Both the position numbers and the translations under genes were made by a program. The notes beneath the pieces were generated by a model. That model did no database searches, was not told where the DNA came from, and saw only the letters and a program-made list of their open reading frames with translations. A stretch of 42,887 nucleotides of DNA from an uncultured Oscillospiraceae bacterium (lineage in GTDB: Bacteria > Bacillota > Clostridia > Oscillospirales > Oscillospiraceae), in NCBI GenBank assembly GCA_947632155.1, contig CANROF010000016.1, forward strand, positions 1 to 42,887, written 5' to 3'. Below are positions 1 to 42,887 of this stretch, one piece after another. How positions within the stretch are numbered: the stretch's first letter is position 1; every line of letters begins with the position of its first letter.

Positions 1-92
1 GTGAAGCCGCAGAAGGGCGGCAGATAACAGCGGTGCTTTTCGCACATGGCCTCCATCTCCCGAAGGGCCCTGTTGATCTCAGAACGCTTCAT
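1..92 (-). CDS. D-lyxose isomerase, N-terminal fragment (runs off the window)
   Basis: Only the first 30 codons are inside the window. The translation starts MKRSEINRALREMEAMCEK and continues to LPPFCGF, which matches the N-terminal signature of the D-lyxose ketol-isomerase family (cupin-type sugar isomerases that interconvert D-lyxose/D-xylulose and D-mannose/D-fructose). The start is the ATG at 92-90, preceded by a strong AAGGAGAGG ribosome site at about 97-105. It lies last in the leftward series after the GH38 alpha-mannosidase and the toroid protein; mannose released by GH38 would be a sensible substrate, but that is inference. The C-terminal part with the metal site is not visible. Confidence 0.72.
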   Translation of the reverse strand, partial: MKRSEINRALREMEAMCEKHRCYLPPFCGF

Positions 93-148
93 TTTATCCT
101 CTCCTTAAAATAATGTAGATAATATAGCACCCTCAAGGGCGGCAGCGC

Positions 149-338
149 GTCAAAAACTCAAATTCAATATTTTTTCCAAGGACATGCGCCTTGGAAAAAA
201 TTCCTCTTGTCGCACAAGTGCCGCCTGCGGCGGCGCGCAGGGCGACAGCAGGGAAATTTTTCTGAATTCCGCAGAATTCAGAAAAATTTCCCGCACGTTC
301 CCCCTTGTCGGAAAAGCCCGCCAGGGCTTTTCGACAGC
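149..338 (-). repeat. Structured repeat element, copy A
   Basis: One of five homologous intergenic elements (others at 5044, 12061, 25457, 27016). Read leftward from the adjacent stop codon at 339, it has hairpin I (GTCGAAAAGCCC pairing with the GGGCTTTTCC side), a spacer containing GGGGGAACGTGCGGGAAA, a long hairpin II around TGAATTCTGCGGAATTCA, an outer stem closed by GTCGC/GCGAC enclosing a GCCGCC/GGCGGC hairpin, and hairpin III with arms TTTTTTCCAAGG and CCTTGGAAAAAA. It ends with a conserved AT-rich tail. It directly abuts the stop codon of the toroid protein gene and lies before the lyxose isomerase gene. Confidence 0.85.
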
Positions 339-1973
339 TCACGGGCGTATCGAGATAACGCGCTTGAAGGGGGTGTAGTCGGTGAGGTACACCGTGGCGG
401 CGCCGGGGGTCTTGGCCTCGCTGTCCTCCTTGCCCTGGGTGAAGTGGTGGAGGCCGAAGGCCGGGCCCACCTCCATGGAGGACACGGGGTTGGACACGGT
501 AAAATAGGAATCCCGCAGCACCAGCACTTCGTCGCCGTGGACGGGCATGGTCATGTGCTCGTTGGAGATGCGGTCGATGCCCTCAAAGGCCAGCTCCACC
601 CGCCAGGGGGCGCCCCGGACGCCGGAGGTTTCGATCTCCAGGTCGATGCCGTTCTCCGTCTCCCGGACGGCGATGTCGATGTCCATGTCGGGCCCTAACT
701 TCTTTTTCCGGGAGGCGTTGTCCATCTTCCACCAGTCGGAGGTGGCGGGCTTTTCGTCAAAGGGCAGGTAGTACCAGCCGCGCATCGTCTCGTGGAGGCG
801 GAAGGAGCCGTCCTCCCCCATCTCCATGCGCTCCGCCTTGAAGGCCCGGTGCTCGCAGAAGCTCCCGCCCAGCTTCACCGCCAGCTTGACGCTGCCGTTG
901 TGGACGTAGAGGAAATCGGACTTGTCCCGCATGACGGTGTAGGTCCAGCTCCCCCGCCGGACCCGGGCGATGCCGGAGTCGGGATAGAAAGCGCGGTAGC
1001 GCTCCGGCGTGCCGCAGCCGTCCCACTCCAGGTCGATGAGCTCCGGGCGGAGCATGTACTGCATGAGGAATTGGGGAGATAAGAGGCGCTTTTCCTCCAC
1101 CACCTTGAATATGTAGTTCGCCATGGACAGAAATTCGGGGATATTGTACTTCGCCCCTAAGTAGAGATACGCCCAGTAGTAGCTGTCCGGATAGACCCGC
1201 CGGTCCTTGTCAAAGCGGGTGGAGTTGGCGGTGAAGATGGTGTCGTCCGGCTCCCAGTAGGTCAGCATCATCCGCAAATTCCGGATGACGTGCTGCTCGT
1301 AGGACGGGTCCCCCAGGGCCTGGGCCAGGAGGAGCATGGCGTCGTTGTTGACGCCGTTGTAGTTCCCGGCGCTCTTTTCGGAGTACTCCCCGTCGGCGTT
1401 GCAGTCGATGCCCTCCTTGAGGTAGCCGAAGGCCGCCTCGGTGAGGTCCTCTTCCCCGTAGAGCCTCCCGCACTCGGCCAGGATCGAGGCGATGGCCCAG
1501 CGGTGGTTGGGGGTGTGGAAGCCGCCCTCCAAAAGTCCCCGGCCGCCCCGGTGGAGGATGGCGTCCATTTTCTCAAAAAGCGTCCGCTCCTCCGCCGTGA
1601 GCTCCCCCCGGGAGGCCAGGTAATTTCTGGCGGGCAGGATGATGCCCACGCAGAAGGCCGTGTCCGGGGCGGAGAAGAAATTGCAGGTGATGTAGTCGAA
1701 AAGGCCGTTTTCGTGCTGGGTGGAGGCGGCGAAGTCAAGCCCCCGGACCATGGCCGCGTACAGCGTCCCGTCGCGGTAGAGCCGGGACTCCGGATTTAAA
1801 TACACCGCGGCCATGTCCGCCACGCAGTAGAGGGTGTGCTTTTGCATGTACACCCCGTCGGGCATCACGAAGGCGCCGTACCAGGGGGAGGCGCTGTCCG
1901 TGTTTTGCGTTTTGAGCTCCCGCAGGGCACGAGTCTCCGTGTCCCGGAGCATACGCTGATAGTGAGTTCTCAT
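339..1973 (-). CDS. Putative heparinase II/III-like (alpha/alpha) toroid polysaccharide-degrading protein
   Basis: A 544-residue protein without a signal peptide. The first ~320 residues are helix-rich with repeated aromatic patches (for example TPNHRWAIASILAECGRLY near 155-175 and SYYWAYLYLG near 265), as in the (alpha/alpha)n toroid of heparinase II/III-like lyases. From about 330 to the end it is beta-rich (GIARVRRGSWTYTVMRDKS onward), like the lyase beta-sandwich domain. I infer an intracellular lyase or glycan hydrolase acting on uronic-acid oligosaccharides; the exact CAZy family and the catalytic residues were not recognised. Start ATG 1973 follows an AAGGAGAAG ribosome site. It sits 64 bp after the GH38 gene and carries repeat copy A directly at its stop. 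Confidence 0.55.
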   Translation of the reverse strand: MRTHYQRMLRDTETRALRELKTQNTDSASPWYGAFVMPDGVYMQKHTLYCVADMAAVYLNPESRLYRDGTLYAAMVRGLDFAASTQHENGLFDYITCNFFSAPDTAFCVGIILPARNYLASRGELTAEERTLFEKMDAILHRGGRGLLEGGFHTPNHRWAIASILAECGRLYGEEDLTEAAFGYLKEGIDCNADGEYSEKSAGNYNGVNNDAMLLLAQALGDPSYEQHVIRNLRMMLTYWEPDDTIFTANSTRFDKDRRVYPDSYYWAYLYLGAKYNIPEFLSMANYIFKVVEEKRLLSPQFLMQYMLRPELIDLEWDGCGTPERYRAFYPDSGIARVRRGSWTYTVMRDKSDFLYVHNGSVKLAVKLGGSFCEHRAFKAERMEMGEDGSFRLHETMRGWYYLPFDEKPATSDWWKMDNASRKKKLGPDMDIDIAVRETENGIDLEIETSGVRGAPWRVELAFEGIDRISNEHMTMPVHGDEVLVLRDSYFTVSNPVSSMEVGPAFGLHHFTQGKEDSEAKTPGAATVYLTDYTPFKRVISIRP

Positions 1974-2037
1974 AGGGTCTTCTCCTTGCGAATAACGCGA
2001 AAAATCGCGAAATTTATGTGAATAATACGGATTCTTA

Positions 2038-5010
2038 TCACTCTAAAAGTAAAATCAGGGTCTTTACCTCAAAGGCCCCGAAGCGGAGGCGCAGGGGCTC
2101 TCCCATTGGGACCTCCGCCGGGCGCTCCTCCAGCATGTCCGTCTCCAGGACGCCCCGGACGCCGCTCCCCAGGTCAAACGCGGCCTCAGCAGCCTCCCCC
2201 AGGGCCTCGTAGACCCGGGCCAGGACGGCCCGGGGGTATGTATCCGCGGGCTTTAAGGTGTCCACGAGGATGTTTTTCTGCCGGGGGACGAGGATGGGCC
2301 GCTGGACGGTCCCCGCGGGGGCCAGGACGGTTGGCTCGTTGAGCTCCAGAGCCTGCCGCACCGTGCCGCTGTCCCGGAAGGGCCCCTCAAAGGGGTAAAA
2401 GGCGTAGGTGAATTCCTGCTCCCCCCGGTCGGCGTTCATGTCCGGGGCCATGGGCGCCCGGAGAAGCGTCAGGCGAATGTCCCCGCCCAGGACGCTGACG
2501 CCGTATTTGCAGTCGTTGAGCACCGCCGCGCCGTGGCCGCCGTCCTCCACCGCCGTGAAGCGCTGGTTGCTGACCTCGTAGCGGTCCCGGTCGGCCTGCC
2601 GGGAACGGTGGGTGGGGCGCTTTATGAGGCCGAACTGTATCTCCTGGATGGCCTCGCCGGTCCGGACGTCCACGGGGAAGGAGACTTTCAGGAGCTTATG
2701 GCGCTCCTGCCAGTGGAGCTTCGTGATGAAGTCCACTCTCCGGGCGTCGTTCCCCAGCCACACGGTCTGGCAGAGCCGCGACCGGCCCAGGATTCGCTCC
2801 ACCGCCAGGCCCGCGCCCTCCGGCGTGCGAATGGGCGCGATCCGGGCCTCCGCGGAGAGCTCCACCGGGAGATTTTCGTACATGCTGCCGATCTCCCAGG
2901 CGTCGTAGGCGGAGTTCACGTCCTTGAACATGAGAAATTCGTTGCCGGGGGCGGCAAGAAATTCCCGCTCCGAGCCGGCGAGCTTCACGCTCACAAGACG
3001 CCCCAGCCTGTCCACGCGGCAGGTGAGGGCCGAATTGCGAAGCACATAATACTCCGTCTCCGGGAAATAGTCAACCTCTGCCGGGGAAGAATTTTTCACC
3101 TCCCCGCGGGCCCGGGCGCAGCCCTGGGCCGGGACGGCGACGCCGTTTACCCGGCGCTCCCACCCCAAGTGGTTGCACAGGACCGGGTCCTCCCCCGGGT
3201 CCCCCAGGAGCCGCCGCAGGAGGGCGGCGCAGCCGCGCTCCACCTCGGAAAGCTCCCGCTCCGCCCGTTCATGGACCCGGGCGATGGACGCCCCGGCGGC
3301 GATGTCGTGGAATTCGTTGAAAAGGAGCTTCTTCCAGAGCCCCTCCAGCTCCCGCCGGAGCTCCCCGGGGACCTCCGCCCCGGCGTAGAGCCTCTGGGCC
3401 ATGTGGTACTCCACGGCCTTCAGGGCGGCCTCGGCCTTTCGTATCCCCCGCTTGGTCCGGGCCTGGGCCGTCAGCGTCCCCCGGTGCCACGCCAGATACA
3501 GCTCCCCGCGAAAGACCTCCCGGGTCCCGGTCTGGCGCTGAAAAAAGCGGACGGGGCTCTCCGGGCGGCAACGGGGCGCGCCCTCCAGGTCCCGGCAGCG
3601 CCTCTCCGTCTCCGCCATCTCGCGGGTGGGACCGCCGCCGCCGTCGCCGTAACCGTAGGGGTAGAGGAACGCGCCGATGTCCCGCTGTACCCGGTCCCGC
3701 TCCCAGCGGTCGATGAGATCCCCGGGGGAGAAGACGGCGTTGTTCTTCTTAAAAAGATGCGACAGCACCCGGCTGCCGTCCGGCCCCTCCCACCAGAAGA
3801 CGTTGTAGGGGAAGGGCTCCGCCTCCGGGTCCTGGCGGGTGAGCTTCTGGGTGGCGAAATACCGGACGCCGCACTTTTTCATGATCTGCGGCAGCGCCGC
3901 GGAGAAGCCGAAGGTGTCCGGCATCCAGGCCATCACCGACTCCGCCCCCAGCGTCTCCCGGAACCAGCGGCGGCCCAGGACAAACTGGCGCACTAAGCTT
4001 TCGCCGGAGGGGATGTTGGTGTCGCACTCCACCCACATGGCACCCTCGGGGTAAAAGCGCCCCTCCGCGGCGGCGGCCCTGACCCGGTCCCAGAGGTCCG
4101 GGTAATACGCCCGCAGCCACTCCAAAATAGGCGGCTCGCACAGGAGAAAGCGGTAGTCCCCGTACTCCTCCATGAGGGCGAGCTGATTTGCGTAGGTCCT
4201 GGCGGCCTTGCGGACCGTCTCCTCCACGGGCCACAGCCACGCCAGGTCCAGGTGCGACTGGCCAAAGACCGTGAATTCCGGCGCGGTGGACCCGTTTTTG
4301 CACTTCAGGAGCGGCGTCAGGACCTCCCCGGCCCTTTTGACGCTCTCCGTCAGCTCCGGCTCCGGAAGCTCGAAGTCCGCAAGGTATGTAAATTCCTTCA
4401 GCCCCGCGACGATCTTTTCCGCCCGGAGGCTCCGCTCCGGGAGCTTTTTTGCCAGCTCCCAGAGGGCCGCGTAGTCCATGTAGACCTGAAAAACGTCCTC
4501 GTTCCAGAGGCCAAAACGGGAGGGGCCCACCGTCGCCTGGGGCCCCTCCGGCTCCGGGACGGTCGCCTCTCCCCACGCCGCGGGGCCCGCGTCCTCCCGG
4601 CGCGGGCCGTGGCCGGCGTAGCACTCCGCCGCGATCTCAAAGCGCTCCCCGGGGACGGCGCGGCGGGTGAGGGTGATGAATTTGTGGTGCTTGTCCAGGG
4701 ACCCGGCCTCCCGGCCGTTGACCCACACCAGCATCTCCTCCCCCACCCCGAGAGAGAGGACCAGCCGCCCTCCGGCCAGCGCTTCCGGGACGGTGACGCG
4801 GGTACGGAACCACCCGTACTCCCACATCCGCCCCCATTTTGTGCCCACCGGCGCCGGGGCGAAGCTCCGCCCCAGGGCCTCGGAGAGGGAAAGGCGCCGG
4901 AATGTTGTGAAATACTCCGTCTCCGCCTCCCCCCAGGGGCGAAAGAGGTGCTTCGGGAACTGCTCCGCCCAAATCCGAAGCCGATCCTCCCACTGTCTGC
5001 CGATATTCAT
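2038..5010 (-). CDS. Alpha-mannosidase, glycoside hydrolase family 38
   Basis: A 990-residue GH38 alpha-mannosidase, a usual length for bacterial members and without a signal peptide. The zinc-binding motif HLDLAWLWP begins at H253, followed by MWVECDTNIPSGES near 340 and WMPDTFGFS, in which D365 corresponds to the catalytic nucleophile. The C-terminal half is the beta-rich domain of the family. The reading frame is open further upstream to 5109, but that extension translates repeat element B. The ATG at 5010 preceded by GGGAGG at about 5020-5026 is the real start. It would hydrolyse alpha-mannosides in the cytoplasm. It follows iolB with repeat copy B in between, and the lyxose/mannose isomerase lies two genes downstream. 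Confidence 0.93.
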   Translation of the reverse strand: MNIGRQWEDRLRIWAEQFPKHLFRPWGEAETEYFTTFRRLSLSEALGRSFAPAPVGTKWGRMWEYGWFRTRVTVPEALAGGRLVLSLGVGEEMLVWVNGREAGSLDKHHKFITLTRRAVPGERFEIAAECYAGHGPRREDAGPAAWGEATVPEPEGPQATVGPSRFGLWNEDVFQVYMDYAALWELAKKLPERSLRAEKIVAGLKEFTYLADFELPEPELTESVKRAGEVLTPLLKCKNGSTAPEFTVFGQSHLDLAWLWPVEETVRKAARTYANQLALMEEYGDYRFLLCEPPILEWLRAYYPDLWDRVRAAAAEGRFYPEGAMWVECDTNIPSGESLVRQFVLGRRWFRETLGAESVMAWMPDTFGFSAALPQIMKKCGVRYFATQKLTRQDPEAEPFPYNVFWWEGPDGSRVLSHLFKKNNAVFSPGDLIDRWERDRVQRDIGAFLYPYGYGDGGGGPTREMAETERRCRDLEGAPRCRPESPVRFFQRQTGTREVFRGELYLAWHRGTLTAQARTKRGIRKAEAALKAVEYHMAQRLYAGAEVPGELRRELEGLWKKLLFNEFHDIAAGASIARVHERAERELSEVERGCAALLRRLLGDPGEDPVLCNHLGWERRVNGVAVPAQGCARARGEVKNSSPAEVDYFPETEYYVLRNSALTCRVDRLGRLVSVKLAGSEREFLAAPGNEFLMFKDVNSAYDAWEIGSMYENLPVELSAEARIAPIRTPEGAGLAVERILGRSRLCQTVWLGNDARRVDFITKLHWQERHKLLKVSFPVDVRTGEAIQEIQFGLIKRPTHRSRQADRDRYEVSNQRFTAVEDGGHGAAVLNDCKYGVSVLGGDIRLTLLRAPMAPDMNADRGEQEFTYAFYPFEGPFRDSGTVRQALELNEPTVLAPAGTVQRPILVPRQKNILVDTLKPADTYPRAVLARVYEALGEAAEAAFDLGSGVRGVLETDMLEERPAEVPMGEPLRLRFGAFEVKTLILLLE

Positions 5011-5043
5011 GCTCGAATCCTCCGGGAATCCCTCATTCACACA

Positions 5044-5152
5044 GTCGGAAAAAGGCCGAAAAGCCTTTTTCCGACAACATTTCGCAAAATTCAGAAAAAT
5101 TTCCCGCACGTTCCCCTTGGCATTGAAAGGCCGGAACGGCCTTTCAAGCCAG
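5044..5152 (-). repeat. Structured repeat element, short copy B
   Basis: This copy has hairpin I with changed but paired arms (GAAAGGCC/GGCCTTTC instead of GAAAGCCC/GGGCTTTC), the conserved GGGGAACGTGCGGGAAA segment and only one arm of hairpin II. After that, instead of the outer stem and hairpin III, it has a different perfect hairpin, GTCGGAAAAAGGC pairing with GCCTTTTTCCGAC (5044-5075). It begins 6 bases after the iolB stop and ends 33 bases before the GH38 start, so it is an intercistronic element in a co-directional series. Confidence 0.8.
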
Positions 5153-5158
5153 CTTCGT

Positions 5159-5938
5159 TTATTTCATTCTGGCGTCGATCCAGGCGTAGCGCTGGTCCAC
5201 GATGCGGCTGGTCCAGGGGTTTCCGGGCAGGTGGCGGATCATCCAGCAGTAGTACATGGGGTATGCCGGGGCCGTGACCTGGGGGTGTGTGACGCCCCCG
5301 GGTATGGCGGCGCAGCAGCCGTCCGTTATCTTGTACGCCTTGTCCCCCAAAAAGCACGCGCCGAAGCCCTCGGGCCGCTCGTAGCGGTAGTAGTAGACCT
5401 CCGGCTGGGGGTGGTGGTGGGGCGTGTAGCTGGACCAGCCGCCCTGGTGGTTGATGACCTCGCCGTTCACCATATTGGAGTACGGGGCGTTGGAGTAGTC
5501 AAACACCGTCCGGACGGTGCGCTCCAGCTTGCCCTCCAAAACGCCCTCACCGAAGAAGTCCTCCCGGCAGTCCTCCGGCCTATAGAACACCGCGGGGAAG
5601 GTCCGGTCGTTGGCGGTGCGCTGGATCAGCACCTCGCTCTCGGCCTCCGCCGTCACCGTGATCTCGGTGCCGCGGCAGACGTGGAGAAGGTAGGGCCCCT
5701 CCGTTATGAAGCTCTCCCTCCGCCCCCGGGCGGTGCTGCCCTCCCACCCGAAGGCGGCCTGGCCGCGAATAAGGAGCGCCGCCGTCTCTTCGCCCTCGTA
5801 GGAGAAGGCCCGCTTCTCCCCCGGGGCCATTTTGTAGACGGTGATGTCCATCATGGTGTCGTTTTTCGTGTCGCCGGACTGGGTCAGGACCTTCACGCCG
5901 TGCCCGTCAAACCGCGGGCAGGCGAATTCCCTGCTCAT
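5159..5938 (-). CDS. iolB: 5-deoxy-glucuronate isomerase
   Basis: A 259-residue IolB-family bicupin of the usual length. The C-terminal cupin carries the metal-binding stretch SSYTPHHHPQPEVYYYR near residues 168-184, followed by GGVTHPQVTAPAYPMYY near 227-243. It converts 5-deoxy-D-glucuronate into 2-deoxy-5-keto-D-gluconate, the substrate of IolC, in cytoplasmic inositol catabolism. It is the last gene of the iolC-D-E-G-B series, 12 bp downstream of iolG, with repeat copy B directly after its stop codon. Confidence 0.95.
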   Translation of the reverse strand: MSREFACPRFDGHGVKVLTQSGDTKNDTMMDITVYKMAPGEKRAFSYEGEETAALLIRGQAAFGWEGSTARGRRESFITEGPYLLHVCRGTEITVTAEAESEVLIQRTANDRTFPAVFYRPEDCREDFFGEGVLEGKLERTVRTVFDYSNAPYSNMVNGEVINHQGGWSSYTPHHHPQPEVYYYRYERPEGFGACFLGDKAYKITDGCCAAIPGGVTHPQVTAPAYPMYYCWMIRHLPGNPWTSRIVDQRYAWIDARMK

Positions 5939-5950
5939 CTCGCCGCCCCC

Positions 5951-6964
5951 TCAAAACTCGATCTCCGAGAGCTTCACGGGCCGGTGCTCGTCCAGGGACT
6001 TTTTGGCGGCGATGCCCATGAGCACGGGCATCAGCCCGTCCCGGGCGCCCACGGCGGTGTCGGTGTCGTTCTCGATGGCGTCCACAAAGCCCCGGACTTC
6101 GGTGGCGAAGGACTGCATGTAGCGCTCTAAGAAGAAGTAGAGGGGCTTTTCGCCGGTGACGCCCTCCGCGTTGCTGAGGACCACAGTGGAGGGGGTGTCG
6201 TTGGCGGTGGCGGCCATGCCCAGGGAGCCGAACACCTCCGCCCGCTGGTCGTAGCCGTAGGCGGCCCGGCGGGAGTTGTCGATGACGGCAATGGCGCCGT
6301 TTTCCATCTTCATGGTGATGACGGCGGTGTCCACGTCCCCGGCCTCGCCGATGGCCGGGTCCACCAGGACCGCGGCCTGGGTGTAGATCTCCTCCGCCTC
6401 GCACCCGGCCAAAAAGCGGACCATGTCGAAATCGTGGATGGTCATGTCGAGGAACATCCCGCCGGAGACGGCGGCGTATTCGGCGCTGGGCGGCTCCGGG
6501 TCCCGGGAGGTGATCTTAATGATGTGGACGTCCCCCACCTTGCCGTCGGTGATGGCCTTTTTCACGGCGGCGAAGTTGTGGTCGTGGCGGCGGTTGAAGC
6601 CCACCTGGTATTTGAGCCCGCTGCCCTCCAGGGCCGTCAGGACCTTTTTGATCCTGCCCAGGTCGTGGTCGATGGGCTTTTCGCAGAAGACGTGCTTGCC
6701 CGCGGCGATGGCCTCCAGGGAGATCTCCGAGTGGGTGTTGGTGGAGGAGCAGATGAGCACCGCGTCGATCTCGGGGTCATTTAAAATCTCGTGGTAGTCG
6801 GCGCAGGTGCCGCCCACGCCCATTTTAAGGAGCCACGTCCGCGTCTCCTCGCTCATATAGGGGTCCGCCACCGTCTTTATCCGGGCGTTGCGGACATAGT
6901 TGCAGATGCTCTCGGTGTGGACCTTGCCGATGCGGCCCGCGCCGATAATTCCAAGTGTTACCAT
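5951..6964 (-). CDS. iolG: Inositol 2-dehydrogenase
   Basis: A 337-residue Gfo/Idh/MocA oxidoreductase. The Rossmann motif LGIIGAGRIGKVH is at residues 3-15, CEKPIDHD (the EKP motif with the catalytic Lys) is near 95, and GFNRRHDHNF and MTIHDFDMVRFL follow. It oxidises myo-inositol to 2-keto-myo-inositol with NAD+. The ORF stays open upstream through iolE, but the ATG at 6964 is preceded by TAAGGAGGAA (6971-6980), whose TAA is the stop codon of iolE, so translation is probably coupled. It lies between iolE and iolB. Confidence 0.94.
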   Translation of the reverse strand: MVTLGIIGAGRIGKVHTESICNYVRNARIKTVADPYMSEETRTWLLKMGVGGTCADYHEILNDPEIDAVLICSSTNTHSEISLEAIAAGKHVFCEKPIDHDLGRIKKVLTALEGSGLKYQVGFNRRHDHNFAAVKKAITDGKVGDVHIIKITSRDPEPPSAEYAAVSGGMFLDMTIHDFDMVRFLAGCEAEEIYTQAAVLVDPAIGEAGDVDTAVITMKMENGAIAVIDNSRRAAYGYDQRAEVFGSLGMAATANDTPSTVVLSNAEGVTGEKPLYFFLERYMQSFATEVRGFVDAIENDTDTAVGARDGLMPVLMGIAAKKSLDEHRPVKLSEIEF

Positions 6965-6977
6965 ATAAGTTTCCTCC

Positions 6978-7877
6978 TTATAAACCGGTGTGTTCCCGGA
7001 TGAACTTTCTCGCGCGGATGGCGTACTCCAGGGGGTTAGCCCGGGCGGGGTCCTGCTCGGCCTCCACCACCATCCAGCCGGCGTAGCCGGACGCCTCCAG
7101 CGTCTCAAAGATGGGGTCAAAGTCCACGCAGCCGTCGCCGGGGATGGTGAAAGCCCCCTCACGCACGCCCTCCAAAAAGCTCAGGCGCTCTTTGCGCACC
7201 CGCTCCACCACCTCCGGGCGGATGTCCTTCAGGTGTACGTGCTTTATGCGGGAGGCGTACTTTTTCGCCATGGCGGCGGGGTCCTCGCCGCAGTAGGCGA
7301 AGTGGCCGCTGTCGAAAAGGAGGCTGACGTAGCGGGGGTCCGTGCCCTCCATGAGCCGCTCCGTCTCCGCCGCCGTCTGGACCACGGTGCCCATGTGGTG
7401 GTGAAAGGTCAGGGCCACGCCGTATTTCTCCAGGGAGTACTGCCCCAAGCGGTCGAGGCCCTTGCACAGGGCCGTCCACTCCACGTCGCTCATGACGTGC
7501 TTGCCCTCAAAGATGGGCTGTGTCTGGATGCCCTGGATGGAATAGCTCTGCTCCGAGACGCCCACCACCCTGGCGCCCATGGCGGCCAGGAAGGCCACGT
7601 GCCTGTCGAAGGCCGCCAGCGTCTCCTCGTAGGGGGCGCTTATGAGGAAGGTGGAGAACCAGGCGTTGCAGATCTGAATATTCCGCAGCTCCAGGGCGGG
7701 CTTTAAAACCGCCGGGTCCCTGGGGTACTTGTTCCCCACCTCCGAGCCCGTGAAGCCGGCCAGCGCCATCTCGCTGACGCACTGTTGGAAGGTGTTCTCG
7801 CCCCCCAGCTCCGGGAGGTCGTCGTTTGTCCAGGCGATGGGCGCGATGCCCAGCCTTACCTTGTTTTTGTCAAGCAT
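6978..7877 (-). CDS. iolE: Myo-inosose-2 dehydratase
   Basis: A 299-residue xylose-isomerase-like TIM barrel starting [19 protein letters not shown], the hallmark N-terminus of Iol[12 protein letters not shown] near 155-165, DSGHFAYCG near 190 and [10 protein letters not shown] near 213-222 supply the metal-binding residues. It dehydrates 2-keto-myo-inositol to 3D-(3,5/4)-trihydroxycyclohexane-1,2-dione. The start at 7877 has GGAGG seven to eleven bases upstream. Its stop codon overlaps the iolG ribosome site, and 13 bp separate it from iolD. Confidence 0.95.
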
Positions 7878-7890
7878 TTTGTGCCTCCAA

Positions 7891-9807
7891 TCAATATTTT
7901 CTCGCTTTCGCGCGGTTTTCCGTAAGGCCCCGGTAGGCCTTCTGCTGGGCCTCCACGTCCGTAGCGGCGGCCAGCCCCACGTTCCACCAGGCCCCGTACC
8001 CGTCGGTCATGGTCTTGGGCATGGCCTTGATGTCGATGAGGGTGGAGACGCTCTGGCGCTTGGCGTCCCGAAGGGCGGCCTCCAGCTCCGGCAGGGTCCG
8101 GGCCGTATAGGTGACGCAGCCGTAGCCCGCCGCGACCCTGGCGTAGTCGATGGGGATCATCCCGCCCCGGAGCTTCCCCGCGCCGTCCCGGTAGCGGAAC
8201 TCCGTGGCCAGGCTGCCGATGCCGTTGGACATCTGGAGGTTGTTGATGCACCCGAAGCCGCAGTTGTCGAAGAGGAGGACGTTTATTTTCCGCCCCTCCT
8301 GCAGGGACGTCACGAGCTCCGAGTGGAGCATCAAAAAGGCCCCGTCGCCGCACATGGCGTAGACCTCCCGCTCCGGGCAGGCCAGCTTCGCCCCGAAGGC
8401 CGCGGCGACCTCGTAGCCCATGGTGGAAAAGCCGTATTCCATCTGGTAGGCGTCCTTTTCGTCCGTGGTCCACATCCGCTGCAGGTCGCCGGGCAGGCTC
8501 CCGGAGGCGCCCACCACGATGGCGTCGCCGTCGATGACGCGCCTGATGAGGGCGATGGCGGAGGTCTGGGTCACGCCGCCGCCGTAGAGCCCGCGGTATT
8601 CCTCGATGCTCCCGGGATTCCCGGCGGGGATCAGGGGCTTGAAGTCCGGGCCGTAGTCGTATGCGGAAAGGCGCTCATACTCCGCCTCCCACGCCGCCCT
8701 GGCTCTTTCCGGCTCGCCGTCCCAGCCGGAGACGTAGCCGGCTTTTATAAGCTCCGCCTCCGCGTCCTCCAGGACCGCTCTGGCGTCGCCGATGACCATG
8801 GCGGCGTCCATTTTCCCCGCGTCAAAGGGCGCGATGTTGACGGATACAAGCCTTGTGTGGCCGTAGAGCTCCTTGGAGCCGGTGGTGAAGTCGGTGAGGC
8901 GCGTCCCCACCGCCACGATGAGGTCCGCCCTCCGTGCCACGGCGTTGGCCGCCGAATTGCCGGTGACGCCGATGCCGCCCATGTTCCGGGGGTCCGAGGA
9001 CCGGCAGGCGCTCTTGCCCGCCTGCGTCTCGGCAAAGGGGATCCGGAATTTTTCGCAGAACCGCTCCAGCGTCTCGCCGGCCTCGCTGTACCGGACGCCG
9101 CCGCCGCAGATGACGAGGGGCCGGCGGCTGTTCCTTATGAGCTCCGTGAGCTCCGTAAGGTCCTCCCGCACGGGCCTGGGCCGGCGGATGCGGTGGACGC
9201 GCTTTTCAAAGAAGTAGTCCGGGTAGTCGTAGGCCTCGCCCTCCACGTCCTGGGACAGCGCCACGCAGACGGCGCCGGTCCGGGCCGGGTCGGTCAAGAC
9301 ATGCATGGCCTGGGCCATGGTTGACATGAGCTGTTCGGGCCGGGTTATCCTGTCCCAGAACCGGCAGACCGGCCGGAAAGCGTCGTTCACCGTCACACTG
9401 GGGCTGTCCTCCCGCTCCAACTGCTGTAAGACCGGGTCCGGCTGCCGCACGGCGAAGGTGTCGCCCGGGAAGAGCAAAAGCGGTATCCTGTTCACCGTGG
9501 CGCAGGCCGCGGCGGTGACCATGTTGGCCGCGCCGGGGCCGATGGAGGAGGCGCAGGCGATGATCCTCCGCCGGTTGTTCTGCCGGGCAAAGCCGGCGGC
9601 CGCGTGGGCCATGCCCTGCTCGTTGCGGCCCTGATAGACCCGCAAGGCCCCGGGGTCCCGGTCCAGCGCCTGGCCCAGGCCCACCACGATGCCGTGGCCG
9701 AAGATGGTGAAGATGCCGTCCACGAATTTATTCTCGACTCCGTCCATCTCCACATATTGGTTATCCAGGAATTTTACGATGGCCTGGCCCACTGTCATGA
9801 CGCTCAT
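7891..9807 (-). CDS. iolD: 3D-(3,5/4)-trihydroxycyclohexane-1,2-dione hydrolase
   Basis: A 638-residue thiamine-diphosphate enzyme of the acetolactate synthase superfamily, full length. It has the N-terminal pyrimidine-binding domain ([20 protein letters not shown] near 16-35), the central domain, and the TPP motif [14 protein letters not shown] followed by [15 protein letters not shown] near 480-520. It opens the trihydroxycyclohexane-dione ring to 5-deoxy-D-glucuronate. The start overlaps the end of iolC by four bases (ATGA), which indicates translational coupling. Confidence 0.95.
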
Positions 9808-10835
9808 TGTGCCTCCCTCCTGTCGCAGCAGACGTTTTCACCGTATTTTTCCTTGCTGGCCCGGATAAACTCCCGCACCCGCTCCGCCGTGGGCATCTCC
9901 AGGGAGCAGGAGTGGGCCGCCACCAGCATGGATGCCTGGGCGCAGCCGAACTCCAGGCAGTCGTACATGTCCCAGCCGGAGAAGAGCCCGTAGAGGAACC
10001 CGGCGCCGTAGCCGTCCCCGCCGCCGAAGGACTTCAGCGCCTCCACCGGGAAGGGCCGGACGGTGTAGTGCCGGCCGTCGCAGGTGTAGGCCGTGGAGCC
10101 GGCCTTGCCGTGCTTGATGATGACGATTTTGGCGCCCTGGGCCTGGAGGGCCTTCGCCGAGGCGGCGTCGTCCCCGCCCCGCCCGGAAAGGCGCTCCATG
10201 AGGTCAAATTCCTCCCGGGAGCCCATGATGATGTCCGCGTCCCGGGCGGCCAGGGAGTAGTAGAGGGACACCTCGTCGGGGCTTTTCCAGTTGTAGGGCC
10301 GGTAGTCCACGTCGAAGATCACCCGGGTGCCGAAGCGCTTTGCCAGCAGCTCCGCCTTCAGCGCCGCCTCCCGGGAGGGACCGGAGGCCAGGGCTGTGCC
10401 GGAGATGAGAAGCGCCTTGGCGTTTTTGATGTACTCCTCGTCGATGTCCGCAGGGCTTAGCTGCAAATCCGCTATCTCGTTGCGGTACATGAGGATGCTG
10501 CTCTCGTCCCGGGATAGGATCTCCGTAAAGGTGAGGCCGATCTTCTCCCCGTGCTCGCACCTGCGGACGCGGGAGGTGTCGATGCCCTCCTTTTCAAAAA
10601 AGTGGGTGACGAAATCGCCGAGCTGGTCGTCGGAGACGCGGGCGAAAAAGCCCACCCGAAGGCCGTGGCGCGCCGCGCCCACGGCGATGTTGGCGGGGCT
10701 TCCGCCCACGTATTTTTTGAAGGTGGTACACTCCTCCAGCGGCTGAAAATAGTCCACGGGGTTGAAGTCCACCGCTATGCGCCCCAAGAGCACCAGGTCG
10801 AAGGGCCGCTTTTCGTCAAATTCGATGTATCTCAT
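9804..10835 (-). CDS. iolC: 5-dehydro-2-deoxygluconokinase
   Basis: A 343-residue PfkB/ribokinase-family sugar kinase. The N-terminus DLVLLGRIAVDFNPVDY is typical of IolC, GGSPANIAVGAARHG near 45-59 is the first PfkB signature, and GGGDGYGAGFLYGL near 272-285 carries the catalytic Asp of the second. It phosphorylates 2-deoxy-5-keto-D-gluconate to the 6-phosphate. GAGGAGCG lies upstream of the ATG at 10835. It is 12 bp downstream of the iron alcohol dehydrogenase and overlaps iolD by four bases. This is a single-domain IolC, not the IolC-aldolase fusion found in some bacteria. Confidence 0.94.
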   Translation of the reverse strand: MRYIEFDEKRPFDLVLLGRIAVDFNPVDYFQPLEECTTFKKYVGGSPANIAVGAARHGLRVGFFARVSDDQLGDFVTHFFEKEGIDTSRVRRCEHGEKIGLTFTEILSRDESSILMYRNEIADLQLSPADIDEEYIKNAKALLISGTALASGPSREAALKAELLAKRFGTRVIFDVDYRPYNWKSPDEVSLYYSLAARDADIIMGSREEFDLMERLSGRGGDDAASAKALQAQGAKIVIIKHGKAGSTAYTCDGRHYTVRPFPVEALKSFGGGDGYGAGFLYGLFSGWDMYDCLEFGCAQASMLVAAHSCSLEMPTAERVREFIRASKEKYGENVCCDRREAQ

Positions 10836-10847
10836 TTTTATCGCTCC

Positions 10848-12002
10848 TCACGCCCAGAGGGCGGCGTAGATGGCCAGAATATCGGCCTTTGTCACCGGCC
10901 GGCGGGTGTTGGCGGGGGAGCCGCTCATCAGCGCGTCGTCGGCCATCTTGTCCGTGAGGGAGAAAAACCGCTCCCGGTCCACGCCGTATTGGGCCAGGGT
11001 GGGGATCTCCAGCTCCCGGCAGAGCTCCGCCACGGCGCTGAGGAACGCCCGGGCGTTTTCCGTGTCTCCGGCGCCCTCCCTGGCCGCGCCGATGGCCCGG
11101 GCCAGGTCCGCGAAGCGCTCCGGCGCGCCCGGGAGGGCGAACTCCAGGCAGTCCTTCAGGAGCATGGCGTTGGAGATGCCGTGGGGCACGTGGAACAGCG
11201 CCCCGATGGGGCGGCTCATGCCGTGGACGATGGTGACGGAGGCGTTGTTGAAGGCCGCGCCGGCCTCCAGCGCCGCCAGGGACATCTCCCCCCGGGCGGC
11301 GGTGTCGGAGCCGGTGTGGAAGGCGGTGGGGAGATTTTTGAAGATCCGCTTCACCGCGGAAACCGCCAACGTGTCCGTGAGCGCCTGGGCTTTTTTGGAG
11401 GTGTACGCCTCGATGGCGTGGGTCAGGGCGTCCAGGCCCGTGGCGGCGGTGATGGCCGGCGGCGCTGTGACGGTGAACCGCGGGTCGATGACGGCGAGGC
11501 GCGGCATCAGGGCGTCGCCCCGCAGGAGCATCTTCACGTCCCTTTCGGTGTCGGTGATGATGGTGAATTTCGTGGCCTCGGAGCCGGTGCCGGCGGTGGT
11601 GGGGATGGCCGCCATGGCGGGCAGCGCCCCGCCAATCTCCCGGCCCATGTACTCCCGGAGGTGCCCGGGATTCACGGACATGGCCGCCACGGCCTTCATG
11701 GAGTCGATGGGGCTGCCGCCGCCCAGGGCGATGAGAAAATCGCATCCCCCGGCCCGATAGGCCCCCAGCCCCGCGGTTATCATCTCGTCCGTGGGCTCGC
11801 CGCCGATGCCGGAGAAGACCCGGTATTCCACGCCCTGCGCGGCCAGGGCCGCGGTGAGCGCCTCTAAATTCCCCAGCTTCACCATCGCCCCGTCGGTGAC
11901 GATGAGGGCCCGCTTGCCGAGGCGCGCGACGGCCGGCATGGCCGCCTCCAGCGCCCCGGAGCCGCTTATGATCTTGCCCGGCATGATAAATTCATTTGCC
12001 AT
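10848..12002 (-). CDS. Iron-containing alcohol dehydrogenase at the head of the inositol genes
   Basis: A 384-residue group III (iron-type) alcohol dehydrogenase. The nucleotide-binding GGGSPIDSMKA is near 95-105, TTAGTGSEAT near 136-145, and metal ligands lie in GLDALTHAIEAY (Asp, His) and HGMSRPIGALFHVPHG (two His). The metal site looks complete. The substrate cannot be read from sequence. It heads the iolC-D-E-G-B series with a 12-bp gap to iolC. No iolA (methylmalonate-semialdehyde dehydrogenase) is visible, so reduction of malonate semialdehyde to 3-hydroxypropionate is a reasonable hypothesis. A role for another sugar-derived aldehyde or ketone is equally compatible. GGAGG precedes the ATG at 12002. 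Confidence 0.88.
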   Translation of the reverse strand: MANEFIMPGKIISGSGALEAAMPAVARLGKRALIVTDGAMVKLGNLEALTAALAAQGVEYRVFSGIGGEPTDEMITAGLGAYRAGGCDFLIALGGGSPIDSMKAVAAMSVNPGHLREYMGREIGGALPAMAAIPTTAGTGSEATKFTIITDTERDVKMLLRGDALMPRLAVIDPRFTVTAPPAITAATGLDALTHAIEAYTSKKAQALTDTLAVSAVKRIFKNLPTAFHTGSDTAARGEMSLAALEAGAAFNNASVTIVHGMSRPIGALFHVPHGISNAMLLKDCLEFALPGAPERFADLARAIGAAREGAGDTENARAFLSAVAELCRELEIPTLAQYGVDRERFFSLTDKMADDALMSGSPANTRRPVTKADILAIYAALWA

Positions 12003-12028
12003 TTCATACCTCCAACTCGTAAACGCAC

Positions 12029-12056
12029 GGAAAATGAGGCGGTTGCCTCATTTTCC
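12029..12056. repeat. Perfect 12-bp inverted repeat between repeat copy C and the iron alcohol dehydrogenase
   Basis: GGAAAATGAGGC (12029-12040), loop of four, GCCTCATTTTCC (12045-12056). Read leftward the hairpin is followed by GTGCGTTTACG, not a T-run, so it is not a classic rho-independent terminator. It lies 27 bp upstream of the alcohol dehydrogenase start and directly next to element copy C. I see no promoter in the 26 bp between hairpin and start, so the inositol genes may be read from upstream. Confidence 0.7.
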
Positions 12057-12060
12057 GAAG

Positions 12061-12252
12061 TTAAAAACTCAAATTCAATATTTTTTCCGGCGGCATGTAC
12101 GTCGGAAAAAATACCTTTTGTCGCCCAAGTGTGCCCCAACGGGGCGCGCGCAGGGCGACAGCAGAAAAAAATATCTGAATTTCGCAAAATTCAGATATTT
12201 TTTCCGCACGCACCCCCTTGGCATTGAAAGCCCGTCAGGGCTTTCAAGCCAG
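12061..12252 (-). repeat. Structured repeat element, copy C
   Basis: The most divergent full copy. Hairpin III reads TTTTTTCCGGCG/CGTCGGAAAAAA instead of TTTTTTCCAAGG/CCTTGGAAAAAA. Hairpin II arms contain ATATCTGAATTT/AAATTCAGATAT. Hairpin I is GAAAGCCC/GGGCTTTC inside TTGGC/GCCAG. All arms remain paired, so the changes compensate each other. The outer stem GTCGC/GCGAC encloses a GCCCC/GGGGC hairpin. It abuts the TAG stop of the GH105 gene (12253-12255). Confidence 0.85.
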
Positions 12253-13350
12253 CTATATCCCCAAATACTCAATAAGGAACAGCATCGCCAGGGCCTGGCC
12301 GTAGGGCATCGGGCGCAGCTCCACGCGCTTATAGAAGTCCTTGGACTCCCGGCCCATGGGGGTGCCGTAGGAGACTTGGCGGACGACCCCGTCCTCGCCG
12401 ATGTTTTCGATCACCGGCTTTAAGGCCCTGTTGGCGGCCTCGGCGTACTGGGGGCCCAGAAGCCCCGTGTGGACGGCCTTCAGTATCCCGTAGCCGAAGC
12501 CGCAGGTGGCGCTTGTCTCCACATAGGACGTGGGGTCGTCGATGAGGGTGTGCCACATGCCGCCGGCGCTTTGGTATTTTACCAGCCCGTCCGCCTGGGC
12601 GCGGAGCAGGCGCGCAAGGCGCTCCCGGGTGTCCGGGGACACCTCCGCCATCTGTAAAAACTCCGGGATGGCGATGGTCACCCAGCAGTTGCCCCGGCCC
12701 CAGAAGGCCCCGGCGAAGTTGTGGCGGCCGTTGAAGGTCCAGCCGTGATACCACAGGCCCGTCTTTTCGTCCGCCAGGTACTTGGCGTGCAGGAGGAACT
12801 GGCGCTCGGCCTCCCGGACATATTCGGCCCGCCCCTCGATCCTGCCCATGTTGGCCAGAAAGAGCACGGTCATAAAGAGCGTGTCGTCCCAGAGCTCCTG
12901 GGCGTTCACCGTGTCGGAGGTCATGTGCTGGAAGCCGCCCTCCTCCGTCCGGGGGAAGTCCGCCACGATCCTCCTGGCGGCGTCCCGGCAGGGCGCCAGA
13001 TACCGTTCACTCCCCAGGTACTCGCCCAGGTACGACATGGTGAGGAACGGCGTCACCGTGTTGACGTTCAGGGCCGGGAAGCCGATCTCAAGCTGGCTCT
13101 CGTAATATTTCACCAGGATGTCGAGATACTTCCGGTCCCCGGTGCTGCGGAGCATCCGCCACAGGCCGTAGAGTCCCACGCCCTGGGTCCACTCCCAGTG
13201 CCTGTACCGGCGCAGGTCGTCCCCGGCCAGGCAGCACCGCCGCATGTTCCTCAAAAACTCCTCGTCGTCCTCGTAGAGCACGGGCGTGAAGGCCTCGGTG
13301 AGCTTATGGAGCTTATCCTCCACGACTTTGTTGTCGATTGCGGTCAACAT
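12253..13350 (-). CDS. Unsaturated rhamnogalacturonyl hydrolase, GH88/GH105 type
   Basis: A 365-residue (alpha/alpha)6-barrel protein of GH105 length with no signal peptide. HWEWTQGVGLYGLWRM near 51-66, AQELWDDTLFMTVLFLANMG near 150-169 (with the Asp pair at the position of the catalytic Asp) and FWGRGNCWVTIAIPEFLQ near 219-236 are typical. It would remove the 4,5-unsaturated galacturonosyl residue left by pectate or rhamnogalacturonan lyases, in the cytoplasm. The stop codon of the HAD gene touches its start (TAAATG), so it belongs to the importer operon, which points to import of unsaturated oligogalacturonides. Copy C follows its stop. Confidence 0.88.
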   Translation of the reverse strand: MLTAIDNKVVEDKLHKLTEAFTPVLYEDDEEFLRNMRRCCLAGDDLRRYRHWEWTQGVGLYGLWRMLRSTGDRKYLDILVKYYESQLEIGFPALNVNTVTPFLTMSYLGEYLGSERYLAPCRDAARRIVADFPRTEEGGFQHMTSDTVNAQELWDDTLFMTVLFLANMGRIEGRAEYVREAERQFLLHAKYLADEKTGLWYHGWTFNGRHNFAGAFWGRGNCWVTIAIPEFLQMAEVSPDTRERLARLLRAQADGLVKYQSAGGMWHTLIDDPTSYVETSATCGFGYGILKAVHTGLLGPQYAEAANRALKPVIENIGEDGVVRQVSYGTPMGRESKDFYKRVELRPMPYGQALAMLFLIEYLGI

Positions 13351-13881
13351 TTACTCTAATTTTTCCTCCAGAGCGTGTAGGAGAGGTATGAGCTCCCCCG
13401 GCGTCTTCACCGTGTAGTCAGGCACCCAATCGGGCTCCTGGAAGGTGTGGAAGTAGCGCGGGGACCAGTCCAGCCACACGGAGGTGAGCCCCTGGCGGTT
13501 GGCGCCCGCGATGTCTTTTTTCAGGTTGTTGCCGATCATCACCACGCGGCCCCTGTCGGCCTCCGTAAGGCCCAGCCGCCGGAAGGCCGTCTCGAACATG
13601 ATGGGGGCGGGCTTCTGTTGGCCCACCTCCTGGGAGATCACCCAGGCGTCCACATATTTTTCCAGGCCGTATTTAGCGTAGACGTTGTGGAAGGACTCCA
13701 CCTCCCCGTCCACCACCATGCACACGGTGAAGCCCTCGTCGTGGATGCGCCTCAGCGTCTCCCCGGCCCCGGGGATGAGCAGGGCGTCGGTGACGATGCC
13801 CCGCTCATCCAGGACCTGGCTTCCCTCATCGACTACCGTGTCTCCGCTGTCGGAAAAAACGATGAGCCGTTTAGTCGTCAT
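13351..13881 (-). CDS. HAD-superfamily hydrolase
   Basis: A 176-residue HAD-like phosphatase. Motif I is SDSGDTVVDE near residues 9-18, of the DxGDT variety in which the usual second Asp (+2) is Gly. Motif III Lys lies in GQQKPAPIMF and motif IV in VVMIGNNLKKDIAGA. I chose the ATG at 13881; a TTG six bases upstream is also in frame, and the ribosome site is weak (AAGGG). It overlaps the end of the OppF gene by 11 bases and its stop abuts the GH105 start, so it is cotranscribed with the importer. The substrate is unknown; a sugar phosphate is the default guess. Confidence 0.8.
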   Translation of the reverse strand: MTTKRLIVFSDSGDTVVDEGSQVLDERGIVTDALLIPGAGETLRRIHDEGFTVCMVVDGEVESFHNVYAKYGLEKYVDAWVISQEVGQQKPAPIMFETAFRRLGLTEADRGRVVMIGNNLKKDIAGANRQGLTSVWLDWSPRYFHTFQEPDWVPDYTVKTPGELIPLLHALEEKLE

Positions 13882-14875
13882 AGTCAAAGCCCTTCAGCTT
13901 CAGCTCCTGGGCCCTGTGGCACGCCACAAAGTGCTCCGGCTCCAGCTCCTTGTACTCCGGCGCCTCCTTGGAGCAGCGCTCGGTGCAGTAGCGGCAGCGG
14001 GTGTGGAAGTAGCAGCCCGTGGGGGGATTGGCGGGGTTGGGGATCTCGCCCTCCAGGGGGATGCGCTCCATCTGCTTTGTGGGGTCGGCCACGGGCACGG
14101 CGGAGAGAAGACTCTCGGTGTAGGGGTGCATGGGGTGGGAGAAGAGCTTCTTGGTGGGGGCGAACTCCACCATCTTCCCCAGGTACATGACGCCCACGCG
14201 GTCGGAGATGTACTCCACCACGGAGAGGTCGTGGCTGATGAAGAGGTAGGTGAGGCCGAACTCCTTCTGGAGCTCATGGAGCAGGTTTATGACCTGGGCC
14301 TGGATGGACACGTCGAGGGCGGAGACGGACTCGTCGCAGACGATGATTCGCGGATTGAGCACCAAAGCTCTCGCGATGCCGATGCGCTGCCGCTGGCCGC
14401 CGGAGAAAGCGTGGGGGTAGCGCTTTAGGTAGGTGGTGTTGAGGCCCACCTTGGCGGCGATGTCCATGACCCGCTTTTCCATCTCCTCCTTTTTCATGTC
14501 GGGGAAGTTGGCCAGGAGCGGCTCCTTGATGATGTCCAGCACCGTCATGCGGGGGTCCAGGGAGGAATAGGGGTCCTGGAAGATCATCTGGATCTCCTTG
14601 CGGTACTGCTTCATGGTCTTTTTGTCGATCTTCAGAAAGTCGATGAGCTCCCCCTCGGAGGTGGTGTACATGACCTGGCCCCCCGTGGGCTCATAGGCCC
14701 GGACGATGCACCGGCCAAGGGTGGTCTTGCCGCAGCCGGACTCGCCCACGATGCCCATCGTCTCGCCCTCGTTGACGGAGAAGCTCACGTCGCCCACGGC
14801 GTGGACGGTGACGCCCTTGGAGTGGAAGTCCATCACGATGTTCTTCGCGTCTAATATCTTGTCGCCCTTACTCAT
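13871..14875 (-). CDS. Oligopeptide/oligosaccharide ABC transporter ATP-binding protein, OppF type
   Basis: A 334-residue ATPase. Walker A GESGCGKTTLGR is near 46-57, the Q-loop MIFQDPYSSLDPRM near 96, the signature FSGGQRQRIGIARAL near 150, Walker B IIVCDESVSALDV near 170 and the switch His in LFISHDLSVVEY. The C-terminal domain holds the OppF-type cysteine cluster (GCYFHTRCRYCTERC). The start is ATG 14875, which overlaps the preceding OppD gene by eight bases; the longer frame to 14920 is not supported. It would energise uptake with OppD. The linked GH105 and GH28 genes suggest uronic-acid oligosaccharides rather than peptides. Confidence 0.92.
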   Translation of the reverse strand: MSKGDKILDAKNIVMDFHSKGVTVHAVGDVSFSVNEGETMGIVGESGCGKTTLGRCIVRAYEPTGGQVMYTTSEGELIDFLKIDKKTMKQYRKEIQMIFQDPYSSLDPRMTVLDIIKEPLLANFPDMKKEEMEKRVMDIAAKVGLNTTYLKRYPHAFSGGQRQRIGIARALVLNPRIIVCDESVSALDVSIQAQVINLLHELQKEFGLTYLFISHDLSVVEYISDRVGVMYLGKMVEFAPTKKLFSHPMHPYTESLLSAVPVADPTKQMERIPLEGEIPNPANPPTGCYFHTRCRYCTERCSKEAPEYKELEPEHFVACHRAQELKLKGFDYDD

Positions 14876-15929
14876 TGGCTTTTCCCTCCTTTTTGGCGTT
14901 GGGGCAGCCCGTGCAGGCAAAGCACGCTATCTTGTGGCCGCAGCCGGTGTCCACCAGCTCCGGCTCACTGACGTTGCAGACGCCCTCGATGCGCTTGCCG
15001 CAGCGCTCGTAAAAGCCGCAGCCCGCCGGGAGGTTCATGGCCACGGGGACGGTGCCCTCGATGGAAAAGAGCTTATCCTGGTTCTTGGTGCCGATCTTGT
15101 GGACGGAGCCCAGGAGCCCCTGGGTGTAGGGGTGCTGGGGGTTGGCGTAGATGTCCGCGGCGGTGCCCGTCTCCACCACCTTGCCCAGATACATGACGGC
15201 CACCCGGTCGCACATCCCGGCCACCACGCCCAGGTCGTGGGTGATGAAGAGGATGGACATGCCGAAGTCCTTCTGGAGTTCCTTCATGATCTCCAGTATC
15301 TGGGCCTGGATGGTGACGTCCAGGGCCGTGGTGGGCTCGTCGGCGATAAGGAGCTTTGGGTTGCACACCAGCGCCATGGCGATGAGCGCCCGCTGGAGCA
15401 TACCGCCGGAGAACTCGTGGGGGTACTGGTTGTAGCGCTTCTCGGCGTTGGCGATGCCCACCTTTTTCATCACGTCCAGGGAGATCTCCTTGGATTTTTT
15501 CTTGTCCTTGGTGATGTGAAGGCGCGTGGCCTCGTTGATCTGGTCGCCGATGGTGTACATGGGGGAGAAGGCCACCATGGGCTCCTGGAATATCATGGAT
15601 ATTTGCTTGCCGCGGACGGAGCGTATCTCCTTGCCCCGGGGGTCCAGCTCCAGGAGGTTCACGCGGCCCAGGCCGTCGGCGTCGAAGATGATCTCGCCGC
15701 TGGCCTTGCACTTTTTGTCGTTGATGCCTAAAATGGCCTTGCTGGTGAGGCTCTTTCCGCAGCCGGACTCGCCCACCAGGCCCAGCGTCTCGCCCTTTTT
15801 GATCTCAAAATTCACGCCCCGGACGGCGGTGAGGGTCCCCTCGTCCACCTTGATGTTTATCCGAAGGTCACGGACCTCGATAATCGTCTCGTCGTGATCG
15901 GGGACGGTTTTCTTAACGTCTTGTTCCAT
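14868..15929 (-). CDS. Oligopeptide/oligosaccharide ABC transporter ATP-binding protein, OppD type
   Basis: A 353-residue ATPase. Walker A GESGCGKSLTSKAIL is near 55-69, the Q-loop SMIFQEPMVAFSPM near 111, the signature FSGGMLQRALIAMAL near 167 (a common Opp variant of LSGGQ), Walker B LLIADEPTTALDV near 189, and the switch His in LFITHDLGVVAGM. The C-terminal oligopeptide-transporter domain contains several Cys (GCGFYERCGKRIEGVC and CFACTGCPNA), possibly an iron-sulfur or metal site as reported for relatives. AAAGGAGCG precedes the ATG at 15929. It is 21 bp after OppC and overlaps OppF by eight bases. Confidence 0.93.
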   Translation of the reverse strand: MEQDVKKTVPDHDETIIEVRDLRINIKVDEGTLTAVRGVNFEIKKGETLGLVGESGCGKSLTSKAILGINDKKCKASGEIIFDADGLGRVNLLELDPRGKEIRSVRGKQISMIFQEPMVAFSPMYTIGDQINEATRLHITKDKKKSKEISLDVMKKVGIANAEKRYNQYPHEFSGGMLQRALIAMALVCNPKLLIADEPTTALDVTIQAQILEIMKELQKDFGMSILFITHDLGVVAGMCDRVAVMYLGKVVETGTAADIYANPQHPYTQGLLGSVHKIGTKNQDKLFSIEGTVPVAMNLPAGCGFYERCGKRIEGVCNVSEPELVDTGCGHKIACFACTGCPNAKKEGKANE

Positions 15930-15950
15930 AGCTTCCGCTCCTTTCCGCGC

Positions 15951-17087
15951 TTATTTGTAGGGATCGGCGGCGTCACGCATACCGTCGCCCAGGAAGTTGA
16001 AGGCGAGGACGGTGATGACGACGAAGGCCAGCGGTATCATCTTCCAGGGGCACTTGGCCACGGTGACCAGGTCCTCCGTCTCCTTCAAAAGGACGCCCCA
16101 GGAGGTGGCGGGGGACTTCATGCCGAGCCCCAGGTAGCTCATGGACGTCTCGCCGATGATGGAGCCGGGGATGCCCAGCGTGAGGCTGACGATGAGGTAG
16201 CTCAAAAATCCGGGCACCAGGTGCTTTACGATGATCTTGAAGTCGCTGACGCCGGAGAGCCGCGCCGCCATGACGAAGTCCTCTTTCCGGAGGGAGATGA
16301 ACTTGCCGCGGACCACGCGGGCAAGGCCGGTCCACCCGATAAAGGAGAGGATGATGGTTATGTACAGGTACATGGCGGAGACGGAGATTCCGGGAGGAAT
16401 GGCGGCGGAGAGGGCCAGCCAGAGGGGAATCTGCGGGATGGCGGACAGGACCTCGATGACGCGCTGGATGGTGGCGTCCACCAGTCCCCCGAAGTACCCC
16501 GCGATGCCGCCCAGGAGGATACCCAGGACGAAGCTGATGGCGGCGGAGACGAAGGGGATGGTCAGGGACACCCGGGAGCCGAAGAGCACGCGGGAGAAGA
16601 TGTCCCGCCCGGCGCTGTCGGCGCCGAAGATGTTGATGCGGGCGTCGGTGACGACCTCGCCGGCCTCGTTTTTGAGCCCGTAGAGGTGGAGGTTGCTGGG
16701 GATGAGGCCCAGGATCTTATATTCCACGCCGGGGACGAAGAACGAGAGGTAATATTTCTGGCTCTGGTCCTCCCTGATCTCCACGGTCCAAGTCTCGCGG
16801 TTGTTGTACTTCTCCAGCTTGTAGACGTAGGGGCGGGAGAAGCTGCCGTCCAGGTCCTTCCAGTAGACCTTGGTGGGGGAGGTGTCCTTGTAGAGGGCGG
16901 AGAAATCCTCCAGCCCGTAGGGCGCCAGGAAGTCGGCCATCAGCGCGGCGAGGTAGAGGACAAGCAGTATGGCGAGGCTCACGCGGGCCAGCTTGTGCTT
17001 TTTGAGCTTGCGCCACATCAGCGTCCACTGGGACGCCAGGTAATACGACTCGTCAAATTCCTTCTTCTTTTTCTTGAACAGTGCCAT
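15951..17087 (-). CDS. ABC transporter permease, OppC/DppC type with large external loop
   Basis: A 378-residue inner-membrane permease. After a basic N-terminus, TM1 lies near 36-53. About 95 residues of polar, aromatic-rich sequence follow (about 55-150, including QKYYLSFFVPGVEYKILGL and IFGADSAGRDIFSRVLFGSR). The remaining membrane segments and the EAA loop (AARLSGVSDFKIIVKHLVPG near 283-302) come next. The long loop occurs in YejE-like and other large OppC proteins. It pairs with OppB to form the channel, with a gap of only four bases between the genes. GAAAGGGGTTGAGG precedes the ATG at 17087. Confidence 0.92.
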   Translation of the reverse strand: MALFKKKKKEFDESYYLASQWTLMWRKLKKHKLARVSLAILLVLYLAALMADFLAPYGLEDFSALYKDTSPTKVYWKDLDGSFSRPYVYKLEKYNNRETWTVEIREDQSQKYYLSFFVPGVEYKILGLIPSNLHLYGLKNEAGEVVTDARINIFGADSAGRDIFSRVLFGSRVSLTIPFVSAAISFVLGILLGGIAGYFGGLVDATIQRVIEVLSAIPQIPLWLALSAAIPPGISVSAMYLYITIILSFIGWTGLARVVRGKFISLRKEDFVMAARLSGVSDFKIIVKHLVPGFLSYLIVSLTLGIPGSIIGETSMSYLGLGMKSPATSWGVLLKETEDLVTVAKCPWKMIPLAFVVITVLAFNFLGDGMRDAADPYK

Positions 17088-17091
17088 ATCC

Positions 17092-18087
17092 TCAACCCCT
17101 TTCCGAAAATCTGATCCGCGGATCGAGCCAGGCCAGGGCGATGTCGCTGAGGAGCATACCGATGACCACCAGCACGGCCTGGGTCATAACTATCGTACCG
17201 GCCAGGTACATGTCCTGGGATTTCAGGGCCGCCAGAAGCACCGGGCCCTGGATCTGCAGGTTCATGACGATGGCGGAGACGGTGGAGCCGGAGAAGATGG
17301 TGTTGAGGGAGCCCGCCAGGCCCGACACCACGGGGTTCAGGGCGGAGCGCAGGCAGTATTTATAGGTGATGGTGGCCTCGGAGCAGCCCTTGGCCCGGGC
17401 GGTCAGGGTGTACTGCCGGGTCTGCTCATCCAGCATCTGGGCGCGGACTGTACGGATGATGCCGCAGGTGCCGGAGGTGCCGATGACGAAGAGCGGTATG
17501 AGGCACCGCCCCAAAAATTCAGGCACGTACTGCCAGCTCATGCCGTTTTGCAGCATCTCCTTGCTGAACAGTCCCAGGTACACCTGGCCCGTGGCCTTGT
17601 AGACCCAGAACATCACCAGAATAGCCAAAAGGAAGTTCGGCGTGGCCGTGCCCAAAAAGCCGATGAACGACCAGATATAGTCCCCGGCGGAGTACTGGTG
17701 GTTTGCGCAGTAGATGCCGATGGGCAGGGACACGGCGTACTGGAAGATGAGGATGACGAAGGACACGCCCATGGTCAAAAAGAGGCGGTCCATGATGACG
17801 CTCCAGACGCTCCGGCCGTAGTTGAAGGAGTAGCCGAAGTCGCCCTTGGTGATAATGCCCTTCATCCAGTTGAAGTACTGGACATACCAGGGGTCGTTGA
17901 GGCCGTACTGCTCGCGCAGATACGCGATGTCCGCCTCGGTGAACACCTCGCCCTGGGCCGACAGGGACGCCACGTAGGAGGTGACGTAGTCGCCGGGGGG
18001 AAGCTGGATGACGAAGAAGATCACAAAGGAGATGATCAGGATCGTCGGGATGAGCAGCAGGAGCCGTTTGCCTATGTATTTTAGCAT
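17092..18087 (-). CDS. ABC transporter permease, OppB/DppB type
   Basis: A 331-residue permease with an N-terminal TM (LLLLIPTILIISFVIFFVIQL near 9-29), an external stretch containing YGLNDPWYVQYFNWMKGI, several further hydrophobic helices and the EAA loop TARAKGCSEATITYKYCLRS near 230-249. It forms the translocation channel with OppC. The gene follows the solute-binding protein after a 109-bp gap that contains a strong stem-loop, and is followed by OppC four bases later. Confidence 0.92.
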   Translation of the reverse strand: MLKYIGKRLLLLIPTILIISFVIFFVIQLPPGDYVTSYVASLSAQGEVFTEADIAYLREQYGLNDPWYVQYFNWMKGIITKGDFGYSFNYGRSVWSVIMDRLFLTMGVSFVILIFQYAVSLPIGIYCANHQYSAGDYIWSFIGFLGTATPNFLLAILVMFWVYKATGQVYLGLFSKEMLQNGMSWQYVPEFLGRCLIPLFVIGTSGTCGIIRTVRAQMLDEQTRQYTLTARAKGCSEATITYKYCLRSALNPVVSGLAGSLNTIFSGSTVSAIVMNLQIQGPVLLAALKSQDMYLAGTIVMTQAVLVVIGMLLSDIALAWLDPRIRFSERG

Positions 18088-18112
18088 TTTCCCTTATCAT
18101 CCTTTCCCATAT

Positions 18113-18165
18113 CCCGGGACGCGGGAGGCAGCTCTTTTTTCAAAGAAGATACCTCCCGCGCCGGG
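18113..18165 (-). terminator. Stem-loop between the binding-protein gene and the permease genes
   Basis: CCCGGGACGCGGGAGG (18113-18128) pairs with CCTCCCGCGCCGGG (18152-18165) around a loop of 23 bases. No T-run follows in the leftward direction (ATATGGGAAAGG). It is therefore more likely a partial terminator or an mRNA-stabilising 3' structure that raises binding-protein levels over permeases, as in other SBP-first operons. The role is inference. Confidence 0.6.
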
Positions 18166-18196
18166 ATTTAATTAAATGTCACGCTTTTCGGGGGAA

Positions 18197-20248
18197 TTAC
18201 TCCTCGATGTACCAGCACCAGCAGTGGGCCAGGCCCATGTCGCGGTAGATGTCGGAGAAGACGCCCGTCTCGGGGAAGTTCTTGATGCGGGCGTTGACGG
18301 CCTGGATGGTGGGGGCGGCCGCAACGTAGCCGATGACCCACTGGTTCTTCTGATGGAGGGCCAGCATCTGGAGGGCGATCTCGGTGCGCTCGTCGGGGTC
18401 GGCGGTGACCTTGAGCTTGTCGTTGAGCTCGATGAGGGTCTTCAGATCCCCGGTGGCGGTGTCCTTGGTCATGGTGCCGTACCAGACCACGTTGGTGGCG
18501 GTGCCGGGGACCATGGAGTTGGGCCGCAGGATGATGGAGATGTCGCCCAGGCCCGCGGGAGGATACATCATGCACTCCACCTCGTTGGCGGTGGTCATGG
18601 TGTCGATGACGGAGCGGTCGTAGTCCCGGAAGGTGGTCTTGATGCCCACGGCGTCATAGTAGGGCTTCAGGATGGCGTAGTTGTCGGCGGAGCCCATGTC
18701 GGCCATGGCGATCATGTGCAGCTCGAAGTCGGTGCCGTCGGCGAAGTCATAGTAGCCGTCGGAGCCCATTTTAAGCCCGCAGCCCTCCAAAAGGGTCTTG
18801 GCCTTCTCCACGTTGTACTCGGTCCACTGGGTGGCCCACTCCTCGGAGTAGCCCAGGGAGCCCTTCTGGGGAGCGGCCTGGCCGCCCTCCTGCCAGCCGT
18901 CGGAGACGATGGCGGCGTACTGCTCGCGGTCCACGCAGATGGACATGGCCTGACGGAAGTCGGGGTTGTTGAAGAGGGCGTTCAGATGCGGCTCGGCGAT
19001 GGCCAGATTGAAGTGGATCTGGTGAGGCACGGCGCCCCAGGAGTCGGAGGACCACTCGTAGATGTTGATGGGGACGCTGGCGTTCTCCTGAATGGTGGAG
19101 ATGGCGTCGATGCCCAGGGTCTGATAGTCCTCGCTGCCGTCCAGGAGGAGCATCAGGGACTGGTCCACGTTCTGGATGGTGGTGTAGGTGATCTTGTCGA
19201 TGTAGGGGAGCTGGTTGCCCTCCACGTCCACCTTCCAGTAGTAGGGGTTGCGGACATATTCGTAGTAGTCGCCGTTGATGGAGTTCTTGCCGGGCTCAGT
19301 GGACAGGACATAGGAGTTGAGGGTGGGGATCCCGGGGTAGTTCCAGAAGTAGTAGAAGAGCTCCTTGCCGGCGGAGGCGGCGTCGGCAAACTCGACGCCG
19401 GTGATCCTCTTGGCTTCCTCGATGACCTTGGCGTCGGCGGCGGCGCGGGCGGCGTCGTCGGCGGCGTTCTTGGACTCCAGCATGTAGTTGACCATGTTCT
19501 CAAAGATGTGCTTGGGGGCCCAGTGCCACTTCAGGTCCACCTCGCAAGTCTCCACGAAGTCGTAATCGGGAGTGCCGAAGGTGACGGTAAAGGTGTAATC
19601 GTCCACCTTCTCCACCACGGCGGGGTCGCCGTTGGCGTCCTGATGGCACATGCGCACGCCCTTGGAGTCCAGCTTGTTGAGGCAGATGGTGTTGTAGAAC
19701 CACACGCAGTCCTCGGCGGTGAAGGGCTCGCCGTCGGACCACTTCATCCCCTCGCGCAGGTGGATGGTGTAGACCTTGGAGTCCTCGCTGATCTCCCAGC
19801 TCTTGGCCACGTTGGGGACGACGGTGCCGTCGGCCTTGAAGAGGAACAGGCCCTCCTCGATGGGCTTGCCGGCGTTCCAGTTGCCGGTGCTGGCGGTGCG
19901 GTGGAGCTCCCCGCCGTATTTGCCCACGGTGAGGTACGCGTCGTCCTCCACCTTCACGTCCTCCTTCACGGGGAGGCGGTCCTCCACGTTGCCGTAGGTG
20001 CCCAGATTCGTGATGAAGGGGGCCTCATGGAACTCGGAGATGTCGCCGGGGTCCACGGGGGTCTGGGTGTCGCCGCCGGGCGTGCTGCCGGTGTCGCCGG
20101 TGCCGGGGGTGCTGCCGGTGCCGGGGGTGTCGCCGGTGTTGCCGCCGGAGGGCGGGTTGTCGTTGGTGCCGTTGGGGGTGGGTCCGCCGCAGGCGGCGAT
20201 GGCCAGCACCATCACAAGGGCAAGAGCGATCGCGATGAGCTTTTTCAT
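18197..20248 (-). CDS. Family 5 solute-binding lipoprotein of the Opp-type importer
   Basis: A 683-residue lipoprotein, longer than most family 5 binding proteins. The signal peptide MKKLIAIALALVMVLAIAAC ends in lipobox AIAAC with Cys20. A low-complexity Gly/Pro/Thr linker follows (about 21-68), then the SBP_bac_5 fold: ANCHOR-type patches KSWEISEDSKVYTIHLREG near 165-183 and SDGEPFTAEDCVWFY near 186. It should sit on the outer membrane face and deliver a ligand to OppBC. Family 5 proteins bind peptides, nickel or oligosaccharides; the linked GH105 and the divergent GH28 favour pectic oligosaccharides. The strong AGGAGGAAC ribosome site and first place in the operon fit high expression. Confidence 0.92.
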   Translation of the reverse strand: MKKLIAIALALVMVLAIAACGGPTPNGTNDNPPSGGNTGDTPGTGSTPGTGDTGSTPGGDTQTPVDPGDISEFHEAPFITNLGTYGNVEDRLPVKEDVKVEDDAYLTVGKYGGELHRTASTGNWNAGKPIEEGLFLFKADGTVVPNVAKSWEISEDSKVYTIHLREGMKWSDGEPFTAEDCVWFYNTICLNKLDSKGVRMCHQDANGDPAVVEKVDDYTFTVTFGTPDYDFVETCEVDLKWHWAPKHIFENMVNYMLESKNAADDAARAAADAKVIEEAKRITGVEFADAASAGKELFYYFWNYPGIPTLNSYVLSTEPGKNSINGDYYEYVRNPYYWKVDVEGNQLPYIDKITYTTIQNVDQSLMLLLDGSEDYQTLGIDAISTIQENASVPINIYEWSSDSWGAVPHQIHFNLAIAEPHLNALFNNPDFRQAMSICVDREQYAAIVSDGWQEGGQAAPQKGSLGYSEEWATQWTEYNVEKAKTLLEGCGLKMGSDGYYDFADGTDFELHMIAMADMGSADNYAILKPYYDAVGIKTTFRDYDRSVIDTMTTANEVECMMYPPAGLGDISIILRPNSMVPGTATNVVWYGTMTKDTATGDLKTLIELNDKLKVTADPDERTEIALQMLALHQKNQWVIGYVAAAPTIQAVNARIKNFPETGVFSDIYRDMGLAHCWCWYIEE

Positions 20249-20315
20249 TAAATGTTCCTCCTGTTTTAATTTTTTCGTTATTCCGACCAGAACTGTCTCG
20301 TCTGAGCTATTAAAA

Positions 20316-20321
20316 ATTATA
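20316..20321 (-). promoter_or_regulatory. Candidate -10 of the importer operon
   Basis: Read leftward this is TATAAT within GGTATATAATTTTT, 67 bases upstream of the binding-protein start. No good -35 hexamer is found at 17 bases (TAGAAT), so the promoter may need an activator. It lies in the 330-bp divergent region 20249-20578, which otherwise is AT-rich and holds no gene. Confidence 0.5.
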
Positions 20322-20415
20322 TACCCTCACCAATCATTATTCTACGCATATTATGCCTTTTTCGCGGTTTTCATATTGCATTTGGAGCTTTTTTATTGAA
20401 TTGAAACCTGCATCT

Positions 20416-20432
20416 TTGTGCATATTGCACAA
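20416..20432. promoter_or_regulatory. Candidate operator TTGTGCA-TAT-TGCACAA between divergent operons
   Basis: Perfect 7-bp inverted repeat with a three-base spacer, midway between the importer promoter and the GH28 promoter. Related half-sites lie nearby: CATATTGCA at 20372-20380, the same string at 20421-20429 (49 bp apart), and its inverse TGCAATAT at 20502-20509. The TTGCACAATT string recurs at 29841-29850. The AraC protein encoded at 21901 is the natural candidate ligand, by inference. Confidence 0.55.
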
Positions 20433-20514
20433 TTTTAGACCCTCATTTTTTACATCCGCGCGATACACTAAAGTAAATTTCCATATAATTTTCATATAAG
20501 ATGCAATATTTCAG

Positions 20515-20543
20515 TTGCCATTTTAACGGCGGTGTGGTATACT
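20515..20543 (+). promoter_or_regulatory. Promoter of the GH28-AraC-aldolase operon
   Basis: TTGCCA (20515-20520), 17-base spacer, TATACT (20538-20543): a near-consensus vegetative promoter. Transcription would start near 20550, before the GGGGAGG ribosome site at 20565-20571. This excludes the in-frame upstream ATGs before 20550 as starts. Confidence 0.75.
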
Positions 20544-20578
20544 CTACCATGAAAAATATACACCGGGGAGGCCGCGAA

Positions 20579-21904
20579 ATGGACTTCAATGTGCTTGATT
20601 TCGGCGCCGCCGGGGACGGCGTCACCGTGGACACCGCCGCCATCCAGGCCGCCATCGACGCCTGCCGTGCCGCCGGGGGCGGCCGGGTCACGCTGCCCGG
20701 CGGGCATGTCTACCGCAGCGGGCTTTTGACGCTCTGCTCCGATCTGGAGCTGCGCCTGGAGATGGGCGCGGTGCTCCGGGGCAGCGACAGTCTGGAGGAC
20801 TACGTCCCCGCCGGGGCGGTCCGGGCCCCCGGCGGCCGGCCGGGGGTGCCCTCCTACGTCAACTGCGAGTACACCGGGGCGCCCTGGTGCTTCTTCCTGC
20901 GGGCGAAGGACTGCGAGAACATCGCCGTCACCGGTCCCGGGAGCATCGACGGGAACCAGGAGATCTTCTTCGGCGCCGTGACGGAGAGCCACATCGAGGG
21001 GGCCTTCTACCCCCGGGCGCCCATGCTCTTTTTGGAGAACTGCCGCCATGTCACCCTCCGGGAGGTGACGCTGACGAGGAGCGCCTTCTGGACGGTGCAC
21101 CTGGTGGGCTGCCGGGACGTGCTCATCGACGGGATACGCATCCTGAACGACCTGCGCATGGCCAACTGCGACGGCATCGACCCGGACCACTGCCGGGACG
21201 TGCGCATAGCCAACTGCCACATCCGATGCGCCGACGACTGCATCGTCTTTAAGAACACCGCCGCCGCCATGGAGTACGGCCCCTGCGAGAACATAACGGT
21301 GACCAACTGCACCCTGACCTCCACCAGCGCCGCCATCAAATTCGGCACGGAGAGCGAGGACCTTTTCCGCAATATCCTCATCGAAAACTGCGTGATAAGC
21401 CGCACCAACCGGGCCATCTCCCTCCAGCTCCGGGACAAGGGGTCCATCCGGGACGTGGCCTTCCGGAACATCGCCGTGGACACCCGGCTTTTTGACCCGG
21501 AGACTTACTGGGGCGCGGCGGAGCCCATAGCCGTCACCGTCCTGCCCCGGCACCCGGACACCCGGGTGGGCACGGTCAGCGACATCCTCTTTGACGGCGT
21601 CTTCTGCGAGTGCGAGAACGGGATCCTGCTCTACTCCCACGCCCCCGGCGGCATATCCGGCGTCACCGTCCGGGACCTCAGGCTGCGCCTGCGCTCCCGG
21701 ACAGACCGGGAGAAGGGCCGCCACGACCTGCGGCCCAATTCCATCGGCGCCGCCATGGAGCCGGGCCTGAGCTACATACGGGCCCACAACGTCCACGACA
21801 GCCGCTTCACCGGCTGCCGCTTCTCCGCCGACGGCGATATGGAGGCGCTTATGGCGGAGAGGCTCTGCCTCACGGACTGCCGGGACCTGGAGGTCGCGCC
21901 ATGA
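20579..21904 (+). CDS. Polygalacturonase-like protein, GH28
   Basis: A 441-residue right-handed beta-helix protein of family GH28 without a signal peptide. The N-terminus FNVLDFGAAGDGVTVDTAAIQ is typical. The catalytic Asp residues are D198 in MANCDGIDPDHC and D219/D220 in CADDCIVFKN. SAAIKFGTES and RTNRAISLQL match the later conserved strands, though the usual His of the SGH motif is not evident there. It would release galacturonate from oligogalacturonides inside the cell. Start ATG 20579 follows GGGGAGG by seven bases. It overlaps the AraC gene by four bases and is first in its operon. Confidence 0.9.
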   Translation: MDFNVLDFGAAGDGVTVDTAAIQAAIDACRAAGGGRVTLPGGHVYRSGLLTLCSDLELRLEMGAVLRGSDSLEDYVPAGAVRAPGGRPGVPSYVNCEYTGAPWCFFLRAKDCENIAVTGPGSIDGNQEIFFGAVTESHIEGAFYPRAPMLFLENCRHVTLREVTLTRSAFWTVHLVGCRDVLIDGIRILNDLRMANCDGIDPDHCRDVRIANCHIRCADDCIVFKNTAAAMEYGPCENITVTNCTLTSTSAAIKFGTESEDLFRNILIENCVISRTNRAISLQLRDKGSIRDVAFRNIAVDTRLFDPETYWGAAEPIAVTVLPRHPDTRVGTVSDILFDGVFCECENGILLYSHAPGGISGVTVRDLRLRLRSRTDREKGRHDLRPNSIGAAMEPGLSYIRAHNVHDSRFTGCRFSADGDMEALMAERLCLTDCRDLEVAP

Positions 21905-22833
21905 TGGTCCAGAACCTGGCGCTTTACGAGGACAAATACTATATCCGCGTCAACGAGGAGAACGACACGATATTCTATTTCTTCGACTACGACGTCCGCA
22001 GCGCCGACATAAACATGGTCTTTCAGCACTTCCACACGTTTTACGAGCTGTGCATCCCCCTCTGTCCCAGCGCCGTCCACTTCATCGAGGGCATCCCCTA
22101 TGAGATCCGGGCCTTCGACATCGTGGGCATATCCCCCAACCGGCTCCACAAGACCCAGTACCCCGCCGGGAAGCCCTGCCGGAGGCTCATCGTCCAGTTC
22201 AATCTGCCCGCCCAGGTCCCGGGCTTTTCCGACGAGTACGGGCAGCTCATGGAGATCTTCGACCGGGAGGTGCCCATTTTCCGCTTCGACCCGGAGCTCC
22301 AGAAGCACCTCTTCGGGCGGCTCAACGACATTTACAGGCTGGCGCAGAAGACCGACCCCATGCGCAACCTCATCATCCACCAGAAATTCGTGGAGTTCCT
22401 CATCCTCCTCTTCCTCAACCGGGACAGCAACATATATTCAAATGAATCGGGCCTTTCGGAGCTGGAGAAGAAGGTCTACGCCGTGGCGGGCTACATCCAC
22501 GCCCACTACCCGGAGGAGCTGTCCCTGGACAGCCTCGCCCGGGAATTCTGCATCAGCCCCAGCTACCTCTCCCACCGATTCAGCGAGGTCACGGGCTTTT
22601 CCGTCACGGACTACATCCAGATGACGCGGGTGCGGAACGTCCAGGCGCTGCTGGTCAACACCCGCATCCCCATCACCGAGGTGACCGAGCCCTGCGGCTT
22701 CAACTGCTTCTCCCAGTTCAACCGGGTATTCAGGAAGCACATCGGCATGTCTCCCTCCCAGTACCGGAAGCTCAACCAGCTCCCGGTCCCCTCCGCCGGC
22801 GAGCCCGCCCCGCCGGGACGGACGGCTAAATAA
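21901..22833 (+). CDS. AraC-family transcriptional regulator
   Basis: A 310-residue regulator with a cupin-like sensor domain (HFHTFYELCIPL near 43-54, FDIVGISPNRLHKTQYP near 76-92) and two C-terminal helix-turn-helix units at about 205-290 (LSLDSLAREFCISPSYLSHRF, then ITEVTEPCGFNCFSQFNRVFR). The unit PCGF replaces the common xxGF. The ATG at 21901 overlaps the GH28 stop (ATGA) and has GGAGG seven bases upstream. It probably senses a pectin-derived sugar and acts at the divergent regulatory region 20249-20578; TTGCACAA-like boxes there and before 29955 are candidate sites. Confidence 0.9.
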   Translation: MMVQNLALYEDKYYIRVNEENDTIFYFFDYDVRSADINMVFQHFHTFYELCIPLCPSAVHFIEGIPYEIRAFDIVGISPNRLHKTQYPAGKPCRRLIVQFNLPAQVPGFSDEYGQLMEIFDREVPIFRFDPELQKHLFGRLNDIYRLAQKTDPMRNLIIHQKFVEFLILLFLNRDSNIYSNESGLSELEKKVYAVAGYIHAHYPEELSLDSLAREFCISPSYLSHRFSEVTGFSVTDYIQMTRVRNVQALLVNTRIPITEVTEPCGFNCFSQFNRVFRKHIGMSPSQYRKLNQLPVPSAGEPAPPGRTAK

Positions 22834-22857
22834 TACGATGATTCCGGAGGTACATAT

Positions 22858-23694
22858 ATGCTTGTTTCCCTCAGAGAGATCCTGCGCCTGGCGGAGGAGC
22901 GCCAGTGTGCCGTCGGGGCCTTCAACACCACAAATCTTGAGTGCGTCCGCGCCGTCCTCGATACGGCCCGGCGCCTGGACCTGCCCGTCATCCTGAGCCA
23001 CGCCCAGGTCCGGGAGAGCGTGGCGCCGCTGGAGGTCATCGGCCCCGTGATGGTCCTGTCGGCGCAAAGGGCCCCGGTGCCGGTGTGCGTGCATCTGGAC
23101 CACTGCACGTCCCTGGACTACATGGCCCGGGCGCTGAAGCTGGGCTTCACCGGCGTCATGTACGACGGGAGCCTCCTGCCCTACGAGGAGAACGTGGAGA
23201 ACACCCGCCGGGCCGTGGCCATGGCCCGCCCCCTGGGCGCCGGGGTGGAGGCGGAGCTGGGGCAGCTCGCCCACGGGGAGGACGGCGCCGGCAACGCCGG
23301 AGGCCCGGTGTACACCGAGCCCGAGCTGGCGGTGCGCTTTGTCCGGGACACGGACATCGACGCCCTGGCCCCAAGCTTCGGCACCAGCCACGGGATATAT
23401 AGATCAAAGCCCGTGCTGGACCTGGAGCGCGTGGCCGTCATCCGGCGGCTCACCGGCCTGCCCCTGGTGATGCACGGCGGCAGCGGCGTCTCGCCGGAGG
23501 ACTACCGCACGGCCATAAAAAACGGCGTCCGGAAGATAAATTACTTCTCCTACATGTCCAACGCCGGGACCAGGGCCGTCCGGGCGCTCCTGGAGCGGGA
23601 GGACGTCACCTACTTCCACGACCTGGCCCTGACGGCGCAAAACGCCATGGCGGAGGACGTGGAAAAGGCCATGCGGGTGTTTTATAAGCTTTAA
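22858..23694 (+). CDS. Class II (zinc) aldolase of the fructose-bisphosphate/tagatose-bisphosphate/IolJ family
   Basis: A 278-residue class II ketose-bisphosphate aldolase. Zinc ligands are in VHLDHC near 79-84, GVEAELGQLAHGED near 128-141, FGTSHGIY near 176-183 and MHGGSGVSPED near 204-214; the DHAP-binding strand reads KINYFSYMS instead of the common KIN-D/T pattern. Possible substrates are 6-phospho-5-dehydro-2-deoxygluconate (IolJ), tagatose or fructose bisphosphate, or a deoxy-sugar phosphate. The window holds iolB-C-D-E-G but no other candidate aldolase, which makes the IolJ role attractive but unproven. GGAGG lies seven bases before ATG 22858; it is the third gene of the GH28 operon. 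Confidence 0.85.
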   Translation: MLVSLREILRLAEERQCAVGAFNTTNLECVRAVLDTARRLDLPVILSHAQVRESVAPLEVIGPVMVLSAQRAPVPVCVHLDHCTSLDYMARALKLGFTGVMYDGSLLPYEENVENTRRAVAMARPLGAGVEAELGQLAHGEDGAGNAGGPVYTEPELAVRFVRDTDIDALAPSFGTSHGIYRSKPVLDLERVAVIRRLTGLPLVMHGGSGVSPEDYRTAIKNGVRKINYFSYMSNAGTRAVRALLEREDVTYFHDLALTAQNAMAEDVEKAMRVFYKL

Positions 23695-23699
23695 TACGC

Positions 23700-23733
23700 A
23701 AAAACCGGGCCCGGACGCATGTCCGGACCCGGT
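23700..23733 (-). terminator. Rho-independent terminator reading leftward
   Basis: ACCGGGTCCGGAC pairs with GTCCGGGCCCGGT around a four-base loop, followed leftward by TTTTTGCG. In the rightward direction the same hairpin ends the aldolase operon but is followed by AAAGC, not T. It is therefore best for leftward transcripts coming from the BlaI gene through the element at 23807, and may act in both directions. Confidence 0.7.
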
Positions 23734-23806
23734 AAAGCTATTCAGGGGTAAAAAAATGAAAAATCGAAGCGCGGGGGCGCCGCGCTGGCGGGAGGGTCGT
23801 CCTCTC

Positions 23807-23967
23807 ATACTAATCCCTGATTAAAAACGCCAACCGAGCGGCGAGGATTTTTTGCGTCAGGCGAGGAAGACGGCGCAGAGAATACTGTATGTATTGTCAA
23901 GCCGTCTGACGAAGCATGGCGCAAAAAAGACCGTCGCGAATTGGAGTTTTTGATTAGGGATTAGTAT
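23807..23967. repeat. 161-bp element with 22-bp terminal inverted repeats (MITE-like), copy 1
   Basis: The ends are inverted: the left one starts ATACTAATCCCTGATTAAAA, the right one is its reverse with two differences. Inside are the hairpin-forming AATACTGTATGTATT and long imperfect inverted repeats (GGATTTTTTGCGTCAGGCGA against CGTCTGACGAAGCATGGCGC). No ORF. The right end touches the BlaI stop codon at 23967. A homologous, longer element lies in the opposite orientation at 26622. Confidence 0.75.
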
Positions 23968-24326
23968 CAATCCCAATCCCGGACGATCTGCTTTAACCGC
24001 TCGATCTGCTCCGGGCTCAGCCGTTCCCTGCCCAAAAGAGCGGCGCACAGACTCCCGGCGGAGCCGTCGTAAAACCGGTCGATGAGCTCCTCCGTCTCGG
24101 CCCGCTGTACCGTCTCCCGGGAAACCAGGGCGCGGCAGCGGAAGTTGGGCTCCTGCCGCTGGATGGCGCCCTTGTTGATGCAGCGCTTGATGAGGGTGTA
24201 GGTGGTGTTGATGTTCCACCCGTAGGCGGCGGTCATCACGTCGGAGACGTGCTTCGCGGTACACTCCCCCTCCCGCCACAGCACGTTCATGACCTTGATC
24301 TCAGATGCCTGAAGCTTGTTACTCAT
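23967..24326 (-). CDS. BlaI/MecI-family transcriptional repressor
   Basis: A 119-residue winged-helix repressor of the BlaI/MecI/CopY family, usual length. ASEIKVMNVLWREGECTAKHV at 7-27 and NINTTYTLIKRCINKGAIQRQE near 38-59 form the DNA-binding domain, and the C-terminal third is the dimerisation segment. Start ATG 24326 follows CGGAGGG. The usual partner, a BlaR1/M56 membrane peptidase, is not adjacent, so this is an orphan. A dyad lies between its own -10 and -35 boxes, suggesting autoregulation. The target genes and inducer cannot be told. Confidence 0.88.
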   Translation of the reverse strand: MSNKLQASEIKVMNVLWREGECTAKHVSDVMTAAYGWNINTTYTLIKRCINKGAIQRQEPNFRCRALVSRETVQRAETEELIDRFYDGSAGSLCAALLGRERLSPEQIERLKQIVRDWD

Positions 24327-24367
24327 TGTCCGTCCCTCCGTGATATGTTGGAAGCAATTATAAGCAT

Positions 24368-24396
24368 ATAATACCACAGTCGTATAATCCTGTCAA
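24368..24396 (-). promoter_or_regulatory. Promoter with overlapping operator dyad for the BlaI-type gene
   Basis: Leftward: TTGACA (24396-24391), 17-base spacer, TATTAT (24373-24368). Within it, 24368-24388 reads leftward ATTATAC-GACTGTG-GTATTAT, an imperfect 21-bp dyad with six of seven matching arm positions. A repressor bound here would block RNA polymerase. Confidence 0.7.
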
Positions 24397-24422
24397 GAGG
24401 GGAAATCATTTTTTGAAACCAA

Positions 24423-24509
24423 TTTTCAACGCGGAAACCACCGATTCCGCCGTAGGGGCCGCCGTCTCGGCGGCCCGTACAGCGGGATTGAGAGTTTTCA
24501 CGTTGAAAT
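24423..24509. repeat. Nested palindromic (REP-like) element
   Basis: The outer arms TTTCAACGCGGAAAC and GTTTTCACGTTGAAA enclose GATTCCGC/GCGGGATT and a central GGGCCGCC/GGCGGCCC palindrome. The same components recur at 36284-36345 and 36500-36640. It fills the gap between the aldose epimerase end and the BlaI promoter; no gene is visible in 24397-24527. Confidence 0.75.
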
Positions 24510-24527
24510 TGCGACGTTCTTTCCTGT

Positions 24528-25406
24528 TCAGGCGTTTATTCTGATGGTCCAGGTGTTTCTGTATGTCTCTCCGGGGGCGAGGCGGCGGAGGTCCGGGCGG
24601 CGCTCGAAGACCGTCAGCTCCCCGGCCTTTGCCGGGAGGGACAGCCAGGGCTCCACGCACACATAGGGCGCGTCCGTCCGGGGGGCGTGCCATATCCCCA
24701 GGTACGGCATGTCCGGGAACGTCACCGTGACGCTCCGGGGGTCCCTGTCCGTCCCCAGGGTCACCTCCCGGCACATGCCGCGAAGGACGATGGCGTCCTC
24801 GTCAAAAAGGCCGTGGCGCAAGGGCAGCGTGTCGCCGCCCACAAGGGGGAAGGGCGCCTCGGCGCCGTCCAGGAAGCACTCCGGCGTGAAGCCCACCCGG
24901 GCGGGAGCGCACTTTTCCGAAAAGCGCAGGCTGTAGTCGGTAAAGTCAAGGCCGGCCCGGAGGGGCACGTTGAAGCCCGGGTGGCCGCCCAGGCCGAAGA
25001 TCATGGGCCGGGCGTCCCGGTTCTCCACCTCATAGGTGACGGACAGGCGGCTGCCGGAGAGGGCGTAGACCACCCGGAACACAAAGTCCCTGGGGTACGC
25101 GCTCCTGGTTTCACCGTCCGAATACAGGGCCATCGTGAGGCGCTCCCCGGTATTTTCCTCCGCCGTGAAACGCGCCGTGGGGGCTATGCCGTGGATGGGC
25201 ATGGCGTACACCTGCCCGTCCAGGCTGTAGCGCCCCCCGGTGAGCCGCGCCACAAAGGGGAAAATGTTGAGCGCCCTGTCCGGCCAGTACGCCGGGTCCC
25301 CCTGCCAGAGGTATTCCGTCCCGTCCGCGCCAAGCACGGACATGAGCTGCGCCCCCAGCTCCCCCGCCGTGACGGTCAAAAGGCCGTTTTTTATGGTGTG
25401 TGTCAT
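24528..25406 (-). CDS. Aldose 1-epimerase family protein (LacX-like)
   Basis: A 292-residue galactose-mutarotase-fold protein. LNIFPFVARLTGGRY near 46-60, MPIHGIAPTARF near 69-80 (the catalytic His region), GLGGHPGFNVPL near 138-149 and YVCVEPWLSLP near 247-257 (with the family Glu) match the LacX branch. It interconverts sugar anomers in the cytoplasm; the sugar is not defined. GGAGG precedes ATG 25406. It is 50 bp beyond repeat copy D and may be cotranscribed with the aldo/keto reductase. Confidence 0.9.
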   Translation of the reverse strand: MTHTIKNGLLTVTAGELGAQLMSVLGADGTEYLWQGDPAYWPDRALNIFPFVARLTGGRYSLDGQVYAMPIHGIAPTARFTAEENTGERLTMALYSDGETRSAYPRDFVFRVVYALSGSRLSVTYEVENRDARPMIFGLGGHPGFNVPLRAGLDFTDYSLRFSEKCAPARVGFTPECFLDGAEAPFPLVGGDTLPLRHGLFDEDAIVLRGMCREVTLGTDRDPRSVTVTFPDMPYLGIWHAPRTDAPYVCVEPWLSLPAKAGELTVFERRPDLRRLAPGETYRNTWTIRINA

Positions 25407-25429
25407 ATTTCCTCCGTTTGCTCAGAGCT

Positions 25430-25447
25430 CCCCCCGCCGGCGGGGGG
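25430..25447. repeat. 18-bp perfect palindrome CCCCCCGCC/GGCGGGGGG
   Basis: It lies between repeat copy D and the epimerase ribosome site, so a leftward transcript would carry it as a G/C hairpin 24 bases before the start codon. It occupies the same place relative to copy D as the 12029-12056 hairpin does relative to copy C. Confidence 0.65.
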
Positions 25448-25456
25448 TCACAGCTT

Positions 25457-25716
25457 GTCAAAAAACTCAAATTCAATATTTTTTCCAAGGACATGTGCCT
25501 TGGAAAAAATCCCTTTTGTTTTGCGGAGTTGACGCCCGCAGGCGTCATGCAAGCGAGCAACCGCCCGTAGGGCGGCTCTTAGCGAGTCGCTGTGCGGCCC
25601 TGCGGGCCGTGCGCGGAGCAAAACAGCAGGGAAAATATTCTGAATTTCGCAAAATTCAGCGAAAATTTCCCGCACGTTCCCCTTGTCGGAAAAGCCCGTC
25701 AGGGCTTTTTCGACAG
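25457..25716 (-). repeat. Structured repeat element, copy D (long form)
   Basis: Long version with about 70 extra bases in the central multiloop: extra hairpins GACGCC/GGCGTC, CCGCCC/GGGCGG and GCGGCCC/GGGCCGT. The outer stem is TGTTTTGC/GCAAAACA instead of the TGTCGC/GCGACA of copies A, C and E, a clear compensatory change on both sides. Hairpin III is identical to that of copy E. The hairpin II arms are less well matched in this copy. It starts six bases after the aldo/keto reductase stop. Confidence 0.85.
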
Positions 25717-25722
25717 GCTCGC

Positions 25723-26568
25723 TTATTTCTGCTCCCCCAGGGGCGGGACGAACGCGGCGTAGTTGCGAAGGCGCTGTTCCGACGCGGTGAAGCAGGCCCG
25801 GCCCCGGTCGAGGGCGCGAATCTCCTCCATCTCCCCGTCCGTCAGGGAGAGATTCCGGATGTCCGTAAACTCCCGGAGCTGCGCGGCGTCCCTGGCCACC
25901 GGTATGAGCGGCCGGCCGAGCTGCAAATGCCAGCGCAGCGTCACCTGGGCGGGCGTCTTGCCGTATTTTTCCCCCAGCCTCCGCAAAAGCGGCTCCTCCC
26001 AGGGCCCCCGGTCCACGTCGCCCAGGGGGTAGGTGGGCTCCAGGACGATGCCCTCGGAGCGCAGGAAGCGCTCCAGCTCCCGGTTTTGATTATAGATGTG
26101 CGTCTCCGCCTGGACCACCGCGGGGCGGACGCGGCAGCGGCGCAGCAGCTCCTCCGTTTGACGCCGGTCGAAATTGCACACGCCGATGGCCCTGGCGCGG
26201 CCGTAGGCTACGGCGGCCTCGAGCTGCCTGTAGCCCGTGAGCCAGTTTTCCGTGGGGTGGTGGAGCAAAATGAGGTCCAGGCAGTCGTCGCCCAGCCTGG
26301 CCATGGTCCTCTCCACGGCGTCGGGCTGCTCGTAAAAGGAGGGCCACAGCTTTGTGGTGAGGAAGATCTCCTCCCGGGGCACGCCGGAGGCCCGTATCGC
26401 CCGGCCCACGGCCTTTTCGTTCATGTAGGCGTTGGCGGTGTCGATGAGCCGCACCCCGGCCCGCAGCGCCGCCAGGACCATCCCCTCCGCCTCGTCGGGC
26501 GTCAGGACAAAGGTCCCCTGGCCGATAAGCGGCATCGCGACGCCGTTCCACAGCTCCGTGTGCTCCAT
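25723..26568 (-). CDS. Aldo/keto reductase
   Basis: A 281-residue AKR TIM barrel. The catalytic tetrad is visible: Asp and Tyr in DTANAYMNEKAVG near 43-55, Lys in TTKLW near 72, His in LLHHPTEN near 101. The NADPH-binding C-terminus PLIPVARDAAQLREFTDI near 215-232 deviates from the usual IPKS motif, reading IPVARD. Start ATG 26568 keeps the normal AKR N-terminus; the open frame to 26649 is element 26622. The substrate is unknown; in this setting an aldose or a dicarbonyl is possible. It is read from a promoter at 26892-26919 that is separated from it by the MITE-like element. Confidence 0.88.
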   Translation of the reverse strand: MEHTELWNGVAMPLIGQGTFVLTPDEAEGMVLAALRAGVRLIDTANAYMNEKAVGRAIRASGVPREEIFLTTKLWPSFYEQPDAVERTMARLGDDCLDLILLHHPTENWLTGYRQLEAAVAYGRARAIGVCNFDRRQTEELLRRCRVRPAVVQAETHIYNQNRELERFLRSEGIVLEPTYPLGDVDRGPWEEPLLRRLGEKYGKTPAQVTLRWHLQLGRPLIPVARDAAQLREFTDIRNLSLTDGEMEEIRALDRGRACFTASEQRLRNYAAFVPPLGEQK

Positions 26569-26621
26569 TCCACCGCTTCCCCTCCGGGCCGGCAAACGCC
26601 GGTCCACATAATCTCCGTCTA

Positions 26622-26881
26622 ATACTAATATCCAATTAAAATAAGCCATTCGCGCCGGCCTTTTTCGCGTCGTCGTCGCTCAAGCCGCTTTACCTCGCCC
26701 TCCCTTTGGTCGGGCTCAGGCGCAGGCTTGGCTCCTCCTCTCCCCAGCGGGCTTTGCCCGCCGGGGACCCCGGCGGCGTCAGCCGCCTTGGGAATACATA
26801 CAGTATTCCCTGCGGCGTCTTCCTTGCCTGACACGAAAAATCCTCGCCGCTCGGTGTTTCATTTTAAATGAATATTAGTAT
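26622..26881. repeat. 260-bp element with terminal inverted repeats (MITE-like), copy 2
   Basis: The ends ATACTAATATCCAATTAAAA and, inverted, ATACTAATATTCATTTAAAA match. The interior is the reverse complement of copy 1 (shared GAGCGGCGAGGATTTTT, GTCAGGC-AGGAAGACG and GGGAATACTGTATGTATT segments) plus about 100 extra bases with a GCGGGCTTTGCCCGC hairpin. No ORF of its own. It lies in the presumed 5' leader of the aldo/keto reductase gene. Confidence 0.75.
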
Positions 26882-26891
26882 AACTTACATT

Positions 26892-26919
26892 ATTATACTG
26901 ATTTTGGTTAAATAATCAA
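26892..26919 (-). promoter_or_regulatory. Candidate promoter of the aldo/keto reductase
   Basis: Leftward: TTGATT (26919-26914), 16-base spacer, TATAAT (26897-26892). The leader to ATG 26568 would be about 315 bases and contain the whole element 26622-26881. A TTGTGCA half-box (leftward; 26956-26962) lies 37 bases upstream of the -35. The stretch 26882-26976 is AT-rich and otherwise empty. Confidence 0.55.
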
Positions 26920-26976
26920 GATTGCCCGGGAAATATGAATGAGATTTGACAAAAATGCACAAAAATGAATTAAAAT

Positions 26977-27009
26977 AGCCGGCAAGGGCCCTGACGGTCC
27001 TTGTCGGCT
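26977..27009. repeat. 33-bp hairpin repeat flanking element copy E (left)
   Basis: AGCCGGCAAGG, an 11-base loop, CCTTGTCGGCT: an inverted repeat that is also a direct repeat of 27278-27310, differing at one of 33 positions. The two copies bracket element E, with six and four bases between. Confidence 0.8.
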
Positions 27010-27015
27010 CAGGTT

Positions 27016-27273
27016 GTCAAAAAACTCAATTTCAATATTTTTTCCAAGGACATGTGCCTTGGAAAAAATCCCTTTTGTCGCACAAGTTGGCGCCCGCAGG
27101 CGCCATGCAAGCGAGCAACCGCCGCTATGCGGCGGCTCTTAGCGAGTCGTAGTGCCCCAACGGGGCGCGCGCAGGGCGACAGCAGGGAAGTTTTCGCTGA
27201 ATTTCGCAAAATTCAGCGAAAATTTCCCGCACGTTCCCCTTGTCGGAAAAGCCCGTCAGGGCTTTTTCGACAG
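27016..27273 (-). repeat. Structured repeat element, copy E (long form)
   Basis: Long form like copy D, with extra hairpins GGCGCC/GGCGCC, CCGCCGC/GCGGCGG and GCCCC/GGGGC inside the outer stem TGTCGC/GCGACA. Hairpin II arms are TTTTCGCTGAATTT/AAATTCAGCGAAAA. That core differs from copies A and C yet is paired. It follows the DUF3842 stop codon after the 33-bp hairpin repeat. Confidence 0.85.
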
Positions 27274-27277
27274 GTTG

Positions 27278-27310
27278 AGCCGGCAAGGGCCCTGACGGTC
27301 CTTGCCGGCT
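27278..27310. repeat. 33-bp hairpin repeat flanking element copy E (right)
   Basis: AGCCGGCAAGG, 11-base loop, CCTTGCCGGCT, beginning four bases after the DUF3842 stop when read leftward. No T-run follows. It could be the original 3' hairpin of the gene, duplicated when element E was acquired; this is inference. Confidence 0.8.
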
Positions 27311-27314
27311 AATA

Positions 27315-27716
27315 CTATTTGCCAATGATTTCTGCCACGGCGGCGCGTATGAGGGCGGCGACGGAGTGGTCCTGGACGCCCACGATGATGTTGTCGCACT
27401 GGTTAAAGGGGATCAGCACCCGCCGGGCGGGGCTCCGGGCCACGGCCAGGGCCATGGCCGGCGTGATCTCCCCCAGCATGGAGTCGGCCACGACGATGCC
27501 CACCGGCCCCACGATGACGTCGGCCCGGCGGCAGGCCACGGCGACGGAATTCTCGCCGGTGGCGGCCTCGTGGGCCCCGGCCTTCAGCATGGCGGCGGTG
27601 GCCGCGGTGTTGGTGCCCACGGCCAGGACCCTGGCCTCAGGCAGCTCCTGGCGCAGCGCCGAAACAAGCTGCCGCCCCATCCCGCCCCCCTGGGCGTCGA
27701 TCACAAGTACGGTCAT
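27315..27716 (-). CDS. DUF3842 family protein
   Basis: A 133-residue protein starting MTVLVIDAQGGGMGRQLVSAL, the Rossmann-like glycine-rich start of DUF3842, a family seen mainly in Clostridia. A second conserved stretch, NSVAVACRRADVIVGPVGIV, is near 58-77. The function is unknown; a nucleotide-binding or redox-linked role is only suggested by the fold. I chose the ATG at 27716 because GGAGG lies seven bases upstream; the ATG at 27722 would be too close. It is 37 bp downstream of fucO and probably cotranscribed with it. Confidence 0.85.
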   Translation of the reverse strand: MTVLVIDAQGGGMGRQLVSALRQELPEARVLAVGTNTAATAAMLKAGAHEAATGENSVAVACRRADVIVGPVGIVVADSMLGEITPAMALAVARSPARRVLIPFNQCDNIIVGVQDHSVAALIRAAVAEIIGK

Positions 27717-27753
27717 AGGCATCCCTCCGGGAAAAGCTTGCGTTCAGCCCCTG

Positions 27754-28902
27754 TTACATGAGGCTCCGGTAGAGCTCTTTTATCTCCTCCACGCTGGTTT
27801 CCCGGGGATTTCCGGGGCGGCAGGCGTCGGCGTAGGCGGACTCGGCCAGGAACTGGATGTCCTCCTCCTTGAGGATGCCCTTGAGGTCCGCGGGGATGCC
27901 CACGTCGGCGGAGAGCTTCTTGACGGCGGCGATGGTGGCCTGGGCGGCGTCGGCGTCGTTCATGCTGTCTATCCCGGCCACGCACATGGCCTTACCGATG
28001 GCCCGGTAGCGCTCCCCGGCCACCGGGGCGTTGTACACAAGGCCCGTGGGCAGGATGATGGCGCAGGCCACGCCGTGGGGGGTGTCATAGAGGGCACTAA
28101 GGCCGTGGGCCATGGAGTGGACGATGCCGAGGCCCACGTTGGAAAAGCCCATTCCGGCGATATACTGCCCCAGGGCCATGCCCTCCCGCCCGTCGGGGTC
28201 GTTCTCCACGGCGGCCCGGAGGTTCGCGGAGATGAGGCGGATGGCCTCAAGGTGGAACATGTCGGAGATGGCACAGTGACCGGCGGTGATGTAGCCCTCG
28301 ATGGCGTGGGTCAGGGCGTCCATGCCGGTGGCGGCGGTGAGGCCCCGGGGCATGGTGCTCATCATGTCCGGGTCCACTACGGCGATCTCCGGGATGTCGT
28401 TGACGTCCACGCAGACGAACTTGCGCTTTTTCTCCACGTCGGTGATGACGTAGTTTATGGTGACCTCGGCGGCGGTGCCGGCGGTGGTGGGGACGGCGAC
28501 GGTGAAGACGGCGTGCTTTTTGGTGGGGGCCACGCCCTCGAGGGAGCGGACGTCGGCGAACTCCGGGTTCTCCGCGATGATTCCGATGGCCTTGGCGGTG
28601 TCCATGGCGGAGCCGCCGCCCACGGCCACGATGCAGTCCGCGCCGCTGGCCTTGAACGCCGCCACGCCGTGCTGGACGTTCTCGATGGTGGGGTTGGCCT
28701 TGATGTCGGAGTAGACCTCATAGGGGAAGGAGGCGGCGTCAAGAAGCGCCGTGACCTTGCCGGTGACGCCGAACTTCAAAAGGTCCGGGTCCGTGGCCAC
28801 GAAGGCCTTTTTGTACCCCCGGGCGGTGAGCTCGGGGACGATGTTCTCCACGGCGCCGTGGCCGTGATAGGATACGGTGTTCAGAACGATACGTGATGCC
28901 AT
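27754..28902 (-). CDS. fucO: Lactaldehyde reductase / L-1,2-propanediol oxidoreductase
   Basis: A 382-residue iron-dependent alcohol dehydrogenase that aligns along its length with E. coli FucO: GRGAV-like GHGAVENIVPEL near the N-terminus, NPEFADVRSLEG, TTAGTAAEVTINYVITD, KFVCVDVNDIP, GMDALTHAIEGYIT (metal Asp, His) and HSMAHGLSALYDTPHG (two His). It reduces L-lactaldehyde from rhamnose or fucose cleavage to 1,2-propanediol, regenerating NAD+. L-rhamnose mutarotase at 35921 and the GH106-like protein supply the context. AAGGAG precedes ATG 28902. It lies in a leftward operon between the membrane protein and DUF3842. Confidence 0.92.
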   Translation of the reverse strand: MASRIVLNTVSYHGHGAVENIVPELTARGYKKAFVATDPDLLKFGVTGKVTALLDAASFPYEVYSDIKANPTIENVQHGVAAFKASGADCIVAVGGGSAMDTAKAIGIIAENPEFADVRSLEGVAPTKKHAVFTVAVPTTAGTAAEVTINYVITDVEKKRKFVCVDVNDIPEIAVVDPDMMSTMPRGLTAATGMDALTHAIEGYITAGHCAISDMFHLEAIRLISANLRAAVENDPDGREGMALGQYIAGMGFSNVGLGIVHSMAHGLSALYDTPHGVACAIILPTGLVYNAPVAGERYRAIGKAMCVAGIDSMNDADAAQATIAAVKKLSADVGIPADLKGILKEEDIQFLAESAYADACRPGNPRETSVEEIKELYRSLM

Positions 28903-28944
28903 AAAAATACACTCCTTATAATATAAAATGAATAGAGAATACGT

Positions 28945-29694
28945 TTATTGATTGATCCCGGCTCCGGCTGTCAGCTTCTCCCAGAGCTCCAGGCCCGGGC
29001 CGTAGCTCTCCTCCTTCTCGCCCTCGAAAATGACCCTGTGGGCGATGTACATGTCCTTCAGGAACGTCTCGTCCCTCACCTCCACGGGCTCCCCGTCCTC
29101 GCCGTAGAGGGTGTAGCTGCCCAGCTCCAGGCCCGTCAGCACCGGGCAGTCGGTCCAGCGGTAGACCATCTCCCGCCAGCGCTCCGGCTCGTGGGCCTTG
29201 TCCCGGTCCGGGGAGGTGCCGTCCAAAAATCCCAGCTCCCCCACCCGCTGCTGAAAGCCCTCCGGGTCGTCCAGGATGATGATGAAGAACGTCCGGGCGG
29301 ACAGCTCCGCCGTGAGCCGCGTTATCCCCGCGGTATACTGCTGGGTGTTGGCGACGCCCTGCTCGTCAAAGCCCATCTCAAAGACCTCCAGCTCCAGCAC
29401 CACCTCGCCGTCGCCGTTCACGTCCTCGCAGAGCTTTTCAAGCTCCGCCTGAAGGCGCTCCCGGGAGGGGTCGGGGAGGGCCGTCCGGGTGATGTACGCC
29501 ACGGTCAGGTCCGGCTTGGTCCTGAAGAACATGTCGCGGATGAGAAGCCCCAAAAGGACGGCCGCCAGGATCCCCAGAAGCACCCACTTGAAGTTATACT
29601 CCCACCAGGTCCGAAAGAGGACCTTTTTGGAGTATTCGGGCTTGGGGTCCGGCTTTACGTCCCGGTATTTCCACTTGAGATATTCGCTTGCCAT
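28945..29694 (-). CDS. Membrane-anchored protein of unknown function
   Basis: A 249-residue protein I do not recognise. A basic, tryptophan- and tyrosine-rich N-terminus (YLKWKYRDVKPDPKPEYSKK) is followed by one membrane helix (FKWVLLGILAAVLLGLLIRDM at about 35-55). An outside domain of about 190 residues follows with acidic, loop-rich sequence (EDVNGDGEVVLELEVFEM, TFFIIILDDPEGFQQRV). The topology with Arg/Lys before the helix suggests the C-terminal part is extracytoplasmic. It is first in the operon with fucO and DUF3842 and divergent from the GH106-like operon. No catalytic motif is evident. Confidence 0.72.
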   Translation of the reverse strand: MASEYLKWKYRDVKPDPKPEYSKKVLFRTWWEYNFKWVLLGILAAVLLGLLIRDMFFRTKPDLTVAYITRTALPDPSRERLQAELEKLCEDVNGDGEVVLELEVFEMGFDEQGVANTQQYTAGITRLTAELSARTFFIIILDDPEGFQQRVGELGFLDGTSPDRDKAHEPERWREMVYRWTDCPVLTGLELGSYTLYGEDGEPVEVRDETFLKDMYIAHRVIFEGEKEESYGPGLELWEKLTAGAGINQ

Positions 29695-29741
29695 TGTAAG
29701 TCCACCCTTTTCCGCCCCGCCCGCGGCGGGGCCTGTATCCT

Positions 29742-29747
29742 ATTATA
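29742..29747 (-). promoter_or_regulatory. Candidate -10 for the membrane protein-fucO-DUF3842 operon
   Basis: Leftward TATAAT inside GTTATTATAATAGG, about 48 bases before the start codon at 29694. No convincing -35 is found at 17 bases. Between -10 and start is a GC hairpin CCCCGCCGCGGGCGGGG. Confidence 0.45.
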
Positions 29748-29808
29748 ATAACACGGCGCGGCTCCGTTTTCCATACAATTGATTGGAATAAATTCGGTTT
29801 TTGGCGTC

Positions 29809-29848
29809 TTGCACAAAACGGACCGCCCGGAACATACGGTTTGCACAA
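29809..29848. promoter_or_regulatory. Direct repeats of TTGCACAA in a divergent promoter region
   Basis: TTGCACAA at 29809-29816 and again at 29841-29848, 32 bases apart (three helical turns), 39 bases upstream of the rightward -35. The second copy extends to TTGCACAATT, identical with 20425-20434 in the GH28/importer region. Candidate activator sites. Confidence 0.5.
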
Positions 29849-29886
29849 TTCCCCCGGGCCGGCGCGGGAAATGTGGCCTCTCCCCC

Positions 29887-29916
29887 TTGCGCGGCACGGC
29901 CCGGGTGAGATATAAT
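29887..29916 (+). promoter_or_regulatory. Promoter of the GH106-like/CE4/CE12/GH51/rhaM operon
   Basis: TTGCGC (29887-29892), 18-base spacer, TATAAT (29911-29916). The -10 is perfect and the -35 partial. Transcription would begin near 29923, before the GGAGG at 29942-29946. Confidence 0.6.
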
Positions 29917-29954
29917 AATAATAAAAAATTTTTCGGAGCGCGGAGGTGTCCGGA

Positions 29955-31991
29955 ATGGAGCTTTTGGAGGCCCTGAGATCCCCGGGGGACGAGTTTTCGC
30001 CCATACCCTTCTGGTTTTTGAACGGGGACCTCAAACGCCGGGAGATACGGCGGCAGCTTGAGGATTTCCGGGCCCACGGCGTGGCGGGGGTGGTGCTCCA
30101 CCCCAGGATGGGCCTTCCGAAGCGCATCGGGTATCTCTCGGAGACGTATTTCGGCTACATCCGCGCGGCGCTCGTGGCCCTGCGGGAGCTGGGGATGCGG
30201 GCCGTTTTCTACGACGAGGGGATGTACCCCTCCGGCTCGGCCTCGGGCAAGGTGACGGAGGGGCATCCGGAGCTCCGGAGCCTGGGGGTGACCCTCACGG
30301 AGAGCGTCCTTGCCGGGGACCAGGTCCTGGCGCGGCGGGGCGATAAGTGCCTTGTGGTCCGGCCAAGCGGCGGGACCATCCGGGGGGTGCATTTCGGCGA
30401 GGACGACGGCCAGGCCCGCGCCCCGGCCAGCGCGGATATTTTAAATCCCGAGGCCGTGGCCCGGTTCATCCGGCTCACCCACGAGGAATATTACCGCCGC
30501 TTCGGGGAATATTTCGGGAATACGGTCCTGGGCTTTTTCACCGACGAGCCCAGCGTCCTGGGCCGGTGCGTCCGGGGCTTTTTCCCCTGGACCCGGGGCT
30601 TCGGGGACATATTCCGGGCCGCCGGGGGGCGCTTTGACGACCTCTTCGCCCTTTTCGACCGGGAGGAGACGCCCGGCACCGCCCTCTACCGGGAGCTGAT
30701 AACGAAGCGGGAGAACGACGTATACTACGCGGCCCTCTCCTCCTGGTGCGAGGCCCGCGGCGTCGCCCTGATGGGCCACCCGGAGCGCAGCGACGACATG
30801 GAGCGGGAGCGCCACTTCCACATCCCCGGTCAGGACCTGGTCTACCGCCAGGTGTCCCCGGAGGCCGGGGACCTGACGGGGCGCGACAGCGTCCAGGGCA
30901 AGTGCTCCGCCGACGCGGCCAGGCTCCTGGGGCGGCGGCGCAACTCCAGCGAGTGTTTGGGCGTCTGCGGCGGGGAGGACAACCCCTGGAGCATGACCGG
31001 CGCGGACGTCAAGTGGTTCCTGGATTACCTTGCCGTCCGGGGCGTCAATTTATTCATCCCCCACGCCTTTTACTACTCCGTCTCGGGCCGCCGGCGGGAC
31101 GAGCGGCCCCCGGACGCCGGTCCCCACAACATATGGTGGCCGCACTATGATAAATGGAGCACATATATGCGCCGCCTGAGCTTCCTCATGACGGACAACC
31201 GGCTTTGCGCCCGGGCCGCGGTCCTGTGCCGGGACCGGGACCTTATGCCGGAGGCGGTGGCGGAGCTCTTCCGGCGGCAGATCGGCTTTCAGTACATTCC
31301 CCCAAGCTTCCGGGACGAATGCCGGGCGGAGGGCGGGGCGCTCACGCTCCGGGGGCATGAGTACGCCGCCGTCATCGACCCGGACGGGGCCTTCCCGGGG
31401 GTGTCCCGGGAGGTCCTGGCGCTTAAGCCCGACATCCTCTGCGACCCGCCCCAGCCGGACCTGCGGGCCATGGGCTTTTCGCGCCTGGGCGTCCGGTGCG
31501 TGCTCCTGGTGAACGCCGGGGAGGGGGACATACGCGCCTCGGCGCGGCTGCCTTTTCCCGGCAAGGCCGGGTGCTGCGACCTCTGGACCGGCCAGGTCCG
31601 GCGCTTTGACGGGCAGCTCGTCCTTCCCCGGCGGGGGAGTCTTCTACTCTTCGCCTGCACCGGGGAGGAATACGATGCGCTGCCGGAGCAGGCCGCCGAG
31701 CGGGCCATACCCGCGCCGGAGTTCCGGCTCGTATCCCAGGACCCCGCCGCCGCCACAAAGACCTACGAGGCCCGCCTGGGCCGGGGCTCCGGCGTCCTGA
31801 CGGTCCGGGCGGAGGAGATGGCGGAGCTGGAGGTCAACGGCGTCCCCGCCGGGGCGTCCTTCTGGTCCCCCCACAAATTCGACCTCACCGGCCTTCTCAC
31901 CCGGAAGGAGAACGTCCTGCGCCTCACCGTCACCGGCTCCCGGGCCAATCTTTACGGCAAACCTGTACCATACGGACTGAAGGAGGAATAA
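29955..31991 (+). CDS. GH106-like glycoside hydrolase (putative alpha-L-rhamnosidase)
   Basis: A 678-residue cytoplasmic protein. The N-terminus PIPFWFLNGDLKRREIRRQL, then HGVAGVVLHPRMGL near 42-55 and GMRAVFYDEGMYPSGSA near 80-96, are the hallmarks of the GH106/PF17132-type TIM barrel. LGFFTDEPSVLG near 195-206 is another conserved strand. The C-terminus ends in a small beta domain (VNGVPAGASFWSPHKFDLTG). It is shorter than classical GH106 rhamnosidases, so substrate assignment is uncertain; rhamnose release fits with rhaM and fucO nearby. Start ATG 29955, eight bases after GGAGG; an upstream GTG at 29946 overlaps the ribosome site. First gene of the operon. Confidence 0.72.
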   Translation: MELLEALRSPGDEFSPIPFWFLNGDLKRREIRRQLEDFRAHGVAGVVLHPRMGLPKRIGYLSETYFGYIRAALVALRELGMRAVFYDEGMYPSGSASGKVTEGHPELRSLGVTLTESVLAGDQVLARRGDKCLVVRPSGGTIRGVHFGEDDGQARAPASADILNPEAVARFIRLTHEEYYRRFGEYFGNTVLGFFTDEPSVLGRCVRGFFPWTRGFGDIFRAAGGRFDDLFALFDREETPGTALYRELITKRENDVYYAALSSWCEARGVALMGHPERSDDMERERHFHIPGQDLVYRQVSPEAGDLTGRDSVQGKCSADAARLLGRRRNSSECLGVCGGEDNPWSMTGADVKWFLDYLAVRGVNLFIPHAFYYSVSGRRRDERPPDAGPHNIWWPHYDKWSTYMRRLSFLMTDNRLCARAAVLCRDRDLMPEAVAELFRRQIGFQYIPPSFRDECRAEGGALTLRGHEYAAVIDPDGAFPGVSREVLALKPDILCDPPQPDLRAMGFSRLGVRCVLLVNAGEGDIRASARLPFPGKAGCCDLWTGQVRRFDGQLVLPRRGSLLLFACTGEEYDALPEQAAERAIPAPEFRLVSQDPAAATKTYEARLGRGSGVLTVRAEEMAELEVNGVPAGASFWSPHKFDLTGLLTRKENVLRLTVTGSRANLYGKPVPYGLKEE

Positions 31992-31993
31992 AA

Positions 31994-32806
31994 ATGCTCA
32001 ACCCACCTCTCAAAAACATCTACACCTGCTTCCCCGGCGGACGCCACAAGGTCCTGACCATGAGCTACGACGACGGGCGGGAGGAGGACCGGCGGCTCGT
32101 GGACATTTTCAACAGGCACGGCATCCGGGGCACTTTCAACTTGAATTCCGGCCGCCTTTCGGACCCCCGGCGCATCCCGGCCGGCGAATACCGGACGCTC
32201 TACGCCGGCCACGAGATCGCCTGCCACACCTACACCCACCCCACGATCGAGCGCTGCCCCACGGAGCAGACGGCCCGGCAGATCCTCCGGGACCGGATGG
32301 AGCTGGAGGACATCGTGGGCGCGCCGGTGCGGGGCCTCGCCTATCCCAACGGCTCCTACTCAAAGGAGATCATGGCCCTTTTGCCGCTGCTGGGCATCAA
32401 ATACGCCCGGGTGGTGCCCACCACCGGGGGCTTCGGGATGCCGGAGGACTTTTTCGAGTGGCGGGGGACCTGCCACCACAACGGAGCGCTCCTGGAGCTG
32501 GGCCGGAAGTTTTCGGAGCTTTACAAGACCCAGTATCTCTACATGATGTACGTCTGGGGCCACAGCTACGAGTTCACCACCTACGATAACTGGAGCGTCA
32601 TGGAGGACTTCTGCGCCATGATAGGGGGGCGGGAGGACATCTGGTACGCCACCAACATCGAGATCGTGGACTACTTAGAGGACGCCCGGCGCCTGCGCTT
32701 CACCGCCGCCGGGGATAAGGTCTACAACCCCAACGCCGCCAGCGTGTGGCTGGAGGTGGACGGCAAAAAGGTGGAGGTCCCCGGCGGGACCCTCACGGAG
32801 CTTTGA
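31994..32806 (+). CDS. Polysaccharide deacetylase family protein (NodB/CE4), cytoplasmic
   Basis: A 270-residue NodB-fold protein. SYDDG holds the metal Asp pair (D26, D27), HTYTHPT the two His ligands (H78, H82), and GLAYPNGSYSKEI near 115-127 is the family third motif. There is no signal peptide or membrane helix, unusual because most CE4 enzymes act outside on peptidoglycan or chitin. It starts two bases after the GH106-like stop, behind GAAGGAGG. Located beside the CE12 esterase, it probably deacetylates imported pectic oligosaccharides; this is inference. Confidence 0.85.
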   Translation: MLNPPLKNIYTCFPGGRHKVLTMSYDDGREEDRRLVDIFNRHGIRGTFNLNSGRLSDPRRIPAGEYRTLYAGHEIACHTYTHPTIERCPTEQTARQILRDRMELEDIVGAPVRGLAYPNGSYSKEIMALLPLLGIKYARVVPTTGGFGMPEDFFEWRGTCHHNGALLELGRKFSELYKTQYLYMMYVWGHSYEFTTYDNWSVMEDFCAMIGGREDIWYATNIEIVDYLEDARRLRFTAAGDKVYNPNAASVWLEVDGKKVEVPGGTLTEL

Positions 32807-32825
32807 GGTGAGGTGAGATATAGAT

Positions 32826-34151
32826 ATGGTAAACATTCCCTTTTCCGCGGAGCTCACCGGCGCTCCGCCCCAAAGATACGCCCCCGGTGCGTGGGGCTTC
32901 GTGACGGAGCGGGAGCGGAGCGCGTATCCCAGGCTCAAGATTACCGAGGTCAACAGCGCCTTCGCGCCGGTGTGGTGGTACGAGGGCGCGGAGCTCACCG
33001 CCCTGTCCGCCTCCCCGGAGGGGGTCTTCGCCGTTCCCGGCGCGGACGCCCTGCCGCGGGACCTTGAGGGCCGCGCCCTGCCCCTCCTTTTTAAGGCGGA
33101 CACCGGCCCGGGGCGCTTCAGGGTGACCCTCACCCTGGTCCCGGGGGAGGGGCGCCGGGAGGCCGCGGTCTTTGTCAGCCGCCGGAGGCTCGCCTGGATG
33201 GGCGGCCTTCGGGCCGGGGAGCGCCGGGAGATAACGGTCCTTTGCGACGTCTCCCCGGTCATCGCCGCGGGGGGCGGCGTCCCCGGGGTCCCCGGCCGCG
33301 CCCCGGCGGAGGACGTGAGCGTGGACGTCACGGTCCTGGGGGCCGGCCTCCGGGCGGTAAAAATTGAGCGCTGGGAGGGGCCCGCCATCTTCATCATGGG
33401 CGACTCCACCGTCACCGACCAGCCGGCGGACTACCCCTGCGCCCCCGGCGTCAACTACTGCGGCTGGGGACAGATGCTGCAATTTTTCGTGGGGACAGGC
33501 CACGTCGTCTCCAATCACGCCCATTCGGGCCTCTCCACCGAGACTTTCCGGGACAAGGGCTATTACGACGTGATGCGCCCCCAGGTGCGCCCCGGGGACA
33601 CGGTGCTCATCCAGTTCGGCCACAACGACCAGAAGAAGCTCCACCTGGCGGCAAAAACCGGCTATACGGAGAATCTGGTAAGATATATCGGGGAGCTGCG
33701 GGCCCTGGGCGCGGTGCCGGTGCTGGTGACCAGCCTCGCCCGGAACACCTGGAAGAGCGCGGGGGAGTACAACGACCTCCTTGAGGCCCACGCCCAGGCC
33801 GCCCTGGACACGGCGGTCCGGGAGCGCGTGGCGGCGGCGGACCTCCATGAGAAGATGAAAGAGGTCATCCTGGCCGCCGGCATGGAGCGGTCCAAGGTCT
33901 GGTTCCACCCCGGGGACTACTCCCACCCCAACGACTTCGGCGCGTACATGGCGGCGGGCTTCGTGGCGGAGGAGCTGGTGAAGCTTGCCCTTATCCCGGC
34001 CTTCGCGCTGCGGGACTTCCCCGTCCGCCCGCCGCTTTCGGTGCTGGAGCCGCCCCCGGAGGCGCTCTGGCACGGCAACACGCCGCCCAAGGACAAAAAG
34101 CCCCTGGTGGATTACGGCCTCATCCCCGACTACCCCTGGCCCATCACCTGA
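32826..34151 (+). CDS. Rhamnogalacturonan acetylesterase-like protein, CE12 (SGNH fold)
   Basis: A 441-residue protein. Residues 1 to about 185 form a beta-rich N-terminal domain. From [12 protein letters not shown] the SGNH hydrolase begins with nucleophile S194, followed by [21 protein letters not shown] (block II Gly), QFGHNDQKK (block III Asn) and [12 protein letters not shown] with D364 and H367 as catalytic DxxH. CE12 enzymes remove acetyl groups from rhamnogalacturonan I. No signal peptide, so it acts on imported fragments. It lies 19 bp after the deacetylase gene and 14 bp before GH51. Confidence 0.9.
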
Positions 34152-34165
34152 AAGGAGAAGCGCAC

Positions 34166-35638
34166 ATGCGTATCATCATAAACCCCAACCGCTCTGTGGG
34201 AACGATCAGCCCCAACATCTACGGCCACTTCGCCGAGCACCTGGGCCGGTGTATCTACGGCGGCCTCTGGGTGGGGGACGACCCGGAGATACCCAATGAA
34301 AACGGCCTGCGCTCCGACGTTGTGGGCGCGCTGAAAAGGCTCCATATCCCCGTCCTTCGCTGGCCAGGCGGGTGCTTTGCCGACACCTACCACTGGCGGG
34401 ACGGCGTGGGGCCCGCGGAGAGCCGCAAGACCATCGTCAACACCAACTGGGGCGGCGTCACCGAGGACAACCGCTTCGGCACCCACGAGTTTATGGAGCT
34501 GTGCCGTCAGCTTGGGTGCGAGGCGTACTTCTCCGGCAACGTGGGCTCCGGGACGGTGCAGGAGCTGTCCGACTGGGTGGAGTACTGCAACATGCCGGGC
34601 GTCTCGCCCATGGCGGACCTCCGGCGGCAAAACGGGCGGGAGGAGCCCTTCAATGTCAAATACTGGGGCATCGGCAACGAGGCCTGGGGCTGCGGCGGCA
34701 ACATGCGGCCGGAGCACTACGCGGATCTTTGCCGCCAATATTCCACCTACATGCGGCAGTATTCCAGGCACAAGATCTTCAAGATCGCCTCCGGCGCGAA
34801 TGTGGACGACTATGAATGGACAAAGGTCGTGGCCGAGCGGGCCGGGTTTGCCGTGGACGCGCTGAGCCTCCACTACTACACCCTCCCCCGTGACGACTGG
34901 TCCCACAAGGGCGCGGCTACGGGATTCCCCCGGGAGGAATATTACTCCGTCCTTCAAAAGACCCTGCGCATGGATGAGCTGGTGGCCGAGCACGGCCGGA
35001 TTCTCAAAAAAGCCGCCCCCAACCGCCGTCTCGGCCTTGTGGTAGACGAGTGGGGCGCCTGGTACGACGTGGAGCCGGGCACAAATCCGGGCTTCCTCTA
35101 CCAGCAGAACACCATCCGCGACGCCTTAGTCGCCGCCATCAACCTCAACATTTTCAATAACCGCTGCGACACCGTCGTCATGGCCAACATCGCCCAGACG
35201 GTGAACGTCCTCCAGGCCATGGTCCTCACCGAGGGCCCGAAAATGCTCCTGACGCCCACCTACCACGTCTTTGACATGTACAAGGCCCACCAGGGCGCGC
35301 GGCAGGTGGAGACTTACGCGGAAACGAAGCTTCTCAACTGCGGCGACTGGCAGGTCCCGGACCTGCACGTCTCCGCCAGCGAGGCTGCGGACGGGAAAAT
35401 TTTGCTCACCGCCGTCAATCTCAGCGACACCGACGATACCCCCGTGGAGGTGCTGCTCGCCGGCGCGGCCCGCGCCTCCGGAACGGTCCTCTCCGGCGCG
35501 CCGGGAGCGCACAACACTTTCGACGCCCCCGAAACCGTGAAGCCCGCGCCCCTCTCCGGCATTGAAGCGGGGGACGGCACCGTCCGCTTCACCCTCCCGG
35601 CCTGCGGCGTGGCGGCGGTGGAGATCGAACGTGAGTGA
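34166..35638 (+). CDS. Alpha-L-arabinofuranosidase, GH51
   Basis: A 490-residue intracellular GH51 enzyme of normal length. [19 protein letters not shown] near 13-31 and [19 protein letters not shown] near 67-85 are family signatures. E172 in GIGNEAWG is the acid/base and E295 in VDEWG the nucleophile. A C-terminal beta-sandwich covers about 385-490. It releases terminal alpha-L-arabinofuranose from arabinan or arabinogalactan side chains. AAAGGAG precedes ATG 34166. Its last eight bases overlap the start of the DUF6171 gene. Confidence 0.95.
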
Positions 35639-35882
35639 CACGCGCTGCCGCCGGTGCCTCCTGCGGGAGCTTGAGGCGGGCGCGCAGTTATACGAGAGCG
35701 TCCGGGCCTACCGGGCGGAGCTTCCCGCCGCCGAGCGGACGGAGGACGGGGAGTACGCCCGCCGTCTGGCGCTGTGCCTGGACTGCCGGCACCTCAAAAA
35801 CGCCACATGCGTCCAGTGCGGGTGCTTTGTGGAGCTTCGCGCCGCCAAAAGCGCCGTCCGCTGTCCCATGGGCCGATGGTGA
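35631..35882 (+). CDS. DUF6171 family small cysteine-rich protein
   Basis: An 83-residue protein with CRRCLL at the N-terminus, [11 protein letters not shown] in the middle and [13 protein letters not shown] near the end, a probable zinc-ribbon pattern typical of DUF6171 proteins of Clostridia. The function is unknown. I chose the GTG at 35631 because GGAG lies seven bases upstream and it fits the family N-terminus. It overlaps the GH51 stop by eight bases (GTGAGTGA), implying coupled translation, and lies 38 bp before rhaM. Its place inside a sugar operon is unexplained. Confidence 0.8.
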
Positions 35883-35920
35883 GCGCCTGTCCGGAAATAA
35901 AATTTGAAAGGAATGGTATT

Positions 35921-36238
35921 ATGGAGCGCATGGCGTGGAAGGGCCGCATAAAGCCCGGCTGCAAGGCCGAGTATGTCCGCCGCCACAACCAGATCTGGCC
36001 GGAGATGGTGGAGGTCCTGAAATCCGCCGGCATCTGCAATTACACCATCTTCGCCAACGGCGAGGAGCTTTTCGGCTACTACGAGTGCGAAAAGGGTATC
36101 GAGTTCGCTGAGCGCACCCAGGCCCAGAGCCCCGTGGTGGACCGCTGGAACGAGTACATGCGGGACGTCTTGGAGCTGGAAATGGACCCGGTGACGGGAG
36201 CCCAGCCCAAGCTGGAGCCCGTGTTCCGGCTGGAGTAA
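35921..36238 (+). CDS. rhaM: L-rhamnose mutarotase
   Basis: A 105-residue RhaM-family protein. MERMAWKGRIKPGCKAEYVR and RRHNQIWPEMVEVLKSAG (the His being the catalytic residue of the family), then ICNYTIFANGEELFGYYEC, cover the whole dimeric ferredoxin-like fold. It converts alpha- and beta-L-rhamnose anomers in the cytoplasm. AAAGGA precedes ATG 35921 at a good distance, so the longer open frame from 35774 is not used. It is last in the operon. Rhamnose isomerase, kinase and aldolase are not in the window. Confidence 0.95.
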   Translation: MERMAWKGRIKPGCKAEYVRRHNQIWPEMVEVLKSAGICNYTIFANGEELFGYYECEKGIEFAERTQAQSPVVDRWNEYMRDVLELEMDPVTGAQPKLEPVFRLE

Positions 36239-36371
36239 GGGTTGCGTATGACGGACACGATGCGGTATATCGGAGGACGGGCCGCCGTGGGCGGCGGCCC
36301 GTACGGCGAATTTGGGGGTTTCACGTTGATTTGGGATGTATCCGTAATCCCGACGCGGGCCGCCGAGACGG

Positions 36372-36500
36372 CGGCCCCTACGGCGTGGAGGGGAGCGAAT
36401 GCCGTTTGCCGGGGGGTGTATGCGAATCGGGGGCACGGGCCGATGTGGTCATCGGCCCCTACATGTACGTTTTCACGTATATTGGAAATGTCGCAATTTC
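36372..36500. repeat. 129-bp direct repeat, first copy
   Basis: The block from GCGGCCCCTACGGCGTGG to GCAATTTC is repeated about 299 bases downstream (36671-36800) with roughly nine in ten bases the same by eye. It includes the GGGCCGATG palindrome and the motif CATGTACGTTTTC. Confidence 0.75.
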
Positions 36501-36670
36501 AACGCGGAAAACCCCCGATTCCGCTGTACGGGCCGCCGCCCACGGCGGCCCATTCCTCCAATTCACCACCCAACCTCCGTCAAACGCACCACGCCCCCGT
36601 ACGGGCCGCCGCCTCGGCGGCCCGTCCTTCCGTCATGCTCTCACCCTCCGTTCAACGAAGCGCTGCGGTC

Positions 36671-36800
36671 GCGGCCCCTGCGGCGTGGAGGGGGGCGAAT
36701 GCCGTTTGCCGGGGGTGTATGCGAATCGGGGGAGTGGGCCGATGTGGGCATCGGCCCCTACATGTACGTTTTCGCATATATCGGAAACGTTCCGATTCCC
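36671..36800. repeat. 129-bp direct repeat, second copy
   Basis: Second copy of the block at 36372-36500, with GATGTGGGCATC instead of GATGTGGTCATC in the palindrome centre. Confidence 0.75.
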
Positions 36801-36841
36801 TTGTGGAAGCGGGGCACAAACCCGCGGGGGTATGATTTTGC

Positions 36842-36889
36842 AAAAAAACAGGCCGGGCAGGTTTGGGGACCTGTCCGGCCTTGTTTTGT
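36842..36889 (-). terminator. Rho-independent terminator of the GH105 gene
   Basis: Leftward: GGCCGGACAGGT (36880-36869), six-base loop, ACCTGCCCGGCC (36862-36851), then TGTTTTTTTG. It lies 19 bases after the GH105 stop. The rightward flank TTGTTTTG is also T-rich, so it may work in both directions. Confidence 0.85.
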
Positions 36890-36898
36890 GATATTTGC

Positions 36899-38104
36899 TT
36901 ATTTTACCATCCGCATCTCGGAATAGGCCATGATGAAGGGGCCGACGCCCTTGCCCTCGTCGGGGAGGTAGTAGTCGGTGTTTTCGTAGTTATTTTGGTT
37001 GTTGGCGCTGGCCTTGAGGTAGATGTCGGTGAGGCGCCCGTCCACAAGCTTCGTTTCCACAATGGCCGTGAAGGCCCTGACCGCCGGCTCTCTATAGGCG
37101 GGGTCCAGAAGCCCCAGGCGCACGCCCTTCAGGATGGTGTAGACCATCATGGCCGTGCCGCTGACCTCCAGGCGGTTGGTTTCCGTCTCCGGCCAGTCGG
37201 CCACGTTGGTCCAGAGGCCGTCCTCCTTCTGGTATTTCAGGACCCCGTCCGCGAAGGTCCTCAGCGCCGCGGCCCTGGCGGGCTTATATTCCTCCGGAAG
37301 CACCTCCGCCACGTCCGCCATGGCCATGCCGTACCAGCCCATGGCCCGGGTCCAGTGGTAGGGGCACACGTCCTCCCGGCTGTTGACGGCGTGGTAATAG
37401 AGCCCGTTTGGCGCCAGCATGGTGTCCGCCGCCCAGTCAAGGCGCTCCTGCACCAGCCGGAGCTGCCTCTCGTCCCCCGTCCAGGCGGCGAAGCGGGAGA
37501 GGAAGGGCTGGAGCATATAGATCCCGTCCAGCCAGACCTTATACTTCGGCGGCCGCTCCTTGTTCCAGGAGTGCCAGTAGTTGTGTCCAAGGGCGGCCTC
37601 CATGTACTCGCGGGGCACGGTGTGGCCGGTGGAGTTGACGTATGTCTCGTCCGTCAGGTCCCGGTAGAGGTCCCGGCAGATCTGCATGTAGTCCTCCCGC
37701 CCCAGGTCGTGGGCGGCCCGCACCAGCAGGCCCGCGGTCTTGTAGCAGTCGGCGCCGTGGCAGTCCACATATCCCGCCAGATTTCGGGAGAGGCTCTTGC
37801 GGCCGTCCCCGTCCGTGACGATCATGGCGTCCAAATAGCGCGTCACGTAGTCGAGATACCGGCCGCCCTTTTCCGGGTCCGTCTTATAGATGTCATAGAG
37901 CCCCTCCATGACCACGCCGTTATAGTAGCTCCAGTCAAAGAGATACGGCATCTGGGGCGGGTGGCGCTTTTCGTTGTCCCAGGTGAAAAACCTGTTCTCA
38001 TCCGCCACCACCGCCTCCGGGACGTTGACGGCGGAGTCCACGGTGAGAGCGTCAATATACCGGGCGGCCTTTTCCGTTGCCGCGGGGATCTTTGTCTCTT
38101 CCAT
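36899..38104 (-). CDS. Unsaturated rhamnogalacturonyl hydrolase, GH105 (YesR-like)
   Basis: A 401-residue (alpha/alpha)6 hydrolase without a signal peptide. FDWSYYNGVVMEGLYDIY near 57-74, KYKVWLDGIYMLQPFLSRFA near 190-209 (the Asp of WLDGIYM being the expected catalytic residue), HWTRAMGWYGMAMADVAEVL near 253-272 and LEVSGTAMMVYTILKGVRLG near 315-334 match GH105. It removes unsaturated galacturonosyl groups from rhamnogalacturonan fragments. It is a second, sequence-distinct GH105 beside the one at 12253. ATG 38104 follows AAAGGAG; the longer frame to 38170 starts inside the promoter. It has its own promoter, a palindromic operator and a terminator. Confidence 0.9.
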   Translation of the reverse strand: MEETKIPAATEKAARYIDALTVDSAVNVPEAVVADENRFFTWDNEKRHPPQMPYLFDWSYYNGVVMEGLYDIYKTDPEKGGRYLDYVTRYLDAMIVTDGDGRKSLSRNLAGYVDCHGADCYKTAGLLVRAAHDLGREDYMQICRDLYRDLTDETYVNSTGHTVPREYMEAALGHNYWHSWNKERPPKYKVWLDGIYMLQPFLSRFAAWTGDERQLRLVQERLDWAADTMLAPNGLYYHAVNSREDVCPYHWTRAMGWYGMAMADVAEVLPEEYKPARAAALRTFADGVLKYQKEDGLWTNVADWPETETNRLEVSGTAMMVYTILKGVRLGLLDPAYREPAVRAFTAIVETKLVDGRLTDIYLKASANNQNNYENTDYYLPDEGKGVGPFIMAYSEMRMVK

Positions 38105-38129
38105 TGATCGCAGCTCCTTTATAGAATAG

Positions 38130-38143
38130 TTTTGTATACAAAA
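38130..38143. promoter_or_regulatory. Palindromic operator TTTTGTATACAAAA
   Basis: A perfect 14-bp palindrome at the downstream edge of the -10 box of the GH105 promoter, where a bound protein would block initiation. The core TTGTATACAA fits the t.GTa.tAC.a pattern of FadR-subfamily GntR regulators, several of which control hexuronate genes. No GntR gene is in the window. Confidence 0.65.
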
Positions 38144-38170
38144 TATACCACACTTCGCGCCCGCGTTCAA
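38142..38170 (-). promoter_or_regulatory. Promoter of the GH105 gene
   Basis: Leftward: TTGAAC (38170-38165), 17-base spacer, TATATT (38147-38142). It lies in the 96-bp gap after the GH127 stop, so GH105 can be transcribed independently of GH127. Confidence 0.75.
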
Positions 38171-38200
38171 CCGTTTTTGGGCAGAAATGGGAAAATTGTA

Positions 38201-40225
38201 TCAGATACCCAGCCATACCCGCATCTCCCCCTGGCCGCGGTTGGCCCAGGCGAAATACGGGATGAGCCGCAGCGTCCCCGGCTCCTCCTCCGGCGGCGTC
38301 CAGGGCACATAGAGGCCCTCCGCCCTCCCGGGGCGGCGAAGCGCCGGGGCGTCCAGGGCCGTGACGGGCACGCCGCGGATCTGCGTCTCCACCGGCGCTA
38401 TCTCCCCGAGGCGCCGGCTGTCCAGCCGCCACAGGTGCAGGTCCGGGCCGTTGTCGGCCTCCTCGGCGCAGTAGACGACGGGCCCCCGGGTGACCGCGGC
38501 GCGGCCGGCGCACTCCCGGACCCTGGGGTCGGCGGCCGTCACCCGTACCGGCATGGGCAGGCGCAGCTCCACCCGGTCCCCGGGCCGCCATGTGCCGGAG
38601 AGGACGATATACCGCCCCTCCCGCGTGCGCTCCGTCCCCTCCGGGGCGGTGAGCTCCACGCCCTCCGGCTCCGTCCAGCCGGGGAGGCGCAGGGCGATCC
38701 GCCCCTCCGCCGGCTCCGGGGAGGTGACCGTCAGCGCCGCGTACCCCCGCCAGGGCAGTCCGGAGTCGATCTTCAGCCTCAGAACGCCGCCCGGAAGCCG
38801 CGCCGTGAGCTCGCCGCCCACATACAGCTCCACCCGCAGCGTGTCGCCGCGCGTCACGGCGGCGTAGGCCCCCACCGAGGCCGCCAGCCGCGCCAAATTC
38901 GGCGGACAGCAGGCGCAGCCGAACCATTTCTGCCGGACGGGCTTTACGTGCTCCAGCCGCCCGTCCCGGCGGATGGCCTCCGGCACCGCCTCCAGGGGGT
39001 TTACGTAGAAAAAGCTCCGCCCGTCCAGGGACACGCCCGCCAGCACCGCGTTATACAGGGCCCGCTCCATGACGTCGGCGTACTCGCCGCCGCCCTCCAG
39101 CTCCAGCATCCGCCGGGCGAAGAACACCAGCCCCACGGCGGCGCAAGTCTCGGCGTAGGCCGCGTCGGAGGGGAGGTCAAAGGGGTAGGAGAACGCCTCC
39201 CCGCGGCTCGTCCCGCCCACGCCGCCGGTAATGTACATTTTCTCCCCCACGGCGCTGTGCCAGAGCTCCCGGCACGCCCGCCGCAGGTCCTCGTCGCCCC
39301 CCAGCCGCGCCGCGTCCGCCATGCCGGAGTAGAGATACATGGCCCGGACGGCGTGGCCCACGGCCTCCCGCTGTTCCCGGACGGGCATGTGGGCCTGGGC
39401 GTAGGCGCGGCGCTCCCGGTCCGCGTCCGGCGTATACGCCCGCCCCCGGGCCTCAAGGCGCGCCCGGCGCTGGGCGTCGAAAAAATCCGGCTCCTGGCCG
39501 CGCCGGTCAATAAAGAGCCGCGCCAGGGCGAGATACCGCCCCTCCCCGGTGTGCTCATAGAGCCGCGCCAGGGCCATCTCGGCGATCTCGTGGCCGGGGA
39601 AGCCGGGTATGGGCCCGCCGGGGCCCATTTTCTCATAGACCAGGTCCGCGAACCGGCGGGCGGCGTTCAGCACGTCCTCCCGCCCCGTGGCCTCCCGGTA
39701 GGCCACGGCGGCCTCGATGAGGTGCCCCATGCAGTAGAGCTCGTGGTCGTTCTCAAGATTTGTAAACGCCCCGTCCATGCCGTTCAGGATAAAGTAGGTG
39801 TCCAGATACCCGCCGGGGTGCTGCGCGGCGCAGATGAGCCGCGCCGCCTCCGCGGCCTTCGCCTCCAGCGCCGGGTCCGGGCCGTCCATGAGGACGTAGG
39901 AGGCGGCCTCCAGCCACTTATAGAGGTCGGAATCCTGAAAAACGAAGCCGTAGAATTTGTCCGGGTCCGGCTCCTCTCCGGGCTCCGGCCAGATCTGAAA
40001 GCCGGGGTCGGAGAACGCGGGCTCCGTAAAGCCCGGCTCCCCCCGGCGGGCGTTGAGCCGGGCGGCGGCCCGGAAATTGTGGACGCAGAAGCTCCCGGCG
40101 GCGCCCTCCACACGGTCGTTCAGCGCCTCCCACTGATACGGCAGCAGCTCCCGCCGCACAAGTCCCCGGACCCGCCCCCAAAAGGGGTCGGTGATCTTAT
40201 AATTTTTCAAAACCGCCATGTCCAC
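38201..40225 (-). CDS. Beta-L-arabinofuranosidase, GH127
   Basis: A 674-residue GH127 (formerly DUF1680) protein. ITDPFWGRV near 11-19 and AASYVLMDGPDPALEA are in the N-terminal barrel. The zinc site characteristic of the family is complete: E359 and C361 in YAETCAAVG, and C439/C440 in WFGCACCPPN, spaced as in the characterised Bifidobacterium enzyme. Beta-sandwich domains follow. It releases beta-L-arabinofuranose, as in plant extensin and some pectic side chains, in the cytoplasm. A GTG at 40225 has GGAGG eight bases upstream; the ATG at 40219 is the alternative start. It is 40 bp after tex and 96 bp before the GH105 start. Confidence 0.92.
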   Translation of the reverse strand: MDMAVLKNYKITDPFWGRVRGLVRRELLPYQWEALNDRVEGAAGSFCVHNFRAAARLNARRGEPGFTEPAFSDPGFQIWPEPGEEPDPDKFYGFVFQDSDLYKWLEAASYVLMDGPDPALEAKAAEAARLICAAQHPGGYLDTYFILNGMDGAFTNLENDHELYCMGHLIEAAVAYREATGREDVLNAARRFADLVYEKMGPGGPIPGFPGHEIAEMALARLYEHTGEGRYLALARLFIDRRGQEPDFFDAQRRARLEARGRAYTPDADRERRAYAQAHMPVREQREAVGHAVRAMYLYSGMADAARLGGDEDLRRACRELWHSAVGEKMYITGGVGGTSRGEAFSYPFDLPSDAAYAETCAAVGLVFFARRMLELEGGGEYADVMERALYNAVLAGVSLDGRSFFYVNPLEAVPEAIRRDGRLEHVKPVRQKWFGCACCPPNLARLAASVGAYAAVTRGDTLRVELYVGGELTARLPGGVLRLKIDSGLPWRGYAALTVTSPEPAEGRIALRLPGWTEPEGVELTAPEGTERTREGRYIVLSGTWRPGDRVELRLPMPVRVTAADPRVRECAGRAAVTRGPVVYCAEEADNGPDLHLWRLDSRRLGEIAPVETQIRGVPVTALDAPALRRPGRAEGLYVPWTPPEEEPGTLRLIPYFAWANRGQGEMRVWLGI

Positions 40226-40265
40226 GCCCGGCGCCTCCGATCCTTGCGTTTTTCCGCAAAAATGT

Positions 40266-42419
40266 TTACTTCAGCTTGCTTTTCACCATGGTGAGGGCGA
40301 TGCGGCCCTTCGCGGGGTCCGCCTCCACCACCCAGACCTTCACCACGTCCCCCACCTTCACCACGTCCGAGGGGTGCCGGACGAAGCGGTCGGACAGGCG
40401 CGAGATGTGTACAAGGCCGTCCTGGTGGACGCCGATGTCCACAAAGGCCCCAAAGTCGATGACGTTCCGGACCGTGCCGGTGAGCTCCATACCGGGCTTC
40501 AGGTCCTTTATGTCCATGACGTCGGTGCGCAGGACCGGCGCCGGAAGCTCCTCCCGGGGGTCCCGGCCGGGGCGGCGCAGCTCCGCCAAGATGTCCGTGA
40601 GGGTGGGAAGGCCGATCTCCAGCTCCCCCGCCAGCTTTTCCGTCCCGTAGGCGCCGGCCCGGGCCTGGATATCCGGGACGCCGCCGTTTTTAAGCTCCGC
40701 CGGGCTGACGCCCAGGCGCCGCAGGAGCTCCCGGGCCTTCTCGTAGCTCTCCGGGTGGACGGCTGTGGCGTCCAGGGGCTCGGAGCTCCCCGCCACGCGC
40801 AGGAAGCCCGCGCACTGTTCAAAGGCCCGCGGCCCTAACTTGGGGACCTTTTTGAGGGCCGCCCGGGTGGGGATGCCGTTGGCCTCCCGGTAGGCCACGA
40901 TATTCCGGGCCAGGGCCGGGCCGATGCCCGCCACCCGGGACAAAAGCGGAGCGGAGGCGGTGCTGACCTCCACGCCCACGTCGTTGACGCACTGTTCCAC
41001 CACGCCGTCCAGGGCGGCGGTGAGCTCCGCCTCCTTCAGGTCGTGCTGGTACTGCCCCACGCCGATGGACTTGGGGTCGATCTTCACTAACTCCGCCAGG
41101 GGGTCCTGGAGCCTCCGGGCGATGGACACGGCGCTGCGGAGCGTCAGGTCGAAGTCCGGGAATTCCTCCGCCGCCATGGGGGAGGCGGAGTACACCGAGG
41201 CCCCGGCCTCGCTGACGATGGCGTAGGCCGCGCCCGGCAGCTCCGGCAGCAGGGAGGCGATGAACTGCTCGCTCTCCCGGGAGGCCGTGCCGTTGCCGAT
41301 GGCTATGGCCGTCACGCCGTGGCGGCGGACCATGCCGCGGATGAGCGAGGCCGCCTGCTCCCGGCGGCGCGTCTCGCCGGGGAGGGTGAAGTAGCCCACG
41401 CCCGTCTCCAATACCTTCCCGTTTTCGTCCACCACCGCCAGCTTGCAGCCGGTGCGAAAGCCCGGGTCCACCCCCAGCACCGCCCGGCCCTTCACCGGCG
41501 GCTGCATCAGCAGCTCGTGGAGATTTGTGGCAAAGACCTTGATGGCCCCGGCGTTGGCACGGTCGGTGAGGTCCCCCCGCAGCTCCCGCTCCAGGGAGGG
41601 AAAGAGGAGCCTCTCCCAGGCGTCCTCGCAGGCGGCGGCCACCTCGGCCGTGGAGGCGCTGCCCGGGAAGCAGTACGCCCTCTTTATGATCGCCACAGCC
41701 CGGTCCTCCGGGACGGTGAGCGCCACCTTCAAAAATCCCTCCCGCTCGCCGCGGTTTATGGCCAGCACCCGGTGGGGCGCCATGGCGGCCGCCCCCTCCC
41801 GGAAGCCGTAATACATGGCGTAGACGCTGTCGCCCTCACGCGCCGCCGCCGTCTCCAGGACGCCCTCCCGGTTTATGAGCTCCCGGAGCCGCCCCCGCAG
41901 GTCCGCGTCGTCGCTGATGTTCTCCGCGATGATGTCTCTTGCCCCGGCGAGGGCGCTCTGGGCGTCCGGGACCTCATCGGAGATATATTTTTCCGCCTCC
42001 CCGGCCGCGTCCCCGGGTCCCCGCAGCGCCAAAAGCCACTGGGCCAGCGGCTCCAGCCCCCGCTCCCGGGCCACGGTGGCGCGGGTGCGCCGCTTGGGCC
42101 GGTAGGGCCGGTAGAGGTCCTCAAGCTGCGCCAGCGTCACGGCGGCGGAGAGCTTTTCCCGGAGCTCCTCCGTCAAAACGCCCTGCTCCGTCAGGGCCTT
42201 TTCGATCTCCCCCCGGCGCTTGTCCAGCCCCCGCAGGTACTCGAGCCTCTCCGAGATGGCCCGGAGGGTCTGGTCGTCAATGGAGCCGTGGGCCTCCTTC
42301 CTGTAGCGGGCGATAAAGGGGATGGTGTTCCCCGCGTCCAGAAGCTCGATGACCGCCCGCACCCGCTCCTCGGCCAGCCCGAACTCCCCGGCAATTCTCT
42401 TCGCGTGATCCATGTGCAT
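40266..42419 (-). CDS. tex: Tex-family RNA-binding transcription accessory protein
   Basis: A 717-residue Tex protein, the normal length. The N-terminal Tex helical domain (IPFIARYRKEAHGSIDDQTL near 32-51) is followed by the YqgF/RuvC-like domain starting VLGVDPGFRTGCKLAVVDEN near 325-344. Helix-hairpin-helix motifs come next (GIGPALARNIVAYREANG and KVPKLGPRAFEQCAGFL), then a C-terminal S1 domain (GTVRNVIDFGAFVDIGVHQD). Tex is a conserved housekeeping nucleic-acid-binding factor. AAAGGA six bases upstream favours ATG 42419 over ATG 42413. It has its own consensus promoter and may read through into GH127. Confidence 0.95.
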   Translation of the reverse strand: MHMDHAKRIAGEFGLAEERVRAVIELLDAGNTIPFIARYRKEAHGSIDDQTLRAISERLEYLRGLDKRRGEIEKALTEQGVLTEELREKLSAAVTLAQLEDLYRPYRPKRRTRATVARERGLEPLAQWLLALRGPGDAAGEAEKYISDEVPDAQSALAGARDIIAENISDDADLRGRLRELINREGVLETAAAREGDSVYAMYYGFREGAAAMAPHRVLAINRGEREGFLKVALTVPEDRAVAIIKRAYCFPGSASTAEVAAACEDAWERLLFPSLERELRGDLTDRANAGAIKVFATNLHELLMQPPVKGRAVLGVDPGFRTGCKLAVVDENGKVLETGVGYFTLPGETRRREQAASLIRGMVRRHGVTAIAIGNGTASRESEQFIASLLPELPGAAYAIVSEAGASVYSASPMAAEEFPDFDLTLRSAVSIARRLQDPLAELVKIDPKSIGVGQYQHDLKEAELTAALDGVVEQCVNDVGVEVSTASAPLLSRVAGIGPALARNIVAYREANGIPTRAALKKVPKLGPRAFEQCAGFLRVAGSSEPLDATAVHPESYEKARELLRRLGVSPAELKNGGVPDIQARAGAYGTEKLAGELEIGLPTLTDILAELRRPGRDPREELPAPVLRTDVMDIKDLKPGMELTGTVRNVIDFGAFVDIGVHQDGLVHISRLSDRFVRHPSDVVKVGDVVKVWVVEADPAKGRIALTMVKSKLK

Positions 42420-42448
42420 CCGGATTCCTTTCAAAAACAGATACCCAA

Positions 42449-42477
42449 AGTATACACGCCCCCGCCCATTTTTTCAA
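42449..42477 (-). promoter_or_regulatory. Promoter of tex
   Basis: Leftward: TTGAAA (42477-42472), 17-base spacer, TATACT (42454-42449), 30 bases before the start codon: a near-consensus vegetative promoter. Confidence 0.8.
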
Positions 42478-42543
42478 GGACCCCAGCGGAGAAAACAAAC
42501 CGCCGCGGCCCGTTGAACGGAGAGCGGGAGCGTAATGAAAGAT

Positions 42544-42570
42544 GGGCCGATGTGGTCATCGGCCCCTACA
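42544..42570. repeat. Copy of the GGGCCGATG...CATCGGCCC palindrome
   Basis: Twenty-seven bases identical with 36437-36463, including the CCCTACA extension. It marks the transition from tex to the AT-richer end of the window. Confidence 0.75.
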
Positions 42571-42887
42571 AACTTCTGTGAGGTATTCAAGGGATATTTC
42601 TTTTTGCCGCCGTCTGCTTCTGCCACGCCATGCGTTGAGTGCCGCAAAGCGTATGACAGTTTTGAAAAAGCCATTGAAGGTATAACATGATATGTTTCTT
42701 GTATGCTTCTGTGCAAGGCATATTCTGCTCATCTATAATTTGAAGTTGGCAAAAAGAAATAACCAAGCTATCTGCGAAAACAGGGGGCTGTCAACGGCGG
42801 GCACAGCCCATTCATCTTGACCGTTGACTGGCTCGATTGGCTTTGCTATTTACCCACTGATTTATGGAATAGTACAGCATAACAAAT
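42571..42887. other. AT-richer tail without a recognised gene
   Basis: About 320 bases with visibly lower GC than the rest. A short rightward stretch reads ATPCVECRKAYDSFEKAIEGIT before a stop at about 42688; it has a CxxC and the look of a protein C-terminus, but has no start or ribosome site here. It may be a gene remnant or part of a mobile element extending beyond the window. No promoter, RNA gene or clear repeat boundary seen. Confidence 0.4.

Follow-up and report, generated by a model that had tools for sequence, protein, structure and literature searches.

What placed a family of strongly folding repeats directly after stop codons in an uncultured Oscillospiraceae bacterium, and does their pairing mean that they act as RNA? 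The stretch of DNA analysed here (the window, 42,887 nt) carries five such repeats, which the first-pass annotation had read as a mobile, selected RNA module of 3' ends or intercistronic regions. Our analysis indicates that the family is a MITE located in terminator hairpins and probably moved by an IS1182-type transposase, a reading to which we assign a probability of about 0.9. At the sequence level, this reading is supported by the element ends, the duplications, the partner family and the target preference.

The repeats were present in the sequence at the places first described. Two of their boundaries were shifted, since the copies noted at 25457 and 27016 begin at terminal repeats at 25451 and 27010. 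The copies in the window and the parts of copy 5 are as follows.

143-338, plus strand: element copy 1, with the 5' end CAGCGCGTCAAAAAC and the stop codon of a minus-strand gene as its 3' limit.
5044-5152, plus strand: element copy 2, a fragment with half of hairpin II, the linker and hairpin I (older B-type end).
12060-12252, plus strand: element copy 3, with an older B-type 3' end (TTGGCAT..AAGCCAG).
25451-25719, plus strand: element copy 4, with the 5' terminal repeat CAGCTTGTCAAAAAAC and an extra multiloop module.
26977-27009, no strand assigned: left-hand hairpin of the pair that forms the target site duplication of copy 5.
27010-27277, plus strand: element copy 5, complete, with the terminal repeats CAGGTTGTCAAAAAAC ... 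TTTTTCGACAGGTTG.
27037-27069, plus strand: hairpin III of copy 5, which holds covarying pairs in the family alignment.
27076-27181, plus strand: outer stem and variable multiloop of copy 5, TGTCGC (27076-27081) / GCGACA (27176-27181).
27185-27228, plus strand: hairpin II of copy 5, with the majority of the covarying pairs.
27241-27272, plus strand: hairpin I of copy 5, which overlaps the 3' terminal inverted repeat.
27278-27310, no strand assigned: right-hand hairpin of the pair around copy 5, called terminator-like in a consensus scan.

The two hairpins bracketing copy 5, which the first-pass annotation had not noted, are 33 bp each and 97% identical, and copy 5 is the sole copy in the window with a target duplication; none was recognised in the flanks of copies 1-4. 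Two copies were folded (140-345 and 27010-27280, gene strand), and both proved much more stable than dinucleotide shuffles (z of -7.4 and -8.1). Not all five repeats have the full architecture first ascribed to them: copy 2 is only a fragment, joined to an unrelated hairpin at about 5044-5077 and without the outer stem, hairpin III and AT tail. The extra multiloop module in copies 4 and 5 (about 25550-25590 and 27105-27150) reads AAGCGAGCAACCGCC ... GGCGGCTCTTAGCGAGTCG. Similar modules occur at C6:37142 and C87:40632 in the same genome, and partly in the phage record MT837196, whose one partial match covers 24% of the query and lies at this module. The window also holds a GC-rich palindromic repeat family (24435-24499 and 36279-36808, e.g. 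GGGCCGCCGTGGGCGGCGGCCCGTACGG) in several direct and inverted copies.

The family is abundant in its own genome. With a 190-base copy as the query, a first look returned 212 candidates; the 40 that were scored each had E < 1e-55. The linker GGGGAACGTGCGGGAAA, allowing up to two mismatches, occurred 112 times (50 forward, 62 reverse), while its reversed control gave 0. BLAST analysis of 832,823 bases (40 stretches and the window) found 71 clusters, complete and partial, corresponding to 1.45% of the sequence; these include at least four that are not separate copies, as C6:37142 and C87:40632 contain the inserted module only, C15:2461 and C15:2529 form one copy, and C1:77434 is a single hairpin. 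By extrapolation from these 833 kb, the genome would contain about 200 copies. The element was matched in 28 of the 99 genomes searched (own included), namely 25 of the 34 genomes of its genus (strongly in 22 and by short matches in 3) and 3 genomes from outside the genus, by short matches. An exact 27-base core pattern was found in 18 stretches among the GTDB genomes searched, all of them uncultured Oscillospiraceae MAGs labelled 'Lapin', a label that we read as rabbit origin. The plasmids and E. coli genomes searched gave no element match, and one exact 27-base pattern was not matched in viral contigs.

Some copies are truncated or altered. The fragments at C2:4501 and C30:30980 share a breakpoint in hairpin III (ACATG), beyond which both run on into one and the same unrelated sequence. 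On C2, a reading frame (L082, 4486-5090) that by eye is sigK-like, resembling a sporulation sigma factor over its N-terminal half, stops abruptly beside an element fragment, and the gene is possibly interrupted. At C1:73264 and C42:11300, older copies carry an unrelated terminator-like hairpin in place of hairpin I.

Complete copies are mostly about 190-260 bp long and contain no transposase gene. With the element ends defined as CAG...CTG, 48 of 85 copies were two-ended and 37 failed the two-end patterns; both inverted terminal repeats were within one mismatch in 35 of the 48. Terminal repeats were not recognised by eye in the older B-type copies. Direct repeats flanked 23 of the 48 two-ended own-genome copies, compared with 0.73% of 2,880 mismatched flank pairs, and a stricter score retained 14 of 48 and none of the mismatched pairs. 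Fifteen of these 23 repeats are whole hairpins, 12 by the stem rule of our script (20-34 nt) and 3 by eye (29-33 nt); the other 8 are short (7-12 nt). The flank-repeat score gave no duplication for 25 of the 48. In an alignment of 30 own-genome copies, the adjoining hairpin was present on both sides in many. The family thus combines the features of a MITE: short length, no transposase gene, terminal inverted repeats and target site duplications. At one site, L005, the flanking hairpins agree except in the loop, which is inverted between them.

A copy in another genome (L041, G025) was inserted in hairpin I of an older copy and has GGCCGCTTTGCGGCC on each side; the unoccupied form of this target hairpin is present on contig C1 of the window's own genome. 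Of 29 genus loci compared at the 3' end of one conserved gene, two carry the element, each in a different orientation, and it was undetected at the other 27 (a count that excludes the weak match L266 and in which L238 and L263 cover 74 and 303 of the region's 425 bases). A loose rule recognised hairpins at all but one of these loci (28 of 29). Since these hairpins differ among species, the loci are not exact empty alleles. The two genomes with the present family at this site are G000 and G020, while G027 (L258) has there a different element of about 200 nt between two copies of the hairpin GAGCACACCGTTTCCGATGTGCTC; its end, TTTTTGTCTACAGTCTG, resembles by eye that of the insertion sequence subtype L116. 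For window copy 5, the neighbours were not syntenic in the loci inspected, which gave no orthologous empty site, and a second gene (C10:11547) gave no clean empty-site case among the matches listed.

A candidate partner of the element was identified in the same genus. The family PF13751 was found in 14 of 34 genus genomes, and both ends were seen for seven insertion sequences, five of which end in CAGNYTGTCAAAAA and two (L105 and L116) in CAGNCTGTNGACAAA. The ends are near-identical to those of the element in five of the seven; chosen representative ends differ from the two element ends at 1 and 2 of 16 bases. The L109 transposase belongs to NCBIfam NF033551, the IS1182 family (378.7 bits; cut-off 270), and carries Pfam DDE_Tnp_1_6 and DUF772. 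Around all seven insertion sequences, a palindrome of 21-31 bp is exactly duplicated (for L109, our script counted two mismatched positions within the palindrome). The L109 insertion lies in TGGGAATACATACAGTATTCCCT, a target that is unoccupied at position 26789 of the window. This palindrome lies in a second dispersed inverted-repeat family (window 23807-23911 and 26777-26881), which has 80% complementary arms, the ends TACTAATATCCAATTAAA / TTTAAATGAATATTAGTA and related copies on other contigs.

Relatives of the transposase (E<=1e-10) were found in 11 of 22 element-rich genomes and in none of the remaining 12 genomes of the genus (p 0.003), although four of the 11 positive genomes (G002, G004, G020 and G032) contain only relatives of 36-49% identity. 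A matching-type transposase was absent from the search hits in 11 of the 22 element-rich genomes, including the MAG of the window, whose own IS1182 hits are 27-28% identical and belong to a different subgroup with the ends GGGGCTGTGAAAA. Repeated insertion sequences may assemble poorly in these fragmented MAGs, and loss of the autonomous partner from element-rich genomes is possible. No counterpart of the element core was recognised by eye near the insertion-sequence ends, so that the element is no plain deletion derivative. The second IS1182 subgroup, with the ends GGGGCTGTGAAAA, was seen at L099, L100, L113, L120 and L127. By eye, L100 has no obvious target duplication, and L113 occupies the place of the hairpin expected beside the element, as in the stem-loop replacement of IS1272. 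These sites suggest that hairpin duplication and stem-loop replacement may coexist.

The distribution of the element relative to genes, called with a home-made gene caller, agrees with terminators as the target. Among gaps of at least 40 nt, elements were held by 24 of the 65 between convergent genes, 36 of the 228 between co-directional genes and 2 of the 73 between divergent genes, which is expected if terminators are targeted. The nearest stop codon facing the element was at a median distance of 33 nt, and within 100 nt for 58 of the 71 clusters. Insertion into terminator hairpins explains the location after stop codons, previously taken as a sign of an RNA module. All five window copies lie just after the stop of a minus-strand gene, as described, but the common orientation is not universal in the genome: between co-directional genes, 27 clusters have the orientation seen in the window and 8 the opposite (p 0.002). 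Nor is the setting between co-directional genes general, as 26 of the 71 clusters lie between convergent and 2 between divergent genes (p 5e-6), with 6 more at stretch edges and 2 overlapping gene calls. Complete copies alone gave similar biases (orientation 18:6, p 0.02; convergent to divergent 18:1, p 5e-5), as did the set without the four non-separate clusters (26:8, p 0.003; 23:2). Insertion into symmetric hairpins would not by itself produce the bias in orientation seen between co-directional genes, which may reflect later selection.

Three other accounts of the repeats were weighed against this evidence. The hairpin pairs beside the element could be independent tandem terminators and not target duplications, as terminator-like hairpins are common here and the paired hairpins differ in sequence at some sites (e.g. 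C87:20463 and L013); this is very improbable in view of the 7-12 bp duplications that are not hairpins, the exact palindrome duplications at the insertion sequences and the single-copy state of related empty sites. Mobilisation of REP/REPIN-type palindromes by a Y1 (RAYT) transposase, to which intergenic repeats rich in hairpins and a candidate RAYT-like reading frame recognised by eye on contig C30 would lend some colour, seems just as improbable. REP elements are not known to carry long target duplications or DDE-type ends; the present element has both. We give even less weight to a SINE-like retroelement copied via RNA: the duplications vary in length and some copies are truncated, but the truncations are at both ends and internal (by eye), and the inverted-repeat ends are common to a DDE insertion sequence. 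The SINE-like and RAYT/REPIN models were dropped once the inverted ends and the IS1182 partner had been found.

A further account is that of a functional RNA. In this view, the repeats are a 3'-end or intercistronic module for processing, stability, attenuation or a small RNA, selected after genes and spread by duplication. Pairing of the core was analysed in 110 unique copies, drawn from the 113 of 165 clusters that passed (68 from the own genome, 24 from genus genomes and 18 from named MAG loci), with our own tree-aware script in the style of R-scape, which is not R-scape and yields rough E-values. Nine of 25,425 column pairs covaried at E<0.05, and all nine are structural, falling in hairpins II and III and in the outer stem, while hairpin I contributed none; with the test restricted to structural pairs, 27 of 66 passed. 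The observation that the arms change and yet stay paired was thus upheld. The outcomes named by the first-pass annotation as counting against it, a lack of covariation or of any preference in position or orientation, were not what we found. The inference of a selected structure is supported as far as this significant covariation reaches, and transposition alone is no explanation for it; however, covariation cannot separate RNA from DNA folding, nor selection from the correction of either arm by its partner.

Further evidence on this account is divided. The proximity to stop codons and the orientation bias are in its favour, and each of the two copies in the scanned stretch has a promoter-like TTGTCA-16-TATTTT at its 5' end, but the second hexamer is not conserved in some relatives (by eye). 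Among 62 pairs common to both folds, read on the window plus strand (the antisense strand of the genes that adjoin the window copies), wobble cells comprised 130 G-U and 100 A-C, and columns shared by at least five sequences favoured the plus strand by 8 to 3. Rare wobble changes had no strand preference (49 G-U and 50 A-C), so an RNA function of the core stays putative; an assignment of all wobble pairs to the plus strand held only for the few widely shared columns and was rejected. Rfam gave no match at the gathering score for the whole window, and 26 weak matches at E<=1, all under the gathering score, for one 401-base stretch. As the target duplications and transposon ends demonstrate insertion, and the element was undetected at most orthologous 3' ends of the conserved gene, we consider a module of this kind, selected after genes, to be unlikely. 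The proposed role in processing, stability, attenuation or as a small RNA received no direct support from the Rfam search or the rare wobble changes, whereas the mobility of the repeats is strongly supported and can be specified as that of an IS1182-type MITE.

IS1182-family MITEs are already in print. MITEPye1 of Paracoccus yeei is reported to have 4-bp repeats and one to three (1-3) copies per chromosome (PMC11578231). Of two sets of ISMac2-related MITEs in Methanosarcina, as tabulated in PMC3852290, one has 14 copies and 4-bp repeats, the other 7 copies and none. Both kinds resemble the present element in being short and non-autonomous with IS1182-type terminal repeats, and MITEPye1 also prefers intergenic sites and has a predicted RNA fold (PMC11578231). 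The present element, as compared with these descriptions, is distinguished by its approximately 200 copies, its whole-hairpin duplications and its covarying multi-helix core. BOX, RUP, ERIC, Correia and QMITE2 are likewise high-copy, mostly intergenic, strongly folding and short; they are different elements, set apart here by description only, and the consulted part of the review that treats them (PMC10969869) does not mention whole-terminator duplication.

The closest parallels in target choice are IS1272 and TnSha1, also of the IS1182 family, which recognise stem-loops, often terminators, by structure and not by sequence (PMC5678879, PMC4923244). In contrast to the present element, they are reported to delete the stem-loop wholly or partly and not to duplicate it. 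Here, the hairpin was duplicated in 15 of 48 copies and the palindrome in all seven insertion sequences, which is not the replacement of the IS1272 type but matches the hypothetical pathway b described in PMC5678879. In the portions consulted of the open-licence literature, we recognised neither the present element nor whole-hairpin duplication by an IS1182 element.

We therefore propose, as the mechanism for the IS1182-driven MITE, that an IS1182-type transposase would act in trans on the element and that the 3' ends of the element would join the 5' feet of a cruciform, an outcome corresponding to that same pathway. Insertion would leave a gene its terminator and add a second, and such insertions should be nearly harmless and able to accumulate after stop codons. 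The core, with its three hairpins and multiloop, has evolved under a pairing constraint or by arm-templated correction. Our best guess is that it helps the element to propagate itself and affects the 3' ends of transcripts only incidentally. A combination, in which the core is a genuine structured RNA that moves by IS1182 ends and has been placed after a large share of the approximately 200 sites, with genes keeping doubled terminators and orientation sorted later by selection, appears doubtful as a whole. If it were true, a selfish route would have led to a genome-wide family of common 3' ends.

This study also bears on how repeats of this type are interpreted. A position after stop codons and covariation can accompany an insertion preference, and an RNA regulator is not thereby demonstrated. 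With its many copies, the family offers natural material for the question of why helices in the core of a MITE continue to covary. Furthermore, the exact palindrome duplications, at all seven insertion sequences and in many MITE copies, document an outcome that was only hypothetical in a 2017 paper, and suggest how a transposon may colonise terminators cheaply: by doubling them.
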